Source: Gemmatimonadota bacterium | GTDB lineage: Bacteria; JBHIER01; G020348925 | Assembly: GCA_020348925.1 (NCBI GenBank) | Contig: CP070758.1 | Span: 2,295,782 to 2,359,781 of the forward strand | DNA length: 64,000 nt | Direction of reading: 5' to 3' | In this document: in pieces, positions 1 through 64,000 of the stretch | How the letters are laid out: each line of letters starts with the position of its first letter | How positions within the stretch are numbered: the first letter of the stretch is position 1 | The notes under the pieces: generated by a model | What the model saw: the letters and a program-made list of their open reading frames with translations, nothing else | What the model was told of the DNA's origin: nothing | Database searches by the model: none | Position numbers and translations under genes: made by a program

Positions 1-555
1 CGGAGCAGGACGTGGCCGGAGTGCTGCTGCGGTTCCGGTACGATCAGAAGAGTCTGACGGCCGGGGAGCCGGAGTTGACGGTTCGGTCGGAAGGGATGGA
101 TGTGAGCTCTCGGGTGATCGGGGATGAGCTGGTGGTCTTTGTCTCCAGCATGAGGGGAGAGGCTATCGAGGCCGGAGCCGGTTCGGTGGTGCGTGTGCCC
201 TTCACCCTGACCGGCGATGTGTCGGAGGTGGGGATCGAGGTGGTTGAGCCCGTGGTCTTCACCGTGGATGAGGCCATTGTTTTCGGTCATGGCTCGATGT
301 TCGTGGTCAAATCCGAGGATCTGGTGCCGGCCGAGTACGGTCTGGCCCAGAATTACCCGAATCCGTTCAACCCGGTGACGTCGATCGCCTACAGTCTGCC
401 TCAGGCGGCCAAGGTGAAGGTGTTTGTCTACAACACGTTGGGACAGGTTGTGGCCGAGCTGGTGGACGGCGATCAGGAGGCCGGGCATCATGTGGTCAAG
501 TGGGATGCCGGAGAGTTGGCCAGTGGTGTCTACTTCTACCGGATTGAAGCGAATG
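1..555 (+). repeat. Direct repeat copy A of 4917-5471
   Basis: Read with a constant offset of 4916 bases, positions 1-555 match 4917-5471 over almost every base without gaps; scattered substitutions are mostly in the first 120 and last 60 bases. The middle, encoding the end of the cohesin-like domain and the start of the sorting domain, is nearly identical. The repeat starts at or before the window edge, so its full length is unknown. It is coding in both copies. Confidence 0.9.
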
Positions 556-617
556 GAACATCCCGAGAAAATCGGGGCGACTTCACAGCCACCCGACGCA
601 TGGTGTTGATGAAATAG
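1..617 (+). CDS. Secreted surface protein, C-terminal fragment (cohesin-like + T9SS/FlgD-like sorting domain)
   Basis: This is the 3' end of a gene cut by the window edge; the reading frame is open from base 3 to the TAG at 615-617. The visible ~205 residues hold the end of a cohesin-like beta-sandwich (VAGVLLRFRYDQK, later VVRVPFTLTGDVSEV) followed by the sorting module NYPNPFNPVTSIAYSLP, VYNTLGQVV, SGVYFYRIE and the terminal RMVLMK. The same region forms the C-terminus of the gene at 1040-5509 with near-identical DNA, so the missing part probably resembles that protein. One difference is about eight extra residues just before the last motif (NGTSRENRG). The role is inferred to be an extracellular protein anchored or exported by a T9SS-like route. 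A strong terminator follows 50 bases downstream. Confidence 0.85.
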   Translation, partial: EQDVAGVLLRFRYDQKSLTAGEPELTVRSEGMDVSSRVIGDELVVFVSSMRGEAIEAGAGSVVRVPFTLTGDVSEVGIEVVEPVVFTVDEAIVFGHGSMFVVKSEDLVPAEYGLAQNYPNPFNPVTSIAYSLPQAAKVKVFVYNTLGQVVAELVDGDQEAGHHVVKWDAGELASGVYFYRIEANGTSRENRGDFTATRRMVLMK

Positions 618-666
618 AAAGGTTCAAAAGTCTAAAAGCATGTCCTGAGCTAAGGCGAAGAATCTC

Positions 667-714
667 AAAATAAAACCTCCCGAAGGTTCAGAATTCTTCG
701 GGAGGTTTTATTTT
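667..714 (+). terminator. Intrinsic terminator after the first gene
   Basis: A perfect 19-base-pair inverted repeat (667-685 with 696-714) has an A-rich left arm, a GC core ACCTCCCGAAG and a T-rich right arm ending GGTTTTATTTT. It can work in either direction. It closes the transcript of the truncated surface-protein gene. Confidence 0.85.
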
Positions 715-853
715 GTATGGAGTGCGTCGATAGAAACGGAGCGCTTTCAAATGCAAAATCATAGACTCTCGAAAAATGCGATATAGAATCCCCAGCAATA
801 AATATTCATTTAGGGGGGCCTTGGAATTCTTCGAACAAATAAGTAAAAAATGC

Positions 854-882
854 TTGACATAAAAGGGCTTACATAGTATATT
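854..882 (+). promoter_or_regulatory. Sigma-70-type promoter for the propeller surface protein
   Basis: TTGACA at 854-859, 17 bases, TATATT at 877-882. Transcription would start near 889, leaving a leader of about 150 bases before the ATG at 1040. No other structure was recognised in the leader. Confidence 0.7.
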
Positions 883-1039
883 GCAAAACATTAGTCAGAT
901 ACCTTGCTACAAGAGAGATCGAATAATTTGATTTCAATCCTTTTACACCGGATTCAAAAAAAAGTGGCGCACAATTCCAGAAACTTCTTATCAATTTTTT
1001 CACATTTCTTTTTATTCTAACACAAGGGAGGACATGGAA

Positions 1040-4000
1040 ATGAAAAGGTGCATATGGTTCATGGCGGCATTTCTGATTGTGCTTGCTCCGAGCATTTTCG
1101 CCCAGTCTGTCCTTTCGGAGTTACAGATTACGACGGACACGAATACGCAGTGGCGACCTTCCGTCTACGGCAATTATATAGTCTGGCAGGATCAGCGGAA
1201 CGGAAATGCCGACATCTACGGGTACAACCTGGCCACGAATACGGAGTTTCCCATCTGTATCAATACATTTAACCAGGAGCACCCTACCATCTACGGTGAC
1301 ATCGTGGTGTGGTACGACTGGAGGAATGTCAACGCAGACATCTACGGGTACGATCTGGCCACGAATACGGAATTCCCGATTTGTTTGAATCCGAATACCC
1401 AGCGACTACCCGTCATCTGGGAAAACTTCGTCGTCTGGAACGATTGGCGGAACGGCAACTGGGATATTTACGGATACGACCTTTCGACTGCTACCGAATT
1501 TCCCATCTGCACCAACGGGGCGCATCAATATTTCCCCAGAACCGGCGGTCGCTATGCGGTCTGGTGGGACGAGAGAAATGGCATCGGCAACTGGGATATC
1601 TACGGGTACGACCTGCTCACGAATACGGAATTCCCGATCTGTTTGGATCCGAATAACCAGGGATACCCTGCCGTGCACAATGATATTGTGGCCTGGATTG
1701 ACGACAGGGACGGCAACTGGAGTATTTACGGCTACAATGTTACCACGGCGACGGAGTTCCCCATCTGTACCAATACATCCGACCAGTTCCGTCCGTGGGT
1801 GTCGGATAATGTTGTGGTCTGGTTCGATCTGAGGAACGGGAATCAGGACATTTACGGTTATCAACTCTCCACGGGGACGGAGTTTCAGATCACGACGAAC
1901 ACGAGCGACCAGAGGCATCCCAAGATCCACTGCAACCGGGTGCTGTGGCACGATCGCCGGGACGGGGATTACAATATATACAGCGCTACCCTTGATATCA
2001 ATATGTGTGGGAGAGCCGTGGCCTGGGGAGATACGTGCATGAATCATGTGGGGCCTGACGATCCCGAGGATTTTCTGCTGGGAAGCAGCCCGCTGTACGC
2101 GGACCAGGATCTCTATGCGGTGGGTTTTTACAATTCGAAGGGACTCGCCATGGTGAACTCCATCTCCTTTCAGTGGTACGATCCGGGATCGGTGGATCTG
2201 TGGGTGTATCTGGGGCGTGAGGATTATTGTCCCCATTGTCAGCCGCTTTTGACGGGGGAGAGTCCCTTGGGTAGCATGTTAGGTCAGGTCGGGTCCGGTG
2301 ATTTTATTGGCAACTGGGAATGGGAGAAGGTGGATTTGGGTGATGGCCCGTGCATTCTGATCCCGGCCAAGCGTTGCTTCTATGTGGTGTGGAAGATGAA
2401 AGATGGAATGGATCGACCGAGGATACTGGGTGACGCCGAACATTCAGACAGTTTCTCGTGGATCTACAATGCGGAGTATGGATTGTGGAAGTGCTTTCCA
2501 GGATATGAATATATGGTGGAAGTGTGTTTGGACTATCAACCCGGGTGTATAGAAATTCAAGGGCCGGATATTACGTGGGATCATCCGTACCGCGGTGAGT
2601 ATCCGTGTGTCTGCGATGATTACGCAGTGCGGGCCGTTTTCCACAACGAGTGTGATGAGGGTGAGTTCGTGGATGTTGAATTTTACGAAGCGCCGTGGGG
2701 ATTATTCACTGTGCCGACAAGCGGGGGTGCTTTGTGCGTGGAGACGGCCTTTGTCCCCGGTGAGGGAAGGGATACGGTCGTGTGTGCCTGTGAGTATCAT
2801 CATCATTCTGAGGAGCACAACGGGTGGGCAAGGAACATTGTTGTGGCCTGGACGCGGGATATGGAATTTTGCTACGATACTCCAGGTCCAACATGGTATA
2901 TGAGCCGGCGATGTAGGATGACGATCTGGCCGGACGGGCCGTGGGACAAGGAGCCGGTGCGTTGGGGTTTGGCACCGATTACGATTCCCGTGTACAATGA
3001 GCATCCGGGGGAGATGCGCTTTGAGTTGCATATAGCTGATTTACCTTCAGAGTGGGATGCGGATTTGAGTTGGGATGACGAGATGTTGTCACCTGAAGAG
3101 ACTCGGAATGTTTTATTGACTGTTTGGCCTGATGGTGACGAGCCTGAGGGTCCGGTTGTCATCAGGGTCATGGCGTTTAAGTGCAACGGTGAGTGGGGCG
3201 AGGTGGAGATCGAGTTCATGCCCTATCCGGAGCATTTCTTCCTGGGTCCGGACGGTCGGCCGGTACAGCCGGTGCACGTGCAGGACATCCGCTGGAGCCC
3301 ACGCTATCCGTGCGAGAACAGGCCCTACGATGTCTCGGTGACGGTGGTCAACGACGGGCCCAACAGCGCCTATCCGAAGATCAGCTTCGGCCTGGCGCCG
3401 TGGGGTTTCTACTTTCCGCCCTTTGAGGAGATGGTCTACGACACGGTGTTGTGGGGCGGCGTCGGCGGTTTCGCCCGTCAGGTTGTGGCGCCCTATCATC
3501 ACAAGATCCCGTGGTTTATACACGAGGATCTGGAGTGCAACTACTATCAGCAGTATGCGCGGAACATCGTCATCGACTACCCTGTGATCCGCCGTCACTG
3601 TCCTGATCCTGATCTGTTACCCCTGGTATGGACGGTGGAGGATTCGACAACGGAGTATTTCAGGGACTGCGAGCGGTGGATGTGGCCGAAGCACCGGTGG
3701 GTGAACGGGGATACGACCTGGAGGCCGGTGATCGTTCCGGTACCCCTGTACAACGATGAGCCCTTTCCTGTTCTTTTCTGGATGTGGGTGGAGTCGGCAC
3801 CGGTTTCTCCCGGTGGGGAGATGTGGGAGACAACTTTTGATGGAGGAGATCCAACATTAGAGATAGATGGCGTTCTCCCGGGGGAAATGGAGGAGGTCAA
3901 TCTGTCCATTATCCCCAAGGGGGATGCTCCGCCAAGTGCGTTGCCGGACCATGTGGTGGTGGGTGCGGCGAAGTGGGATATACTCGGCGGATCCGGAAGC

Positions 4001-5509
4001 GAATACTTATCATGCTTCTATGACACCACGTTTATCGATATCAAGTTCATGCCGTACACGGGCATGTGTATCCGGGACACCAGCGGGATCAAGGTCGGCT
4101 ACAAGTATTCGGAGACGTGCAGTGGCGATGATACAATCTATCCGACCCTGCTGCCCGGCGATCAGGTGAGTATCGGCCTGATGCTGGACAACGAGTACCC
4201 GGTCTCGGCGGCGCAGATCGATCTGTGGTACGAGTCGGCTTACATGCGGGTGGTGGACGTTCAGACGACGACGCGGACGATCGGCTTTGAGCTGGTGCAC
4301 CGCGAGTTGGCGCCAGGAACGCACGAGATCGCGTTGTACTCGACGCCGACCCATCCGATAATTGTGCCCAATCCGCCCAGTTCGCATTGCGAGCTGCCGC
4401 CCGGGTACAATGATGTGGGTTTGTTGTCGATCGTGACGGTGACGTTTGAGATTTTGCCCGGAGCACCTGCGGGTGAGTGTGCGGACATCTGGTACGGGAC
4501 GGTGATCCTGGACGGGCTGCCGGACTGGGAGGGTCATCCCAAGGAGCCGCTGTGTTTGAAGTTTGAGGACAAGGGTCAGATCTGTTACGGTGGGTACATT
4601 GTGCCCAACAAGTGCGACGTGACGGGCTTATCCGCGGCACCGGACACCATGGTGACGTTGATGGATCTGTTGGCCATCTTGAACCACCTCACGGGGAAGA
4701 AGAGCCTGGGATCGTTGGATGACGTTTTTGATCCGACGACGTTGATCTGGGCGGCGGATGCCAATGGCGATGGGCTCGTCAACATCATCGATCTGATGAA
4801 GTGCATCAACCTGGCCGTGGGCGTTTGCGATCCGAAGGTGGCCGTGGCCGATGTGGCGGTGGGCGATGCGGTCGGAGTATCGGGTCGGACGGTGGCGGTG
4901 CCGGTGGATGTGACCTCGGAGCAGGATGTGGCCGGCCTGCTGCTGCGGTTCCGGTACGATCAGGAGATTCTGATGGCCGGTGAGGCCGAGCTGACGGACC
5001 GGGCAGCGGGCATGGATGTTGTCACCAAGGTGATCGGGGATGAGCTGGTGGTCTTCGTCTCCAGCATGAGGGGCGAGGCTATCGAGGCAGGTGCGGGTTC
5101 GGTGGTGCGTGTGCCCTTCACGCTGAGTGGCGATGTGTCGGAGGTGGGGATCGAGGTGGTTGAGCCCGTGGTCTTCACCGTGGATGAGGCCATTGTTTTC
5201 GGTCACGGTTCGATGTTCGTGGTCAAATCCGAGGATCTGGTGCCGGCCGAGTACGGTCTGGCCCAGAACTACCCGAATCCGTTCAACCCGGTGACGTCGA
5301 TCGCCTACAGTCTGCCTCAGGCGGCCAAGGTCAAGGGGTTTGTCTATAATACGTTGGGACAGGTTGTGGCCGAACTGGTGGACGGTGATCAGGAGGCCGG
5401 GCATCATGTGATCAAGTGGGATGCCCGGGATCTGGCCAGCGGTGTCTATTTTTACAGAATCGAAGCGAATGACTTTGCGGCCACGAGACGGATGGTGCTG
5501 ATGAAGTAA
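1040..5509 (+). CDS. Secreted modular surface protein: 7-repeat beta-propeller, Cys-rich stalk, cohesin-like, dockerin-like, T9SS-type sorting domain
   Basis: 1489 residues. Start: ATG at 1040 lies 8 bases after AGGGAGG (1025-1031); an ATG at 1034 is too close to it. A signal peptide ending SIFAQ covers residues 1-22. Residues ~28-325 hold seven ~43-residue repeats with the core VVW.D.RNGN.DIYGY...T.TEFPIC, consistent with a seven-bladed propeller. Residues ~325-1005 are cysteine-rich, with one ~180-residue segment and two copies of another unit (motifs CEYHHH, ARNIVV, CRMTIWP; second copy YARNIVIDY, CERWMWP). I do not recognise these domains. A cohesin-like sandwich follows (~1040-1185), then a dockerin-like module (~1190-1260; first loop degenerate, second loop ADANGDGLVNIIDL), a second cohesin-like module and the sorting domain (NYPNPFNP at ~1408). 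No catalytic motif was seen. The role is likely binding or structure at the cell surface. Confidence 0.9.
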   Translation: MKRCIWFMAAFLIVLAPSIFAQSVLSELQITTDTNTQWRPSVYGNYIVWQDQRNGNADIYGYNLATNTEFPICINTFNQEHPTIYGDIVVWYDWRNVNADIYGYDLATNTEFPICLNPNTQRLPVIWENFVVWNDWRNGNWDIYGYDLSTATEFPICTNGAHQYFPRTGGRYAVWWDERNGIGNWDIYGYDLLTNTEFPICLDPNNQGYPAVHNDIVAWIDDRDGNWSIYGYNVTTATEFPICTNTSDQFRPWVSDNVVVWFDLRNGNQDIYGYQLSTGTEFQITTNTSDQRHPKIHCNRVLWHDRRDGDYNIYSATLDINMCGRAVAWGDTCMNHVGPDDPEDFLLGSSPLYADQDLYAVGFYNSKGLAMVNSISFQWYDPGSVDLWVYLGREDYCPHCQPLLTGESPLGSMLGQVGSGDFIGNWEWEKVDLGDGPCILIPAKRCFYVVWKMKDGMDRPRILGDAEHSDSFSWIYNAEYGLWKCFPGYEYMVEVCLDYQPGCIEIQGPDITWDHPYRGEYPCVCDDYAVRAVFHNECDEGEFVDVEFYEAPWGLFTVPTSGGALCVETAFVPGEGRDTVVCACEYHHHSEEHNGWARNIVVAWTRDMEFCYDTPGPTWYMSRRCRMTIWPDGPWDKEPVRWGLAPITIPVYNEHPGEMRFELHIADLPSEWDADLSWDDEMLSPEETRNVLLTVWPDGDEPEGPVVIRVMAFKCNGEWGEVEIEFMPYPEHFFLGPDGRPVQPVHVQDIRWSPRYPCENRPYDVSVTVVNDGPNSAYPKISFGLAPWGFYFPPFEEMVYDTVLWGGVGGFARQVVAPYHHKIPWFIHEDLECNYYQQYARNIVIDYPVIRRHCPDPDLLPLVWTVEDSTTEYFRDCERWMWPKHRWVNGDTTWRPVIVPVPLYNDEPFPVLFWMWVESAPVSPGGEMWETTFDGGDPTLEIDGVLPGEMEEVNLSIIPKGDAPPSALPDHVVVGAAKWDILGGSGSEYLSCFYDTTFIDIKFMPYTGMCIRDTSGIKVGYKYSETCSGDDTIYPTLLPGDQVSIGLMLDNEYPVSAAQIDLWYESAYMRVVDVQTTTRTIGFELVHRELAPGTHEIALYSTPTHPIIVPNPPSSHCELPPGYNDVGLLSIVTVTFEILPGAPAGECADIWYGTVILDGLPDWEGHPKEPLCLKFEDKGQICYGGYIVPNKCDVTGLSAAPDTMVTLMDLLAILNHLTGKKSLGSLDDVFDPTTLIWAADANGDGLVNIIDLMKCINLAVGVCDPKVAVADVAVGDAVGVSGRTVAVPVDVTSEQDVAGLLLRFRYDQEILMAGEAELTDRAAGMDVVTKVIGDELVVFVSSMRGEAIEAGAGSVVRVPFTLSGDVSEVGIEVVEPVVFTVDEAIVFGHGSMFVVKSEDLVPAEYGLAQNYPNPFNPVTSIAYSLPQAAKVKGFVYNTLGQVVAELVDGDQEAGHHVIKWDARDLASGVYFYRIEANDFAATRRMVLMK
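4917..5471 (+). repeat. Direct repeat copy B of 1-555
   Basis: Internal to the 3' end of the propeller protein gene and near-identical to 1-555. It encodes the second cohesin-like module and most of the sorting domain. The high DNA identity, against much weaker similarity to the equivalent region of the 6288-10220 gene, points to recent duplication or gene conversion. Confidence 0.9.
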
Positions 5510-5568
5510 GTTCGAGAAGCATACCTTGAGCTTGTCGAAGGGTCAAAAAGTCGAAGAGCTGAACACTC

Positions 5569-5602
5569 AAAGCCGCTCTGGTTTCGAAACCGGGGCGGCT
5601 TT
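5569..5602 (+). terminator. Probable terminator after the propeller protein
   Basis: Inverted repeat AAAGCCGC ... GCGGCTTT, extended inward by CTGGTTT/AAACCGG with a two-base CG loop. The following T-run is short (CTTTACTA), so efficiency is uncertain. Immediately upstream, 5524-5544 carries a short motif (CCTTGAGCTTGTCGAAGGGTC) of the kind seen as dispersed extragenic repeats in some genomes. Confidence 0.6.
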
Positions 5603-5990
5603 ACTATGCTGGGCCAGTTTTTCCAAGAACGTTTTTTTATCAGAAGAAGAATTCTTGTCGTCCCTCAGACTCGCCGTACCGTATGAGAAGCCTATCAATC
5701 CGGCCTCGTTCGTAAGACACTCAATTAATATTAGATCATTTATTATCATTTGGTTACAGAGCACTGTGCACCCTGGGATCCGGCCGGATGTCTGTTCTGA
5801 TTTTATTGGATTCCCCTCAAAGAATTGCACGATTTTCTGTGTGTGGCAGAAAAAGGAGCGTTAACAGGGGAAGAAATATTTTGCAGACAAATATGCTCTC
5901 AAAAATCGTTCCAAAAGGGATCACATTTGGACCTCTTTTTTGAGGAGCGGAAATTATAGTAAATACTTTAAAAAATAATTGAAAAAGTCC

Positions 5991-6019
5991 TTGACAATAT
6001 ACTTGAATTTACTTATAAT
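5991..6019 (+). promoter_or_regulatory. Perfect-consensus sigma-70 promoter for the beta-helix surface protein
   Basis: TTGACA (5991-5996), 17 bases, TATAAT (6014-6019). Both hexamers and the spacer match consensus exactly. Transcription would start near 6026. Confidence 0.8.
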
Positions 6020-6056
6020 TAGGCGTTGAAGTGTGGCATTTTTTTGAGGGGCAAAA

Positions 6057-6149
6057 ATGTACAAAAGAATGCTGCTCACAACCCATATTGACGTACATAG
6101 TTTTCCTGATCTCCCTTTTTCAAACGAGAGGGCTTTCAGTAAGGGATAA
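6057..6149 (+). CDS. Possible 30-residue leader ORF
   Basis: ATG at 6057 follows GAGGGG (6046-6051) by 5 bases and opens a 30-codon frame ending TAA at 6147-6149, beginning MYKRMLLTTH. It lies about 30 bases downstream of the predicted transcription start and 138 bases before the ATG of the beta-helix protein. It resembles no known leader peptide and has no run of one regulatory codon. It may be chance; listed because promoter, ribosome site and ORF are properly spaced. Confidence 0.25.
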   Translation: MYKRMLLTTHIDVHSFPDLPFSNERAFSKG

Positions 6150-6287
6150 TTATGTATTGTAGGTGAAGATTATGCGAGTGTTCCTTTGAATCGAAAGTAT
6201 TGAGGAAGACGAACCTCTTTGGATAACGAATGCAGGCAAAACATGAAATTCATATGTTATCGATATTCCCCTCAAGGAGAGAAAAGT

Positions 6288-9200
6288 ATGAGTAGCAGAA
6301 GAAGAGAGAAGATCATGTGGGTCTCATCTCTGATAATATTTTTACTGGTTTTATTTGGTTCGATGAATTCTATTGCCCAGCCTTATGAGGTCTGGGTGGA
6401 CGATGATTATTGCGACGGCTGCGGGAACGACGGTCATACTTGGGGCTACGATGCCTTCGATAATATCCAGGATGGTATTGACGCTGTCTCCAGTAGTACC
6501 GTATGGGTACTACCGGGGACATATTCAGCAATGAACGATATCAATGCGAATGATGTGGAGGTGCTTTCAACCGGTGGACCCGAGGTGACCATCATCGATG
6601 GCGGAGGTTTGGCCAGCTACGGTTTTCAAATTAACACTGACGTGGATAACGTTCGAATAGATGGGTTTACTATTACGGATTGTACCAATGGTATCGTTGT
6701 AAATACATTGGCGGACGGGACGGAAATTCACAACAACTACATTGAAGGAAACAGTCTTTTTGGTGTGTCCACTGGTCCGCCCGTCAACGCTGAGAACAAC
6801 TGGTGGGGCTCCTGCACCGGCCCGTCACATTCAACAAATCCTCAAGGATTAGGGGATGCGGTTTCCGATAATGTCGATTTTGCCCCGTGGCTCTTCCCTT
6901 GCTCCTATGCATTCGGCGATACGTGTTTGAATTATATGCTCCCGGGCAATCCTGATGAATATCTGGAGAGCAGCGACAATCCGACGGAGGATTGGTGGGC
7001 GGTGGTATTTCGCAATCCCGGCGGAGCGGCCAAAATCACGTCCATCTCCTTCAGGTTCTTCGATGGGGGTGTCATCGATCTGTACGTCTTCACCTGCGGT
7101 GACCTGGTTCCTGAGGACGGTCTGTGCGAACCGGGTCAAATTTACGAGGTCTACGACTTTTTGGGAGATTCCCTCACCTCCGCCGTTCGCCACGCCTTTT
7201 TAGGAACCGGCCTGCACCCGATCTTCAATTGGGAGAAGGTCAATCTTGAGGACTCATGCATTACGGTCGGGCCGAAAAGCTGCTTTATCGTGGCCTGGCA
7301 CAAAGCGGTCAATGCGAATCCGCGGATCATGGCCGATGATACCGAAGGGGCGGGGACCCATAGCTGGATCTGGAACGATGAGCTGCAACAGTGGAAGTGT
7401 TTCCAGAACCTCGAATACTGTGTCGACGTCTGCCTCGACTACCAGCCCGGGTGCGTTACTCTGGAATGGCGGGATATCACGTGGGACCCGCTCCATCCTT
7501 GCGTGTGTAACGATTACAACGTCACGGCCGTTTTTTACAACGAATGCAACACCTCTCAGCAGATAGAAGTGGGATTCTACGAGGCCGACTGGGGTTTGTT
7601 CTTCCTACCGGGACCGAACCGGTGCAGCAGTCAACTGTACACCGTACCGGCGAAGGGGTACTTGGAAGTGCCTTGTAACTGTGAGTATCACCATGACACG
7701 GATCCGGGCAATTCCTGGTCCCGTAACGTTGCTGTGAGGTACAACCGCGACGTGGACTTCTGTTGGGATGAACCGGAAACCGTATATCGCTATGAACGGC
7801 GGTGCCGCCGGACCATCTGGCCGGACGCCGATTACAGCGGCGCGTACGGATCCGTACCCGTTCCCATAACGAACAATGAGGGCCAGCAAATGCAGTTCGA
7901 TGTTTCGGTCATCGACACCTCCGGCCCTACGGCCTGGAACTTTCGCTTTGCCAGTGGGAAGACGGATACGACGTTCTGGCTCGATCCACTGGCAGTGAAC
8001 ACACTGGACCTCATCGTTGAGGATACCCAACCGATAACTCAGCCTCTTGTTGTGTGGGTCCAGGCGTTGCAATGCAACGGCGAGGTGGGCGTGGCCGAGA
8101 TCGAGTTCATGCCTTACAGTGAACCGAGTGACCAGGAGTGGTTTCTCAGTATTGGGACTGCCCAGTGGGGGATTTTCTTTCCCACAACGGAGACGTATTA
8201 TGACGCTTGGCCAGGTCTTTATATGGATGAATTCATCAACCCTGATACTTCCTTTGTCGTTCCCATGTATCCATGTGAGGACTTAACGCCTTTTACGCCT
8301 TATTTCAGATGGGACTCCAATGGAACTGTGATACTCTATGCCCAAAAAGAATCGTTTTTGTGGCATCAACAGGGCCGGCAGTTCTATCGGAACGTGGTCC
8401 TTGATTTTCCAGAACTGAAACGCCACTGCTTTCCTGTGGATTCTGTGGCTACACTTTATTACCGGGACTGCCGGCGTATTATCTGGGCGGAGAGCCGGTG
8501 GCCTTGGGACGGGGAGATCGTTCCCATCCCTGTTTATAACGAAGAACCTTTCGAAGACACTATCGAACTTTCCGTGGAAACGGCCCCAACGGGATGGACC
8601 TATTTTCTGACTCAGACCAGTATGACCCTGGCACCGGCTCAGGCCGATACCGCGTTCCTGACGGTGATTCCGCAGGGGGCGGATCCACCTGCACCTCCGT
8701 ATCATGCGATCGCGGTACAGGCGGTGAAAGGGTTCTGCGACCGCGATACGGGATACCTGAATATTGAATTCATGCCCTATGCCTGTCTATGCATTCACGA
8801 TTATGCGGGCAAAGTGGTCGAAAATATCGGTATCGAAGATCCGACCCTTATGCCGGGAGATACGGTCCTGGTGAATCTCATGCTGGAGAACGATTATTAC
8901 GTCAGAGCTCTTCAGGTCGGCGTTGTCTACGATCCTTCGTATCTGGAGCCTGATGACGTGTTATTGACGGCGCGCACGGCGAATATGAGATTGGACTACA
9001 GCCTGTCCGCACCTCCCGGAACACTTTTTATCGCTATCGATACAACATGGGTTTCTCCAGACAGTATCGATCCCAGTCCCATGGGATACCTCTGTCAGGA
9101 GAAATCGTCTGAGGACTTTCTGAAGGTCGTCACCATCGATTTTAACATCATTGATAACGCCCCTCCCGGGGTTTGTTCAAACCTGTATCCGGTGAATGTC

Positions 9201-10220
9201 GTCGTCATCGGATTTCCCGGCTTGATATGGGGAATGGAAGGGGAGTTGACGGAGCAGATATGCGCCTGCGTCGACCACGGGCAGATCTGTTACGGCGGGT
9301 ACGTCTTCCCCTTGAAGTGCGATGTGGATGCCGATACGACCGTGAGTCTGGCGGACTTGTTCCTGATTCTGGAGCACATTATCCGTGTCCATGAGCTGAG
9401 TGATGACATTACTGTGCCCGGTGATTCCCTGTGGGCGGCGGATGCCAATGGCGATCAGGTCGTCAATATCCTTGACCTCATGAAATGCATCAATAAATCC
9501 GTCGGGCGATTTGATCCTCGGGTTGCCGTTCCGTACGCTGCGGTCTCCTTGCCGGAGGCAGTATCGATGCCATCTTCAGGCAGGATGGATATACCCGTTG
9601 GCCTCGAGATCGATGAGCCGCTGGCCGGAGCCCTGTTCAGACTGCGGTACGACCGATCGATTTTTGAGATGGGACGTCCTGAATTGACTGCGGATCAACT
9701 CTCGTTGAACTTGGAATACGGTTTCGTGGGAGAGGAGCTGTGGATTCTCGTTTCAGGTGAGGCGGCCGGAGGTATTGCGGTCGGATCGAATCCAGTGATG
9801 CGTCTGCCCTTTGATGTGGTCGGCGGGGAACTGGGTCAATGGAACCTGCGTTTCGAGGAGACCATTCTCTTTACGGCGGACGAACGGATCATTATTACCG
9901 AGCCGGCTTCAGTTTGGGTGAAGCCCTTGGAGGTTGTGCCGACTGTTTATTCGCTGTCGCAGAACTATCCCAATCCTTTCAATCCGGAGACGGAGATTCG
10001 GTATGGGTTGCCGGAAGCCGGGGACGTTCGATTGGATGTTTACAATCTCCTGGGGCAGAGGATCACCACCTTGGTGAACGAGCATCAGGAGGCCGGATAC
10101 AAGTCGGTCGTGTGGGATGGGCGGGATGAAAACGGACAGGACGTATCCAGCGGAATGTACTTTTACGCGCTGACATCGGGGACATTTGCGGCCACAAAGC
10201 GCATGGTCCTGATCAAATAG
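6288..10220 (+). CDS. Secreted modular surface protein: beta-helix head, Cys-rich stalk, cohesin-like, dockerin-like, T9SS-type sorting domain
   Basis: 1310 residues. Start: ATG at 6288, 7 bases after AGGAGA (6275-6280); the frame is open from TTG 6219 but that start lacks a ribosome site. A signal peptide ending NSIAQ covers ~1-31. Residues ~33-190 read as a right-handed beta-helix of the NosD/pectate-lyase-like type (FDNIQDGIDAV, EVTIIDGGG, VRIDGFTITDCTNGI, EIHNNYIEGN, ENNWWG). From ~205 the protein follows the stalk of the 1040-5509 protein: GDTCLNY ... SISFRFF, then two copies of the Cys-rich unit (CEYHHD, SRNVAVRYN, CRRTIWP; FYRNVVLDFP, CRRIIWA). Cohesin-like (~840-1000), dockerin-like (~1008-1078; KCDVDADTTVSLADL and ADANGDQVVNILDL), second cohesin-like and sorting domain (NYPNPFNPETEIRYGLP) follow. 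No catalytic residues are evident, so ligand or polysaccharide binding is only a guess. Confidence 0.9.
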   Translation: MSSRRREKIMWVSSLIIFLLVLFGSMNSIAQPYEVWVDDDYCDGCGNDGHTWGYDAFDNIQDGIDAVSSSTVWVLPGTYSAMNDINANDVEVLSTGGPEVTIIDGGGLASYGFQINTDVDNVRIDGFTITDCTNGIVVNTLADGTEIHNNYIEGNSLFGVSTGPPVNAENNWWGSCTGPSHSTNPQGLGDAVSDNVDFAPWLFPCSYAFGDTCLNYMLPGNPDEYLESSDNPTEDWWAVVFRNPGGAAKITSISFRFFDGGVIDLYVFTCGDLVPEDGLCEPGQIYEVYDFLGDSLTSAVRHAFLGTGLHPIFNWEKVNLEDSCITVGPKSCFIVAWHKAVNANPRIMADDTEGAGTHSWIWNDELQQWKCFQNLEYCVDVCLDYQPGCVTLEWRDITWDPLHPCVCNDYNVTAVFYNECNTSQQIEVGFYEADWGLFFLPGPNRCSSQLYTVPAKGYLEVPCNCEYHHDTDPGNSWSRNVAVRYNRDVDFCWDEPETVYRYERRCRRTIWPDADYSGAYGSVPVPITNNEGQQMQFDVSVIDTSGPTAWNFRFASGKTDTTFWLDPLAVNTLDLIVEDTQPITQPLVVWVQALQCNGEVGVAEIEFMPYSEPSDQEWFLSIGTAQWGIFFPTTETYYDAWPGLYMDEFINPDTSFVVPMYPCEDLTPFTPYFRWDSNGTVILYAQKESFLWHQQGRQFYRNVVLDFPELKRHCFPVDSVATLYYRDCRRIIWAESRWPWDGEIVPIPVYNEEPFEDTIELSVETAPTGWTYFLTQTSMTLAPAQADTAFLTVIPQGADPPAPPYHAIAVQAVKGFCDRDTGYLNIEFMPYACLCIHDYAGKVVENIGIEDPTLMPGDTVLVNLMLENDYYVRALQVGVVYDPSYLEPDDVLLTARTANMRLDYSLSAPPGTLFIAIDTTWVSPDSIDPSPMGYLCQEKSSEDFLKVVTIDFNIIDNAPPGVCSNLYPVNVVVIGFPGLIWGMEGELTEQICACVDHGQICYGGYVFPLKCDVDADTTVSLADLFLILEHIIRVHELSDDITVPGDSLWAADANGDQVVNILDLMKCINKSVGRFDPRVAVPYAAVSLPEAVSMPSSGRMDIPVGLEIDEPLAGALFRLRYDRSIFEMGRPELTADQLSLNLEYGFVGEELWILVSGEAAGGIAVGSNPVMRLPFDVVGGELGQWNLRFEETILFTADERIIITEPASVWVKPLEVVPTVYSLSQNYPNPFNPETEIRYGLPEAGDVRLDVYNLLGQRITTLVNEHQEAGYKSVVWDGRDENGQDVSSGMYFYALTSGTFAATKRMVLIK

Positions 10221-10410
10221 AGGATGCTTTTTCAACAGAGAGGGCCACAACAAAGGAGGTAGAGACCAAGGGTTTTTGGCTATCATTCACGAGTTCCAAT
10301 TCTTTTTTAAAATTCTAAAGATCTCACTTTTCGTAACGACAATTATGCAATCATTTTGAGATGTCAACATGCTCGTACAATATACAAGTTCAAGGACGAA
10401 GGAGGGACCA

Positions 10411-13400
10411 ATGAAATCTCAGGTTACGATGAAAATGAATGCTGTTCTCTTCAGTTTTCTGATGGTCAGTCTGATCCTTGTTCTCACAGGGACGCGGGTT
10501 CATGCCAACGGACCCGTTCTTGAGGTCTATAAATGGGCCGATCCCATTGAGATTTGGCACAAAGACTGCGAACTGATCCCGAATCAGACAACGGTAACAT
10601 GCTCTCTCATCGGTGGTGGGGACTGTGAAGTCGTGGGATTGCCCGTCGATGTGATGTTGGTCTTGGACCGCTCGGGAAGCATGTTGGGGACGCCTCTTGA
10701 CAGTGCCAAAATCGGGGCAAACATCTTCGTCGATCTGTTGAGAGCCATTGACAACGCCGGTCTTGTCTCTTTTGGCGGGAAAGTGAAACTGAACATGAGT
10801 CTGGCAAAGATGATCCCCTTTGGCAAGACGCTGCTCCATGGGGCTATAGATGGACTCTATTCCGGCGGCAGCACACCTCTGGGTGATGCCATAGACATGG
10901 CCAACGGAAATCTCGCCCCGGCCTCGGCCAGTGGAGGAAAATATCAAGTCCTTCTGACTGACGGGGACCCTTTAACCTTTTCCGGGACGACCGATCCAAT
11001 CGATGCGGCCGTTGAGGCGGCTTCCTTGGGGATAACGATCTTCGTCATCGGATTGGACCTGGCTTCGAATCCGATCCCCCCGGATCAGAAGGTGTTGCTC
11101 CAGAACATCGCCGCCATTACCGGGGGTCAATATTACGATCCCTCGTTTCCAGGCGCTCTCGTGTCGATCTTCGAGGATATCGCCTATCAGATCATCTGCA
11201 CCGTGGGCAAGGATATCGTGGTGACCGAGACGGTCCAGAACTATCTCAACGTGCTCGGTGCCTGTTTCGATTACAGCCATTTCAGCAAACCTCCCGTGTC
11301 GTGCACCATCCTCGGGGACGGATCGGTGAGGATGACCTGGGAGATCGACAAGCTCGAGGTCGGGGAGAGCTGGAGCGTCTCCTTTGTTGTTGACTCCGAT
11401 ATCATTGGCGAGAATTTGGAGATCGACGTCATGGCCAGCTCCAAGGTGAATTATGTCAATTACCTGGGCCCGGCTGTCGCCCAGATCCCCCAGGCCTACG
11501 TCACCGTCAAATCCTGCACGCCCGATCTCGAGGCGACCAAAACGGATAACGAGATCCCCTACGCTGAAAAATATGTCGACGGGAACTTCAGTCCCGGCGA
11601 TACAATAAAGTATGACGTTGTGATTTACAACGACGGTTATGATGCGACAGAGGTCTTTTACTGCGATACTGTTGATGTTCATACAACCCTCATCGCCGAC
11701 AGCATCAAAGCGCCCGGAGCACCGGTTACTGTCACAGTGGCCGGGGACAACTCTTCCTTCTGTGTCGATATCGGAGTGATATCGGAGCAGGGGACGGTCA
11801 ACATCAGCTTTCTTGTGGAGATAGAGGAACCTTTTCCCGAGGGATTGGATCACGTGGTCAATCAGGGATTTGTTCTCAGCAAAGAACTGGACGATGTTCC
11901 AACGGACGATCCCGAAACAACGCCGCCGCCGCCGGGGGAGGGGGACGATCCGACCATCACTCCGGTGATAGCGGGGGCCGTTGTCCAGGCGACCAAGAGT
12001 TACCAAATTATTCAGGGTGAGACGACCCCTGGAACCGTGACGCCCGGTGGTGTCATAGAGTATACGGTGGCATTACAAAACATCGGAACTCAGAGTGTGA
12101 GCGGTTTGACGTATCACGATAATATGCCGAATTACACAACGTACGCCGGCAACCTGCAAAATACGTGCGGGGGTACTGTAACGGAACCTGCAATTGGCTC
12201 GACAAATCCGTTGGTGATCACAAATATCTCACTCGCACCCAACGGCGGCTGCACCATCCAATTCCGGGTTCAGGTGGACCCCACTTTACCTGCCGGCGTG
12301 TATGAGGTGTGCAACCAGGGTATCGTCTATCTTCCCGAGGGGAGCATCGTGACCGACGATCCCGACGAACCCGGCCTGGACGATCCCACGTGCACGCCAG
12401 TGGAAACAGAAATTTTTATCACTGCAATGAAAACGGACGCTGTGGTTGGAGGCGGTGACCTTGAGCCGGGCGGATATGTGGAATATACGGTGACCCTGGA
12501 GAATATAGGCAACCAGACCGTAACCGGTCTGACCTTTCAAGATCCGACTCCTTCCTACGCGACGTACGCCGATTTTCTGGATCAAGACTGCGGTACCTTC
12601 GGAGGAATAACGAACCCCTTGACCATCACGAATATTACCCTTGAGCCCAATATTCCCTGTACCATCACCTATCGGGTCCAAGTCGATGCCTCCGTTCCCT
12701 TCGGCGTATATCAGATCTGCAACCAGGGAGTTGTTTCGAATGTTCCCGGACAAGGGGACGTGTTGACCGACGATCCGGACACAACACCACCGGATCCCGG
12801 ATACGGTGACGATCCCACATGCACGCCGTTGAAGACAGAAGTGTTGATTGATGTCACCAAGGATGATGGCTTGGACTATGATACCGACTACGTCATTCCG
12901 GGTGAGATCATTGAGTACGAGATACGGTTGAGGAACACCGGCAACCAGGAAGTCACTGGATTGACATACTACGATGAAATACCGCTGTATACGACGTTCG
13001 AGGGAGGCCTGAATAACCAGTGCGGCGGGACGCTTCAAGCACCGATCCCAAGTCAGGGGGCCACGGATCCGATTCATATCACAGGCATTACGCTGGCCCC
13101 CAACGGAATTTGCACCATAACCTATCAGGTCAGGGTCAACAGCAGCGTTCCTCCGGGAGTCGATGAGATCGTCAACCAGGGCTTTGTTCAGAATATTCCC
13201 TTCCCTGAACTGCCGCCGGGATCAGAGCCGTCGGACGATCCTGAGACCGGTACGAACAACGATCCCACCAGAACGCCCCTGCGGACGGGCGTCGATATTT
13301 GGATCATCAAGACCGTCAGTGTGGTGGGTGGGGGACAACTCTTTCCCGGAGGTCAGCTGCGCTACACCATTCGCATCGGGAACAACGGGCCTGAGGATGC

Positions 13401-15429
13401 ATCCGACCTCACCTTCCAGGATGCCATCCCTCAATACACGCAATTGAGCAGCGCTATTACCCAAGATTGCGGGGTTCTCCAGACCTCCACCCCGACCATC
13501 AACATCACGAATATAGATATCGATGCCGGCGAGGAGTGCACCATTGGCTTCACGGTCACGCTCGAAGGAACGATTCCCGACAATGTGACTGAGATCGTCA
13601 ATGGCGGTGAGGTCTGCCAGATCCCCGGGGCGGAGTGTGAGGATGACACCGTCAGGATTCGGATTCAGCGGCCACCCCAAGCCTGGGATCCTGAGGTCTA
13701 CAAGGTGGCGACCAACCTGACGAACCCGGGACAGCCCTTGGATCCCGGGCATGTGATCGAATACGTGATCACCATCGAGAATCCCATGGACGTGGGCGTG
13801 GAGGATCACATCTTTGAGGATCCCATCCCGGAGTGGACGCATACGTTGATCCTCGTCAATCCTGCACCTGGCGATCCTCGGAATGAATCGACGAGCGATG
13901 TCGTTCGGATCACCGGTATTGATATTCCCGCCGGTGGAACCTTTGAGATCGTCTTCAGAGTGACTCTTGATGTGGAAGTTCCAACCAATGTCACGCAGAT
14001 ATGCAACCAGGGGAGAATCCACGATCTGCCCGACGAAAACGATGAGCCCTCGGACGATCCCAGTACCCGTCAGATCAACGATCCGACCTGTCTCGAGGTT
14101 GCTCATGAAATTGAGGTGTGGGATCCTGAGATTGAAGCCTTCATGGTGGCCCTGGATGTCAACGGTGGTGGGTTGGTTGGTGGTGATATCGTTGAATATA
14201 CTGTAACCATGACGAATTTGGGCCCCTATGATGTCTTTACCCTCAATTTCTACTGTCCGCTTCCGGATCACACGGAACATCTCACTGTCACCGGCATACC
14301 CTTCGGGACCGTCGATATCTCACTCCCGGATATGGTCTTCATAACGGGCATGCCCCTCAGCGTTGGTCAGACCATTGAGATTGTATTTTCGGCACAAGTG
14401 GTGTCATTCCCGCCCGAAGGCGTTGCGGAGATTTCCTGTCAGGGTTGGGTCGGAAATATTCCCGAAATGGAGGATGAGTACACGGACGATCCCGCCACAC
14501 CGGAGGAGCACGATCCGACGGTACTCACCTTGGATTCGAACGGGATGAAATGCGATATCAACGACGACGGTGAGGTAACCATAACCGATCTCTTTATGCA
14601 GCTCAGGCATATTACGTACGATGTGGAACTGACAGGAGACGAATTCTGGGCTGCCGACTTCAATGGCGATGAGACCATCAATATCATCGATCTCATGAGC
14701 TGCATCAATGTCTCTGTGGGAAACACGCCGAAGCGCGGAGAGCCGGGCATCGAGATGTCCCTGGCCGATGACATCGCCGTTGTCCACAATGTCGTTTCGG
14801 TGCCCTGCCAGTTGCGAACGACGCTCCCGGTGGCTGGAGCTTGGTTCAGACTGGACTACGACCCGACACGCCTCACGCCGGGGCCGGCACAATTGACAGA
14901 ACAGAGTGCTCACATGGCTCTTGCTCAGAGAGATGTCGGTCATTCCCTCTGGATGTTGGTCTACAGCATGGAGGGGGAAACGATTCAGGCGGGAAATGCA
15001 CCTCTCGTCTCGGTTCCCTTTCGGAAGGCCCAGGATCTCGACGGAGAGACGGTGGTCAGAATCGACGAGGCGATCGCTTTTCTGCCGCTCGGGGAGGCGA
15101 TCATCCTGGAATCCGATTCGCGCGTGATCTCATTGAAATCGACACTCCCTGAAGACTTTGCCTTGGAACAGAACGTGCCCAATCCGTTCAATCCCGAGAC
15201 GCGCATCAGGTACCGGCTGCCCCATGAGGCTCATGTCACCCTTGAAGTGTACAACGTTCTCGGACAACGGGTCATTACTCTTGTCGACGAAGAGCAAACC
15301 GCTGGTGATCGAACGGTATCGTGGAATGGTATCGATGACAGCGGCATCCAAGTTCCAAGTGGAGTCTACTTCTATACCATTACGATGGGTGAATTTTTAG
15401 CAACGAAGAAGATGGTCTTGGCGAAATAG
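10411..15429 (+). CDS. Secreted VWA-domain protein with seven DUF11-like repeats, dockerin-like and T9SS-type sorting domain
   Basis: 1672 residues. Start: ATG at 10411, preceded by GGAGGG at 10401-10406; an upstream ATG at 10369 has no ribosome site. A signal peptide ending RVHA covers 1-32. A von Willebrand factor A domain (~79-255) has a complete MIDAS: DRSGS (86-90), a STPLGDA threonine and LTDGD. Then come seven ~130-150-residue DUF11-type repeats to ~1370 with the core PGG.IEYTV...N.G...V.GLT..D..P.YTTY and CTI.YRVQV. Most end in an acidic, proline-rich linker such as TDDPDTTPPDPGYGDDPTCT. A well-formed dockerin-like pair of calcium loops follows (DINDDGEVTITD; DFNGDETINIID), then a cohesin-like module and the sorting domain (NVPNPFNPETRIRYRLP). 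DUF11 repeats typically form extended surface stalks; here they would present the VWA head for metal-dependent adhesion. The gene may be cotranscribed with its upstream neighbour, since no clear terminator lies between them. Confidence 0.9.
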   Translation: MKSQVTMKMNAVLFSFLMVSLILVLTGTRVHANGPVLEVYKWADPIEIWHKDCELIPNQTTVTCSLIGGGDCEVVGLPVDVMLVLDRSGSMLGTPLDSAKIGANIFVDLLRAIDNAGLVSFGGKVKLNMSLAKMIPFGKTLLHGAIDGLYSGGSTPLGDAIDMANGNLAPASASGGKYQVLLTDGDPLTFSGTTDPIDAAVEAASLGITIFVIGLDLASNPIPPDQKVLLQNIAAITGGQYYDPSFPGALVSIFEDIAYQIICTVGKDIVVTETVQNYLNVLGACFDYSHFSKPPVSCTILGDGSVRMTWEIDKLEVGESWSVSFVVDSDIIGENLEIDVMASSKVNYVNYLGPAVAQIPQAYVTVKSCTPDLEATKTDNEIPYAEKYVDGNFSPGDTIKYDVVIYNDGYDATEVFYCDTVDVHTTLIADSIKAPGAPVTVTVAGDNSSFCVDIGVISEQGTVNISFLVEIEEPFPEGLDHVVNQGFVLSKELDDVPTDDPETTPPPPGEGDDPTITPVIAGAVVQATKSYQIIQGETTPGTVTPGGVIEYTVALQNIGTQSVSGLTYHDNMPNYTTYAGNLQNTCGGTVTEPAIGSTNPLVITNISLAPNGGCTIQFRVQVDPTLPAGVYEVCNQGIVYLPEGSIVTDDPDEPGLDDPTCTPVETEIFITAMKTDAVVGGGDLEPGGYVEYTVTLENIGNQTVTGLTFQDPTPSYATYADFLDQDCGTFGGITNPLTITNITLEPNIPCTITYRVQVDASVPFGVYQICNQGVVSNVPGQGDVLTDDPDTTPPDPGYGDDPTCTPLKTEVLIDVTKDDGLDYDTDYVIPGEIIEYEIRLRNTGNQEVTGLTYYDEIPLYTTFEGGLNNQCGGTLQAPIPSQGATDPIHITGITLAPNGICTITYQVRVNSSVPPGVDEIVNQGFVQNIPFPELPPGSEPSDDPETGTNNDPTRTPLRTGVDIWIIKTVSVVGGGQLFPGGQLRYTIRIGNNGPEDASDLTFQDAIPQYTQLSSAITQDCGVLQTSTPTINITNIDIDAGEECTIGFTVTLEGTIPDNVTEIVNGGEVCQIPGAECEDDTVRIRIQRPPQAWDPEVYKVATNLTNPGQPLDPGHVIEYVITIENPMDVGVEDHIFEDPIPEWTHTLILVNPAPGDPRNESTSDVVRITGIDIPAGGTFEIVFRVTLDVEVPTNVTQICNQGRIHDLPDENDEPSDDPSTRQINDPTCLEVAHEIEVWDPEIEAFMVALDVNGGGLVGGDIVEYTVTMTNLGPYDVFTLNFYCPLPDHTEHLTVTGIPFGTVDISLPDMVFITGMPLSVGQTIEIVFSAQVVSFPPEGVAEISCQGWVGNIPEMEDEYTDDPATPEEHDPTVLTLDSNGMKCDINDDGEVTITDLFMQLRHITYDVELTGDEFWAADFNGDETINIIDLMSCINVSVGNTPKRGEPGIEMSLADDIAVVHNVVSVPCQLRTTLPVAGAWFRLDYDPTRLTPGPAQLTEQSAHMALAQRDVGHSLWMLVYSMEGETIQAGNAPLVSVPFRKAQDLDGETVVRIDEAIAFLPLGEAIILESDSRVISLKSTLPEDFALEQNVPNPFNPETRIRYRLPHEAHVTLEVYNVLGQRVITLVDEEQTAGDRTVSWNGIDDSGIQVPSGVYFYTITMGEFLATKKMVLAK

Positions 15430-15476
15430 AAGTGAAAAAGATTAGAGGGTTTCTTTAACATTAATATTGGAGAACA

Positions 15477-15514
15477 GGGAGAAAGGCCCTCAGGTTTTTC
15501 TGGGGGCTTCTCCC
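15477..15514 (+). terminator. Probable terminator after the VWA protein
   Basis: Inverted repeat GGGAGAA ... TTCTCCC extended by GGCCCTCAG/CTGGGGGCT around a T-rich loop. The tail ATTTCCGTTCC is only moderately T-rich. It separates the VWA gene from the first giant gene. Confidence 0.6.
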
Positions 15515-15672
15515 ATTTCCGTTCCTGAATGTTTCGAACAATAGAGACGTATTGTATTGAATACGAGGTTGGGTTCAATTGAAGAAAGAGGGTCTTTATG
15601 GATGTGAGGCCCGATTTTTTCATCGGTAGGAGGAATAGTACAGGAGCCTTTGTGAAAAGGGAGGCTAACACG

Positions 15673-18600
15673 ATGCGAAAAACAGTTTTGGGTATCTTTT
15701 TCTTTTTCATTGTGGCAGGCAGCGGTATTATCGATCATGGAATCGCGCAGGTTCAAAAGAATCCCAACGATTATCTTCAGGATGCGACACTGTCGGTGGA
15801 GTCTGAAGCCGGGATCCCTGGGAGTACGGACAATGTGGTTTCCATCTTCATGAATAATGGGGTGTCCGTGTACGGGGTCCAGTTCCGACTGGCATACAAT
15901 CCCCAAGTGCTGGATGTGACTGATGTGACGCGGACAACCAGAACGAATCATGTCATCATTTTTGGATGGGGTGAACCCGAGCCCGGAATTGTCGAAGTGG
16001 CCATTGCCGATGTCTCCGCCCCTGTCGCAGGGACCTCAGGGTCGATTGCCGATTTTCACTTTGACGTACCTCCGAGTGTCCGCTGCGGTGATTTCGACAT
16101 GACTTTGTCCAATGTCATCATCACGGATGTCTCAGGAGACTCTCTCGCCGGAGGATTCGACTGGTTTGACGGCGTGTTCAGCATCTCCCTTGCGGGTCGT
16201 GAAATCGCCCTATCGGATACAGAGCATAATTTCGGGCTGGTAAATACTGGGAGCTCTGCCCAGTGGGATCTGACGATATACAATGATGGTGAAGATCCCT
16301 TGGAGGTTACGAATATTGTTTCCTCTCACCCCGATTATACTGTGGACATGATGAGCTTTTTCGTCGGTTCCTGTGATAGTCAACAGGTCGAAGTCACTTT
16401 TTCTCCCGCTGCTGGTGGGATCATTGCAGGTCAGTTGACGGTTTCGAGCGATGATCCTGATGAACCGACAGTGCAGGTCAATCTGACCGGCGAGGGATGT
16501 GTCCCTCCGGAAATAGATACGGATTCGGTCTCTGTCTACTTTGGGGAGGTTCCTCTCGGCGGGTTTGCCGATGCAACGATCATCGTGTACAATCTCGGCT
16601 GCCAGACACTCGATGTGGACGATGTGGATATTACCGGGGCGGATGCGATGCAATTCAGCATTGAGAGCGGGGGTGCGCCCTTCTCGGTTCTGGCGGGTCA
16701 GAGCGAGATTATCGAAGTGAGATTCAGCCCGACATCATGCGGGGCGCAAACGGCTCAGCTGGAGATCGACAGTGATGATCCTGATGAGGGGACAATTATT
16801 CTTCCCCTGACAGGAGATGGGACCTCCGTACCAAATATTGCTGTGACTCCTCTCACCGTGGACTTCGGGGTCGTTGATGTCGGCAGTGTCGTCGACACGA
16901 CCATTACTGTCGAAAATACAGGCTGCCTGGATCTGGTTGTGGACGATGTGAGCATTGACGGACCTGATGCCGGGAATTTTTCAATAATTTTTGGCGGGGA
17001 TCCTTTCACCCTGAATTACGGTGAATCCCATGATATCCAAATACAGTTTGAGCCCACGGCCGGGGGATCGAAAAGCGGCGCGAGAAATCCTCTTCTGGCC
17101 AAGAACGCCACGCTGCATGTGCAGAGCAATGATCCTGACCAGGGCGTGACGGATATCCCTTTGGCCGGCACTGAGTGTGAATATCCGGACATCCAGCTCA
17201 ATCTGACGGATGTGGACTTTGGTGTCGTCAATATGCCCCAATGGAAGGATACGACCATTGTGGTTTCCAACGACAGTTGCCAGACGCTGGATGTGGGAGT
17301 AACAAACGTTGTGGGAGATGATGCCGATAATTTTGACATAATCGGTGGCGGCGCTCCCTTCTCAGTGGCCACCGGGAATACGCATAACATCGACATCCGG
17401 TTCACTCCCTCCTCGGACGGTCCGAAGAACGCCGTCCTGCAAATCTTCAATACGGCGCCAGGCAAGAGTCCTGCAAATGTCAATCTCAGCGGTGATGGAT
17501 GTTCGCAACCGGACATCGATGTTATTCCTGATGCCGGGGACTACGGCGTCGTTGACATCGGGTCTTACGCGGACAAGAGCTTTTATGTGCATAATCTGGG
17601 GTGTCAGACGTTGGAGATCTCATCGATAGATCTTGGCGGAGACGACCCCACTCAGTTCTCAATTCTCGGGGATGATTCCTTTTCGCTTGCCGAGGGTGAT
17701 TCGCAGGAGGTCGTGGTGCGGTTCGAACCGACGTCACCGGGGGCAAAAAACGCCGTGATGCAGGTTCACAGCAATGATCCGGACGAGGGGACGTTTAATG
17801 TCGATCTGATCGGTGGCGTGTGCGGAGTTCAGGACATCGCAGGCAATCCCCTGTCCTGGGATTACGGCAAGGTCAATCTGGGTGACGATGGGGATAAGAT
17901 CTTCACTGTTTCGAATGTGGGCTGCCAGAGTTTGACGGTCACCGGGACTGCACTCGTGGGAGCGGATAGTGACCAGTTCTCCTACTTCAGCGGTGAGGGC
18001 GGTTTCACCCTGGGGCAGGGGGAGACGCACGATATCGGGATCCGCTTTTCACCCACATCGGGCGGAAACAAGAATGCCACATTGCAGATCAACAGTGACG
18101 ATCCGGATGAAGCGACGGTGGAAATCGACTTGACCGGAGAGGGATGTGAATCTCCGGATATAGAAGCGGAACCCATCGTCTGGGATTTCGGAGAGGTGAA
18201 CGAGGGGGCCTTTGCGCAGAAGATCTTCACGATCTCGAATGACAGCTGTCAAACATTACATGTCACGGCCACGGATCTTGTGGGGGGCAATTCTGAGTTT
18301 ACGTTCGTGAGCGGGGGAGGGGAATTCTGGGTGGTTCCCGGAGGAACGCATCAGATCAGAATCCAGTTCGCCCCTGAATCTGGAGGGACGAAGAGTGCCA
18401 TTTTACGGATTCACAGCAACGACCCTGACGAAGATCCTTTTAATATTCCCTTGGATGGTGAGGGGTGCGAGGCTCCGGACATTGATGTGAATTTCACCTC
18501 TATCGATTTTGGCGCGGTTGACGGTGGGCTGTCGGTCGATACGACCGTCACTGTTTCCAACGACAGCTGTCAGACACTGCAGGTGACCCAGGCGACCATA

Positions 18601-21600
18601 ACAGGAGCTGATGCCGAGGAGTTTGAGGTCGTCGTGGGGGGAGGGGGATTCCAGGTTCCTCAAGGACAAAATCAGCCCGTTGTAGTCCGTTTCGCGCCTG
18701 TGAATCCCGGGGCGAAAAATGCGATCCTGAGAATTACCAACAACGATCCTGATGAAGGCACGAAAGACATTCCCCTGAGCGGTTTCGCGAACGCCCCTGA
18801 TATTGAGCTTTCGGCGACGAGTCACAATTACGGCAACGTGAATTTGGGCGGTTTTGCCGATTGGGTGCTGGTGGTGAGTAACGTTGGGAATAAGAATCTT
18901 AGTGTTTCCAACATCGTCTCCAACAGTGCCGATTTCGTTATCACGTCTCCGGTCTCTTTTCCGGTCGTGATCGCGGCCTCCGGGAATGTCAATGTCACCG
19001 TCCGATTCACACCATCGACAGGGGGAACTCGGGTGGCAAATCTGACCATCACGAGTAACGATCCGGATGAACCGAGCCGGAACGTTTCCTTTACAGGTGT
19101 GGGCTGTGTTCTGCCGAACATCACCGTCGATCCGACCTCGTATAATTACGGCAAGGTCGCCCTGGGCGGTTATAAGGACAAAACGTTCGTTGTCTCAAAT
19201 ATCGGTTGCCAGAATTTGAATGTATCTTCCACAAGTATAACTGGGCCTGATGCCAGTCGTTACACCATATCCAGTGGCGGTGGCGCCTTCACCTTGGGCA
19301 AAGGGCAGACACGGAATGTCGTTATCCGTTTTGCACCGGTGACGGGAGGGAGTAAAACGGCCATCTTTCAAATCGTCAGCAACGATCCGGATGAGGATAC
19401 TGTGAAAGTGACGTTGCAGGGTGAGGGATGTGTGAGCCCCAATATCGTCGTCGACCCGACCACCTGGGATTTTGGTACCGTGAATGTGGGGAGTTTTTCT
19501 GATATCATCATCATCGTGTCGAATACAGGGTGCCAGGACCTCGTCGTGAGTGGAGCTAATCTCGTCGGAGGGAACCCTGATCAATTTTCCATTCGGAGTG
19601 GGGGGGGTGGTTTTACCGTATCCAGCGGCCAGACGCGAAATATTGAGGTCCGCTTCAGTCCGACCTCCGGTGGGATTAAAAACGCCGGAGTCCAAATTCT
19701 GAGCAATGATCCAGACCAGGGTGGTGTGATCGTCACCCTGACGGGTAGGGGGTGTCCCTTTCAAGATATTTCCATCACGCCGGCATCCTGGGACTTCGGG
19801 ATTGTTGACCTCGGAAATTATGAAGAAAAAACATTTGTTGTCTCCAATCAGGGGTGCCAGGATCTGCAGGTATTGGGGACAAATCTCGTGGGGGCGGATT
19901 CCGATCATTTTGACATCATGAGTGGTGGAGGTGCTTACAGTATTGCTGGAGATGATACCCATGATGTCGTTATCCGTTTTACGCCGACAACAAGCGGGGC
20001 AAAGAGTATTGTTCTGAGAATCACATCTGATGATCCTGATGAGGGGACATACGATGTGACGATAACAGGGGGTGTTTGTTCTCATCCTGACATTGAAACG
20101 AATCCCGGTTCGTGGAATTACGGCTCTGTTGCGATCGGGGACTATGAGGAAAAGACGGTCACTGTTTCGAATACGGGGTGTCAGGTTCTGTCGCTGACCG
20201 GCATCGGTCTCGTGGGAGCGAATACGAACCAGTTCAGTATCACCAGCGGTAATATCACGATTGATCTCAATCACGGTGAGACGCACAACGTCGTGATCCG
20301 GTTCTCCCCGACTTCAGAGGGCACAAAGAGCGCTGGGCTCAGGATCAGTTCAAACGATCCTGACGAGAGCACCCTCACCGTGCCTCTCAACGGATATGGT
20401 TGCGGTGATCCCGATATTGATGTCGATCCGGCTTCTGTGAGCTATGGGAGCGTGAATGTTGGGAGCTCCAGTGATCGGACCATTACGATCTCCAATGTGG
20501 GGTGCCAGGTTCTCAACATTTCGGCGACAACTCTCACAGGGACCCATGCGACGCAATTCGACGTCGTAAGCGGGGGAGGAGGGTCAACGATTGTTAGTGG
20601 TGGTGCCCGGAACCTCATCGTGCGCTTCACACCAACTTCCGGTGGGGCGAAAACGGCCACACTGCAGATCCTTTCGGACGATCCGGATGAGGGGACCGTG
20701 CTCGTCCCGCTCACGGGCTCAGGTTGTGCAGAGGCCAACATATCCCTGAATCCGCTGGTGAAGAATTATGGAACCGTGAGTGTCGGCAGCAGCAGTCCTG
20801 GAACGTTTGTCGTTTCGAATACAGGGTGCCAGGATCTGCAAGTAACCGCCACAACAATTTTGGGGACAAACCACACTCAGTTCCAAATCGAGAGTGGGGG
20901 AGGGTTCTTCACTGTTGGGAGTGGACTGTCCCACAATATCGTTGTTCGATTTGTTCCGACATCCGGTGGTTTCAAGGAGGCCACACTCAGAATTCTCAGC
21001 AACGATCCTGATCAAGGAGCCGTAGAAGCATCCCTCTCAGGGACTGGATGTTCATATTCGGACATCAGTGTGAATCCCACGTCTTGGAATTTCAACAGAA
21101 TCGATGTGGGAAATTTCAACGAGAAAGTGTTTGAGGTGGCAAACGTTGGCTGTCAGAATCTCGTCGTATCGAGTACGAGCATTGTGGGAAGTGATCCGTC
21201 CCAGTTTCTTATTGCCGCTGGTGGTGGGGGGTTCACGCTTGGTGAGGGCCAAACCCACGAGATTCTTATCCAGTTTGTGCCGACATCGGGTGGGAGCAAA
21301 AGTGCTGTCTTTCAGATTCAGAGCAACGATCCTGACGAGAGCATTCGAAACATTTCACTGAGTGGGGAGGGGTGTCCGTACCAGGACATTTCGGTCAATC
21401 CGACATCATGGAATTTCGGCACCGTTGACATCGGGAGTTTTGTCGAAAAAATCTTTGTGCTCTCAAATGTTGGGTGCCAGACCCTTCAGGTGACCGGAAT
21501 GAACCTCGAGGGGCCCCACATGGATCAATTCTCCATTGTCAACGGTGATGGGAGCTTCACTCTTGTTGGAGGAGAGACGCGAAATGTGGTCGTTCGCTTT

Positions 21601-24600
21601 ACACCAACATCAGGCGGTGGTAAGACTGCAACCTTACGGATTTCCAGTAACGATCCTGACGAACTTGGGTTGGAAGTGCAGTTGAGTGGTGGTGTGTGTT
21701 TGGGGACCGATATTACTGTGGATCCCACATCGTTGGACTTCGGGGTCGTGAACGTCAGCCTGGGGACACAGAGGACCGCCGTGGTCTCCAATACGGGATG
21801 TCAGCTTCTCCAAGTTTCAAGTGTAACTGTTACTGGTTCTGATGCGGTTCACTTTTCGGTAGTCAGTGGCGGAGGCTCCTTCTCAATACCTCAAGGAGAA
21901 TCTCACAATGTTATCGTGGGATTTGTTCCGTTATCCGGGGGTGGAAAAAACGCCATACTGCAAATTTTGAGTAATGATCCGGACGAAGGGACGAAAAATG
22001 TCCCGTTGAGTGGCACCGGATGCTCCCAACCGGACATTGCTGTGAACCCGTCTTCGTGGAACTACAGTGGCGTAGCGATAGGGGACCATGCGGACAAGGT
22101 CTTTATCGTTTCCAATGAAGGTTGTCAAAATCTCTTGGTCTCGGGAACGACACTGGTTGGACCCGATGCCTCCCAGTTTGCTATTACGGGTGGTGGCGTG
22201 TTCACCGTGGTCCCTGGCGGGGCTCACAGTGTGGTTGTGACGTTTTCTCCGACCAGTGGAGGAGTAAAAACGGCTTCGCTTCTGATCCACTCAAACGATC
22301 CTGATGAGGAGGAGTATACGGTTCCCCTAACTGGTGGTGCTCTCAGTGCTGATATTCAGCTGTCCGCAACCAGCCACGATTTTGATGGTGCCCCTATAGG
22401 GCAACCGCAATATTGGATTCTGGAGATATCGAATGTGGGTGATGGTCATCTCACGGTCACGAGCATCCTGACTGATAGGACCGATTTCATTGTGTCCTAT
22501 CCGACATTTCCCCAGATCGTTCCTCCCGGTGCATTTGTGAGTGTCGCGATTGTTTTTACTCCCTCCGTCAGCGGTCTTATTACGGGCAATTTAACTATTG
22601 CCTCCAACGATCTCGACGAACCGACCCGCATCGTGTCACTCCGTGGTCTCGGCCTCGTTCCGGATATAGAGCTGTCTGAGACTCGTCATGACTTTGGTGG
22701 CGTGGCCGTTGGAAGCACAACACAATGGATTCTCACCGTTACGAATTCGGGCACCGGGGATTTGAACGTCAGTGCTCTCGGATCGGATAATCCTGTGTTT
22801 GCGGTGGATGTCCCGTCGTTCACGGTTGCGTCTGGCGGGAGCCGTCTTGTGACGGTCACCTTTTCCCCGACAGCGGAGGGGCTCACAACAGGGCAGATAA
22901 CCGTTCGGAGCAACGATCCGGATGAACCCGTGCGCTCTGTTATTCTGACAGGAGAAGGTCTGGTGCCTGATATTGAGGTGGTAACCAGTCACAATTTTGG
23001 AGAGGTGCCTTTGGGGAACTTTGGACAATGGACGATGACGGTATCGAACATGGGTACCGGACCCCTCATCGTCAGTGGAATTGGTTCCGATCATCCGGCC
23101 TTTACCACCAGCCCGATCAACTTTACTGTGATGCCCGGCAGCAGCTACGACGCAATCGTGACATTTACGCCGTCCCAAGGAGGGGCAGCCTCCGGCCAGA
23201 TTACGATTGTGAGTAATGATCCGGATGAAGGGATGGTCGTCGTTTATGTTCTGGGGAACGGCTTGGTCCCCGACATATCCGTTCCTGTAACAACCTATGA
23301 TTTTGGAGGCGTCGATGTCGGAGATTCGACAACGTGGGATTTTAATGTGCAAAACTTGGGGACAGGTGATCTCGTCGTTACGAGCATTCTTTCGAATAAA
23401 GCCGATTTCATTGTCGAGCCGAAGAGTTTCACTGTACCGCCCGGTGCCTACCAGGTTGTTACGGTGACGTTTTTGCCTTCGATCGGTGGACTCATCTCAG
23501 GTCAACTTGATATCTCCTCGAGCGATCCCGACGAGCCAACGGTCGCTCTCAGTCTGACCGGAACAGGACTGGAACCTGATATCGATCTCTCGGCAACGAG
23601 CCATGATTATAACGGAATTCCACTCGGTCAATCGGCGAATTGGATACTCACAGTTTTTAATGTTGGAACAGGCGAACTGACCGTCAACGATATTGTATCG
23701 AGCAACGCCGCCTTCCATGTCGACATCACCTCCTTCGTGGTGATGCCCAGCGGCAGTCGGAACGTGACCGTCACACTGACTCCTCCGATGGAGGGTTCGG
23801 TGTCCGGTCAATTGACCATTTATTCCAACGATCCTGACGAGCCGACGGTGTCGGTGATGCTGAATGGAGCGGGCCTGACACCTGATATTGAGATTCCGGT
23901 AACGGCCCATGACTTCGGCAACGTTGAAGTCAATACCTCTGCTGCATGGACTCTGCTCATTGAAAATGTCGGCGGGGCAGACCTGGTTGTCACGGATGTC
24001 AGATCCGATAATCCTGCTATGACCGTCGCCCTCTCCCTGCCTTTGATTCTGAGCCCAAGGAGCAGTGAGCATGTCCCTGTAACTTTTTCCCCGACGGAAG
24101 CGGTGACGTATGAGGGCCAGCTGACTGTGACCAGTGATGATCCGGATGAACCCAATATAACGATCTCTTTGACCGGTGTGGGCGTGGGGGTGAGTGTCCA
24201 TGTGAATAACTTTGATGTCCTCGCCTATCAGGGCGTTGTGCTCCTGCGGTGGTCGATTGGGGCCGCCCACGATTGTATGGGTTTTCACCTCTATCGCAGC
24301 GAATCTTCCGACGACGACTACGAGCGATTAACGCATTTTCTGGTACCGTTGATCGTCAATGGAAATTATACATATCGGGATGCATCAATAACTGCGGACG
24401 GGACCTACTACTATCGCTTAGGGGCAATGGATCTCAACGGCGGGGAGGAGGATATGGGTTTCGTGGTGGTGCGAGTGGTTGGATTCACGCCGAGCGATTT
24501 TGGTCTGGCTCAGAACTATCCCAATCCATTCAATCCTGATACGCGCATTACGTATACGCTGCCTGAGAGTGAGCGGGTGACGCTGTTTCTGTATAACACC

Positions 24601-24771
24601 CTGGGGCAAAAAGTGAGGGCGCTTGTGGACGAGTACCATGCGTCAGGACGATATACAGTCCTGTGGGATGGCCGGGATGACCTCGGCCGAAAAGTTGCCA
24701 GCGGGATCTACTTGGCTGTTCTTCGCTCAGGAACACGTCTTGATAGCAAGAAGATGATTTTACTGAAATAA
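15673..24771 (+). CDS. Giant secreted protein: cohesin-like module, 25 Hydin/ASH Ig-like repeats, FN3-like, T9SS-type sorting domain
   Basis: 3032 residues. Start: ATG at 15673, 8 bases after GGGAGG (15659-15664). A signal peptide ends HGIAQ (~28). A cohesin-like sandwich follows (~35-175; VYGVQFRLAYNPQVLDV). From ~177 to ~2840 there are 25 tandem ~105-residue Ig-like units of the ASPM/SPD-2/Hydin class, each with DFG.V.VG ... V.N.G, a FSPTSGG turn and a closing SNDPDEGT. Units 2-8 and 10-19 carry a Cys in N.GCQ.L, nearly always paired with a Cys at the unit start (GEGC); units 1, 9 and 20-25 lack this pair and have Trp instead. A FN3-like domain (LLRWSIGA ... GFHLYRSE) precedes the sorting domain (NYPNPFNPDTRITYTLP). 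There is no enzyme motif. It is likely a long rod projecting from the surface, displaying the cohesin-like module at its outer end. It is followed after 108 bases by a paralogue with no obvious terminator between. Confidence 0.92.
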   Translation: MRKTVLGIFFFFIVAGSGIIDHGIAQVQKNPNDYLQDATLSVESEAGIPGSTDNVVSIFMNNGVSVYGVQFRLAYNPQVLDVTDVTRTTRTNHVIIFGWGEPEPGIVEVAIADVSAPVAGTSGSIADFHFDVPPSVRCGDFDMTLSNVIITDVSGDSLAGGFDWFDGVFSISLAGREIALSDTEHNFGLVNTGSSAQWDLTIYNDGEDPLEVTNIVSSHPDYTVDMMSFFVGSCDSQQVEVTFSPAAGGIIAGQLTVSSDDPDEPTVQVNLTGEGCVPPEIDTDSVSVYFGEVPLGGFADATIIVYNLGCQTLDVDDVDITGADAMQFSIESGGAPFSVLAGQSEIIEVRFSPTSCGAQTAQLEIDSDDPDEGTIILPLTGDGTSVPNIAVTPLTVDFGVVDVGSVVDTTITVENTGCLDLVVDDVSIDGPDAGNFSIIFGGDPFTLNYGESHDIQIQFEPTAGGSKSGARNPLLAKNATLHVQSNDPDQGVTDIPLAGTECEYPDIQLNLTDVDFGVVNMPQWKDTTIVVSNDSCQTLDVGVTNVVGDDADNFDIIGGGAPFSVATGNTHNIDIRFTPSSDGPKNAVLQIFNTAPGKSPANVNLSGDGCSQPDIDVIPDAGDYGVVDIGSYADKSFYVHNLGCQTLEISSIDLGGDDPTQFSILGDDSFSLAEGDSQEVVVRFEPTSPGAKNAVMQVHSNDPDEGTFNVDLIGGVCGVQDIAGNPLSWDYGKVNLGDDGDKIFTVSNVGCQSLTVTGTALVGADSDQFSYFSGEGGFTLGQGETHDIGIRFSPTSGGNKNATLQINSDDPDEATVEIDLTGEGCESPDIEAEPIVWDFGEVNEGAFAQKIFTISNDSCQTLHVTATDLVGGNSEFTFVSGGGEFWVVPGGTHQIRIQFAPESGGTKSAILRIHSNDPDEDPFNIPLDGEGCEAPDIDVNFTSIDFGAVDGGLSVDTTVTVSNDSCQTLQVTQATITGADAEEFEVVVGGGGFQVPQGQNQPVVVRFAPVNPGAKNAILRITNNDPDEGTKDIPLSGFANAPDIELSATSHNYGNVNLGGFADWVLVVSNVGNKNLSVSNIVSNSADFVITSPVSFPVVIAASGNVNVTVRFTPSTGGTRVANLTITSNDPDEPSRNVSFTGVGCVLPNITVDPTSYNYGKVALGGYKDKTFVVSNIGCQNLNVSSTSITGPDASRYTISSGGGAFTLGKGQTRNVVIRFAPVTGGSKTAIFQIVSNDPDEDTVKVTLQGEGCVSPNIVVDPTTWDFGTVNVGSFSDIIIIVSNTGCQDLVVSGANLVGGNPDQFSIRSGGGGFTVSSGQTRNIEVRFSPTSGGIKNAGVQILSNDPDQGGVIVTLTGRGCPFQDISITPASWDFGIVDLGNYEEKTFVVSNQGCQDLQVLGTNLVGADSDHFDIMSGGGAYSIAGDDTHDVVIRFTPTTSGAKSIVLRITSDDPDEGTYDVTITGGVCSHPDIETNPGSWNYGSVAIGDYEEKTVTVSNTGCQVLSLTGIGLVGANTNQFSITSGNITIDLNHGETHNVVIRFSPTSEGTKSAGLRISSNDPDESTLTVPLNGYGCGDPDIDVDPASVSYGSVNVGSSSDRTITISNVGCQVLNISATTLTGTHATQFDVVSGGGGSTIVSGGARNLIVRFTPTSGGAKTATLQILSDDPDEGTVLVPLTGSGCAEANISLNPLVKNYGTVSVGSSSPGTFVVSNTGCQDLQVTATTILGTNHTQFQIESGGGFFTVGSGLSHNIVVRFVPTSGGFKEATLRILSNDPDQGAVEASLSGTGCSYSDISVNPTSWNFNRIDVGNFNEKVFEVANVGCQNLVVSSTSIVGSDPSQFLIAAGGGGFTLGEGQTHEILIQFVPTSGGSKSAVFQIQSNDPDESIRNISLSGEGCPYQDISVNPTSWNFGTVDIGSFVEKIFVLSNVGCQTLQVTGMNLEGPHMDQFSIVNGDGSFTLVGGETRNVVVRFTPTSGGGKTATLRISSNDPDELGLEVQLSGGVCLGTDITVDPTSLDFGVVNVSLGTQRTAVVSNTGCQLLQVSSVTVTGSDAVHFSVVSGGGSFSIPQGESHNVIVGFVPLSGGGKNAILQILSNDPDEGTKNVPLSGTGCSQPDIAVNPSSWNYSGVAIGDHADKVFIVSNEGCQNLLVSGTTLVGPDASQFAITGGGVFTVVPGGAHSVVVTFSPTSGGVKTASLLIHSNDPDEEEYTVPLTGGALSADIQLSATSHDFDGAPIGQPQYWILEISNVGDGHLTVTSILTDRTDFIVSYPTFPQIVPPGAFVSVAIVFTPSVSGLITGNLTIASNDLDEPTRIVSLRGLGLVPDIELSETRHDFGGVAVGSTTQWILTVTNSGTGDLNVSALGSDNPVFAVDVPSFTVASGGSRLVTVTFSPTAEGLTTGQITVRSNDPDEPVRSVILTGEGLVPDIEVVTSHNFGEVPLGNFGQWTMTVSNMGTGPLIVSGIGSDHPAFTTSPINFTVMPGSSYDAIVTFTPSQGGAASGQITIVSNDPDEGMVVVYVLGNGLVPDISVPVTTYDFGGVDVGDSTTWDFNVQNLGTGDLVVTSILSNKADFIVEPKSFTVPPGAYQVVTVTFLPSIGGLISGQLDISSSDPDEPTVALSLTGTGLEPDIDLSATSHDYNGIPLGQSANWILTVFNVGTGELTVNDIVSSNAAFHVDITSFVVMPSGSRNVTVTLTPPMEGSVSGQLTIYSNDPDEPTVSVMLNGAGLTPDIEIPVTAHDFGNVEVNTSAAWTLLIENVGGADLVVTDVRSDNPAMTVALSLPLILSPRSSEHVPVTFSPTEAVTYEGQLTVTSDDPDEPNITISLTGVGVGVSVHVNNFDVLAYQGVVLLRWSIGAAHDCMGFHLYRSESSDDDYERLTHFLVPLIVNGNYTYRDASITADGTYYYRLGAMDLNGGEEDMGFVVVRVVGFTPSDFGLAQNYPNPFNPDTRITYTLPESERVTLFLYNTLGQKVRALVDEYHASGRYTVLWDGRDDLGRKVASGIYLAVLRSGTRLDSKKMILLK
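16200..24180 (+). repeat. 25 tandem ~320-bp coding repeats (Hydin/ASH type)
   Basis: Protein-level tandem array inside the first giant gene. DNA of neighbouring units is diverged, so the array is old and not a microsatellite-like expansion. Two subtypes are interleaved: SxxHxFG...W units (1, 9, 20-25) and units with the N.GCQ cysteine (2-8, 10-19). Unit 9 is an isolated Trp-type unit inside the Cys-type block. Confidence 0.9.
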
Positions 24772-24879
24772 ATAATCTATGCGGGGGGGTCGTAGGAATG
24801 GCGTTTTTATTCATGCTTTTCTGTGTTTTCAACAAAATCAAAGATTATGGTGCATGATGCGAGTGAAAGGAGACTCAGG

Positions 24880-27800
24880 ATGACTAAGAGAGGAACTGCA
24901 TGCGTCATCGTACTCATTCTTGTGTTTGGAGTGCTCTCAATGGGAGAAGTATTTGCCCAAAGTCCTACTCCACTGCCTGAGATTCATCTGTCGACAAGCA
25001 GCCATGACTATGGCTTGGTGAAAGTGGGATACAGTCAGGACTGGGTGCTTCGGGTTGCGAATCGCGGTCTGGGACGATTGACGATTTTCGATATCACTTC
25101 TGATCATCCCGATTTTCAAATTTCAGATCCGGTAAGCTTTCCTCAATATGTCAACTATTCTGGGGGGAGGACTCCGGACAGTCTTTTCGTGACGGTTACG
25201 TTTACTCCTTCCACAGTCGGTGAAATCACCGGGCGACTGACCGTTCTGAGCAATGATGCTGATGAGGGGACTTTATACGTCTCCCTCGAAGGACAGGGGA
25301 CAGCTCCTGATATTAATATTTTTGAAGTGATCCACGATTTCAATGGGGTCGTTGTCGGCAGCGCTTTAGACTGGACGCTTGTCGTTCATAATACGGGCCC
25401 GGTCGATCTCGTTCTGACGGAAATTACTTCGAGTAATCCCAATTTTATAGTGGTCGTGCCGAATCATTTCCCGGAGTCCATTCCTCCCGGAGGTCGGATT
25501 GATGTTGTCATCAGTTTTGCTCCAATTTCGGGCGGTGTAAAAACAGGCAACCTCATTATCCGCAGTGATGATCCTGATGAGAGCGTTTATTATGTGTCAT
25601 TATTGGGAGAAGGATTGGCGGCGGATATTGATGTATCGACAATGGCCTATGATTTTGGCGAGCTTATGTCAGGGACGTCATCATCTTGGGAACTTACGGT
25701 CTATAATAGGGGAACATTGGATCTCATTATTAGCCAGGCGATTATTTCGCCCCCGATTTTTTCCGTCGTTTCGCCCCTCTTTCCTCAAACGGTGGAACCG
25801 AATGGAAGTCTGACTGTGGAAATCGTGGTCAGTCCGGAGGCAGTGGGGGACATCGACGGAACCTTGACGTTGCGCAGTAACGATCCTGACGAGAGTGAGC
25901 TCATTGTGTCATTGACAGGGACGGTGATTCCCAGATCACCTGATATTGTCCTGTCAGCCGTGAGTCATAACTTTGGCGATGTCCTTCTGTCCTCATCAGT
26001 GACGTGGGATTTTCAAATTCAAAATACAGGTCTGATCGATCTGACAGTGAATTCCATTCTCTCAGATCAGGCTGAGTTCTCCATCCTCACGCCTTCGTTT
26101 CCTCAGCAGGTTGCTCCGGACGAAAGCCTCAACGTCACGGTTGCTTTTACCCCTACAGCAGTGGGAGCTCGATCCGGAATTCTCACAGTGAGGAGTGATG
26201 ATCCTGACCAAGGAGTGCTGACGCTTTCAATTTTTGGTCGCGGTGTTGCTCCGAAAGTTGAGGTGTCGGCCAGGAGTTATGATTTTGGAAACGTCCTGGT
26301 GGGAAGCTCTTCCGCCTGGAATGTAACGCTCTCGAATGTCGGTACAGCGGATTTGGTCATTGAATCCGTTGTCTCTTCGCATTCCAATTTTCTTGTGGCC
26401 GATGCTCAATTTCCGAGAACGATCCCTCCAGGTGGCAGCATAATACAGACCGTTCTCTTTACACCGTCTTCGTTGGGTCTGATAGCGGGGAACCTGACCG
26501 TCAACACAAATGATCCCGATGAATCCGTGCTCCTCATCGCTCTGAATGGTATCGGTGTGAAACCCGACATTTATGTATCGGCGGACAGCCACGATTTTGG
26601 CGATGTGCACTTAGGCAGTTCCGGGTATTGGGATTTAGGGATTCAAAATTTGGGAACGGCACCCTTGACCGTAACCGGGCTCTTTTCGAGCGCCTCCTCA
26701 TTCACCGTCTCTGCTCCCTCCTTTCCCCAGACGGTGGATCCCGGGGAAATTCTTTCCGTGACAGTGGTCTTTACTCCGGCGAGTCTTGGAGAGATTACCG
26801 GGAACCTAACAATTATCAGCAACGACCCGGAGCAGGAGACGCTCGTGGTTCAAGTGCGCGGCACCGGCTCAGCACCTCCTGCGCCCCGCATTCACATATC
26901 CGAGAACACGCATGACTTTGACTTGGTAAACCTTGGGGCATCGACCGAATGGCGGGTTACGGTATATAATAGGGGCGACCTCGATCTCATCGTCAGCAGT
27001 GCGAGCTCAGACAATCCCGATTTTCAAGTTATCAGTCCACCAGTATTTCCCAACAGCATTGATCCCCTGTCCCACATGCACATCACAATTGCCTTTGCGC
27101 CTTCTGGAGCCGGCACGCGCACGGGCCACATCACCATCGGGAGCAACGATCCGGACAGAGCGCTTGTTTCACTCGCGGTTGCGGGATACGGCTCTGCTCC
27201 TGAAATTGAACTCTCCTCTTTGAGCCACGACTACGGAAAGGTGCTGCTTTTAAATCCTGAGCCTTGGACGATGAGGGTTACGAATCAGGGCTCGAAGGAT
27301 TTGCTCGTCACAGAAATTACCTCCGATCAGGAGGAGTTCATTATTGCATCAGCGGGCTTTCCCCGAACCTTGCCGCCGGGCACGAACCTGGATGTGGTGG
27401 TGACCTTTCTTCCCCAGGTGGAGGGGGAGAGAAGGGGCACAGTGACGGTGTTCAGCAACGATCCGAACGAACCGTTGCTCACAGTTCCGGTCGTCGGTGT
27501 CGGGGCGAGTTCCAAAATACACGTCTCGGAATTCGATCATGATTTTGGTTTGACCGCCGTGGGTGATACATCACTCTGGACCATTATTGTCACAAATGTG
27601 GGTGAGGAAGATCTTGTGGTCGACAACATCACATCCTCCCATCCGGATTTCATCGTTCTTTCTCCGCGCTTTCCACAGAGGATCACCTATTATTGTGGTA
27701 TTGAAGTGACTCTTGCTTTTGTCCCATCATCGGACGGTCAGAAGAGAGGACATCTGTCCGTGAACAACAATGATTCCTTTCAGCCCTGCGCACCGCTCGA

Positions 27801-30800
27801 GCTTGTTGGGATTGGTATTGCGCCGGACATTGCGTTCTCGACCCTCAGTCAGAACTTCGGGGATGTTCTTCTGGGGCAGTCTCGTTCAGGGAGATTTCGG
27901 ATCTCAAATGTGGGGACCATAGATCTGGTCGTGGACAGCATCGTCTCGAATCACACCGATTTCTCAATCACCTCGCCTGCCTTTCCGCAGGTGATAGGCC
28001 CGGGCGGTGAGATTGAAGTGACAACGCGATTTGCTCCCACCGCCCTGGGTGAGCGGACGGGTCATTTTACAGCGTACAGCGATGATTATGATGAGGCTCA
28101 ACAACTCATTGATGTGAGGGGTCGGGGCGTCTCCCCGGAGATCGAACTCTCGGCATGGAGCCACGACTTCGGGCAGATCTGGGCCGGCGATTGTACCCTC
28201 TGGTCCTTCACCATTACGAATCAGGGAAGCTTCGATCTCCTCATCTCCGATATTGCGTGCGCTCTTCCGGAATACGCGATCGTCGGCGTCACATTTCCCC
28301 AGAAGATCTACCCCCGCTGTGAGCTTGAGGTGCCCATCTCCTTCTGTCCCCAAGCCGTGGGTGTTGTGGGGTGCGACCTCGTCATCGAGACGAACCATCC
28401 CGATGTCGGCGACGTTACAATACAGTTGATGGGGGAGGGAGTACTGCCCGAAATTGCTGCCTCAGCCCTGGAGCATAATTTCGGAGGTCTGTCCCTCGGT
28501 GAATCGGCCGATTGGGTCCTGACGGTCTCGAACAGCGGGACCGCGCAGTTGACTGTTGCGAGTATCGTATTGACGAATACGGTCGATTTTGCGATACCCG
28601 AATACACCTTTCCTGTCCTCCTTGATCCTCAGGGATCGTTGGACGTTCCCATTGTCTTTGAACCACAAACTTCGACCCACAAGGAATCCGATCTTATTAT
28701 TACGAGCGATGATCCGTTCAATCCTGTCGTGAGCGTTCATCTGAGAGGAAAGGGATTGGTCAAGGATATTCTTCTTTCTGACAAAAGTCATGACTTCGGC
28801 TCCGTCGCTGTTGGCCAACGATCTGATTGGTCCTTCACCATTACGAATCTTGGACAACTTCCTCTTGACATAACCGAGGTTATTCCGAGTCTTTCCGATT
28901 TTAGGGTGACTGCCCCACTTTTTCCCCACACTATTGAGGGTGGCAGAAACGTCGAGGTGACCGTTTCCTTCGTTCCGACCGATATCGGGATTCGATCGGG
29001 GACTCTTGAAATTCAGAGCACGGACCCTGACGAGGGATCGATGATTGTGACCCTGGTTGGTGTGGGGTTCGCTCCTGATATCGGGCTGTCCGCTTACAAC
29101 TATGATTTTGGCCAGGTGTTGGTTGGAGAGTGTGTGCAGTGGCCGATGCGGGTCAATAATACCGGAACCTTCGACCTTGAGGTTTCAAGCATAACCCTGA
29201 ATCATCCGGATTTCAATGTTCAGGGTCCAACCCTACCTTTTTCCATTGGACCGGGCAACAGCCAGGAGTTGATCGTAACCTACTGTCCGTCTGCCGCCGA
29301 AACCGAAGAATGCAGTCTCAGCATGTGTGTCGATGGTCTCCTTGATCGATGTGTGTCCGTTGATCTCAGGGGGACTGGTATTGTACCGGATATTGCTTTC
29401 TCAGCACCGAGTCATAATTATGGTCCTGTCTATGTCGGGGGGACCTCCAATTGGGTCCTCATGATTTTGAACGTGGGAACCGCTGATCTCACCGTGTCCG
29501 GTGTCGTTTCCGAGGGAGGTGCATTCGTGGTCACGGCTCCCACTTTTCCCCGGACGATCCCGCCGGAGGGATCGGTGGGTGTCGTGGTGGCCTTTACGCC
29601 TGAGGAGGTTGGGGCCGTCTCGGGGAATCTTGTCGTGAGCAGTGATGATCCTAACGAATCGGAGGTGACGATCCCCCTGGAAGGGTCGGGGGTTCTTCCG
29701 CAGTTCATTGTTTCGGACACCTTCCATGATTTCGGAAACGTTATCACCGGAGATTCGGCGACATGGTCATTCACCGTCTCGAATGCTGGCGGCGCGCGAA
29801 TGACGATTTCTGCGATTGCGTCCGACAATGCCGATTTCAGTATTACGGGGCCTGCTTTCCCACGAACTTTAGAACCTGATGGGACGGTGGATGTCGGCGT
29901 ACTCTTTGCCCCGCGCTCCTCGGGAGAAAAGTCCGGGATTCTGTCGATAACGACGGACGATCCCAGTGCACCGGTCTTCGCCATAGAATTGACGGGTAAG
30001 GCTGTCGTCACCGGTTTCCAGTTGTCTGAGAACCAGCATGATTACGGCAAGGTTCTCGTGGGCCAGACCTCAGCGTGGACAATGATTCTTTCAAACGGCG
30101 GCCGGACGGAGTTGATGGTTCTGAGCATAGGGTCAGACCTGCCCGAATACGTGGTCATATCCGATGAGTTTCCCCTGGCTATCGCCCCCCAGGAGAGTAT
30201 CGAGGTGGGCGTCGATTTTACGCCTTGGGTCATGGGAATCTTCGACGGTACCCTGACCATAGAGATATTGGATTTCGGCGACGATCCGCCGACGGTCCAG
30301 CTGACAGGGGAGGGCGTCCAGCAGGATATCGAGGTGCTTGAGCTCTCCCATGATTACGGCAACGTGGTGGTCGGTGATTCCTCTTCCTGGTTTTTAACGA
30401 TAAATAACGCGGGGACCGCGGACCTGATCATTGACACCATCTACACGGATCATGATGATTTTCAAGTGGACGGTTTGACATTCCCCATCGTTCTTCCCGC
30501 CGACAGACTGCCCCCTGTCCCGGACATCCCCGTGACCTTCAAACCTTCATCGGCCGTGGCCGCCGAAGGGCACCTGACTATTTTGAGTGATGATCCTGAT
30601 GAGGGTGAGATTGTGGTGACTCTCACAGGATACGGTGTCGACGCCAATGTCTATGCGTCGGATTCGTATCATGATTTCGGGGACGTCCAACTCAGAGGAT
30701 CGGAGGAGTGGACCTTCCGACTGTACAATATCGGGAAAAGTGATCTGCGTGTTGAACATGTCCTCTCCGGATGCGAGGCCTTTACGGTGACGGACCCTGA

Positions 30801-33800
30801 ATTTCCCCAGACACTTGGGAGTGGAACACAGCTGGATATCACTGTGACCTTCACCCCTTTGACGACCGACCTTGTGACCTGCACGCTGAATGTCCTCACC
30901 GACGATCCTGACGAGGGCGTTTTGAATGTCGTCGTTACCGGCCGCGGGGTCGGACGGGGGATCGCCGTCACGGTCAGAGGGATCGGATTCGGGCCGGTCC
31001 GCATCGGCAGTTCGGTGGTCAGGACATTGACCGTGTATAATAATGGGTTGCTCGAGGCAACGGTGGATGATATTTTGTCGACCCATACCGATTTTCAGAT
31101 TGTTGCTCCGCTCTTTCCGTACACCATCGGACCGCAGGACAGTGTCGACGTGACGATTGCCTTCACGCCCTCCGAACCGGGTTTGGCTGAGGGTTCCCTG
31201 AACATCGGGAGCAACGATCCGGATCAACCGCTTCTGTCCGTCACGGTACACGGTCAGGGCATCACGCCTGAGATCAACCTCTCGGCTGAGCATCACGACT
31301 TCGGAAAGATTAATGTCGGCAGTTTCTCCAACTGGGTGTTCATGATTCAAAACAGAGGGACGGCCGATCTGGCGGTCAGCTCCGTCCTGTCCGATAATCC
31401 GCAATTGACCGTTGTGTCACCGAACTTCCCCAGGACGATTCCCACGGACGACAGCTGTGGCGTCGTGGTCCGCTTTGCACCTGTGGATATGGGGCCCGCA
31501 TCGGGCACGGTGACGATCATCAGCGATGATCTCGACGAGAGCACGCTCACTGTCGCATTACGGGGTGAAGGTGTTCTTCCGGATATTGCCTTGTCAGCGT
31601 TGCATCACGATTACGGTGAGGTCGAAGCAGGTGATACGTCCCTCTGGGTGCTGACCGTTTCCAACGTGGGAAGCGCGAATCTTGTGGTGGAGAGCATGTT
31701 CAGTGATCACTCGGATTTTGCTGTTCTCTCACCGAGTTTCCCCCAGGTCATAGAACCGGAAGCACATGTAATGGTAACAGTGGCCTTTCGCCCCACGTCG
31801 GGTCAAGAACGGAGTGGTCGTCTGTCCGTGTACAGTGATGATCCCGACGAATCGGTGCTGGAAGTGGGCCTCACCGGACGGGGCATTGCCTCGGACGTGC
31901 ATGTCGATGTTCGGGATCATGATTTCGGTGGCGTTGTGGTGGGTGATTCGACGTCGTGGATGCTGCCCCTGCGTAACATCGGCCGGGCATCATTGACCGT
32001 TCACAGTGTGAACACGGAGGGGAAGGATTTTAATGTCGTCTCTCCAATCTTTCCGCAGACGGTTGCACCCGGACAGCATCTTGACGTTTCAATACAATTT
32101 CAGCCTTCGGACTTGGGACCTATCGAGGGAACCGTAACGGTTCTGAGCAGTGATCTCTCTGAACCGACTGTCATAATCCCTGTCCGAGGCGAAGGATTCA
32201 TTGAGCCTGTTTTGCAGATCGTAGACGGTTTTGGGGATCCCGGGAGTGCTGGAAATAAAGTATCCGTCCACCTCTATACGCCTCTGGACATCAGTGCTCT
32301 TGAGTTTGGCCTCACATACGATTCGCAGGTTTTGACGATTACTGACGCGCAGCTGGGTGCTGATGCCAGCCACATGGGTATCTTTGATATCGACTTTCCC
32401 CTTGCGAACCGGGTCTTCATTCACATTGGGGATGCGGATGGGGGGGTGATCAGTCCGCGTTCAGGTACTGTAACTGAGTTCACCTTTCAGGTCGCCGCCG
32501 AAGCACCAATGGGACAACTCCCGTTGGTGCTCACAGATGTGGTCCTCTACGAAGGCGACGGTACCCCGGTGCCGGTTGTCCCTCAAGACGGAGTGTTTAC
32601 TGTTACTCTTCCGGATATCGTCGTACCTCACCGGGTTTACGATTATGGCGATGTCTCTGTGAATCGCCCTGAGGATTGGCCGTGTCCTATGTGGAACTCA
32701 GGGACGAAGGATCTTATTATCAGCGGAATAACGGTGGATCATATCGATTTCTATACGATCGAACCGAGCTTTCCCTGTACCTTAGCGGTCGCCGAGAGCA
32801 GTCTTGTCATTTTCAGATTTGCACCCTCTGCAATCGGCCCAATTTCGGCCTCAGCAATCGTAGAGAGCAATGATCCTGACGAAGGGGCAGTCACAATTTC
32901 TCTCGGTGGCGTGGGGATCAAACCCGATATCTGCATGGGAGAAATTATTCACGATTTTGGTGACGTCCTGGCGGGTACCTCGTTCACCTGGCCGGCTCTC
33001 ATAGCAAACTTGGGCAAGGGAGCATTGACGGTTGACAGTATTTTTACGGTCGGATCCGATTTTTCTGTGGAAGCGCTTACCTATCCGTTTGTTGTCATGG
33101 AGAGCGAAAGTATCTTTGTCGGTGTGACCTTTACTCCGGCTCTGGCTGGGGCGATCCGCGGAAGTCTGGTGGTTGTGAGCAACGATCCCGATGAGGAACG
33201 GTTTGTCCTTCCGCTTTGGGGTCGCGGTGTTGCTCCTGACATCGATCTGTCCGCTGTGAGCCACGATTTCGGGGAAGTTGATGTCGGTCAGATAGCCGAT
33301 GAGGACTTTCTCATTTACAACAGGGGAACAGCAGAGTTGACAATAGACTCTTTGAAAGCTCAGCCAGACGCGTTTACGTTCTTTGGGCCGGATTTCCCCG
33401 AGACGGTAGCTCCTGGCGACAGTTTCGCACTGTCGGTCTCCTTTGCTCCGACCTTCATGGGGGAGATCTCAGGCGATCTGACTCTTTTCAGCGACGATCC
33501 CGATGAAGGAGAGTTCATGGTCTTTCTCAGTGGCGTCGGCGCAGCGCCAAAGATTGAATCCTCGGCCACAAGCTATATCTTCGGACGGGTGAAGTTGGGT
33601 GAATCTGAGACGTGGGAATTTCTTATTTCGAATGTGGGAACCCGGGACCTCATTATCGAATCTGTTGAGCCTGATACCTCAGATTATGCGGTGACCGTCG
33701 AGGAGGAGTTTCCCCTTATCCTTGAGCCGGGCGAGGATATTGTGGTGGGTGTGATCTTCCAGCCCTCGGCCGTGGGGATGATCAGCGGCCGATTGATCAT

Positions 33801-35889
33801 ACGGTCCAACGATCCCGAGCAGGCCAGTCTCCATGTGACGCTGCTGGGGCATGGTGCCGAGCCGGATATTGATCTGTCCGCGACGCTTCTCGATTTCATG
33901 AGCGTTGCCCTGGGCAACGCATCCGAACGGACGCTGACGGTTCGAAATATTGGAGAGGCGGACCTTGTCCTGACGGATATCCATACAGATAATGGCGATT
34001 TTACCGTTTCAGGACTGACGCTTCCCGTGACCGTTGAGAAGCGGGACAGCATGACAGTGACCGTGACCTTCACACCGACGACTGTGGGTGCCATCCAGGG
34101 CAGCCTGATTGTTGCCAGTGATGATCCGGATGAACCGTTGATCTCCGTGGATCTGCTGGGGGAAGGCGTGCCCCCGGCCCGCTTAACCCTTGGGAACGGA
34201 CACGGGACACCTGAAAGCGAGGACAATCCCGTCTTTCTCTTTCTGGACAACACGGTACCGGTGGCATCGGTTGAGCTCCTCGTCAATTTTGATCCGGACG
34301 TACTGTCCCTGAATACGGTCCATACAACAGAGCGGCTTGGCCAAATGAGTCATTTCGAATGGGATGAAGGGGAGGTGGATGGTACGATCCACGTTCTTAT
34401 TTCGGATGTGAGTGATCATATCATTGAACCGGGAACAGGATCGATTATCCGACTTGGCTTCGATGTGACTGCCGACGCTGAGTTTGGCACGACGCCGTTG
34501 ACACTGTCCGACGTGACCCTCTACGGTGCCTTTGATTCCGAGGTTCTCACCGGGACGGAGGATGGGTTCTTCACCGTTGGAACGTCCTACGTGTACAACT
34601 TCGGTGATGTCCCGCTCGGACAGAAATCATCAATTACGCTCAATTATTCTTTCCCGGATCAGGATTGCGACTGGATCGTTGGGAAAATCGAGTGTAATAA
34701 TCCGGACTTCACCATTGAATCGCCTTGTTCCTGTCCGCTTGTCGTGTCCTCGTCCCTATTGGGTCAATTGGAGCTTACGATCGGCTTTTCCCCTTCACAG
34801 ATGGAAGAGGAGTGGGGGCTCATCACCCTGCGTCTTATTGCCCCTCATGAGCAAACAATTCTTCTGCCCATCGTCGGTCGGGGAGTAACCGCGGTGAGTG
34901 AAAACTGGGCGGTTGACGTCGTGTGCCTCAGCAGTGACGTCACTCTCGAAGAGGATGAAAGGAGAAAGGAACTGACATTTGGGGTTGATTCGGCGGGATC
35001 GGACGGTTTGGATGGCGGATTGGACGTGGCGTTGCCCCCTCCGAGTCCTGGCGGTGAGGATTTCTCCGCCTATTTTCCCCTGGAGTTGGAATTTGGGACA
35101 CTGCGGCTGCAAAGAGATATAAGAAGTTCAGCCCGAAAGAACATCGAATGGACCATTGAAACTGAGGGAACGGGCGGGACCATGTCCTGGGATCCCTCAG
35201 CCTTACCGGAAGGCGAGTTCACGTTGAACGGCAGTGTTGATATGAAAAGTATCGGTGAGGTTTTTTTCGTGGCAAACGAGACGGTGACCATTCAATATGC
35301 GAGCCCACAATCCGCGATCCAGTTGCAGTCTCTCTCCGTCCAATTTGGGGACGGCTGGGCGACCGTGCTGTGGGAGACTGCCTATGAGGAAAACGTGGCC
35401 GGTTATAACCTGTACAGAGTGGGTGAGGCTGGCGTCCGGCCTTCAGCGGAGCATAGACTGAACACATCCATCATCACCGGATCGCACGCGTACTCCTTCG
35501 TCGATAAAACAGCCGATCCCGGTGAGATATATTACTACTGGGTCGAAGTTGTGGGCTTCGATGGATCGACGATGTTCTTAGGGAGCGTTTCGGGTCGCGT
35601 GGCTGTTCCGAAGAACTTCGTCCTGTCCCAGAACTATCCGAATCCCTTCAATCCCGAGACCCACATCGATTTTACTTTGCACTCCCGGGAGAATGTCTCC
35701 CTTGTCATTTACAACGCCCTCGGCCAGCAGATTCGTGCTCTTGTCCAAGGTCCTCAATCCCCCGGCACGTACACCATCACCTGGGACGGTTGCGATGACG
35801 ATGGAGTCCTCGTTCCCAGCGGCATGTTCTTCTATCGCATCACCGTCGGCACCATCTCAGAGACGAAGAAGATGGTGATGTTGAAATAG
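24880..35889 (+). CDS. Giant secreted protein: 28 Hydin/ASH Ig-like repeats, two cohesin-like modules, FN3-like, T9SS-type sorting domain
   Basis: 3669 residues, the largest product here. Start: ATG at 24880, behind AAAGGAGA (24866-24873). A signal peptide ends EVFAQ (~27). Twenty-three ASH units (~24985-32200) of the SHDFG...W subtype precede a cohesin-like module (~32203-32610; ALEFGLTYDSQVLTI). Five more units follow to ~34170, then a second cohesin-like module (~34171-34580; VELLVNFDPDVLSL), a divergent unit (YVYNFGDVPLG), an unrecognised acidic segment, a FN3-like domain (VLWETAYEENVAGYNLYR) and the sorting domain (NYPNPFNPETHIDFTL). Most units close with S.DPDE. Units 11 (~28136-28440) and 14 (~29074-29385) each hold five cysteines, unlike their neighbours. 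In contrast to its upstream paralogue, the cohesin-like modules sit near the C-terminus, i.e. close to the cell if the C-terminus anchors. Structural or scaffold role inferred. Confidence 0.92.
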   Translation: MTKRGTACVIVLILVFGVLSMGEVFAQSPTPLPEIHLSTSSHDYGLVKVGYSQDWVLRVANRGLGRLTIFDITSDHPDFQISDPVSFPQYVNYSGGRTPDSLFVTVTFTPSTVGEITGRLTVLSNDADEGTLYVSLEGQGTAPDINIFEVIHDFNGVVVGSALDWTLVVHNTGPVDLVLTEITSSNPNFIVVVPNHFPESIPPGGRIDVVISFAPISGGVKTGNLIIRSDDPDESVYYVSLLGEGLAADIDVSTMAYDFGELMSGTSSSWELTVYNRGTLDLIISQAIISPPIFSVVSPLFPQTVEPNGSLTVEIVVSPEAVGDIDGTLTLRSNDPDESELIVSLTGTVIPRSPDIVLSAVSHNFGDVLLSSSVTWDFQIQNTGLIDLTVNSILSDQAEFSILTPSFPQQVAPDESLNVTVAFTPTAVGARSGILTVRSDDPDQGVLTLSIFGRGVAPKVEVSARSYDFGNVLVGSSSAWNVTLSNVGTADLVIESVVSSHSNFLVADAQFPRTIPPGGSIIQTVLFTPSSLGLIAGNLTVNTNDPDESVLLIALNGIGVKPDIYVSADSHDFGDVHLGSSGYWDLGIQNLGTAPLTVTGLFSSASSFTVSAPSFPQTVDPGEILSVTVVFTPASLGEITGNLTIISNDPEQETLVVQVRGTGSAPPAPRIHISENTHDFDLVNLGASTEWRVTVYNRGDLDLIVSSASSDNPDFQVISPPVFPNSIDPLSHMHITIAFAPSGAGTRTGHITIGSNDPDRALVSLAVAGYGSAPEIELSSLSHDYGKVLLLNPEPWTMRVTNQGSKDLLVTEITSDQEEFIIASAGFPRTLPPGTNLDVVVTFLPQVEGERRGTVTVFSNDPNEPLLTVPVVGVGASSKIHVSEFDHDFGLTAVGDTSLWTIIVTNVGEEDLVVDNITSSHPDFIVLSPRFPQRITYYCGIEVTLAFVPSSDGQKRGHLSVNNNDSFQPCAPLELVGIGIAPDIAFSTLSQNFGDVLLGQSRSGRFRISNVGTIDLVVDSIVSNHTDFSITSPAFPQVIGPGGEIEVTTRFAPTALGERTGHFTAYSDDYDEAQQLIDVRGRGVSPEIELSAWSHDFGQIWAGDCTLWSFTITNQGSFDLLISDIACALPEYAIVGVTFPQKIYPRCELEVPISFCPQAVGVVGCDLVIETNHPDVGDVTIQLMGEGVLPEIAASALEHNFGGLSLGESADWVLTVSNSGTAQLTVASIVLTNTVDFAIPEYTFPVLLDPQGSLDVPIVFEPQTSTHKESDLIITSDDPFNPVVSVHLRGKGLVKDILLSDKSHDFGSVAVGQRSDWSFTITNLGQLPLDITEVIPSLSDFRVTAPLFPHTIEGGRNVEVTVSFVPTDIGIRSGTLEIQSTDPDEGSMIVTLVGVGFAPDIGLSAYNYDFGQVLVGECVQWPMRVNNTGTFDLEVSSITLNHPDFNVQGPTLPFSIGPGNSQELIVTYCPSAAETEECSLSMCVDGLLDRCVSVDLRGTGIVPDIAFSAPSHNYGPVYVGGTSNWVLMILNVGTADLTVSGVVSEGGAFVVTAPTFPRTIPPEGSVGVVVAFTPEEVGAVSGNLVVSSDDPNESEVTIPLEGSGVLPQFIVSDTFHDFGNVITGDSATWSFTVSNAGGARMTISAIASDNADFSITGPAFPRTLEPDGTVDVGVLFAPRSSGEKSGILSITTDDPSAPVFAIELTGKAVVTGFQLSENQHDYGKVLVGQTSAWTMILSNGGRTELMVLSIGSDLPEYVVISDEFPLAIAPQESIEVGVDFTPWVMGIFDGTLTIEILDFGDDPPTVQLTGEGVQQDIEVLELSHDYGNVVVGDSSSWFLTINNAGTADLIIDTIYTDHDDFQVDGLTFPIVLPADRLPPVPDIPVTFKPSSAVAAEGHLTILSDDPDEGEIVVTLTGYGVDANVYASDSYHDFGDVQLRGSEEWTFRLYNIGKSDLRVEHVLSGCEAFTVTDPEFPQTLGSGTQLDITVTFTPLTTDLVTCTLNVLTDDPDEGVLNVVVTGRGVGRGIAVTVRGIGFGPVRIGSSVVRTLTVYNNGLLEATVDDILSTHTDFQIVAPLFPYTIGPQDSVDVTIAFTPSEPGLAEGSLNIGSNDPDQPLLSVTVHGQGITPEINLSAEHHDFGKINVGSFSNWVFMIQNRGTADLAVSSVLSDNPQLTVVSPNFPRTIPTDDSCGVVVRFAPVDMGPASGTVTIISDDLDESTLTVALRGEGVLPDIALSALHHDYGEVEAGDTSLWVLTVSNVGSANLVVESMFSDHSDFAVLSPSFPQVIEPEAHVMVTVAFRPTSGQERSGRLSVYSDDPDESVLEVGLTGRGIASDVHVDVRDHDFGGVVVGDSTSWMLPLRNIGRASLTVHSVNTEGKDFNVVSPIFPQTVAPGQHLDVSIQFQPSDLGPIEGTVTVLSSDLSEPTVIIPVRGEGFIEPVLQIVDGFGDPGSAGNKVSVHLYTPLDISALEFGLTYDSQVLTITDAQLGADASHMGIFDIDFPLANRVFIHIGDADGGVISPRSGTVTEFTFQVAAEAPMGQLPLVLTDVVLYEGDGTPVPVVPQDGVFTVTLPDIVVPHRVYDYGDVSVNRPEDWPCPMWNSGTKDLIISGITVDHIDFYTIEPSFPCTLAVAESSLVIFRFAPSAIGPISASAIVESNDPDEGAVTISLGGVGIKPDICMGEIIHDFGDVLAGTSFTWPALIANLGKGALTVDSIFTVGSDFSVEALTYPFVVMESESIFVGVTFTPALAGAIRGSLVVVSNDPDEERFVLPLWGRGVAPDIDLSAVSHDFGEVDVGQIADEDFLIYNRGTAELTIDSLKAQPDAFTFFGPDFPETVAPGDSFALSVSFAPTFMGEISGDLTLFSDDPDEGEFMVFLSGVGAAPKIESSATSYIFGRVKLGESETWEFLISNVGTRDLIIESVEPDTSDYAVTVEEEFPLILEPGEDIVVGVIFQPSAVGMISGRLIIRSNDPEQASLHVTLLGHGAEPDIDLSATLLDFMSVALGNASERTLTVRNIGEADLVLTDIHTDNGDFTVSGLTLPVTVEKRDSMTVTVTFTPTTVGAIQGSLIVASDDPDEPLISVDLLGEGVPPARLTLGNGHGTPESEDNPVFLFLDNTVPVASVELLVNFDPDVLSLNTVHTTERLGQMSHFEWDEGEVDGTIHVLISDVSDHIIEPGTGSIIRLGFDVTADAEFGTTPLTLSDVTLYGAFDSEVLTGTEDGFFTVGTSYVYNFGDVPLGQKSSITLNYSFPDQDCDWIVGKIECNNPDFTIESPCSCPLVVSSSLLGQLELTIGFSPSQMEEEWGLITLRLIAPHEQTILLPIVGRGVTAVSENWAVDVVCLSSDVTLEEDERRKELTFGVDSAGSDGLDGGLDVALPPPSPGGEDFSAYFPLELEFGTLRLQRDIRSSARKNIEWTIETEGTGGTMSWDPSALPEGEFTLNGSVDMKSIGEVFFVANETVTIQYASPQSAIQLQSLSVQFGDGWATVLWETAYEENVAGYNLYRVGEAGVRPSAEHRLNTSIITGSHAYSFVDKTADPGEIYYYWVEVVGFDGSTMFLGSVSGRVAVPKNFVLSQNYPNPFNPETHIDFTLHSRENVSLVIYNALGQQIRALVQGPQSPGTYTITWDGCDDDGVLVPSGMFFYRITVGTISETKKMVMLK
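24985..34170 (+). repeat. 28 tandem ~315-bp coding repeats, interrupted once by a cohesin-like module
   Basis: Units 1-23 span about 24985-32200 and units 24-28 about 32611-34170; a cohesin-like module of ~410 bp lies between. Twenty-four of 28 have Trp at the strand position before the V.N.G motif; units 10, 20, 26 and 28 do not. Each unit is a separate diverged sequence. Confidence 0.88.
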
Positions 35890-36282
35890 AGGAACAGATA
35901 ACGTTATTCCGAATATTGTTTTATAATATAAAGTTTGTGAAAGCATTGATGTATTCGCTTTGCGCAAGCGAAAATTTATATACAACCCAGTTCTTATTCT
36001 ATTCTTAAATAGTATTTTAAAAGAGAAATGTGTATCAAATATGGAGTGTATTTGGATACATATTTCCCATGGTTGTGCAAAAAGTAAGCATATCCATCTG
36101 TTATCATCAACTGTTCTTTCATCGAGTATCCGAGGAGAATTGTTCGGCAGAACTGAAAGTTATGAGCTCCCCACGGGTTGAATCAACTTTTGAAACTTTC
36201 ACCCGTGAAAAGTGTCCAATTGCAGTGTAACATTAAAGTTAATGGAGATTTTTTTCACACTTTTTCATCGAAGGAGGCAATG
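35890..36282 (+). other. AT-rich intergenic region
   Basis: 393 bases with no supported gene. It begins with a weak inverted repeat (GGAACAGATAACGTTATTCC, 35891-35910) that has mismatches and no proper T-run. A TATAAT sits at about 35932 but has no good -35 partner at 17 bases. The 73-codon frame at 35960-36181 has no ribosome site or protein signature. Confidence 0.5.
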
Positions 36283-39042
36283 ATGTCCCTGCAGAAAAAG
36301 AGCGCGTTCTTTTCGCTCGTGGTTTTTTGTGTTGTGGTCTCTTTCCTGGGCACACCCGTGATTGGAGGGGATATTGGCCAGGATATCGATATCCCCTACG
36401 AAAAGTTCGTCCTCGATAATGGACTCACATTGATCGTTCATGAGGACCACAAGGCCCCTATCGTGGCCGTCAATGTCTGGTATCACGTCGGTTCCAAAAA
36501 TGAGAAGCCCGGACGAACCGGATTTGCCCATCTCTTCGAGCACCTCATGTTCAACGGGAGCGAACACTTCAACGATGATTATATGCAGGTGTTGGAACGT
36601 GTCGGGGCTACGGATCTGAACGGCACGACGAGCGAGGATCGGACAAATTACTTCCAGAATGTGCCGACCTCCGCCCTCGATGTCGCCCTGTGGATGGAGT
36701 CCGACCGTATGGGCTATATGAAAGCCGCGATTGATCAGGGAAAACTCGACGAGCAGCGGGGCGTCGTTCAGAACGAAAAACGGCAATACGAGAACGAGCC
36801 GTATGGTGTCGCCTACGAGCTCATCACCGAGGCCACCTTCCCCAAAGGGCATCCGTATTCGTGGACCGTGATCGGCTCCATGGAGGACCTCGATGCCGCT
36901 ACGTTGGATGATGTTCACGAGTGGTTCAAGACCTACTACGGTCCTGCCAATGCCGTTCTCTCCGTTGTGGGTGATATTGATGCCCAGACGGCCAGTGAGA
37001 AGGTCGAGGAATATTTCGGGAACATTCCGTCAGGCCCCCCTGTGGCCAGGCATGACGTCTGGATTGCCAAGCGGAGCGGCATCCATAGGCAAAAAGTCGA
37101 GGATCGGGTTCCCCAGGCAAGAATCTACAAGGTCTGGAATATTCCGCAGTGGGCCGACCAAGAGGGTACCTATTTGGATCTTGTGAGCGATATCTTAGGG
37201 GCTGGCAAGAACTCCCGGCTATACAAACGCCTGGTGTACGACGACCAGATTGCAACGGACGTCTCCGTCTACGTTGAGTTGAGGGAGATCGCCGGTCTCT
37301 TTAATATCGAGGTTGATGCCAAGCCAGGCGGCGATCTGGCCGAGGTTGAGAGAGTGATTGATGAGGAATTGGCTCGATTTCTGACCGAAGGACCGACGGA
37401 GAAGGAGGTCGAGCGGGTCAAAATTCAATATATTGCTGGATTTATACGTGGCATCGAGCGTATCGGTGGGTTCGGTGGCAAGTCCGATGTTCTGGCTCAG
37501 AGCGAAGTCTTCGGTGGTCACCCTGAGTTCTATAAGACCAATCTGGAAAGAGTCCGGGAAGCCACAGTGCGAGATCTCCATGAGACAGCGGTGCGGTGGC
37601 TCTCAGACGGGGTCTATATTTTGGAGGTTCATCCGTTTCCGGAATATACTTCGACAGGAAGGGACGTCGATCGCTCGCAACTGCCTGCTCCGGGCGAACA
37701 ATCTGATCCGGAATTCCCCGATCTGCAGCGGACGACACTGTCCAACGGTTTAAAGGTTATTCTGGCCGAACGCCATGCCGTACCCGTTATTAATTTTTCC
37801 CTTCTCGTTGATGCGGGATACGCATCGGATCAATTTGGCCTGCCAGGGACCGCCAGATTGGCCATGGATATGCTGGACGAGGGAACGAAGAGCAGAACCT
37901 CACTTGAAATCAGTGAGGAGCTTGCATTGTTGGGGACCAATTTGAATACCGGGTCGAATCTGGACATGTCGGTCGTCTCCCTTTCCGCACTCAAGGCCAA
38001 CGTGGATCCTTCATTGGATATTTTCGCCGATGTGATTCTGAATCCTTCCTTCCCCAAGGAGGATTTTGAGCGGTTGAAAAAACTGCAACTGGATGTGATC
38101 GAGCAGGAGAAAAAGATACCTATTCAGATGGCACTCAGGGTATTTCCCGGATTCTTGTATGGCAAGGGTCACGCTTACGGAAATCCTTTCTATGGCTCTG
38201 GAACCGAGGCCTCCGTATCAGAGATTGAACGGTCAGACTTGCAGAAATTTCACACGACCTGGTTCAAACCGAACAATGCCACTCTTGTCGTTGTGGGAGC
38301 GACAACCCTGAATGAGATGAAACCGAAGCTTGAAAAGCTCTTCCGGGAGTGGGAACAGGGGAACGTGCCGACGAAGAATATCGTCGAGGTGGAGCACCAA
38401 TCGAAGTCCGTGGTGTACATCATGGATAAGCCGGGTGCGCTTCAATCCCTCATCATTGCAGGCCATGTCGCTCCACCCAAGGCCAATCCGGATGAGATTG
38501 CCATTGAGACCATGAACAATATTCTCGGCGGCACGTTTACGGCGAGAATGAATATGAACCTGCGTGAGGACAAACACTGGTCCTACGGTGCCAGGAGTCT
38601 CCTCTTGGGTACTCGCGGTCAGCGCCCCTTTCTGGTATATGCCTCCGTGCAGACGGACAAGACCAGCGAATCGTTGGCCGAGATTTTGAAGGAGATGCGG
38701 GGGATTCAAGGTACCCAGCCGGCCACGGATGATGAGCTTCAAAAGGTGCAGAAAAATAGGATTCTTCGCATGCCGGGTTCCTGGGAGACCATAAACGAAC
38801 TTGGGGCATCGATCAATCAGATTGTTCGCTTCGGTCTGCCGGACGATTATTTCGAGACCTATCCGGATGAGATCAGATCCATGCGGGTGGCCGATGTGAC
38901 CCGAGCGGCACAGAACGTTCTTCATCCGGACAACGTCGTCTGGGTGGTCGTCGGCGACAGGGAGCACATTGAGGGCAAAATCCGCGAAATGGGATTTGAC
39001 GAAATCGGTTTTATCGATGGGGATGGAAATCCTGTCGAATGA
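36283..39042 (+). CDS. Secreted M16-family zinc metallopeptidase, two-domain
   Basis: 919 residues. Start: ATG at 36283, 5 bases after AAGGAGG (36271-36277); the adjacent ATG at 36280 is only 2 bases away. An N-terminal hydrophobic signal (FFSLVVFCVVVSFLGT) is followed by the first M16 half with the inverted zinc site HLFEH at 83-87 and the distal ligand Glu at ~165 (VVQNEKRQYENEPYG). The second half (~490-919) has the fold-typical segments (LSNGLKVILAERHAVPVI, NILGGTFTARMNMNLREDKHWSYGA) but no HxxEH, as in PqqL/pitrilysin-like two-half enzymes where one half is inactive. It would degrade peptides in the periplasm or outside the cell. It is monocistronic with a strong terminator. Family certain; substrate unknown. 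Confidence 0.93.
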   Translation: MSLQKKSAFFSLVVFCVVVSFLGTPVIGGDIGQDIDIPYEKFVLDNGLTLIVHEDHKAPIVAVNVWYHVGSKNEKPGRTGFAHLFEHLMFNGSEHFNDDYMQVLERVGATDLNGTTSEDRTNYFQNVPTSALDVALWMESDRMGYMKAAIDQGKLDEQRGVVQNEKRQYENEPYGVAYELITEATFPKGHPYSWTVIGSMEDLDAATLDDVHEWFKTYYGPANAVLSVVGDIDAQTASEKVEEYFGNIPSGPPVARHDVWIAKRSGIHRQKVEDRVPQARIYKVWNIPQWADQEGTYLDLVSDILGAGKNSRLYKRLVYDDQIATDVSVYVELREIAGLFNIEVDAKPGGDLAEVERVIDEELARFLTEGPTEKEVERVKIQYIAGFIRGIERIGGFGGKSDVLAQSEVFGGHPEFYKTNLERVREATVRDLHETAVRWLSDGVYILEVHPFPEYTSTGRDVDRSQLPAPGEQSDPEFPDLQRTTLSNGLKVILAERHAVPVINFSLLVDAGYASDQFGLPGTARLAMDMLDEGTKSRTSLEISEELALLGTNLNTGSNLDMSVVSLSALKANVDPSLDIFADVILNPSFPKEDFERLKKLQLDVIEQEKKIPIQMALRVFPGFLYGKGHAYGNPFYGSGTEASVSEIERSDLQKFHTTWFKPNNATLVVVGATTLNEMKPKLEKLFREWEQGNVPTKNIVEVEHQSKSVVYIMDKPGALQSLIIAGHVAPPKANPDEIAIETMNNILGGTFTARMNMNLREDKHWSYGARSLLLGTRGQRPFLVYASVQTDKTSESLAEILKEMRGIQGTQPATDDELQKVQKNRILRMPGSWETINELGASINQIVRFGLPDDYFETYPDEIRSMRVADVTRAAQNVLHPDNVVWVVVGDREHIEGKIREMGFDEIGFIDGDGNPVE

Positions 39043-39062
39043 TGGGCTCTTGCCTACACACC

Positions 39063-39096
39063 AGCCCGACTCGGCATCTCCGGGTCGGGCTTTTTT
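39063..39096 (+). terminator. Intrinsic terminator after the M16 peptidase
   Basis: Stem AGCCCGAC/GTCGGGCT extended by CGG/CCG, followed by six T. Textbook rho-independent terminator 20 bases after the stop codon. Confidence 0.93.
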
Positions 39097-39258
39097 CTCC
39101 GCAGCCAGGATGATAGGTCAGGAAAGGGTATGAGAAAACGTCAGAGGGTATGAGTGTCAGATTTTCAAACTCGAAACACGGAGGCTGAATCCGGAACCCG
39201 GTATTCGAAGGCAACGACTGGTATCACTGGGAAAGGAAAACAGGACGGAACAAAATAG

Positions 39259-39287
39259 TTGCTCAAGAAGGGTAGAATGCATAAATT
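39259..39287 (+). promoter_or_regulatory. Possible promoter for the ferredoxin/reductase pair
   Basis: TTGCTC (39259-39264), 17 bases, TAAATT (39282-39287). Each hexamer matches consensus at four of six positions; weak but in the right place, 55 bases before the ferredoxin ATG. Just upstream, AGGGTATGAG occurs twice (about 39124 and 39143), of unknown meaning. Confidence 0.35.
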
Positions 39288-39341
39288 ACGCCCTTTGGAC
39301 CGTCTTGAAAGAAGTACCTCGATTGAGATCGGAGCGGCATA

Positions 39342-39515
39342 ATGATTCGAGTTGATGAAAACAAGTGTGACTTTTGCGGGACGTGCGTCGCCGTTTGTCC
39401 CGTCGATGCCATTGAAGTTCTGGAGTCCGAGGTCATCATCGATGAAGACGTGTGCACGAGCTGTTCATACTGCATATTTGTCTGCCCCTGGGCTGCGCTC
39501 CAGGAGGAAGCATGA
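39342..39515 (+). CDS. Small 2[4Fe-4S] ferredoxin
   Basis: 57 residues starting MIRVDENKCDFCGTC. Two clusters are complete: Cys 9, 12, 15, 19 (CDFCGTCVAVCP) and Cys 38, 41, 44, 48 (CTSCSYCIFVCP). The start is preceded by GGAG (39331-39334), 7 bases upstream. Its stop codon overlaps the start of the following flavoprotein (ATGA at 39512-39515), so the two are translationally coupled and the ferredoxin is the likely electron donor of that enzyme. The lone ferredoxin encoded directly before a geranylgeranyl reductase recalls the reported reductase/ferredoxin pair of Methanosarcina acetivorans. Confidence 0.93.
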   Translation: MIRVDENKCDFCGTCVAVCPVDAIEVLESEVIIDEDVCTSCSYCIFVCPWAALQEEA

Positions 39516-40684
39516 CTGATGCCTACGACATCATCGTCGTCGGTGGCGGTCCGGCCGGATCGTCCGCGGCGATGACGGCGGCACAGCGTGGAGCACGGGT
39601 GCTTCTTCTGGAGAAGGACGCCGAAATCGGTCTGCCGGTCCGATGCGCTGAAGGGGTGAGCGAGCGGAGCCTGAAGGATCTTTTTGAATCCCATCCGCCG
39701 TGGATTTCAAATCGGATTACGAAACTCTCATTTTTCGCACCCGATGGAACCGAGGTGCGTCTCAACGCGCCGAGGATCGGATATATCCTCGACAGGAGGG
39801 CTTTTGACAGCAACCTGGCCCAGCGTGCGGTGAGGGCTGGGGCAGAGGTGTTGACAGGAGCATGTGTTCGAGGGATGACTCCCCTGACAGGGAATGGGTG
39901 GAATGTGTCGGTTCTGAGAAGGAATCAACCGTCCCAGTTCACGACCAGGATCGTTATCGGAGCCGATGGCGTTGAATCCCGCGTGGGGCGGTGGGCGGGC
40001 CTGGACACCAAGACGACACTCCACGATATTGAAACCTGCCTTCAGTATTCTATGGAAGGATTGGATCTTGACCCTGCATGCTGTCAGTTACATTTCGGAG
40101 GGCACGTGGCCCCCGGTGGATATCTCTGGGTCTTTCCCAAAGGGCCGGGTATGGCCAATGTGGGTGTGGGCATCTCCGGGGAATATTCGCGAAGGATGAA
40201 ACCCATCGATTACCTCAACCGTTTTGTCGATCGGGCATATGCCGGGGCCTCTGTATTGAGAACAGTGGGGGGGAGTGTACCGTGTTCCCTACCCTTGAAA
40301 GAGACAGTATCCGATGGCCTCCTGTTGGTCGGTGATGCTGCTCATCAGGCCGACCCCATGACCGGTGGCGGAATCATGAACGCTGTCAGGGCGGGCCGAA
40401 TGGCCGGTCATGTTGCAGCCGAGGCGATTATGATGGGTGATACGTCAAAGAAACAGCTCATGGCGTATCAAGAGCAATGCGGAGAACTCTTGGGTAAGAA
40501 ATTGCGACGCTCCTACCGGCTCAAAAAGGCGGTGTATAAATTGACCGACAAAGAGCTCAATGACACTGCCGCATCAGTCAACAGCAGAGCCCCGGACAAA
40601 CGAACATTGGGTAGGATCTTTGTCACGGCACTCACCAAGAATCCGAAGCTCTTGTCCGATATCATCGCTCTCTTCGGTTCCTGA
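39512..40684 (+). CDS. Geranylgeranyl reductase family FAD-dependent oxidoreductase
   Basis: 390 residues. Start: ATG at 39512, behind AGGAGG (39502-39507) and overlapping the ferredoxin stop. The N-terminal FAD-binding motif is VVGGGPAGSSAA (10-20) with Glu34 at the end of the second strand. The PVRCAEG segment (42-48) carries the Cys conserved near the flavin in the archaeal-type family, GGYLWVFPKGPGMANVG fits the family YxWxFP substrate-pocket motif, and LLVGDAAHQADPMTGGGI fits the second FAD motif with GxGG. Family members saturate prenyl chains of archaeal phospholipids, chlorophyll or menaquinone; the motifs here favour the lipid/quinone type over ChlP. The substrate cannot be decided from the sequence; uppS, dxr and cdsA lie 5-8 kb away in a separate operon. 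Confidence 0.88.
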   Translation: MTDAYDIIVVGGGPAGSSAAMTAAQRGARVLLLEKDAEIGLPVRCAEGVSERSLKDLFESHPPWISNRITKLSFFAPDGTEVRLNAPRIGYILDRRAFDSNLAQRAVRAGAEVLTGACVRGMTPLTGNGWNVSVLRRNQPSQFTTRIVIGADGVESRVGRWAGLDTKTTLHDIETCLQYSMEGLDLDPACCQLHFGGHVAPGGYLWVFPKGPGMANVGVGISGEYSRRMKPIDYLNRFVDRAYAGASVLRTVGGSVPCSLPLKETVSDGLLLVGDAAHQADPMTGGGIMNAVRAGRMAGHVAAEAIMMGDTSKKQLMAYQEQCGELLGKKLRRSYRLKKAVYKLTDKELNDTAASVNSRAPDKRTLGRIFVTALTKNPKLLSDIIALFGS

Positions 40685-40689
40685 TCGGT

Positions 40690-41109
40690 CTACGCTCCAA
40701 TAATCTTCACCAGAACCCGTTTTCTCCTTCGGCCGTCGAACTCTCCGTAGAAGATCTGTTCCCACGGTCCGAAATCGAGCCGTCCATCCGTTATGGCCAC
40801 CGTCACACCCCTGCCCATGATCTGACGCTTCAGATGGTCGTCGCCGTTGTCCTCACCGGTCCGGTTGTGTCTGTAGTGCGAGATGGGTTCATGGGGTGCC
40901 AGCTCCTCCAGCCAGTCCTCGTAATCCTGGAGCAGCCCGGACTCGTCATCATTGATGTAGACGCTGGCCGTGATGTGCATGGCGTTGACCAAGCACAGGC
41001 CTTCCTTCACGCCGCTGTCGTGAAGACATTGTTCAATCTGAGGTGTGATATTGATAAATCCTCTGCGCTGAGGAATCTCAAACCACAGTTCCTGACGGTA
41101 GCTCTTCAT
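40690..41109 (-). CDS. yjbQ: YjbQ / UPF0047 family protein
   Basis: 139 residues, the usual family length, starting [19 protein letters not shown]. The ATG at 41109 lies 7 bases after AGGAG; another ATG directly before it (41112) is possible. Conserved family segments are visible: [35 protein letters not shown] and the C-terminal [13 protein letters not shown]. The family includes proteins with weak thiamin-phosphate-synthase activity reported in vitro, and its true role is unsettled. It is convergent with the reductase gene, the stops being 5 bases apart, and lies downstream of the terminator at 41149-41176, so it needs its own promoter or readthrough. Confidence 0.9.
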
Positions 41110-41148
41110 CATGCTACTCCTTTCTCCAGAAAACAGTTCGGTCATAAG

Positions 41149-41176
41149 AAAAGGACACAGCATGCTGTGTCCTTTT
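41149..41176 (-). terminator. Terminator of the gluzincin/PD40/barrel gene
   Basis: A perfect 28-base palindrome centred on GCATGC with arms AAAAGGACACAG/CTGTGTCCTTTT. On the - strand it is followed by a T-rich CTTATG; on the + strand by TTTTTACG. It lies 45 bases past the stop codon at 41221 and before the YjbQ start. Confidence 0.85.
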
Positions 41177-41220
41177 TACGTGTGCGATTCTGATGGGTGG
41201 TACGGTGGTTCAGGTGTTTC

Positions 41221-44200
41221 TCAGAACTCCGACCCCAAGGAAAGATAGTAGATCGGATCACCGGGGCTGCCGCTCTTCGTCAGGTCCGTTTTCCAGGCAA
41301 TATCAAATTTGAGAAGGGCGAAGAGAAATCCCATACGGGCTCCGATCCCATAGCCCGCCTTCAGATCGTCCAGCTTCGGGGTGCCGTCGCGATACCCAAA
41401 GGGTTTGAAATTTCTGTTCATGTTCCAGGCTCCGCCGACATCAAAGAAGAAGGAACCCCGGACCTCTCCGAAGGAGAGGGGTAGGGGCCATCCGAGAAGG
41501 AGCCTCTGGACCAGGGGAAAACGGAACTCCAGGTTCGCCAAGGCAAATTTTGTCCCCGCCACTTCGTAGTATCGATAGCCCCTCAGCGGCGTCTGGAATC
41601 CGGCAAAATAGTAATCTTCATTTTCGAATACGTCTGTTCGGGCATACTCCGGCCAGGCCCAATTTGTCATTCCACCCAGAAAGAACACTCGGGGATCACG
41701 ACCGTCACTGAAACCACCGGCCAACCGGAAGACAAAATTGTATTTTTTCTGAATGCGGACATATTTCCTGTAGTCACCGATGCCTTTGATGAACGAAATT
41801 GAATTGAGGCCGATGTCCGGGACATACTGCAGGCTTAATTGTGATCGCGAACCGTTGACAGGACCCGTGTATCCCCATATGACTGTATCGTGAATCAAGG
41901 AGAGATTGGAACTGAGGATGTTGACACCCTCCAGTTCCCAAAAAGCCGAAGGGATCTCAGAATCACCGAACTCTAAGAGTTCGCGATTCAGGCCAATGTA
42001 CAAAAGATCCAGGTCGACCCTGCGGAACTTGCTGAAGGGGTATGATGCCAGCAAAGTTCCCCCGTACATCCTGTCGGTGAACCACAAGTTATTCTGGTAA
42101 ATGTAATAGTAGTCGCGGAAGTGGAAAATTCCTGCTCCGAAGTCAATGCGCTTGGGCAGATAGTAGTAAACCAGCTGAACATCGCTGTTCTGGAGCGAGT
42201 AGAAAAGATCGGTGTAAATGAGAAATCGGTGGTTGCCCATAATGTCACTGAGGGAGATAATCGTCTGTCCACTGAAGCCCCAATAGGTGTTGTAGCCGAC
42301 AGAACCTGTGATGATATCCGGTGTAAATTTGAGCTTGTATTTATACACCTTATATTTCCCGTTAGGCAAACGAAAACTGACTTCTTGCAGTGCATCCGAT
42401 GTGTCCGCCTCCGCAATAGGTTCCTCATCTTCAGGCTCTTTTTTCTTTTCGGGCTTAAAAACGAAATGGCTGAAATCGGCGTCCTGTTTCTTTTCCGTAT
42501 AGGCGGCACTATCATTTTTTGCCAGGGCCAAAGCTGGTTTTTCACCGGCCGCAAAGGGTGTGAGTGCGATCGATTCAGGTTTCTTTCGCTGGTTTAAAGG
42601 ATTCTTCATGACAAAGATATCCCAGCCGGCCCAGGAGAACGAAGTGAAGGCGATTCTCTCGCCGTCGGTCGACCAATCGGGCGAGAAACAGCCGCCCAGG
42701 ACGTTCGTAATGGGAAATGTGACGGCACTGTCGAGGTCGACGATATACAGATTGGAGATACCCGTTCTGTCAGAGGCAAAGACCAGCTTTCTTCCATCGG
42801 GGGACCACGCCGGCGATATATCCGTGGCGGGGTCGTCAGTAATTCGAAGGATATCACTGCCGTCAGCATTCATGGTGTAGATGTCATACTGACCATAGGC
42901 AAACCCCGTTGTGTCGGAGAAGGCCTCAGGTCCGCTGTGTCGGTCTGAGGCAAAGGCGATTTTCGCTCCGTCGTGTGACCACTTCGGATCTTTATCGTCG
43001 TGCCGGTCGACCAGCAACTGGGTGAGGGACTCGGTCTCTAGATCAAATGTGTAGATATCGGACATGCCGTTCTTGATTCCTGTAAAGGCCAGTGTTTGGC
43101 CTTGAGGCGACCACGAGGGCGAGAGTATTCTGTCCAGGTTAAGAATATATTTTTCTTCAATCGATCTCTTGTCGACGTTCACAACATAGAGTGCGTCTCG
43201 ATTTCCACTCTTTGCCGCAAAAACAACCCGTTTGCCGTCCGGTGACCAGCTCAGACTGGCATTCATAATGTGAAGTTCTTCGAAGCCACTGCTTCGTTCT
43301 CCCTTTACGAGACGGCTGAAAATTCTGCCGTCGATGGCTGACATTAAATAGATGTCGGTGTAATCCGTTCTGTCCGAAATGAAGACAATCTCGTCTCCTT
43401 TGGGAGAGAGGGCGGGGCTGCGGTTGAAGAAGGAACCGTCCTTGCGGTGGTTGGTGAGCGCCTTGGCGAAATCTTTCGGCTCGTCCCGTTGGGCCACTTC
43501 AGGCCAATACTCTTTCTTTAATTGTCGCATCCAAACGCGGCCCAGTTCTTTGACATCCACACCGATGGAAGATTTGAGCGCTTTGTCCAAGTTCCTCTCC
43601 AATCTGATCTGTGATAGAATCTCTCCGATTTTTCGACGGCTGTACCGGTTCGCGATGTATCTCAGAATGGATTGGCCGCCTTTATATGCCAGAAATCCGT
43701 AGAGCCCGTTTTCAAGGGGCGGGATATATCCATGAATGATCGCATCCCTCATGTACATATCCGATTGTGAGTCCCAGCCTATCGACTCAAACTCGGCCAT
43801 TCCTTCCGGTATCCAGAGGGGGAGTTGAAACAGGAACTGGCGGCTGGCCAGGGACTCGAGCACTCCGCCGTGGACCATATCATAGGTCACGGCATGCACC
43901 AATTCGTGATGGAGGACGTGCCGAAAATCGGCGTACGATCCTTCAAAGGGGACAACCACCCGGTTTTTAAAAGATTCCGTAAATCCTGCCACACCTTCTT
44001 CGATTAATGAAGTGATGACATTCGTCTGTTCGAAATCGTGGTGGGACTTGTAGATAATAATCGGAACCCGATTCTTCAGATCGTAGTTTAAATCTGAGCG
44101 GAGACTTTGATAAGCGTCTTCGGCAGCTTGAGCGGCGAACTCGACCAATTCCCCTCCGCCCTCGTAAAAGTAGATATCAAAATGCTCAGTTTTGATAAAG

Positions 44201-44325
44201 GACCACTCAAACTGGGAATATTGGATCTTATTCTTACCGAAATATTGGGAGAAGGCTCCTGCCGGCAAGATCAACAGCAAGAGGTTCAATACAAAAAGAC
44301 GCCTCACAAACATTCTACTCCTCAT
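41221..44325 (-). CDS. Outer-membrane fusion protein: gluzincin peptidase domain, PD40/TolB-like propeller, BamA-like C-terminal beta-barrel
   Basis: 1034 residues. Start: ATG at 44325 behind AAGGAGA; the frame extends upstream without a ribosome site. A signal peptide ends GAFSQ (~27). The first domain (~35-290) is a peptidase MA-like gluzincin: HELVH at 140-144 and a downstream EGMAE at 174-178 supply the zinc ligands and catalytic Glu. Residues ~300-610 hold six PD40 blades (SPALSPKGDEIVF, LSWSPDGKRVVFA, PSWSPQGQTLAFT, PKWSHDGAKIAFA, PAWSPDGRKLVFA, PDWSTDGERIAFT). A charged linker leads to an Omp85/BamA-like barrel (~690-1034) ending in ...YYLSLGSEF, with the terminal Phe typical of outer-membrane barrels. 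It follows rseP on the same strand after 241 bases, the place of bamA in many Gram-negatives. It could process or sense envelope proteins; this is inference. Confidence 0.88.
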   Translation of the reverse strand: MRSRMFVRRLFVLNLLLLILPAGAFSQYFGKNKIQYSQFEWSFIKTEHFDIYFYEGGGELVEFAAQAAEDAYQSLRSDLNYDLKNRVPIIIYKSHHDFEQTNVITSLIEEGVAGFTESFKNRVVVPFEGSYADFRHVLHHELVHAVTYDMVHGGVLESLASRQFLFQLPLWIPEGMAEFESIGWDSQSDMYMRDAIIHGYIPPLENGLYGFLAYKGGQSILRYIANRYSRRKIGEILSQIRLERNLDKALKSSIGVDVKELGRVWMRQLKKEYWPEVAQRDEPKDFAKALTNHRKDGSFFNRSPALSPKGDEIVFISDRTDYTDIYLMSAIDGRIFSRLVKGERSSGFEELHIMNASLSWSPDGKRVVFAAKSGNRDALYVVNVDKRSIEEKYILNLDRILSPSWSPQGQTLAFTGIKNGMSDIYTFDLETESLTQLLVDRHDDKDPKWSHDGAKIAFASDRHSGPEAFSDTTGFAYGQYDIYTMNADGSDILRITDDPATDISPAWSPDGRKLVFASDRTGISNLYIVDLDSAVTFPITNVLGGCFSPDWSTDGERIAFTSFSWAGWDIFVMKNPLNQRKKPESIALTPFAAGEKPALALAKNDSAAYTEKKQDADFSHFVFKPEKKKEPEDEEPIAEADTSDALQEVSFRLPNGKYKVYKYKLKFTPDIITGSVGYNTYWGFSGQTIISLSDIMGNHRFLIYTDLFYSLQNSDVQLVYYYLPKRIDFGAGIFHFRDYYYIYQNNLWFTDRMYGGTLLASYPFSKFRRVDLDLLYIGLNRELLEFGDSEIPSAFWELEGVNILSSNLSLIHDTVIWGYTGPVNGSRSQLSLQYVPDIGLNSISFIKGIGDYRKYVRIQKKYNFVFRLAGGFSDGRDPRVFFLGGMTNWAWPEYARTDVFENEDYYFAGFQTPLRGYRYYEVAGTKFALANLEFRFPLVQRLLLGWPLPLSFGEVRGSFFFDVGGAWNMNRNFKPFGYRDGTPKLDDLKAGYGIGARMGFLFALLKFDIAWKTDLTKSGSPGDPIYYLSLGSEF

Positions 44326-44566
44326 CGTCGATTCTCCTTCAGGGCGATAACAGGTATCATTGTGCGGTTCCGATCGAAAGTATAAAAAATATGTGATCAC
44401 GTCACGAATGCCAGTTCTCTTGGTTGAGCAATCGAGACCTTCTCACGTCTATATATTTAAGAGGTCATTTCTCCTTAAAAAGTTTCATCGTCTTGATCAG
44501 GGGATCGCCCTTCAGGCGTAACCCATTGCTCGCTGGGAAGATATGTTACGTTTGTGCTGTCTCGTG

Positions 44567-45877
44567 TCATTTGAAGAGCTTGAGGATGTCGTTGTATGTA
44601 ACGTAGACCATGAGAAGAATGAGGAATGCGAAGCCAATTTGCTGCAATACTCCTCTCTGTCTGAGGCTGAGGGATTTTCGCGTGATCCCTTCATATGATA
44701 GAAAGAGGAGATGACCGCCGTCAAGGATTGGTATGGGCAGAATATTGAGAAAGGCAAGGTTGATGCTCAGAAGGGCCATCAGGCCAAAGAGGTCCAGAAG
44801 ACCCGCCCGGGCCGTTTCTCCGGCCATCTGGGCAATGATGATTGGCCCACCTATGAATTTCGGCGAAATCTGGCGAAGAATGAGTTTCTTTACGAAGGTC
44901 ACTGTCAATTTCGCGACGTAGACTGTTTGTTGAATTCCAAGCCAGAACGACGTAAGGATATCGACCCGTTTTCGTTCGATTTTTGGTCCGATACCAATGA
45001 GTCCGATCTCCGTCACGTTTCCCTCGGCATCCATTGATTCTTGCGCTTCCGGAGTGATTTCTGTCTCGAAGCTTTGATCACCGCGTGTCCATTGAACCGA
45101 AATCGGGACTCCCGGCTTGGCGTGGATGCGTTCGGCCATGTCGTCCCATTGATGCACTGCCTGTCCGTCTATGGATACAATAACATCGCCCGGCTTCAAC
45201 CCGCTTGTATGGGCCGGTTTCTTCTTCTTAACGCTTCCGATCTCTGTTCCTACAAAGGGGGATAGACCCAATGTATAATCCTCAGCCTGGTGGATCGCCT
45301 CAGGAGAAAAAAAGAATGTGTGTCTCTGGCCGTGCCGGTCAACATCAATGTTCAGGGTCGTCCCACGAAAATCTTGAACGAGGCTATAAATTTCGTTCCA
45401 TTCGTTGACCTGTGAACCGCCTACTGCGAGGACCTTATCTCCGACCTGCACGCCGGCTTGAGCCGCCAGGGAATGCTCTTCGATTCCCCCGATTTCCGTT
45501 GTCGTCAAAGTTGCCAGGCCAGCAATACTGAAAATTCCCCAAAAAATAAGCACGGCCGTTATAAAATTCATGGCTGGTCCAGCAAACACGACGAGCATTC
45601 TCTCCCACACTTTTCGGGATTGGAATTCATAGGGGGCACCGGTTAATCCCTCCTCGTCCGGTTGCTCGCCGGCCATTTTCACGTAGCCGCCCAATGGGAT
45701 CCAGGAAACACAGTACTCCGTATCGCCGATCTTTTTCCCGATTAATTTTGGTGGGAATCCCAGGGAGAAGCGCTCCACGCGTATACCTATTTTTTTTGCG
45801 GCCAAGAAGTGACCCAGTTCGTGAACGAAAATAAGGACGCCTAAAACAAAAATGGCGGCCAGAGCTGTTGTCAACAT
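44567..45877 (-). CDS. rseP: RIP metalloprotease RseP (site-2 protease, M50)
   Basis: 436 residues. The zinc site HELGH (19-23) lies in the first membrane helix, and the C-terminal NILPIPILDGGHL supplies the third ligand Asp. Two PDZ domains lie between (~115-185 and ~205-280; GVQVGDKVLAVGG and GLKPGDVIVSIDG). This matches full-length E. coli-type RseP. It cuts membrane-embedded anti-sigma factors or signal peptide remnants in the inner membrane. The ribosome site AAGGAAG overlaps the end of dxr, 16 bases upstream, so it is the last gene of the uppS operon. No clear terminator follows in the 240 bases before the next gene. Confidence 0.96.
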   Translation of the reverse strand: MLTTALAAIFVLGVLIFVHELGHFLAAKKIGIRVERFSLGFPPKLIGKKIGDTEYCVSWIPLGGYVKMAGEQPDEEGLTGAPYEFQSRKVWERMLVVFAGPAMNFITAVLIFWGIFSIAGLATLTTTEIGGIEEHSLAAQAGVQVGDKVLAVGGSQVNEWNEIYSLVQDFRGTTLNIDVDRHGQRHTFFFSPEAIHQAEDYTLGLSPFVGTEIGSVKKKKPAHTSGLKPGDVIVSIDGQAVHQWDDMAERIHAKPGVPISVQWTRGDQSFETEITPEAQESMDAEGNVTEIGLIGIGPKIERKRVDILTSFWLGIQQTVYVAKLTVTFVKKLILRQISPKFIGGPIIIAQMAGETARAGLLDLFGLMALLSINLAFLNILPIPILDGGHLLFLSYEGITRKSLSLRQRGVLQQIGFAFLILLMVYVTYNDILKLFK

Positions 45878-45892
45878 GAGAAGGCTCTTCCT

Positions 45893-47041
45893 TTACGGTA
45901 ACTGTTTCATGACGTAACCACGAGCCCACCGATCGGCCGTAAGAATTTCGTTGAGCGAAGGGCGATCGGCTCGAACGTGCCTCGTCGTTGTCTCTTCGAT
46001 GAGAGAAGGTATTTTTTCGAAAGAGATGCGGTTTTCTAAAAAGGCTTGCACAGCGATTTCATTGGCGGCATTGAGGACCGCGGGTGTCGTGCCTCCGTCT
46101 TGTGCGGCTTTGTAAGCCAGCCTGAGGCACGGAAATTTCTCATGGTCTGGTTTTTCAAAAGTCAGCATCCTGGTCTGTTCAAAACGAACTCGCGGATATG
46201 GGGACTCCATTCTTTCCGGAAATGTGAGTGCTATCTGAATGGGCAGTCGCATGTCAGTCGGTCCGATTTGGGCGAGGATGGAACCGTCCGTGAACTCCAC
46301 CAGAGAATGAATGATCGATTGCTTGTGAATCGTCACTTCAATGTGAGATATCGGGACGCCGAATAGCCAGTGGGCTTCGATGACTTCCAGACCCTTATTC
46401 ATTAACGTGGCTGAATCGACGGTGATTTTTGGGCCCATATTCCATGTGGGATGTTCCAACGCCTGTTGAGGTGTAATCGATTGAAACTCTTCCGCTCTTC
46501 GATTGAAGAACGGTCCACCGGATGCCGTCAATATGATCCTGGCCACATCCTCCCGACGGTTCCCATGGAGGCATTGCATGATCCCGCTGTGCTCACTATC
46601 AACAGGAATGATTTGAACCTTCTTCTCCTGGGCCAGATTCATGATGAATTCCCCGGCCATAACGAGGCTCTCTTTGTTGGCCAGAGCAACGTCTTTTCCT
46701 GCTTCTATGGCTCTGATCGTGGGAATGAGGCCGACTGCGCCAACCAGCGCATTCACAACGAGATCCGTATCTGGATGCGTGGCGGCTTCAAGAAGGCCTT
46801 CCGGGCCGGTACGTATTTGAATCTTTCTCTCCGAGAGGCGGTCTTGGAGATCGTCCACTTTGTGTGGATCCATAACGGCACACAGCGTCGGCCGAAATTC
46901 CTCCGCCTGTTCGGCTAAAATCTCCGTGTTGTTGTTCGTCGTCATTGTGACTACCCGAAATTGCGATCGGAGCCGGCGGATGACATCCAGACAATTTTTG
47001 CCGATGGATCCTGTTGCACCAAGTAAGGCTATGCGTTTCAT
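45893..47041 (-). CDS. dxr: 1-deoxy-D-xylulose 5-phosphate reductoisomerase
   Basis: 382 residues, a normal length. The NADPH-binding LLGATGSIGKNCLDVI is at the N-terminus; NKESLVMAG, VDSEHSGIMQCL, TASGGPFF and NMGPKITVDSATLMNKGLEVI cover the metal and substrate site. It catalyses the second step of the MEP isoprenoid pathway, making 2-C-methyl-D-erythritol 4-phosphate, which feeds undecaprenyl synthesis by the neighbouring uppS. Start: ATG 47041 behind AAGGAC; a TTG at 47059 overlapping the cdsA stop (TTGA) is an alternative but has no ribosome site. Spacing to rseP is 16 bases. Confidence 0.96.
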   Translation of the reverse strand: MKRIALLGATGSIGKNCLDVIRRLRSQFRVVTMTTNNNTEILAEQAEEFRPTLCAVMDPHKVDDLQDRLSERKIQIRTGPEGLLEAATHPDTDLVVNALVGAVGLIPTIRAIEAGKDVALANKESLVMAGEFIMNLAQEKKVQIIPVDSEHSGIMQCLHGNRREDVARIILTASGGPFFNRRAEEFQSITPQQALEHPTWNMGPKITVDSATLMNKGLEVIEAHWLFGVPISHIEVTIHKQSIIHSLVEFTDGSILAQIGPTDMRLPIQIALTFPERMESPYPRVRFEQTRMLTFEKPDHEKFPCLRLAYKAAQDGGTTPAVLNAANEIAVQAFLENRISFEKIPSLIEETTTRHVRADRPSLNEILTADRWARGYVMKQLP

Positions 47042-47055
47042 GGTTGTCCTTGTCT

Positions 47056-47865
47056 TCAATACCCGGCTAAAAATTTCATATAGTAATACATCGACGGAGC
47101 GGCCAACAGGAAGCTGTCGAACCGATCGAGGAAGCCACCGTGTCCGGGGAGAATTTGAGATGAGTCCTTGACGTCCATTCCGCGTTTGAATGCCGACTCA
47201 ACGAGATCACTCCCCTGTCCGAAAATGCCGGCAATGGTTCCCAGGGCGATACAGTTGACGGTTGAAAGCTCCGGAAAAAATGTCAGTTTGGCAACGCAGG
47301 CCGCAGCCCACGCTCCGACTAAACCTGCCACCGTTCCCTCCGCTGTCTTTTTTGGGCTGATCTGTGGCCAGAGTTTGTGTCTTCCCAGATTCTTTCCCAC
47401 GAAATATGCTGCGGTATCACACACCCAGATGAGAAGGAACAGGAGAACAACAAGATCAGCCCCTCGTGGGAGTTGGCGAATGAGGAGGATACAACTGATA
47501 CAGAAGCCGATGAGGAGGACGCCAAGCAATGAGAGGGAGGTATTCATAAAGAGTGTTGAACGATCCTTGTGAGACAATCCCACCAGAAAGGTAAGCATCA
47601 TCGTCACAAAGAGGATGAACGGGATGTTATCTCCGCCCGAGAAAAAGATGTCCCAACTCATACCCAAGGCCGGGAATACTGTTAAAACCCAGTTTGGTCT
47701 GAAGTTCTTTTTCCGGAGCAGATGGATGAACTCGACGAGGCACAAGACAATAATGATATCTACCGCTGCCAGCAAGAGGATACCGCCCTGTCTCAAACAG
47801 AGATACACCAGTGGGATTCCAATGATGGCTACGAGGATACGCTGGAGCACATTGGGGATATTCAA
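47056..47865 (-). CDS. cdsA: Phosphatidate cytidylyltransferase
   Basis: 269 residues with about eight membrane segments. The C-terminal CDP-alcohol signature is complete: SAFKRGMDVKDSSQILPGHG followed by GFLDRFDS. CDTAAYFVGKNLGRHKLWPQ and SPKKTAEGT are also typical. It makes CDP-diacylglycerol for phospholipid synthesis. Start: TTG at 47865, overlapping the upstream TPR stop as TTGA, with AAGGA (47875-47879) about 9 bases before it; no ATG fits better. The rare start and overlap suggest translational coupling that keeps the level low. Confidence 0.95.
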   Translation of the reverse strand: MNIPNVLQRILVAIIGIPLVYLCLRQGGILLLAAVDIIIVLCLVEFIHLLRKKNFRPNWVLTVFPALGMSWDIFFSGGDNIPFILFVTMMLTFLVGLSHKDRSTLFMNTSLSLLGVLLIGFCISCILLIRQLPRGADLVVLLFLLIWVCDTAAYFVGKNLGRHKLWPQISPKKTAEGTVAGLVGAWAAACVAKLTFFPELSTVNCIALGTIAGIFGQGSDLVESAFKRGMDVKDSSQILPGHGGFLDRFDSFLLAAPSMYYYMKFLAGY

Positions 47866-48674
47866 AGGTTTTTGTCCTTATCCCTGACAGGACGGTTCTT
47901 CCGAGGTTTCTGATTCTTTACCACGGTCTGCATCAACTCGTTTGCTTTCTTGTACATCTGTTGGGCTCTCTCGCTCATGCGTTTCCTGTCGTACAACACG
48001 CCCAGTTGCCAGTAAACCTTGCCATTATTGGGTTGAATCCTGAGGAGCTTCTCATAGATGTCAATGGCATTGTCAAACATGCCTTTTTGATTGTATGAGT
48101 GGGCGAGATGATAATAGGATTGGTGGTAGTTTGGATCCAAAGAGAGGACGCGTTTAAACTCATCAATGGCCTTTTCGTAAAGCCCTTTTTTGACAAAGGC
48201 CACACCCAAATTGTAATGGGCTTCGGCGCTCTGAGGATTAATTTCCAGGGCTCGACGAAATTCCCGTTCTGCCAGCTCGTACATCCCCCGCTCGCCGTAG
48301 GCGGCTCCAAGGTTGTAGTGGACCTCGACGTTTGACGGATCGATATTTAAAGCCCTTTTATATTCTTCAACGGCCTTGGAAAAATCCCCTATTTTATCAT
48401 AGATCACACCCAGATTGTTGTGGGCCTTAACGTGAGTTGGGTCCCGCTCCAGGACGAGATGATACTCTTCAATGGCCTGCTCAAGGTTCCCTTCCCTGGC
48501 CAGCGTGATACCCCGTTGATAGTGATCCTCAATTTCTACAACTTTCAACTCCAGCTGTCGATTGCCGTGTTCAGGAGGGCCCGTATGATCCCTGTCTGGG
48601 GAGGTTCCTCTTGTTCCGTTTTTTTCCGCAGCCGGTTGTGCAGTATCCTGTATGTCCTCTTCATGGGGTGTCAT
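47862..48674 (-). CDS. TPR-repeat protein in the uppS-cdsA operon
   Basis: 270 residues from the ATG at 48674, which has GAGG 6 bases upstream; in-frame ATGs at 48734 and 48728 would overlap the uppS end and lack a clear ribosome site. A charged, low-complexity N-terminus of about 50 residues is followed by six consecutive TPRs (for example AHNNLGVIYDKIGDFSKAVE, VHYNLGAAYGERGMYELAE, AHYNLGVAFVKKGLYEKAID) and a basic tail (KNQKPRKNRPVRDKDKNL). There is no signal peptide or membrane segment, so it is likely cytoplasmic or membrane-associated through partners. Its insertion between uppS and cdsA is not the usual gene order. A role as a scaffold for envelope synthesis is a guess. Confidence 0.9.
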   Translation of the reverse strand: MTPHEEDIQDTAQPAAEKNGTRGTSPDRDHTGPPEHGNRQLELKVVEIEDHYQRGITLAREGNLEQAIEEYHLVLERDPTHVKAHNNLGVIYDKIGDFSKAVEEYKRALNIDPSNVEVHYNLGAAYGERGMYELAEREFRRALEINPQSAEAHYNLGVAFVKKGLYEKAIDEFKRVLSLDPNYHQSYYHLAHSYNQKGMFDNAIDIYEKLLRIQPNNGKVYWQLGVLYDRKRMSERAQQMYKKANELMQTVVKNQKPRKNRPVRDKDKNL

Positions 48675-48708
48675 CTTGGCCCTCGTTTTTTCCGGCACAG
48701 TTCCGAGT

Positions 48709-49497
48709 TCATTGTTCAATTGTGTCATTTTCATCTTTTGAGAAGACGAGACCAAAACGGCGCTCCCTCGCCTGGTAATCCTTCAGGGCTTGATACAGGT
48801 GTTGTCTCCGAAAGTCGGGCCAGAGGACATCAGTCACCCAGATCTCCGTGTAAGCCATCTGCCACAGCATGAAATTGCTCAACCGGAGTTCGCCGCTCGT
48901 ACGAATGAGTAAGTCGGGATCCGGAAAACGAGTCGTGTACAGGAAATTTTGAAATTGTGCTTCGTTAATTGCATCAATATCAAAGGTACCCTTTTGCAAC
49001 GCCTGCCCCAGTTTTTTTATGGCGTCGATGATCTCCGACCGTCCGGAGTAACTGAGGGCTAAGTTAAGGATTAACCCGCTGTTCTCGGTCGTTCGGTCCA
49101 TCGCTTTCACGAGTGCCTTGCGGGTGCCGTCGGGGAGATCATGAAGACGACCGATGGCAGTCACTTTGACGTTTTTTTCATCAAGCTCATTGATTTCGCT
49201 GTTGATGGTCTGGAGGAGGAGCTTCATTAGAACAGAGACCTCAAATCGAGGTCGGTTCCAGTTTTCAGTGGAGAAGGCATAGAGTGTGAGCATTTCCACA
49301 CCCAATTCTCCCGTCGCTTCAACGATGTCCCGGACGGACTTGATTCCAGCTCGGTGCCCTTCAATTCTGGGAAGTCCTCTCTTCTGTGCCCATCGCCCGT
49401 TTCCGTCCATGATGACTGCCACGTGTCGGGGCAAATTTCCCGCGGCTAAAATCTCATCTTTCACTCTCTCCAGATCACTCGACACCGTGTTCTCCAT
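48709..49497 (-). CDS. uppS: Isoprenyl (undecaprenyl) diphosphate synthase
   Basis: 262 residues. The catalytic segment HVAVIMDGNGRWAQKRG has the essential Asp at ~31; GHRAG, LTLYAFSTENWNRP and DLLIRTSGELRLSNF are the other family motifs. It makes the C55 lipid carrier for peptidoglycan from isopentenyl diphosphate. Start: ATG at 49497; no good ribosome site is visible, but the promoter at 49524-49552 places transcription start near 49517, which rules out the upstream TTG at 49521. First gene of the uppS-TPR-cdsA-dxr-rseP transcript. Confidence 0.95.
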   Translation of the reverse strand: MENTVSSDLERVKDEILAAGNLPRHVAVIMDGNGRWAQKRGLPRIEGHRAGIKSVRDIVEATGELGVEMLTLYAFSTENWNRPRFEVSVLMKLLLQTINSEINELDEKNVKVTAIGRLHDLPDGTRKALVKAMDRTTENSGLILNLALSYSGRSEIIDAIKKLGQALQKGTFDIDAINEAQFQNFLYTTRFPDPDLLIRTSGELRLSNFMLWQMAYTEIWVTDVLWPDFRRQHLYQALKDYQARERRFGLVFSKDENDTIEQ

Positions 49498-49523
49498 TTC
49501 GCAAAATCTGTTCTGCCTCAATG

Positions 49524-49552
49524 AATTTAACCAAGCTCTTTTTGAAAGTCAA
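49524..49552 (-). promoter_or_regulatory. Promoter for the uppS operon
   Basis: On the - strand TTGACT (49552-49547), 17 bases, TAAATT (49529-49524). It is in the gap between plsY and uppS and gives a leader of about 20 bases. Confidence 0.6.
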
Positions 49553-49643
49553 GGGAAAATAGGGTTTCAACGGAAAGCCTTTTCTCAATGTGTGAGGCGT
49601 CCTGGAATTGGCTCGAAATTACTTCTTGTGTGTCCCCCGGATC

Positions 49644-50270
49644 TCATTTCGTACCAACTCGTTTCTCCTTCCCTGACAGGAGTCGCTTGATGTTCGATCG
49701 GTGCGTCAGGATGATTATTACGGGCATACAGGCCGCGAAGAGCACCATCTCAACAGGAACCTGTTGATGGAATACGGCTCGTTGTCCGACGACAACCACC
49801 AAAAACGTCACGGATGCGGAGATGGACCCCAGGGAGACATATCGAGTCAAGAAGGTGATGGCGAGCCATACGACAACAGCACAGCCTGTGGCCAACGGAA
49901 GAAGGGCTGCGAAGACACCGGTGCTCGTGGAGACACCTTTTCCCCCTGAAAATCCGGCAAAAATCGGCCACACGTTTCCGGCGATAGTTGCCAAGCCAGC
50001 GAGTATCTGAAGAAGCGCATGGTTCACAGGTGTTGGATCAATGCGAAGCTGCGATACATAGAGCACGGTGATGGCTGCTTTTCCGGCATCGATGGCAAAG
50101 ACGAGGAGAGCCCATTTCAGACCAAGGACGCGATAGACGTTCGTCGCTCCGGCGTTGCCACTGCCGTATCCACGTACATCAATACCTTGTGCTATTCGTC
50201 CGATAATGATGCTGGTGGGGATAGAGCCGATACTGTATCCCAGGACGAGAACAACGAGGAGTGTGAGCAT
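49644..50270 (-). CDS. plsY: Glycerol-3-phosphate acyltransferase (acyl-phosphate type)
   Basis: 208 residues with about five membrane segments. The three family motifs are visible: GSIPTS near the N-terminus, RGYGSGNAGATNVYRVLG, and GFSGGKGVSTSTGVF. It transfers acyl groups from acyl-phosphate to glycerol 3-phosphate, the first step of phospholipid synthesis, feeding cdsA downstream. It follows der on the same strand after 45 bases; only a weak AGGG lies 12 bases before its ATG. Confidence 0.95.
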   Translation of the reverse strand: MLTLLVVLVLGYSIGSIPTSIIIGRIAQGIDVRGYGSGNAGATNVYRVLGLKWALLVFAIDAGKAAITVLYVSQLRIDPTPVNHALLQILAGLATIAGNVWPIFAGFSGGKGVSTSTGVFAALLPLATGCAVVVWLAITFLTRYVSLGSISASVTFLVVVVGQRAVFHQQVPVEMVLFAACMPVIIILTHRSNIKRLLSGKEKRVGTK

Positions 50271-50315
50271 TTATGACAGTATCCCTTTCGCAGTCTCTCA
50301 TGAGATGAAAGAGGC

Positions 50316-51641
50316 TCATTTTCTCTTCGACCGCTTGCGGAAGATGAGCCGGATCGGAGTCCCTTCGAAGCCGAATGATTCTCGAAGTTTCCGTTCTAAA
50401 AATCGCCGGTAATTTTCGCCAATGAGCTTCGGATAGTTGGTGAAGAAAATGAAACTGGGTGGCTCCACTTTCTGTTGGGTGCAATACAAAATATTGGCAC
50501 GCCGACCTTTCGCTGTCGGAGGCGGACTCGTTGTGACAACATCCTCCAGAAAGGCATTCAATTGACTGGTCTGGATACGGCGCTTTCGCTCCTGCGCGAC
50601 CCTCAGAATGACTTCGAGGGTTTTCTTCACGCGGAGCCCGGTGGCCATGGAGGTGAAGAGCACCGGGGCAAAATTGAGGAAGGGGAGCTGTTGATAGACC
50701 CAGTCGACGTATTCATCCGGAATATGCGCGCTGTCCTCAACCAGATCCCATTTGTTGATCAAGAGGATGACCCCTTTCATGGCATCCTTGGCTTGGGCAG
50801 CAATGGTGATGTCCTGATGGGTGATTCCCTCTGTGGCGTCGAGAAGGATAACGGCAACATCACACCGGTCGAGGCTTCTCAAAGTCCGAAGTGTGGCGTA
50901 ATATTCGATATTGTTGGTGATCCGTGTCCGTCGGCGCAGTCCTGCAGTATCGATAAAAAGATATGTCTGTCCTCCGTGTTCGAAATGTGTATCGATGGCG
51001 TCGCGGGTCGTGCCCGGCGTTTCGTCCACGATCACTTTCTCCTGACCCACGATGGCGTTCACCAGGGAAGATTTGCCGACATTGGGGCGTCCGACAACGG
51101 CCACTTTTATGGCGTCGCTGAGCTCTTCGGATACGTCTCGGTGCGGCAGAAGGGACAGAAGGTGGTCCAGCAGATCGCCTATATTTCGTCCCGACATGGC
51201 GGAGATGGAGACGGGATCGCCCAGGCCCAGTTTTAAGAATTGGTGGATCAGGATCTCTTTTGGAGCGTCGTCGATTTTGTTGACCACCAGGAGGACATGT
51301 CTCGCTGTCTTCCGGAGAATGGATCCAATTTCAGTATCGAGTCCGAGAATACCCGTTTGAGCATCAACGAGGAAGAGAACGAGATCCGCCTCATCTATGG
51401 CCAGCTCGACCTGATTTTTGATGGCCCGTTCGATGCGCTCCTCAGCGGCTGGAATCCATCCGACGGTATCAACGAGAAGAAAGGGACGGCCGTTCCACGT
51501 CGTGACGGCGTAATTTCTGTCCCGTGTAATACCGGAGACATCGTCCACGACGGCCAGACGCTTGCCGATTATTCGATTGAAGAGCGTCGATTTTCCGACG
51601 TTCGGACGGCCTACGATAGCCACGATGGGTTTACGTTCCAT
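50316..51641 (-). CDS. der: Ribosome biogenesis GTPase Der (EngA)
   Basis: 441 residues, normal length. Two GTPase domains in tandem: the first with GRPNVGKSTLFNRI (~10-23), DTVGW and NKID; the second with GRPNVGKSSLVNAI (~187-200), DTAGL and NKWD. A KH-like C-terminal domain follows (VEPPSFIFFTNYPKLI, ESFGFEGTPIRLIFRKR). It acts in 50S subunit assembly. Start: ATG at 51641 with GGAG 6 bases upstream, overlapping the end of the DUF512 gene by 11 bases. The DUF512-der-plsY order is a common bacterial neighbourhood. Confidence 0.97.
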   Translation of the reverse strand: MERKPIVAIVGRPNVGKSTLFNRIIGKRLAVVDDVSGITRDRNYAVTTWNGRPFLLVDTVGWIPAAEERIERAIKNQVELAIDEADLVLFLVDAQTGILGLDTEIGSILRKTARHVLLVVNKIDDAPKEILIHQFLKLGLGDPVSISAMSGRNIGDLLDHLLSLLPHRDVSEELSDAIKVAVVGRPNVGKSSLVNAIVGQEKVIVDETPGTTRDAIDTHFEHGGQTYLFIDTAGLRRRTRITNNIEYYATLRTLRSLDRCDVAVILLDATEGITHQDITIAAQAKDAMKGVILLINKWDLVEDSAHIPDEYVDWVYQQLPFLNFAPVLFTSMATGLRVKKTLEVILRVAQERKRRIQTSQLNAFLEDVVTTSPPPTAKGRRANILYCTQQKVEPPSFIFFTNYPKLIGENYRRFLERKLRESFGFEGTPIRLIFRKRSKRK

Positions 51642-52947
51642 ACACCGCTCCGCGGATCTTGTGCTGTCTGAAAAGATCGTTCAATGTCTCGACGATGTCG
51701 TATGAACCGACACAGATCCTGGTGTGAAGTTTTTCAGCCAACTCCTCCACCGTCATGTCGTCCAGGAACAGACCGTCGTCGTTGAGACAGTTGGGCGGCA
51801 GGAGTATGACATCATCTCTTTCGCGTTCACCCACCGTTTCCAGTATGTCCACTCCGGTGAGCAACCCTGAGACGGTCACCGACTCTCCCAGAAACCTGTT
51901 TGGGATCAATGCTGTACGAACATGAAGGTTTCTGATTTTGTTCAGTGTTGGAATGATCTGATTCTCAAACAATCTGCTGGCCAGCTTTCCAGTGACTATC
52001 GTTGCCTTCATCGGCATCTCGATTTCTCGCGGGAGTTCATCTTTTCGTTCAAGAAAGGTGTTGAATAATTGCCGAACCATGCCCACCCCATTCTCAATTT
52101 GTGGAAAATCATCATACCACATCGTCTCAGGTATGTTGATGTCCGCCAGTAAGTAGAACTCATCACCAAAGTGGAGAAACGTCTCACCGATGGTACGGCG
52201 AAATACTTCCTGCCAAGGCTGAAAACAGTTCACAAATTTTCGAGCGTACTGAGAATCGACACCCTGGAGATGATGGAGATTTTTTCGATGCCTCGTTAAT
52301 CCCACGGGTACAATGGCCACGGAGCGAACGTGTGGATAAAACATCATGAGATCTTTGATCGTTTTCTCCAGATGTCTGCCATCGTTGAGTCCCGGACAGA
52401 GGACAATCTGTGTGTGCAGTTCAATATTCCCCTGGGTGAGATATTCGATTCTATTCATAAGTTCATCAACGTCCTGACCCCGCATCAACTTACTCCTGAG
52501 AAGTGGATCGGTTGTGTGGACGGAGACGAAGAGTGGACTCAAATGGAATTCAATGATGCGATCGAGATCCTCTTTCGATATTCCGGTTAGGGTAATGTAT
52601 GTTCCCTGGAGAAAGGATAACCTATAGTCCTCATCCTTGAAATAGAGGGGAGGCCTCATCCCAGGTGGGAGTTGGTCGATAAAACAGAAGACACAATTGT
52701 TCTTGCAACTTTTATAGTGAATGGGCTCAAGCTCAAGGCCCAGGTCTTCATCAGGGTGCTTCTCGATATTTATTTCAAAGGTCTCTTCGCCTCGCTGAAC
52801 GAGAAGTGAGAACGATTCATCGCTCGCGTAAAACCTATAGTCGATGAGATCGCGAAGGGGGCGATGATTTATCGTTTTCAAAACATCACCCGGGAGAAGC
52901 CCCACCTTTGATCCGATACTACTTTTTTTAATGTCTATGATCTTCAT
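51631..52947 (-). CDS. DUF512 family protein with PDZ and radical-SAM-like cysteine motif
   Basis: 438 residues. An N-terminal PDZ-like segment (~1-60; GLLPGDVLKTINHRPLRD) precedes a radical-SAM-like core with CKNNCVFCFIDQLPPGMRP (~77-95; C-x3-C-x2-C), then TYITLTGISKEDLDRIIEF and SVHTTDPLLRSKLMRG. The C-terminal DUF512 region has VTGKLASRLF and LLTGVDILE. The family is widespread and usually next to der or plsY, but its reaction is unknown. Start: ATG at 52947; no ribosome site is visible, but the promoter at 53009-53037 sits at a suitable distance. The three-Cys arrangement is consistent with a [4Fe-4S] cluster. Confidence 0.9.
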   Translation of the reverse strand: MKIIDIKKSSIGSKVGLLPGDVLKTINHRPLRDLIDYRFYASDESFSLLVQRGEETFEINIEKHPDEDLGLELEPIHYKSCKNNCVFCFIDQLPPGMRPPLYFKDEDYRLSFLQGTYITLTGISKEDLDRIIEFHLSPLFVSVHTTDPLLRSKLMRGQDVDELMNRIEYLTQGNIELHTQIVLCPGLNDGRHLEKTIKDLMMFYPHVRSVAIVPVGLTRHRKNLHHLQGVDSQYARKFVNCFQPWQEVFRRTIGETFLHFGDEFYLLADINIPETMWYDDFPQIENGVGMVRQLFNTFLERKDELPREIEMPMKATIVTGKLASRLFENQIIPTLNKIRNLHVRTALIPNRFLGESVTVSGLLTGVDILETVGERERDDVILLPPNCLNDDGLFLDDMTVEELAEKLHTRICVGSYDIVETLNDLFRQHKIRGAVYGT

Positions 52948-53008
52948 GCGCAAGAATCCAAAAAACTCTTCTAAAATTCCTTTTGATAGTCAATGGCTTT
53001 TCATGTTA

Positions 53009-53037
53009 ATTATGGAGTAAATTATGCTTTTTTTCAA
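53009..53037 (-). promoter_or_regulatory. Promoter for the DUF512-der-plsY operon
   Basis: On the - strand TTGAAA (53037-53032), 17 bases, CATAAT (53014-53009). The leader would be about 55 bases. Confidence 0.55.
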
Positions 53038-53124
53038 AAAAATCAAGGCTTTTGTTGGGGGCTTCATCTCTCACGTTTTGAAAGTTTTCCGCATCACATT
53101 CCGAACCCTGACGAATATTTTTTT

Positions 53125-53152
53125 TTGATTGTCGTTTTCATACCTTTATATT
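53125..53152 (+). promoter_or_regulatory. Promoter for the small cohesin/dockerin pair
   Basis: TTGATT (53125-53130), 16 bases, TATATT (53147-53152). Transcription would start near 53159, giving a leader of about 200 bases that holds the hairpins described next. Confidence 0.5.
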
Positions 53153-53175
53153 GAATCACATGGTGTGTTTGGTTG

Positions 53176-53268
53176 GGTGTTCAAAACACCGCTACAGGTT
53201 TGCCAAGGGAGGTGATAATTGACACCTTTGAATGTACAATGTGATGTATACTGCAAGGGTGTTTTTTA
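53176..53268 (+). promoter_or_regulatory. Candidate attenuator leader
   Basis: A terminator-like stem ACACCTTTG (53222-53230) with CAAGGGTGT (53254-53262; one G-T pair) is followed directly by six T (53262-53267). An alternative stem AGGTG (53210-53214) with CACCT (53223-53227) uses the same left arm, so the two exclude each other. A further hairpin GGTGT/ACACC lies upstream (53176-53190). The layout is that of a transcription attenuator or riboswitch expression platform about 90 bases before the ATG. No known ligand-binding fold was recognised. Confidence 0.4.
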
Positions 53269-53359
53269 TTTTGAATCGTTTCGAGATTTTTTAACCTTCA
53301 TTCGCATTCGAGAAATGATTCCGAATTGAGCGATACGATGTGTGAGGAATTTTTCATTT

Positions 53360-54814
53360 ATGCGATGGTCCGTGTCAATTCCTGTCAGTTTTTTTGTTTC
53401 GCTTATTCTCATGAATAGCTTGATTGGTCAGACGGAACGTTTGGAAATTGTTGGTAGCTCAGGAACACCGGGCAGTGCGGGTCATGTGATGCCAATCGAA
53501 TTTGACAGTCGCCGATCACATGACTGGTCTGCGATAGAATTCGATATTTTCTTTAATACTGAGGTTTTCGCAGTAGACAGTGTTGGACGGACTCAGCTCA
53601 CAAGATGGAGCGAAATATTTCTTTGGCATAACATTCAGGATGGTATTAAAGTTATAATGTCTGATATAGATGGGCGGCATGTATTAGGTATGGGTGTGGG
53701 TCCCATTGCTGAAGTCTATTTAGACGTGAATGAAAATGCTCAAGAGGGAACATATCTTTTGGGTTTAGCACATGCAAGATTTTCGCATCCAACAAAACCT
53801 CCGATGATTCCTCAGGAGGTTGATGATTTGTTCACTGTTACAAAGTGCGTTGAACTCTCTGAAACCTATCATGATTTTGGATCGGTGTCAGTAGTGGATT
53901 CAGTCGATTGGGTGCTTGAGATCTGCAATATATGTGATGACGTAGTGTTCATCTTGAGCAGTTATTCTGATTCTTTTAATTTTTTCACACACGGGCTCTC
54001 GTTTCCCTTGATTCTTCCATCTCATGATTGTCAGGAATTGGTGGTCACGTATGCATCAAAGGATTTCTACTGGACGACCGGCCGATTGGAACTTTCCGTT
54101 ATTCATCCTGCAGAACAGGGGTTGACCGTTCATTTGAGAGGAACCGGCGCACCCCAACCTGACATTATTGTGTCTTTTCCCGATTTCTGTGTTGTGCCAA
54201 ATGATACGGTCCGAATTCCAATTGATGCATTTATTCCAGAAGAGTTCGATGTCATTTCTGCATTTCAGATGGATCTCTTATTTGACAGGGAGTTGATATC
54301 AGCAACCGATTTGCTTCGTCCTGAAAGGACCGCCCATTTAGAAATTTTTAGTTGGTCCAAAATTGATGAAGGGGTGAGAATTGTAATGAGTGGCATTAGA
54401 CAGCTCATTCGTGTTGGATCTGGTCCAATATGTGAGATACTTTTCATTTCGAATGTAAATGATGCCTGTGGACAGTCGATTGATCTTAAGTTCCGGTATG
54501 TAAAAGCAGGTGGAACAATAGATACCGGTCCCATTACTGTTGGAAAAGAGGGAATGGTTTTTTTCTCTCAAAAAGGGGATGTGAATTTCGATTGTGAGGT
54601 GGATGTGTTTGATGTTATTGGGGCCGGGCGGTTCCTTTTAGGGCTTGAAGGACCTTCCTTTTGTCAAAGGGAGACTTCAGATATTGATAACAGCGGTGAA
54701 ATAGAAATCAACGATATCATTGATATTGTTCATATAATTCTTAATTCTAGCTATCCCAACGTTAGTATCGGGCCGTCAGATCTGGCTCTCGATAGGGAGG
54801 TGAGAGTAGAATGA
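53360..54814 (+). CDS. Secreted cohesin-like / ASH-like / dockerin-like protein without sorting domain
   Basis: 484 residues from the ATG at 53360; a GTG at 53342 is the alternative and neither has a close ribosome site. A signal peptide ends NSLIGQ (~24). A cohesin-like sandwich (~25-155; IEFDIFFNTEVFAVDS) is followed by a single ASH-like unit (~165-265; SETYHDFGSVSVVDSVDWVL) that has both the Trp and a cysteine pair, then a second cohesin-like module (~275-400; FQMDLLFDRELIS) and a dockerin-like module (~410-465; DVNFDCEVDVFDV and DIDNSGEIEINDI). It ends without the YPNPFNP domain, so it is either secreted by another route or held on the surface by its dockerin. The DNA is visibly richer in A and T than the large surface genes. 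Its stop overlaps the next start (ATGA). Confidence 0.82.
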   Translation: MRWSVSIPVSFFVSLILMNSLIGQTERLEIVGSSGTPGSAGHVMPIEFDSRRSHDWSAIEFDIFFNTEVFAVDSVGRTQLTRWSEIFLWHNIQDGIKVIMSDIDGRHVLGMGVGPIAEVYLDVNENAQEGTYLLGLAHARFSHPTKPPMIPQEVDDLFTVTKCVELSETYHDFGSVSVVDSVDWVLEICNICDDVVFILSSYSDSFNFFTHGLSFPLILPSHDCQELVVTYASKDFYWTTGRLELSVIHPAEQGLTVHLRGTGAPQPDIIVSFPDFCVVPNDTVRIPIDAFIPEEFDVISAFQMDLLFDRELISATDLLRPERTAHLEIFSWSKIDEGVRIVMSGIRQLIRVGSGPICEILFISNVNDACGQSIDLKFRYVKAGGTIDTGPITVGKEGMVFFSQKGDVNFDCEVDVFDVIGAGRFLLGLEGPSFCQRETSDIDNSGEIEINDIIDIVHIILNSSYPNVSIGPSDLALDREVRVE

Positions 54815-55509
54815 AAAAAGTTCTATTCTGTTTTCTTTTCCTGATCGTGATGATGTCATCAATTCTTTTCGCGAAGGAATTGACTGACGAGAGAAAGATC
54901 TCGAATCTGAATCAACTTTCTATTTATCTACCACAGTGTAATACTATAGTGCCCCCTTTTGAACAGACGATACGAATCAACATGGAGAACGATGTTGATG
55001 TCTCAGGCATCGATCTTGAACTGCGGTATCCGCCAGAACAATTGAGCATCATTGATGTGACTGGAACGAGAAGGGTTAGGGGTAAACCGACAGCCTATAT
55101 CGATGATCCAACGGAGGGTATCTTTCGATTCTTCTGGGCCGAGGGTATCAGTATTGATCCTGGTGCTGGTCCGATTTTCGAGATGACGGTTTCAGTTCCT
55201 GTGGATGATATCTGCGGTGGACCTCATGAAATCAGCATAACCGATGTTGTCGTTGCAACCACGGAAGGAATTACGAGGGACGTCCTCACTGAAAATGGTG
55301 AGTTTTTCTTTCGTCGGAGAGGAGATTTTAACAGGGACTGTAAGATGGATGTTCTCGATGCCCTCTATGTCCCAATATTTATTTTTTGTCTCAGTTGCGG
55401 TCACTTCCTAACCGGGGAAGATTACATGTTGCTCGATTTCAATAATGATGGAGCGTCTGATGTTCTGGATATGTTGCACATGATTGGTTTTATTCTTCAC
55501 CAACCCTGA
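54811..55509 (+). CDS. Small secreted cohesin-like / dockerin-like protein
   Basis: 232 residues. Start: ATG at 54811 behind AGGGAGGTGAG, overlapping the previous stop as ATGA, so translation is coupled. A signal peptide ends SILFA (~21). One cohesin-like sandwich (~38-165; GIDLELRYPPEQLSIID) precedes a dockerin-like module (~170-230) with two calcium loops (DFNRDCKMDVLDAL and DFNNDGASDVLDML). There is no sorting domain. With its neighbour it forms a two-gene unit of proteins that could both bind and be bound by cohesin/dockerin partners. It is convergent with the polyferredoxin gene, 5 bases apart. Confidence 0.85.
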   Translation: MKKVLFCFLFLIVMMSSILFAKELTDERKISNLNQLSIYLPQCNTIVPPFEQTIRINMENDVDVSGIDLELRYPPEQLSIIDVTGTRRVRGKPTAYIDDPTEGIFRFFWAEGISIDPGAGPIFEMTVSVPVDDICGGPHEISITDVVVATTEGITRDVLTENGEFFFRRRGDFNRDCKMDVLDALYVPIFIFCLSCGHFLTGEDYMLLDFNNDGASDVLDMLHMIGFILHQP

Positions 55510-55514
55510 AGGCT

Positions 55515-57038
55515 TTATGAAGTTTCCTCTGTCCACCGCTCTTCCTTCTCATTGACGATAAATATCCCAGCCTTGCCTTTCACCGGGCATTTCGTGACAC
55601 AGATGCCGCAGCCGATGCACAGGTCTTCCCGGACATACGGCTTCTTGACCATCCGCAGCCGTCCGTCTACCGTTCTTCCTAATTCTGATTTAAAAATAAT
55701 AGATTTTTGCGGAGTCGGGCAATGTTCTTCGCAGACCAGACAATCTTCGTTCTTATACCAGGGGATGCACCGGTTCTTGTCGAAACGGGCCAGGCCGATG
55801 CGGGTTTTTTTCTTCACGTCGAGAGGCAGTTCATGAATGGCATTCGTCGGACAGACCTTGCCGCACAGGTTGCAGTTGTACTCACAATATCCGTAACGCG
55901 GTTCGCCTTTGGGTGTCCAGACACCCTCCCAGCCTGCCTCCAGACCGGTTGGTTGCAGCAGCCGGCCGTTGGTCTCGCAGGTCCGAATGCACGCCCCACA
56001 GCGGATGCAGCGGTCGAGGAATTCCGGCTCCGGGACCGAGCCCGGCGGCCGGATGAGGTGTCCTGCCTTCTCCTTGCTGCTGTATGCGGTTTTGACAACG
56101 CCGACCGTCATGACGCCTGCGGCCAACGATTGGAACAGCCTTCTTCGGGGGAGATCGACGCTGTGAATCACATTTTTTCGGGTGGTCGTGAATCCGGTTA
56201 CAGCGGGCGGACAATCGGCGACGCAGTTGAAACACTGAATGCACTCCGGCGATGAGGTTTCGATGAAATTGGGAGAGATGGCGTCCATCTTGCAGGTGCT
56301 GTAACAAACGGAACACCGGGTGCACCCGACCCACACTTTGCGATTGACGAGTCCGAATTTTGAGACAAGGGCCAGAAGGGCCCCGAGGGGACAGAGGTTG
56401 CGACACCAGAATCGACGCGAGACGAACTCCAGCGCAAGAATAACTCCGAAAATGAAAAAGATGATGATGCTTGTTCTGAAAAAGGATTGTTGGCTCGGTA
56501 AAATATAGGTGAGAAGAAAATCGTTGGTAGGATAGAGCACACCTTCCAAGGGTTCAAATCGGAAGAGAAATCCCACGGATGTTCGCAGGATAAAAGCGGC
56601 GGTCGGGAAAATGACGGTCGTCACCGTTCGCGTCAGAAGAGCGATGGGATCGATGTAACCGATGAGCCCTGTGGAAAAGAGAGCCGAAACAATGAGGATA
56701 ATGAGAACGATATATTTTACGGATTTCAGAGTGCGGTGGTGTTTTCCCTTCGGTTTTTTCTTGGCGCGTGAAAAGAGATCGACGGTTGTGCCGAGGGGGC
56801 AGATCCAGCCGCAGAAGAATCGGCCTATGAGAAGCGTGAAGACGAGGAGAATCACCGCCGGCCAAAGGTCAACAATGAAGCTCCGGGAAGCCAGCATAGA
56901 ACCGACGGCAATCAGGGGATCGAGTCGGAGAAAAAAATCGACGGGATAATTTCGCTCGAAGGGATAGGCATTGAGAAAGAACAACCACACGAACATGATG
57001 AGAAAAAAGATCTGTACGATACGGCGGGTTAAACGCAT
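55515..57038 (-). CDS. Membrane-bound polyferredoxin (NapH/NosR-like) with internal Tat-like motif
   Basis: 507 residues from the ATG at 57038, 8 bases after AAGGG; the frame extends to a GTG at 57158 that sits inside a hairpin and is rejected. About five membrane helices occupy residues 1-205, with the NapH-type cysteine pairs CGWICP (76-81) and CRNLCP (212-217). Two [4Fe-4S] motifs follow (Cys 239, 242, 245, 249 and Cys 266, 269, 272, 276). Then comes LPRRRLFQSLAAGVMTVGVV (297-316), a twin-arginine-like motif plus hydrophobic stretch in mid-protein, and four more cluster sites (from Cys 344, 385, 424 and 474; the third is atypical). The family passes electrons from quinol across the membrane. 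The next gene upstream is a Tat-exported DUF362 protein, a likely partner. Confidence 0.88.
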   Translation of the reverse strand: MRLTRRIVQIFFLIMFVWLFFLNAYPFERNYPVDFFLRLDPLIAVGSMLASRSFIVDLWPAVILLVFTLLIGRFFCGWICPLGTTVDLFSRAKKKPKGKHHRTLKSVKYIVLIILIVSALFSTGLIGYIDPIALLTRTVTTVIFPTAAFILRTSVGFLFRFEPLEGVLYPTNDFLLTYILPSQQSFFRTSIIIFFIFGVILALEFVSRRFWCRNLCPLGALLALVSKFGLVNRKVWVGCTRCSVCYSTCKMDAISPNFIETSSPECIQCFNCVADCPPAVTGFTTTRKNVIHSVDLPRRRLFQSLAAGVMTVGVVKTAYSSKEKAGHLIRPPGSVPEPEFLDRCIRCGACIRTCETNGRLLQPTGLEAGWEGVWTPKGEPRYGYCEYNCNLCGKVCPTNAIHELPLDVKKKTRIGLARFDKNRCIPWYKNEDCLVCEEHCPTPQKSIIFKSELGRTVDGRLRMVKKPYVREDLCIGCGICVTKCPVKGKAGIFIVNEKEERWTEETS

Positions 57039-57148
57039 GAGGAAACCCTTGAAAATACTGTCAGAGAAATAAGAGACGTAAGAGTTGATCTTTCGAGTAG
57101 CGACATAGGGGCGAAACAGAGAATGCCAATCCTGTTTGAATAAATAGG

Positions 57149-57175
57149 TGCCGCGCACTTCCGACGTGCGCGGCA
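57149..57175 (-). terminator. Hairpin between the DUF362 and polyferredoxin genes
   Basis: Perfect 10-base-pair stem TGCCGCGCAC/GTGCGCGGCA with a 7-base loop, just after the DUF362 stop. On the - strand it is followed by CCTATTTATT, which is T-rich but not a proper run. It may be a partial terminator or an mRNA-stabilising element that lowers polyferredoxin expression. Confidence 0.5.
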
Positions 57176-57185
57176 GGGTGAAGTT

Positions 57186-58097
57186 TTACCCCAGATCAAT
57201 CTCTTTGATATTCACTTTTTCCAGATCCATCACTCCCAGGCCCATTTCATGGCACCGCGCAATATATCCGATGTCGCTTCCCTTCAGTTGGAAGAGGGTG
57301 GCCGCATAGGCATCCACAGTGATCATGTCAGTCCCGGCAGCGATGGTGCTGGTCTGGCGCACATCCCCGAGACTACCGCCCTGCGGGCCGTTGGCCACAA
57401 GGATTCGGGTGGCGTCCAGAACGGTCAGATGCGGCTGAAGAATTGTGCACAGGTCGGCCAGCTTTTGGTCGATGCCGTTGTGGATCTCGCCGCGATCCCC
57501 ACCGATGACGCCCATAATATTCTTCACGCCCAAACTCACTCGTGTCAAACTGTGATGCTTCGCCACCGGTATGTTGATGAGCACATCGCATTCGAGCACA
57601 TCTTTGTAGAATTCCCACGACTTCAGGACTTTTCCTTGAGGGATGTCAATTTTTGTAAATCGCGCCTCGACGATATGTCGAATCTCACCTCCGGCTTCCT
57701 TGACCGCCTCTTCAATACCGCTGCGCTTATAACATCTGCGGGCATCGTTGCAGGTTCTGTCGAAGACTTTGACCTTTTTCGCCCCGGCTTCGTAGCACAG
57801 TCTGATCGTCTCGGCCACGACCTCCGGGTTTGTATTGGCCGCCTGCTGCGGCGTTCGGTCCCAGCCGATGTTCGGTTTGACGACCACGACGTCGCCTTTC
57901 GTGACGAATTGTGACATGCCTCCTAGACTTTTTATGGCATTTTGCACCAGAGCTGCAGGTGAGCCGTTTTTCGCAACAACAATATCGGTCAGCTTCTCCT
58001 GGCTGGTTTTCAGGGAATCGAGCACCTGCCCCGGTCCCAAGGCGAATGTCGCAGCACCCAGCCCGACGCCTGCTTTTAGAAATTCTCGTCGTTTCAT
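57186..58097 (-). CDS. Tat-exported DUF362 family protein
   Basis: 303 residues. The N-terminus MKRREFLKAGVGLGAATFAL is a clear twin-arginine signal. The DUF362 body carries VVVKPNIGWDRTP, NPEVVAETIRLCYEAGAKKV, DVLINIPVAKHHSLTRVSLG and the closing IGYIARCHEMGLG. The family is common in anaerobes, often fused to or beside ferredoxins, and its function is not settled. Tat export implies folding, possibly with a cofactor, before transport. Start: ATG at 58097; AAAGGAG lies about 14 bases upstream, longer than usual. It has its own consensus promoter and precedes the polyferredoxin by 147 bases. Confidence 0.92.
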   Translation of the reverse strand: MKRREFLKAGVGLGAATFALGPGQVLDSLKTSQEKLTDIVVAKNGSPAALVQNAIKSLGGMSQFVTKGDVVVVKPNIGWDRTPQQAANTNPEVVAETIRLCYEAGAKKVKVFDRTCNDARRCYKRSGIEEAVKEAGGEIRHIVEARFTKIDIPQGKVLKSWEFYKDVLECDVLINIPVAKHHSLTRVSLGVKNIMGVIGGDRGEIHNGIDQKLADLCTILQPHLTVLDATRILVANGPQGGSLGDVRQTSTIAAGTDMITVDAYAATLFQLKGSDIGYIARCHEMGLGVMDLEKVNIKEIDLG

Positions 58098-58177
58098 TCT
58101 CAGATTCTCATCTCCTTTCTCAGACTATTTTACCCAATAGGACGTCATTCATAATGCATAAGTTCCATTTACGTCTT

Positions 58178-58206
58178 ATTATACAATAATAAGAGTGCGT
58201 TGTCAA
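58178..58206 (-). promoter_or_regulatory. Perfect-consensus promoter for the DUF362 gene
   Basis: On the - strand TTGACA (58206-58201), 17 bases, TATAAT (58183-58178). The leader would be about 75 bases. Confidence 0.8.
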
Positions 58207-58596
58207 TCTCATTTTTTCGATTACGTGTGCAATGGATGTGCTCTCTTGGTGCATCCGATCGGATCAGCTCGTGATGAGCGTCCGTCATAGTGGAATACAG
58301 GATCGGATGTTGAATTGTGAATTCATGTCTGAGCCTCTGTTTCGATCTCTTCGATTATACTCAGGGTGGACCTGCCGAACAGTTCCAAATACAGGGGCAT
58401 GCATTGACAGGAGAGTCATCGAGTTTTCTTCGTTCCTTAACATTGTTCGCAACGAGAGGGGAGTTGTTGCGATAGTCCTGTTCCAAATGAGATGTAGAAA
58501 GGATGTGAGAAAAAGTGCAACTCCTTCAGGGGCTGTGGGATGTTTCCCAAACAAGCCTGATATGTGCACGTATCCCTTATCGATGGGAAATACACG
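58207..58596. other. Intergenic region without a supported gene
   Basis: About 390 bases between two outward-facing promoters. I looked for a TPP riboswitch ahead of thiC and found none of its conserved segments. The 122-codon frame 58232-58600 has no ribosome site or recognisable sequence and runs into the thiC -35 element. Confidence 0.5.
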
Positions 58597-58625
58597 TTGA
58601 CAATCTCCCTTGATTTCGTTAGATT
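58597..58625 (+). promoter_or_regulatory. Promoter for thiC
   Basis: TTGACA (58597-58602), 17 bases, TAGATT (58620-58625). Transcription would start near 58632, leaving about 62 bases before the thiC ATG, too short for a TPP aptamer plus expression platform. Confidence 0.65.
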
Positions 58626-58693
58626 TAGATACTGTTGCAGTTGAAAAAATAAGATGCATGGTCAAAAATGAGTTGTGCGAGGTTCGATAAAGC

Positions 58694-59986
58694 ATGGAAA
58701 GAGAGAAAAATCTCATAGATGGAGCCCGAGAGGGAGTGATCACGGAGTCGATTGAAGACGTGGCCGTGGATGAAGGGGTGTCGCCCAAGGAGGTGGCCTC
58801 CGGGGTTGCCTCGGGAACAATCGTCATAACAAAAAATAGGAATCATGCCAATATTCGCCCTTTGGGCATCGGTGAGGGTCTGCGGACAAAAATCAACGCG
58901 AATATAGGCACATCACCCGACCAGGTGAGCCTGGATCTCGAACTGAAAAAACTTGCCGCAGCCATTGGGGCCGGGGCGGATACGGTCATGGATCTTTCGA
59001 CCGGCGGAGATATTGTCGAAGTTCTTCGAGCGGTTCTGGAGCATTCGACGGTTCCAGTGGGTACAGTACCCATCTATGAAGCCGTCTGCAAGACAGTGCG
59101 AAAAGGCAAACGCGTCGGTGAGATGCGTATTGACGAGCTCTTCGAGGTCATCGAACGCCAATGTGCCGACGGGGTGGACTTTGTGACCGTTCACTGCGGG
59201 GTGACGAAGCGGGCCGTTGAAACTCTGAAACAGCAGGGACGACTCACCGATATTGTCAGCCGTGGCGGTGCGTTCCTGGCGGTCTGGATGTCGCACAACA
59301 ACCGTGAGAATCCCCTCTACGAGTTCTATGAGCGATTATTGGACATTGCCAGAAGGTATGAGGTGACGCTCAGCTTGGGTGACGGCCTCCGGCCGGGAAG
59401 TCTCGCCGATGCGACGGATCGCCCTCAGCTCGAGGAGTTGATCGTCATCGGCGAACTCGTGGACAGGGCGCGGGAGGCTGGAGTGCAAGCCATGGTGGAG
59501 GGACCCGGCCATGTTCCACTCAATCAGGTCGAAGCCAACGTCCTTCTTGAGAAGAGGCTGTGCAAGGGAGCACCGTTTTACGTCCTCGGTCCCCTGGTGA
59601 CCGACGTGACGCCAGGCTACGATCACATCAGTGGGGCTATCGGCGGTGCCCTGGCCGCCTATGCCGGCGCCGATTTTCTGTGCTATGTGACGCCTTCCGA
59701 GCATCTGCGCCTGCCGACGGTCGAAGATGTGCACCAGGGCGTCATCGCTTCCCGCATCGCGGCCCACGCCGGAGATGTGGCCAAAGGACTGCCTGGCGCC
59801 AGGGACTGGGATGACCGTATGTCTCAGGCGCGCAAAGCGCTCGATTGGAAACGCATGTTCGAATTGAGCATCGATCCCGAAAAGTCGAAGCGCTACCGTT
59901 CCGAGAGCGATCCTCAGGACAATGAACTGTGCACCATGTGCGGTGAATACTGCGCCATGCGAAGGGTCGAGGAGGCGCTCCGGTGA
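58694..59986 (+). CDS. thiC: Phosphomethylpyrimidine synthase (ThiC)
   Basis: 430 residues, the short form. It converts aminoimidazole ribotide to hydroxymethylpyrimidine phosphate with a [4Fe-4S] cluster and S-adenosylmethionine. Visible motifs are IGTSPDQVSLDLELKKL, DTVMDLSTGGDI, VPVGTVPIYEA, DFVTVHCGVT, SRGGAFLAVWM, SLGDGLRPGS, VEGPGHVPL and YDHISGAIGG. The C-terminal cluster motif is CTMCGEYCAMRR (413-424), i.e. C-x2-C-x3-C rather than the C-x2-C-x4-C of E. coli ThiC; I believe this spacing occurs in shorter anaerobe and archaeal forms. The paralogue BzaF (5-hydroxybenzimidazole synthase of B12 synthesis) is a less likely alternative. Start: ATG 58694; GAGG lies about 12 bases upstream. 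No other thi gene is near. Confidence 0.9.
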   Translation: MEREKNLIDGAREGVITESIEDVAVDEGVSPKEVASGVASGTIVITKNRNHANIRPLGIGEGLRTKINANIGTSPDQVSLDLELKKLAAAIGAGADTVMDLSTGGDIVEVLRAVLEHSTVPVGTVPIYEAVCKTVRKGKRVGEMRIDELFEVIERQCADGVDFVTVHCGVTKRAVETLKQQGRLTDIVSRGGAFLAVWMSHNNRENPLYEFYERLLDIARRYEVTLSLGDGLRPGSLADATDRPQLEELIVIGELVDRAREAGVQAMVEGPGHVPLNQVEANVLLEKRLCKGAPFYVLGPLVTDVTPGYDHISGAIGGALAAYAGADFLCYVTPSEHLRLPTVEDVHQGVIASRIAAHAGDVAKGLPGARDWDDRMSQARKALDWKRMFELSIDPEKSKRYRSESDPQDNELCTMCGEYCAMRRVEEALR

Positions 59987-60022
59987 TCGCCGGCAGCCTC
60001 AAAGGATTTGCAGAGGACTGGG

Positions 60023-62872
60023 ATGGTCAGAATGGGGGGCCTTGAGACCTTTGTCGCCATCGATGTTGAGACAACCGGTCTGGATCCCGAGCAGGATGAG
60101 ATCATCGAAGTGGGAGCTGTCCGAGTTCGAGAGGGCGCAATCGAACGTCGGTTTGAGCACCTTGTTTCCTCCAGTCGACCTATCCCTCCGGCCATTACGC
60201 GCCTCACCGGTATATCGAACGATGACTGCGCAGGCCAGCCGTCGATTTCATCGATCCTTCCCCGGTTTCTCCGTTTCCTCGAGGATGATCCTGTCGTCGC
60301 CCATAACGCCCCTTTCGATCTCTCCTTTCTGAACCATCAAATGAAAAAGAATGGATGGGGTGGGATTGAGGGGACCGTTTTCGATACCCTCACACTCTCG
60401 CGAATTCTCCTTCCCCGTCTGAGAAACCATCAGCTGTCGACACTGCTATCGTATTTTCAAATTCCGACGTCCTCGACCCATCGGGCCGGTACGGATGCCG
60501 AATATACGGCGAAACTTTTTCTCACTCTCCAGGAATATGTAGAACAGTTCGAACTCGATACGCTCCAGACGTTCCTCGCATTGACGCCGCGGTCGTCGCC
60601 TTTGAGCCGACTCTTCTCCGGGGCCGTGCGAGGGGCTCCGCTGAGAAAAATTGGAGGGCGTAAGGGTGATGGAGAGCTTCAGTTCGACTTCACCAATAGA
60701 ATAGGCAGGCTCAGTCGCAGGAGACGCAAGGGATCCCACAGGATCGACATCAAGACGATTGAAGACACCTTTAGTTCTGATGGTCCGTTGAGCAGAGTAT
60801 TCCCTCACTACGAAGAGAGGCCGCAACAGGTCGCCATGGCCAGGGAGGTCGTGAAGGCTTTCAACAATTCTGAATGTCTCATCGTTGAGGCCGGGACCGG
60901 TGTGGGGAAAACCCTGGCCTACCTGGTGCCGGCTGTCCACTGGGCCCTGGAGAATGGTGACAGGGTTATTGTCTCGACGAAGACAAAGAACCTTCAGGAG
61001 CAATTGTTTTTCAGCGATATTCCACTCTTGAGGGATGTCATCGATCGACCCTTTACAGCCGTTCTCCTGAAAGGCAGATCAAACTATCTCTGCTTGAACA
61101 AGTGGTACCGGACCCTGGCCGAAGCCAACCTGGGCGATGAAGAACGGATCGCAATGCTGCCTCTTGTCCTCTGGCTGAAGGAAACGGTCAGTGGTGATAT
61201 CTCCGAAAATACGGGATTTCGGTTCGTGCACAATTCGGGGCTTTGGAACAGAGTCTGTGCTGAAAGCCTCTTTTGTCTCGGAGGGGGCTGTAAATACAAG
61301 GACAAGTGTTTCTACCAGAAGGTTCGAGGGGCTGCTCACAACGCGCACATTGTTGTCACGAATCACGCGCTGCTTTTGTCGGACGTCCTGATGGATCACG
61401 CGGTCTTGGACGCATACCACCGGCTCATCCTTGACGAGGCCCACACCGTGGAGAAGGTGGCGACCCAACATTTTGGTCGCAATGTGACGATCTGGCGGGT
61501 GCGAAGCCTGAGCGACAAATTGTGGCGTAAGGATCCGGTTGAAACAGGTCTTCTTCCGACGCTCGTGCAAAGAGTGGAGCGGGCACCTCTTGGGGGGGCT
61601 CAACGCGCAAGACTCAGAAAACATCTTGAGAAGGCGCGGGACCGTATTCAACGAGTACGAGCTACGGCCCCGGAGTACTTTCGTCAAGTGACCCGTGAGG
61701 CATTCAAAAGAATCGGGGAGCATCGAGATCGATATACTTCGAAAGTGAGATACGGCGAAAACGACAACCTTCTTGTCTTCAACATGTCTTACGATTTCTT
61801 GGAAGTGCTGACCGAACTCTGTCGGGATCTTACGCGCATATGCACAGGCCTTGGCGAAATTCCAGAAAGTGCTCTCGCCGATCTGCAGGAGCTTGTGCAG
61901 GAGGCGACCGCTCGGGTGCAGGAATGCGAGGAGTTGATGTCGGATCTGTCCTTCGTGCTGATGGGGGATGATGAGGGCTTCGTCTATTGGGTTGAGGTTC
62001 CCTCGCAGGACGATCATTCCGATGCCCGACTCTGCGCAGCCCCTCTCGAGATCGGGGAGTTGATGACGGCTCACTTTTACGAAGGCCTCGAGACCACTGT
62101 CTTGACGTCGGCCACGCTGACGACCCACGGGCGCTTCGACTATGTGTTAGAGCGTTTGGGTCTTGATCCTGAAAGAACCGTGCAATTCCGGACCGGTTCC
62201 CCATTTCGTTTTGAGGATCAGGCCCTTGTCTGTGTGCCCTCCTTTTTACCGTCCCCCTGGGAGCGCTCCTTTCAACAGGAGTTGGGCCACCTCATCAAGG
62301 AGGTTGTCCTGGCCACACGGAGGGGAACGATGGCCCTCTTCACGTCATACGATATGTTGACCTCCACATACAATGCGATCCAAGAACCTCTGGAAAGAGA
62401 GGGGATCCGCGTGCTGGGTCAGGGCGTGAACGGTTCCCGCTCGCACATTATGTCCCAATTCAAACGGGAGAAGAGTGCGATCTTGATGGGTACCGAGAGT
62501 TTCTGGGAGGGTGTGGACTTGCTGGGTGAGGAGCTTACGGTGCTTTTTCTGGTGAAACTGCCCTTTGCCGTTCCCACGGAACCGTTGGTCGAAGCACAGA
62601 TTGAGGCCTATGAGCGTCGGGGACTCGATCCCTTTCAGCATTATTCTGTACCTGAGGCAGTGATGAAGTTCAAGCAGGGCTTCGGGCGGTTGATCCGGAG
62701 CCGAGAGGACCGAGGGGTGGCCCTTGTCTGTGACACGCGGGTGCTCACTTCGAACTATGGACGCATTTTCCTAAAATCGCTCCCAACGAAGTCTCTCGTC
62801 TGTCCCGACAGGGAGGCGCTCCTCTCGGAGATCACACGATGGCTACCGACGGCGGAAGAACGGAACGACTGA
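60023..62872 (+). CDS. dinG: DinG-family ATP-dependent helicase with N-terminal DEDDh exonuclease domain
   Basis: 949 residues. Start: ATG 60023 with GAGGACTGGG just before; an in-frame TTG at 60008 is less likely. Residues ~8-180 form a pol III epsilon-like exonuclease (VAIDVETTGL with Asp14/Glu16, HNAPFDLSFLN, HRAGTDAEYTAKL). The helicase follows with Walker A EAGTGVGKTLAYL (~289-301), TKTKNLQEQLF, DEAH (~471), TSATLTTHGRFDYVLERLG and the last motif FKQGFGRLIRS. Cysteines at YLC, then FCLGGGCKYKDKC about 60 residues later, give C-x60-C-x4-C-x5-C; the last two spacings equal those of the iron-sulfur cluster of E. coli DinG. It is thus an exonuclease fusion that still looks cluster-binding. 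Role: resolving DNA structures in repair. It overlaps uvrC by 34 bases. Confidence 0.93.
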   Translation: MVRMGGLETFVAIDVETTGLDPEQDEIIEVGAVRVREGAIERRFEHLVSSSRPIPPAITRLTGISNDDCAGQPSISSILPRFLRFLEDDPVVAHNAPFDLSFLNHQMKKNGWGGIEGTVFDTLTLSRILLPRLRNHQLSTLLSYFQIPTSSTHRAGTDAEYTAKLFLTLQEYVEQFELDTLQTFLALTPRSSPLSRLFSGAVRGAPLRKIGGRKGDGELQFDFTNRIGRLSRRRRKGSHRIDIKTIEDTFSSDGPLSRVFPHYEERPQQVAMAREVVKAFNNSECLIVEAGTGVGKTLAYLVPAVHWALENGDRVIVSTKTKNLQEQLFFSDIPLLRDVIDRPFTAVLLKGRSNYLCLNKWYRTLAEANLGDEERIAMLPLVLWLKETVSGDISENTGFRFVHNSGLWNRVCAESLFCLGGGCKYKDKCFYQKVRGAAHNAHIVVTNHALLLSDVLMDHAVLDAYHRLILDEAHTVEKVATQHFGRNVTIWRVRSLSDKLWRKDPVETGLLPTLVQRVERAPLGGAQRARLRKHLEKARDRIQRVRATAPEYFRQVTREAFKRIGEHRDRYTSKVRYGENDNLLVFNMSYDFLEVLTELCRDLTRICTGLGEIPESALADLQELVQEATARVQECEELMSDLSFVLMGDDEGFVYWVEVPSQDDHSDARLCAAPLEIGELMTAHFYEGLETTVLTSATLTTHGRFDYVLERLGLDPERTVQFRTGSPFRFEDQALVCVPSFLPSPWERSFQQELGHLIKEVVLATRRGTMALFTSYDMLTSTYNAIQEPLEREGIRVLGQGVNGSRSHIMSQFKREKSAILMGTESFWEGVDLLGEELTVLFLVKLPFAVPTEPLVEAQIEAYERRGLDPFQHYSVPEAVMKFKQGFGRLIRSREDRGVALVCDTRVLTSNYGRIFLKSLPTKSLVCPDREALLSEITRWLPTAEERND

Positions 62873-64000
62873 GGGAAAAACTCTCCCAGCTCCCCACAAA
62901 GCCGGGCGTCTATTTGATGAAGGACGAGGGGGACGAAATTCTTTATATCGGCAAAGCAAAGTCCTTGCGCCCGCGGATACGATCCTACTTTCAGGAGCCG
63001 GGGCCTGTGAGCCCGCGACAGGCGTCCATGATATCGCGGGTTCACGATTTTGAGTGCATTGTTACGGATAATGAGGTTGAAGCCTTGATTCTGGAAGCGT
63101 CCCTCATAAAAGAGCACAAGCCCCGGTATAACGTCAATTTGAAGGACGACAAGAAATTTCCCTATCTCAAAGTGACAAAGGAGCCCTACCCTCGAATTGT
63201 TGCCACGCGGCACTTGGAAAAGGACGGTGGGACCTATTTCGGGCCGTATACGGAAGCCAAGAAGATGCGGAGGCTGCTCAAGACCCTTCGTAAAATTTTT
63301 CCTGTGCGGAGCTGCGGAACGAGGCTCCCCGGACCTGAGGAGGGAAGGAGCTGTCTCTACCGCCACATCGGTCAATGTCTCGCTCCGTGCCTGGGAACAG
63401 GATCGCGGAAAACTGCGTACGATGATATGGTGAAGCAAATGTGCGCGTTTCTTTCTGGACACAGTTCAGCCCTGTTGGTGGAATTGGGAAAGAAGATGAA
63501 CGAGGCGGCCGATGGGCAACGGTTTGAGGAGGCAGCGCGATTGCGGGATCAACTCCGCTATATTGAGCGAATCTCCATGAAACAGAAGGTGGTTTCAGCC
63601 GAATTGATCGACAGTGATGTGATCGCTGTGGCTCAGGACGGTGGGGGAGCCTGCGGTGTTGTCCTTCAGATACGCGACGGGAAACTCATCGGCCGTGAGT
63701 ACTACTTTTTGAACGGAACGAGGGGAAAATCGGAGAGGGAAGTTGTGACCGGCTTCCTCGAGCAGCATTACTTGGGAGCGACATTCGTTCCTGAGCAACT
63801 CTATGTCGAAAATGAGATTGAGGACAGGTTCAACACAACGGAATGGTTGACCCGGAAGCGGGGAAAGCGCGTGAAATTGGTGGTTCCAAAACGGGGTGAT
63901 AAGGCGGAATTGGTCCGCATGGCCAAGCAGAATGCCGAGCATCTGTTGGTTGAGGCTCGCATGAAGAAGGGGAGAACACGAGCTCCAGGAGTGGTGGCCG
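62839..64000 (+). CDS. uvrC: Excinuclease ABC subunit UvrC, 5' part
   Basis: 387 codons visible, cut by the window end; no stop in frame. Start: ATG at 62839, 8 bases after GGAG, inside the end of dinG. The N-terminal GIY-YIG nuclease domain is clear (LPTKPGVYLMKDEGDEILYI then GKAKSLRPRIRSYF), with NEVEALILEASLIKEHKPRY and VNLKDDKKFPYLKV. The UVR motif (MNEAADGQRFEEAARLRDQL) lies near residue 220, and the start of the RNase H-like half is visible after it. It makes both incisions in nucleotide excision repair. Coupling to dinG suggests a DNA repair transcript. Confidence 0.96.
   Translation, partial: MATDGGRTERLREKLSQLPTKPGVYLMKDEGDEILYIGKAKSLRPRIRSYFQEPGPVSPRQASMISRVHDFECIVTDNEVEALILEASLIKEHKPRYNVNLKDDKKFPYLKVTKEPYPRIVATRHLEKDGGTYFGPYTEAKKMRRLLKTLRKIFPVRSCGTRLPGPEEGRSCLYRHIGQCLAPCLGTGSRKTAYDDMVKQMCAFLSGHSSALLVELGKKMNEAADGQRFEEAARLRDQLRYIERISMKQKVVSAELIDSDVIAVAQDGGGACGVVLQIRDGKLIGREYYFLNGTRGKSEREVVTGFLEQHYLGATFVPEQLYVENEIEDRFNTTEWLTRKRGKRVKLVVPKRGDKAELVRMAKQNAEHLLVEARMKKGRTRAPGVVA

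Follow-up and report, generated by a model that had tools for sequence, protein, structure and literature searches.

A candidate T9SS-anchored, non-cellulolytic cohesin-dockerin surface assembly encoded across a Gemmatimonadota genome

The single-scaffold, 5.04 Mb genome of a Gemmatimonadota bacterium encodes cohesin and dockerin modules in large numbers, with at least 243 distinct dockerins and at least 150 distinct cohesins located so far. We regard it as fairly probable, from the architectures of the encoded proteins, that these modules form a genome-wide, non-cellulolytic, cellulosome-like assembly at the cell surface, anchored through the type IX secretion system (T9SS), and that the proteins described below are a part of it.

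Results

Architecture of the proteins in the window

The window is the stretch of 64,000 nucleotides at positions 2295782-2359781 of the genome. Seven of its proteins, P1 to P7, were translated and scanned with Pfam and NCBIfam, and an N-terminal signal peptide was recognized by eye in all seven (7/7). The features are listed by position in the window (CTD, C-terminal T9SS sorting domain).

3-617, + strand: truncated open reading frame, its 5' end missing, with an assembly gap immediately before the window; pre-CTD cohesin at ~1-269 and T9SS type A sorting domain at 327-614 (TIGR04183, 41.1 bits)
1034-5509, + strand: P1; signal peptide, seven-repeat beta-propeller, mid-domains, cohesin, beta-dockerin, cohesin, T9SS CTD
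4139-4519, + strand: P1 cohesin 1, of the beta pre-dockerin clade (77 bits with the in-genome profile)
4607-4822, + strand: P1 dockerin, beta subtype; loop 1 with a 5-aa insertion, loop 2 DANGDGLVNIID
4853-5185, + strand: P1 cohesin 2, of the pre-CTD clade (Pfam Cohesin, 33.6 bits)
5243-5506, + strand: P1 T9SS sorting domain (TIGR04183, 37.1 bits)
6219-10220, + strand: P2; weak beta-helix head, mid-domains shared with P1, cohesin (8826-9212), beta-dockerin (9312-9506), cohesin (9543-9881), CTD (9939-10217)
10369-15429, + strand: P3; VWA head, five DUF11 repeats, beta-like dockerin (14545-14721), pre-CTD cohesin (14755-15087), CTD (15148-15426)
15598-24771, + strand: P4, a giant; N-terminal scaffold-clade cohesin (15790-16134), ~25 ASH/HYDIN Ig-like repeats, fn3-like segment, CTD (24490-24768); no dockerin
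24823-35889, + strand: P5, a giant; two scaffold-clade cohesins (32212-32559 and 34183-34530) set within a run of ~27 ASH/HYDIN Ig-like repeats, CTD (35608-35886); no dockerin
53342-54814, + strand: P6; cohesin (53441-53794), ASH-like domain, cohesin (54170-54517), C-terminal alpha-like dockerin (54569-54745, + strand); no CTD
54811-55509, + strand: P7; cohesin (54931-55266), C-terminal alpha-like dockerin (55315-55500); no CTD

An earlier sequence-only reading of the window had seen a dockerin, a cohesin and a sorting domain in that order in proteins at 1040, 6288 and 10411, one and two cohesins and no dockerin in giants at 15673 and 24880, and both modules with no sorting domain in a pair at 53360 and 54811; P1-P3, P4/P5 and P6/P7 have these architectures. 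That reading had missed the second cohesins of P1 and P2, which lie before the dockerin, the cohesin-CTD fragment at 1-617 and the ASH/HYDIN repeats of the rods, of which P4 and P5 carry 24-27 each. Among the heads it had named, the propeller of P1 (TIGR04275, 297 bits) and the VWA domain of P3, accompanied by DUF11, were recovered, and the beta-helix of P2 was weak (E=0.005). The conserved mid-domains are common to P1 and P2, the signal peptide of P2 points to a start no earlier than 6288, and the start of P7 overlaps the stop codon of P6 by ATGA. The truncated frame is a near copy of the P1 tail (91% DNA identity over 555 nt).

The T9SS sorting domain TIGR04183 scored above its cut-off in P1, P2, P3 and the truncated frame. 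The tails of P4 and P5 are of the same CTD type, with weak matches to Por_Secre_tail and 109-114 bits with a profile built from the genome. No sorting domain was found in P6 or P7 by Pfam, NCBIfam or the in-genome CTD profile.

Other features of the window are of note. TIGR04275, the best match of the P1 head (window 1034-2030), is a repeat family named for Methanosarcina; separately, Methanosarcina acetivorans was the only control genome positive for cohesin. A 1059-aa protein at 41221-44400 carries an Omp85-type barrel domain at its C-terminus, together with a PD40 propeller and a peptidase-MA-like domain. An ordinary envelope and lipid housekeeping run occupies 44567-52953 on the - strand, with an M50 site-2 protease, DXP reductoisomerase, a CdsA-type cytidylyltransferase, a TPR protein, undecaprenyl-PP synthase, glycerol-3-phosphate acyltransferase, an EngA-type GTPase and a radical SAM DUF512 protein.

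Identity of the modules

The assignment of the modules to cohesin (PF00963) and dockerin (PF00404) was borne out by Pfam for the cohesins of P1, P4 and P5 and the dockerin of P3; the others scored below the cut-offs, and P6 had no Pfam cohesin match. In whole proteins (cohesin cut-off, 24.1 bits), P1 (33.6 bits) and P5 (42.0 bits) were above, and P2 (18.3), P3 (15.0) and P7 (15.8) were below; P4 scored 20.3 bits in the whole protein and 28.0 bits as an isolated module. By module, those above are P1 cohesin 2, the P4 cohesin and one P5 cohesin, and those below are P2 cohesin 1 and the cohesins of P3 and P7. For dockerins (cut-off 22.9 bits), P3 scored 29.8 bits, with P2 (21.6), P1 (19.7), P7 (17.9) and P6 (14.6) below.

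Because the Pfam cut-offs were passed by some of the window modules only, we built cohesin, dockerin and CTD profiles from the genome itself. Against these, all window cohesins scored 49-98 bits and all five window dockerins 53-72 bits, and no reversed decoy exceeded 12 bits. The calcium ligands are readable in every loop of the five dockerins. Of the dockerin modules found with the in-genome profile, 114/120 matched PF00404; 91/137 isolated cohesin modules matched PF00963 at E<=1e-3, the sole Pfam family that the cohesins matched. A search of the PDB with the cohesin profile gave 6kgc as the best match (7.5e-15) and the Archaeoglobus module 2xdh at 1.3e-13, and the chains retrieved were cohesins wherever the name was informative. 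The dockerin profile retrieved dockerins, including those of the solved complexes 2ccl and 1ohz.

AlphaFold models of the P1 tail and of P7 were made from shallow, window-only alignments of 3-4 sequences, with the dockerin parts at low confidence. The P1 tail model (3 sequences) had a mean pLDDT of 56, with cohesin 2 at ~75-80. Its top Foldseek matches were cohesins, among them the cohesin dyad 3l8q (E 1.4e-10), and target-normalised TM-scores against single cohesins were 0.74-0.77 (2jh2), at moderate model confidence. The dockerin helices were placed at low confidence in both models, and that of P7 was too poor for use. The two kinds of module also occur together: in the first half of the genome sample described below, 13/15 cohesin proteins carried a dockerin (hypergeometric ~1e-13, with 700 genes assumed).

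As judged from sequence and predicted fold, these results confirm that the window modules are genuine cohesins and dockerins and not generic look-alike Ig spacers. Chance Ig-like matches were ruled out by Pfam, the PDB profile search and the fold search.

Scale across the genome

We examined a systematic sample of eighty 20-kb stretches (1.6 Mb, 32% of the genome), which held 107 dockerins, 57 cohesins and 81 T9SS tails. Extrapolated from this sample, the genome totals are ~337 dockerins (bootstrap 252-428), ~179 cohesins (107-261) and ~255 T9SS tails (186-327), figures that may be too high by a few where contig ends are duplicated at gaps. Pfam alone gave 81 cohesin matches in the genome at E<=0.001, mostly above the cut-off; a first look with Pfam dockerin returned 525 candidates, of which 150 were scored and 148 passed. 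Among comparison genomes related at the domain level only, with no same-phylum relative among them, the best of 240 had 9 cohesin matches at E<=1e-8 versus 14 in the present genome, and the best of 40 had 11 at E<=1e-3 versus 74. Published records give 222 dockerin proteins for Ruminococcus flavefaciens FD-1 (PMC2930009), and 78 cohesins and >200 dockerin ORFs for Bacteroides (Pseudobacteroides) cellulosolvens (PMC5590126); our cohesin counts are not strictly comparable with published ones, because Pfam is less sensitive than the in-genome profiles.

At least one dockerin was present in 47/80 sampled stretches. The window is not special within its genome, and a local gene cluster, as had been proposed for the assembly, is rejected on this distribution.

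Architectures and cargo

The sampled frames comprise 59 with a lone dockerin, 22 with a dockerin and CTD without cohesin, 36 with a CTD only and 33 with cohesins. Among the cohesin frames of the full sample, 25/33 also carry a dockerin and 23/33 a CTD. Two counts speak against an assembly: a dockerin of its own on most cohesin proteins also fits pairing in cis, and the 41/106 dockerin proteins of the sample that have a CTD as well would need no docking for anchoring.

Multi-cohesin arrays are of two sorts: one has a CTD, the other a terminal dockerin and nothing else recognizable. Locus L069 has both: a scaffold with six cohesins, ASH repeats and a CTD (4337235-4341008) is followed on the same strand, in an operon-like run, by two genes for three cohesins and a dockerin with no other recognizable domain. 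P6 and P7 are proteins of this second kind. The giants P4 and P5, which had been pictured as long rods, do look like scaffolds, with the six-cohesin protein of L069 as a relative.

Lone dockerins stand at the extreme C-terminus of exported proteins, in the place of a T9SS tail; in 49/58 closed lone-dockerin frames the module ends <=25 aa from the C-terminus. A simple signal-peptide rule was satisfied by 33/40 lone-dockerin and 37/41 cohesin-CTD frames, versus 199/534 control frames. SprA is encoded in the genome (153 bits), and T9SS is thus present. Pfam annotation of 40 lone-dockerin proteins gave M14 (4), C25 (4), M1 (2), S41 (2), PAD (2), beta-lactamase-fold (2) and DUF3160 (2) domains, and also FG-GAP, laminin-G-like, PKD and TSP3 parts. 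Individual C25, M14, PAD and DUF3160 proteins were seen to end in dockerins. The 11 C25 genes with a near-complete domain have a dockerin tail in seven cases, a CTD in two and neither in one, and one is cut by a gap; one of the two with a CTD may be the PorU sortase.

Two loci illustrate these tails. At L081 (2634-17538) three consecutive C25 gingipain-like genes, in frames of 1592-1728 aa, each have an alpha dockerin at the end. At L032 two adjoining DUF3160 paralogues (8011-10533 and 10573-13197; 46% identical) have one a CTD and the other a dockerin, a natural swap of tails. The tails also recur as a cassette of dockerin, cohesin and CTD, with 81-94% DNA identity between proteins whose heads share ~72% or less. 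Its copies lie at window 4452-5509 and 1-617, L046 8924-9981, L044 8659-10054 and L070 7751-8559, and runs of N (assembly gaps or masked stretches) stand beside copies. The sequences of the cassettes point to recent recombination or gene conversion.

The genome has cohesin scaffoldins together with dockerin-bearing enzymes, as cellulosomes do. We rejected the name of a cellulosome because GH9 and CBM3 were not found in the genome, while positive controls for both were detected; GH48 also gave no match, though no positive control matched either. The earlier description of the assembly as non-cellulolytic agrees with this outcome.

Dockerin subtypes and cohesin clades

The dockerins fall into three recognizable sets, for which we use trends and not exact subtype counts, since the simple regular-expression rule misassigns a few. 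The alpha set, with repeats like LDVLGIVNVILG, is the lone C-terminal and adaptor type. The beta set has a KCIN/SCIN motif (IDLMKCIN) and is found in P1 and P2, with a close variant in P3; in the sample, beta dockerins occur only directly before a pre-CTD cohesin. The gamma set has a SYDAS...LR signature. Much of the first calcium loop is missing from gamma dockerins (L009, L028, L042, L067, L068), which lie ~60-80 aa from flanking cohesins, many of these with a GLITEWG-like motif; the gamma set is possibly a separate docking specificity. Differences between the subtypes were noted around loop positions 10-11 and in the helices, and a literature search for published cohesin-dockerin interface residues found none.

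The cohesins form parallel clades. One of 55 members (support 0.97) holds those of P4 and P5, the first of P6 and those adjoining alpha dockerins; one of 22 (0.97), the pre-CTD clade, unites the final cohesin of each of P1, P2 and P3; one of seven (0.98) includes the first cohesin of P1 and that of P2; and one of 39 (0.81) is mostly of gamma context. Since within-gene co-duplication can yield such covariation, the parallel subtypes suggest the pairing and do not demonstrate it. The proposal that the dockerins of P1-P3 dock onto the giants is probably wrong, because subtype and clade differ: these are beta dockerins, whereas the P4/P5 cohesins belong to the clade of alpha dockerins. The likelier clients of the giants, by these relationships, are lone-dockerin proteins encoded elsewhere.

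Discussion

We propose an assembly in which the ASH rods with 1-6 cohesins (P4, P5 and the L069 scaffold) would be the anchoring scaffolds, exported and fixed by their C-terminal T9SS sorting domains. Adaptor scaffolds (P6, P7 and the two L069 proteins with three cohesins and a dockerin) would link to these anchors and multiply the docking sites. Exported proteins with a lone alpha dockerin would then dock onto the scaffold cohesins, by which proteins that have no CTD of their own would be located at the surface. Many of these docking proteins are peptidases (C25 gingipain-like, M14, M1 and S41), peptidyl-arginine deiminase, or lectin-like and FG-GAP proteins. Such an assembly would probably serve to capture and break down protein-rich matter at the surface.

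P1, P2 and P3 would constitute a second, beta subsystem of the form (cohesin)-dockerin-cohesin-CTD, the modules of which probably pair with one another, whether in cis or between neighbours, and not with the giants. For P1, P2, P3 and their relatives it is quite possible, although we do not favour it, that the dockerin binds the cohesin of the same chain as an intramolecular clasp or fold-stabiliser beside the CTD. This would concern the beta subset only and is compatible with the proposed assembly of the alpha set. The short, fixed linker between dockerin and cohesin (11 aa in the P1 family) would suit a clasp, as would the confinement of beta dockerins to the position directly before a pre-CTD cohesin. 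The cassette also travels as one piece, P1 and L046 being 94% identical over 1058 nt with heads at ~72%; a connector acting in trans would, however, show the same co-movement, and the low-confidence model of the P1 tail does not place the dockerin.

In another alternative no docking occurs at all: the cohesin-like modules would be plain Ig-like spacers, as the earlier reading had also considered, with the dockerins as calcium-stabilised caps or linkers. The cohesins below the Pfam cut-off are in keeping with it, as are the near-constant distance of ~20 aa between pre-CTD cohesins and the CTD, which resembles a structural collar, and the heavy use of Ig-like units that the accompanying ASH, DUF11 and fn3-like spacers betray. 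Yet lone dockerins at the extreme C-terminus of enzymes would make poor spacers, some proteins consist almost wholly of cohesins plus one dockerin, the two modules are strongly associated, and the families matched are specifically those of binding cohesins and dockerins. We consider this alternative unlikely. That the C-terminal dockerin is a sorting or export tag for another route, and not a ligand of cohesins, is very improbable: it would suit the replacement of the CTD on homologous cargo (the DUF3160 neighbours and the C25 peptidases), but 22 sampled frames have a dockerin followed by a CTD without cohesin, the ~180 cohesins of the genome would have no ligands, and the dockerin profile retrieves modules of solved cohesin-dockerin complexes.

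The proposed assembly extends a known, experimentally untested kind, in view of the precedents of Ca. Stygibacter and the ANME archaea. For Ca. Stygibacter (Cloacimonadota), a non-cellulolytic cellulosome-like complex was inferred in 2021 from MAGs, with one 3,755-aa scaffoldin bearing CBM2/CBM3 and with GH18/GH57 enzymes (PMC8542988). The two have in common a T9SS-type CTD on a large cohesin scaffoldin and C-terminal dockerins on enzymes, there C25 gingipain-like and S8/S53 peptidases. The present genome differs in its hundreds of modules, ASH rods, several dockerin subtypes and no CBM3 found, in the union of cohesin and dockerin in one CTD-anchored chain, and in the adaptors with three cohesins and a dockerin. 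B. cellulosolvens likewise has a very large, multi-type cohesin and dockerin complement with anchoring and adaptor scaffoldins (PMC5590126), but it is cellulolytic and clostridial, whereas here we find T9SS anchoring, peptidase-rich cargo and no GH9 or CBM3. In R. flavefaciens FD-1 dockerin sequence groups are also linked to function and peptidases are numerous (PMC2930009), but that organism is a rumen fibre degrader, with a cellulosome built on carbohydrate-active enzymes.

The closest noncellulosomal solved modules by profile and fold are those of Archaeoglobus fulgidus (2xdh) and Clostridium perfringens NagJ (2jh2), which are isolated modules from other organisms with other anchoring. We know of no T9SS in ANME archaea. 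Those archaea resemble the present case in being non-cellulolytic and in proteins that combine a dockerin with up to five cohesins (PMC9012536); they differ in being archaeal and in a cargo that includes ABC-transporter substrate-binding proteins (PMC9012536). New here, as read from the encoded architectures, are the scale, the swap of dockerin and CTD on gingipain-type enzymes, the ASH-rod scaffolds and the chain of cohesin, dockerin and CTD.

It is conceivable, though unlikely, that dockerin enzymes with no T9SS tail bind in the periplasm to the cohesins of CTD scaffolds and that the loaded complex is then exported by T9SS. If so, the C-terminal dockerin would replace the secretion signal itself, and the system would be a protein-degrading equivalent of the cellulosome in a Gram-negative cell, of greater size than the published systems compared.

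If the modules bind, this would be the largest cohesin-dockerin system among those compared, attached through T9SS and with peptidases in the place of cellulases. Hundreds of docking pairs would be added to those known, and the question would arise of how gingipain-type enzymes without a T9SS tail get to the surface. The plan of the cellulosome would then be a general principle of surface assembly in Gram-negative bacteria.
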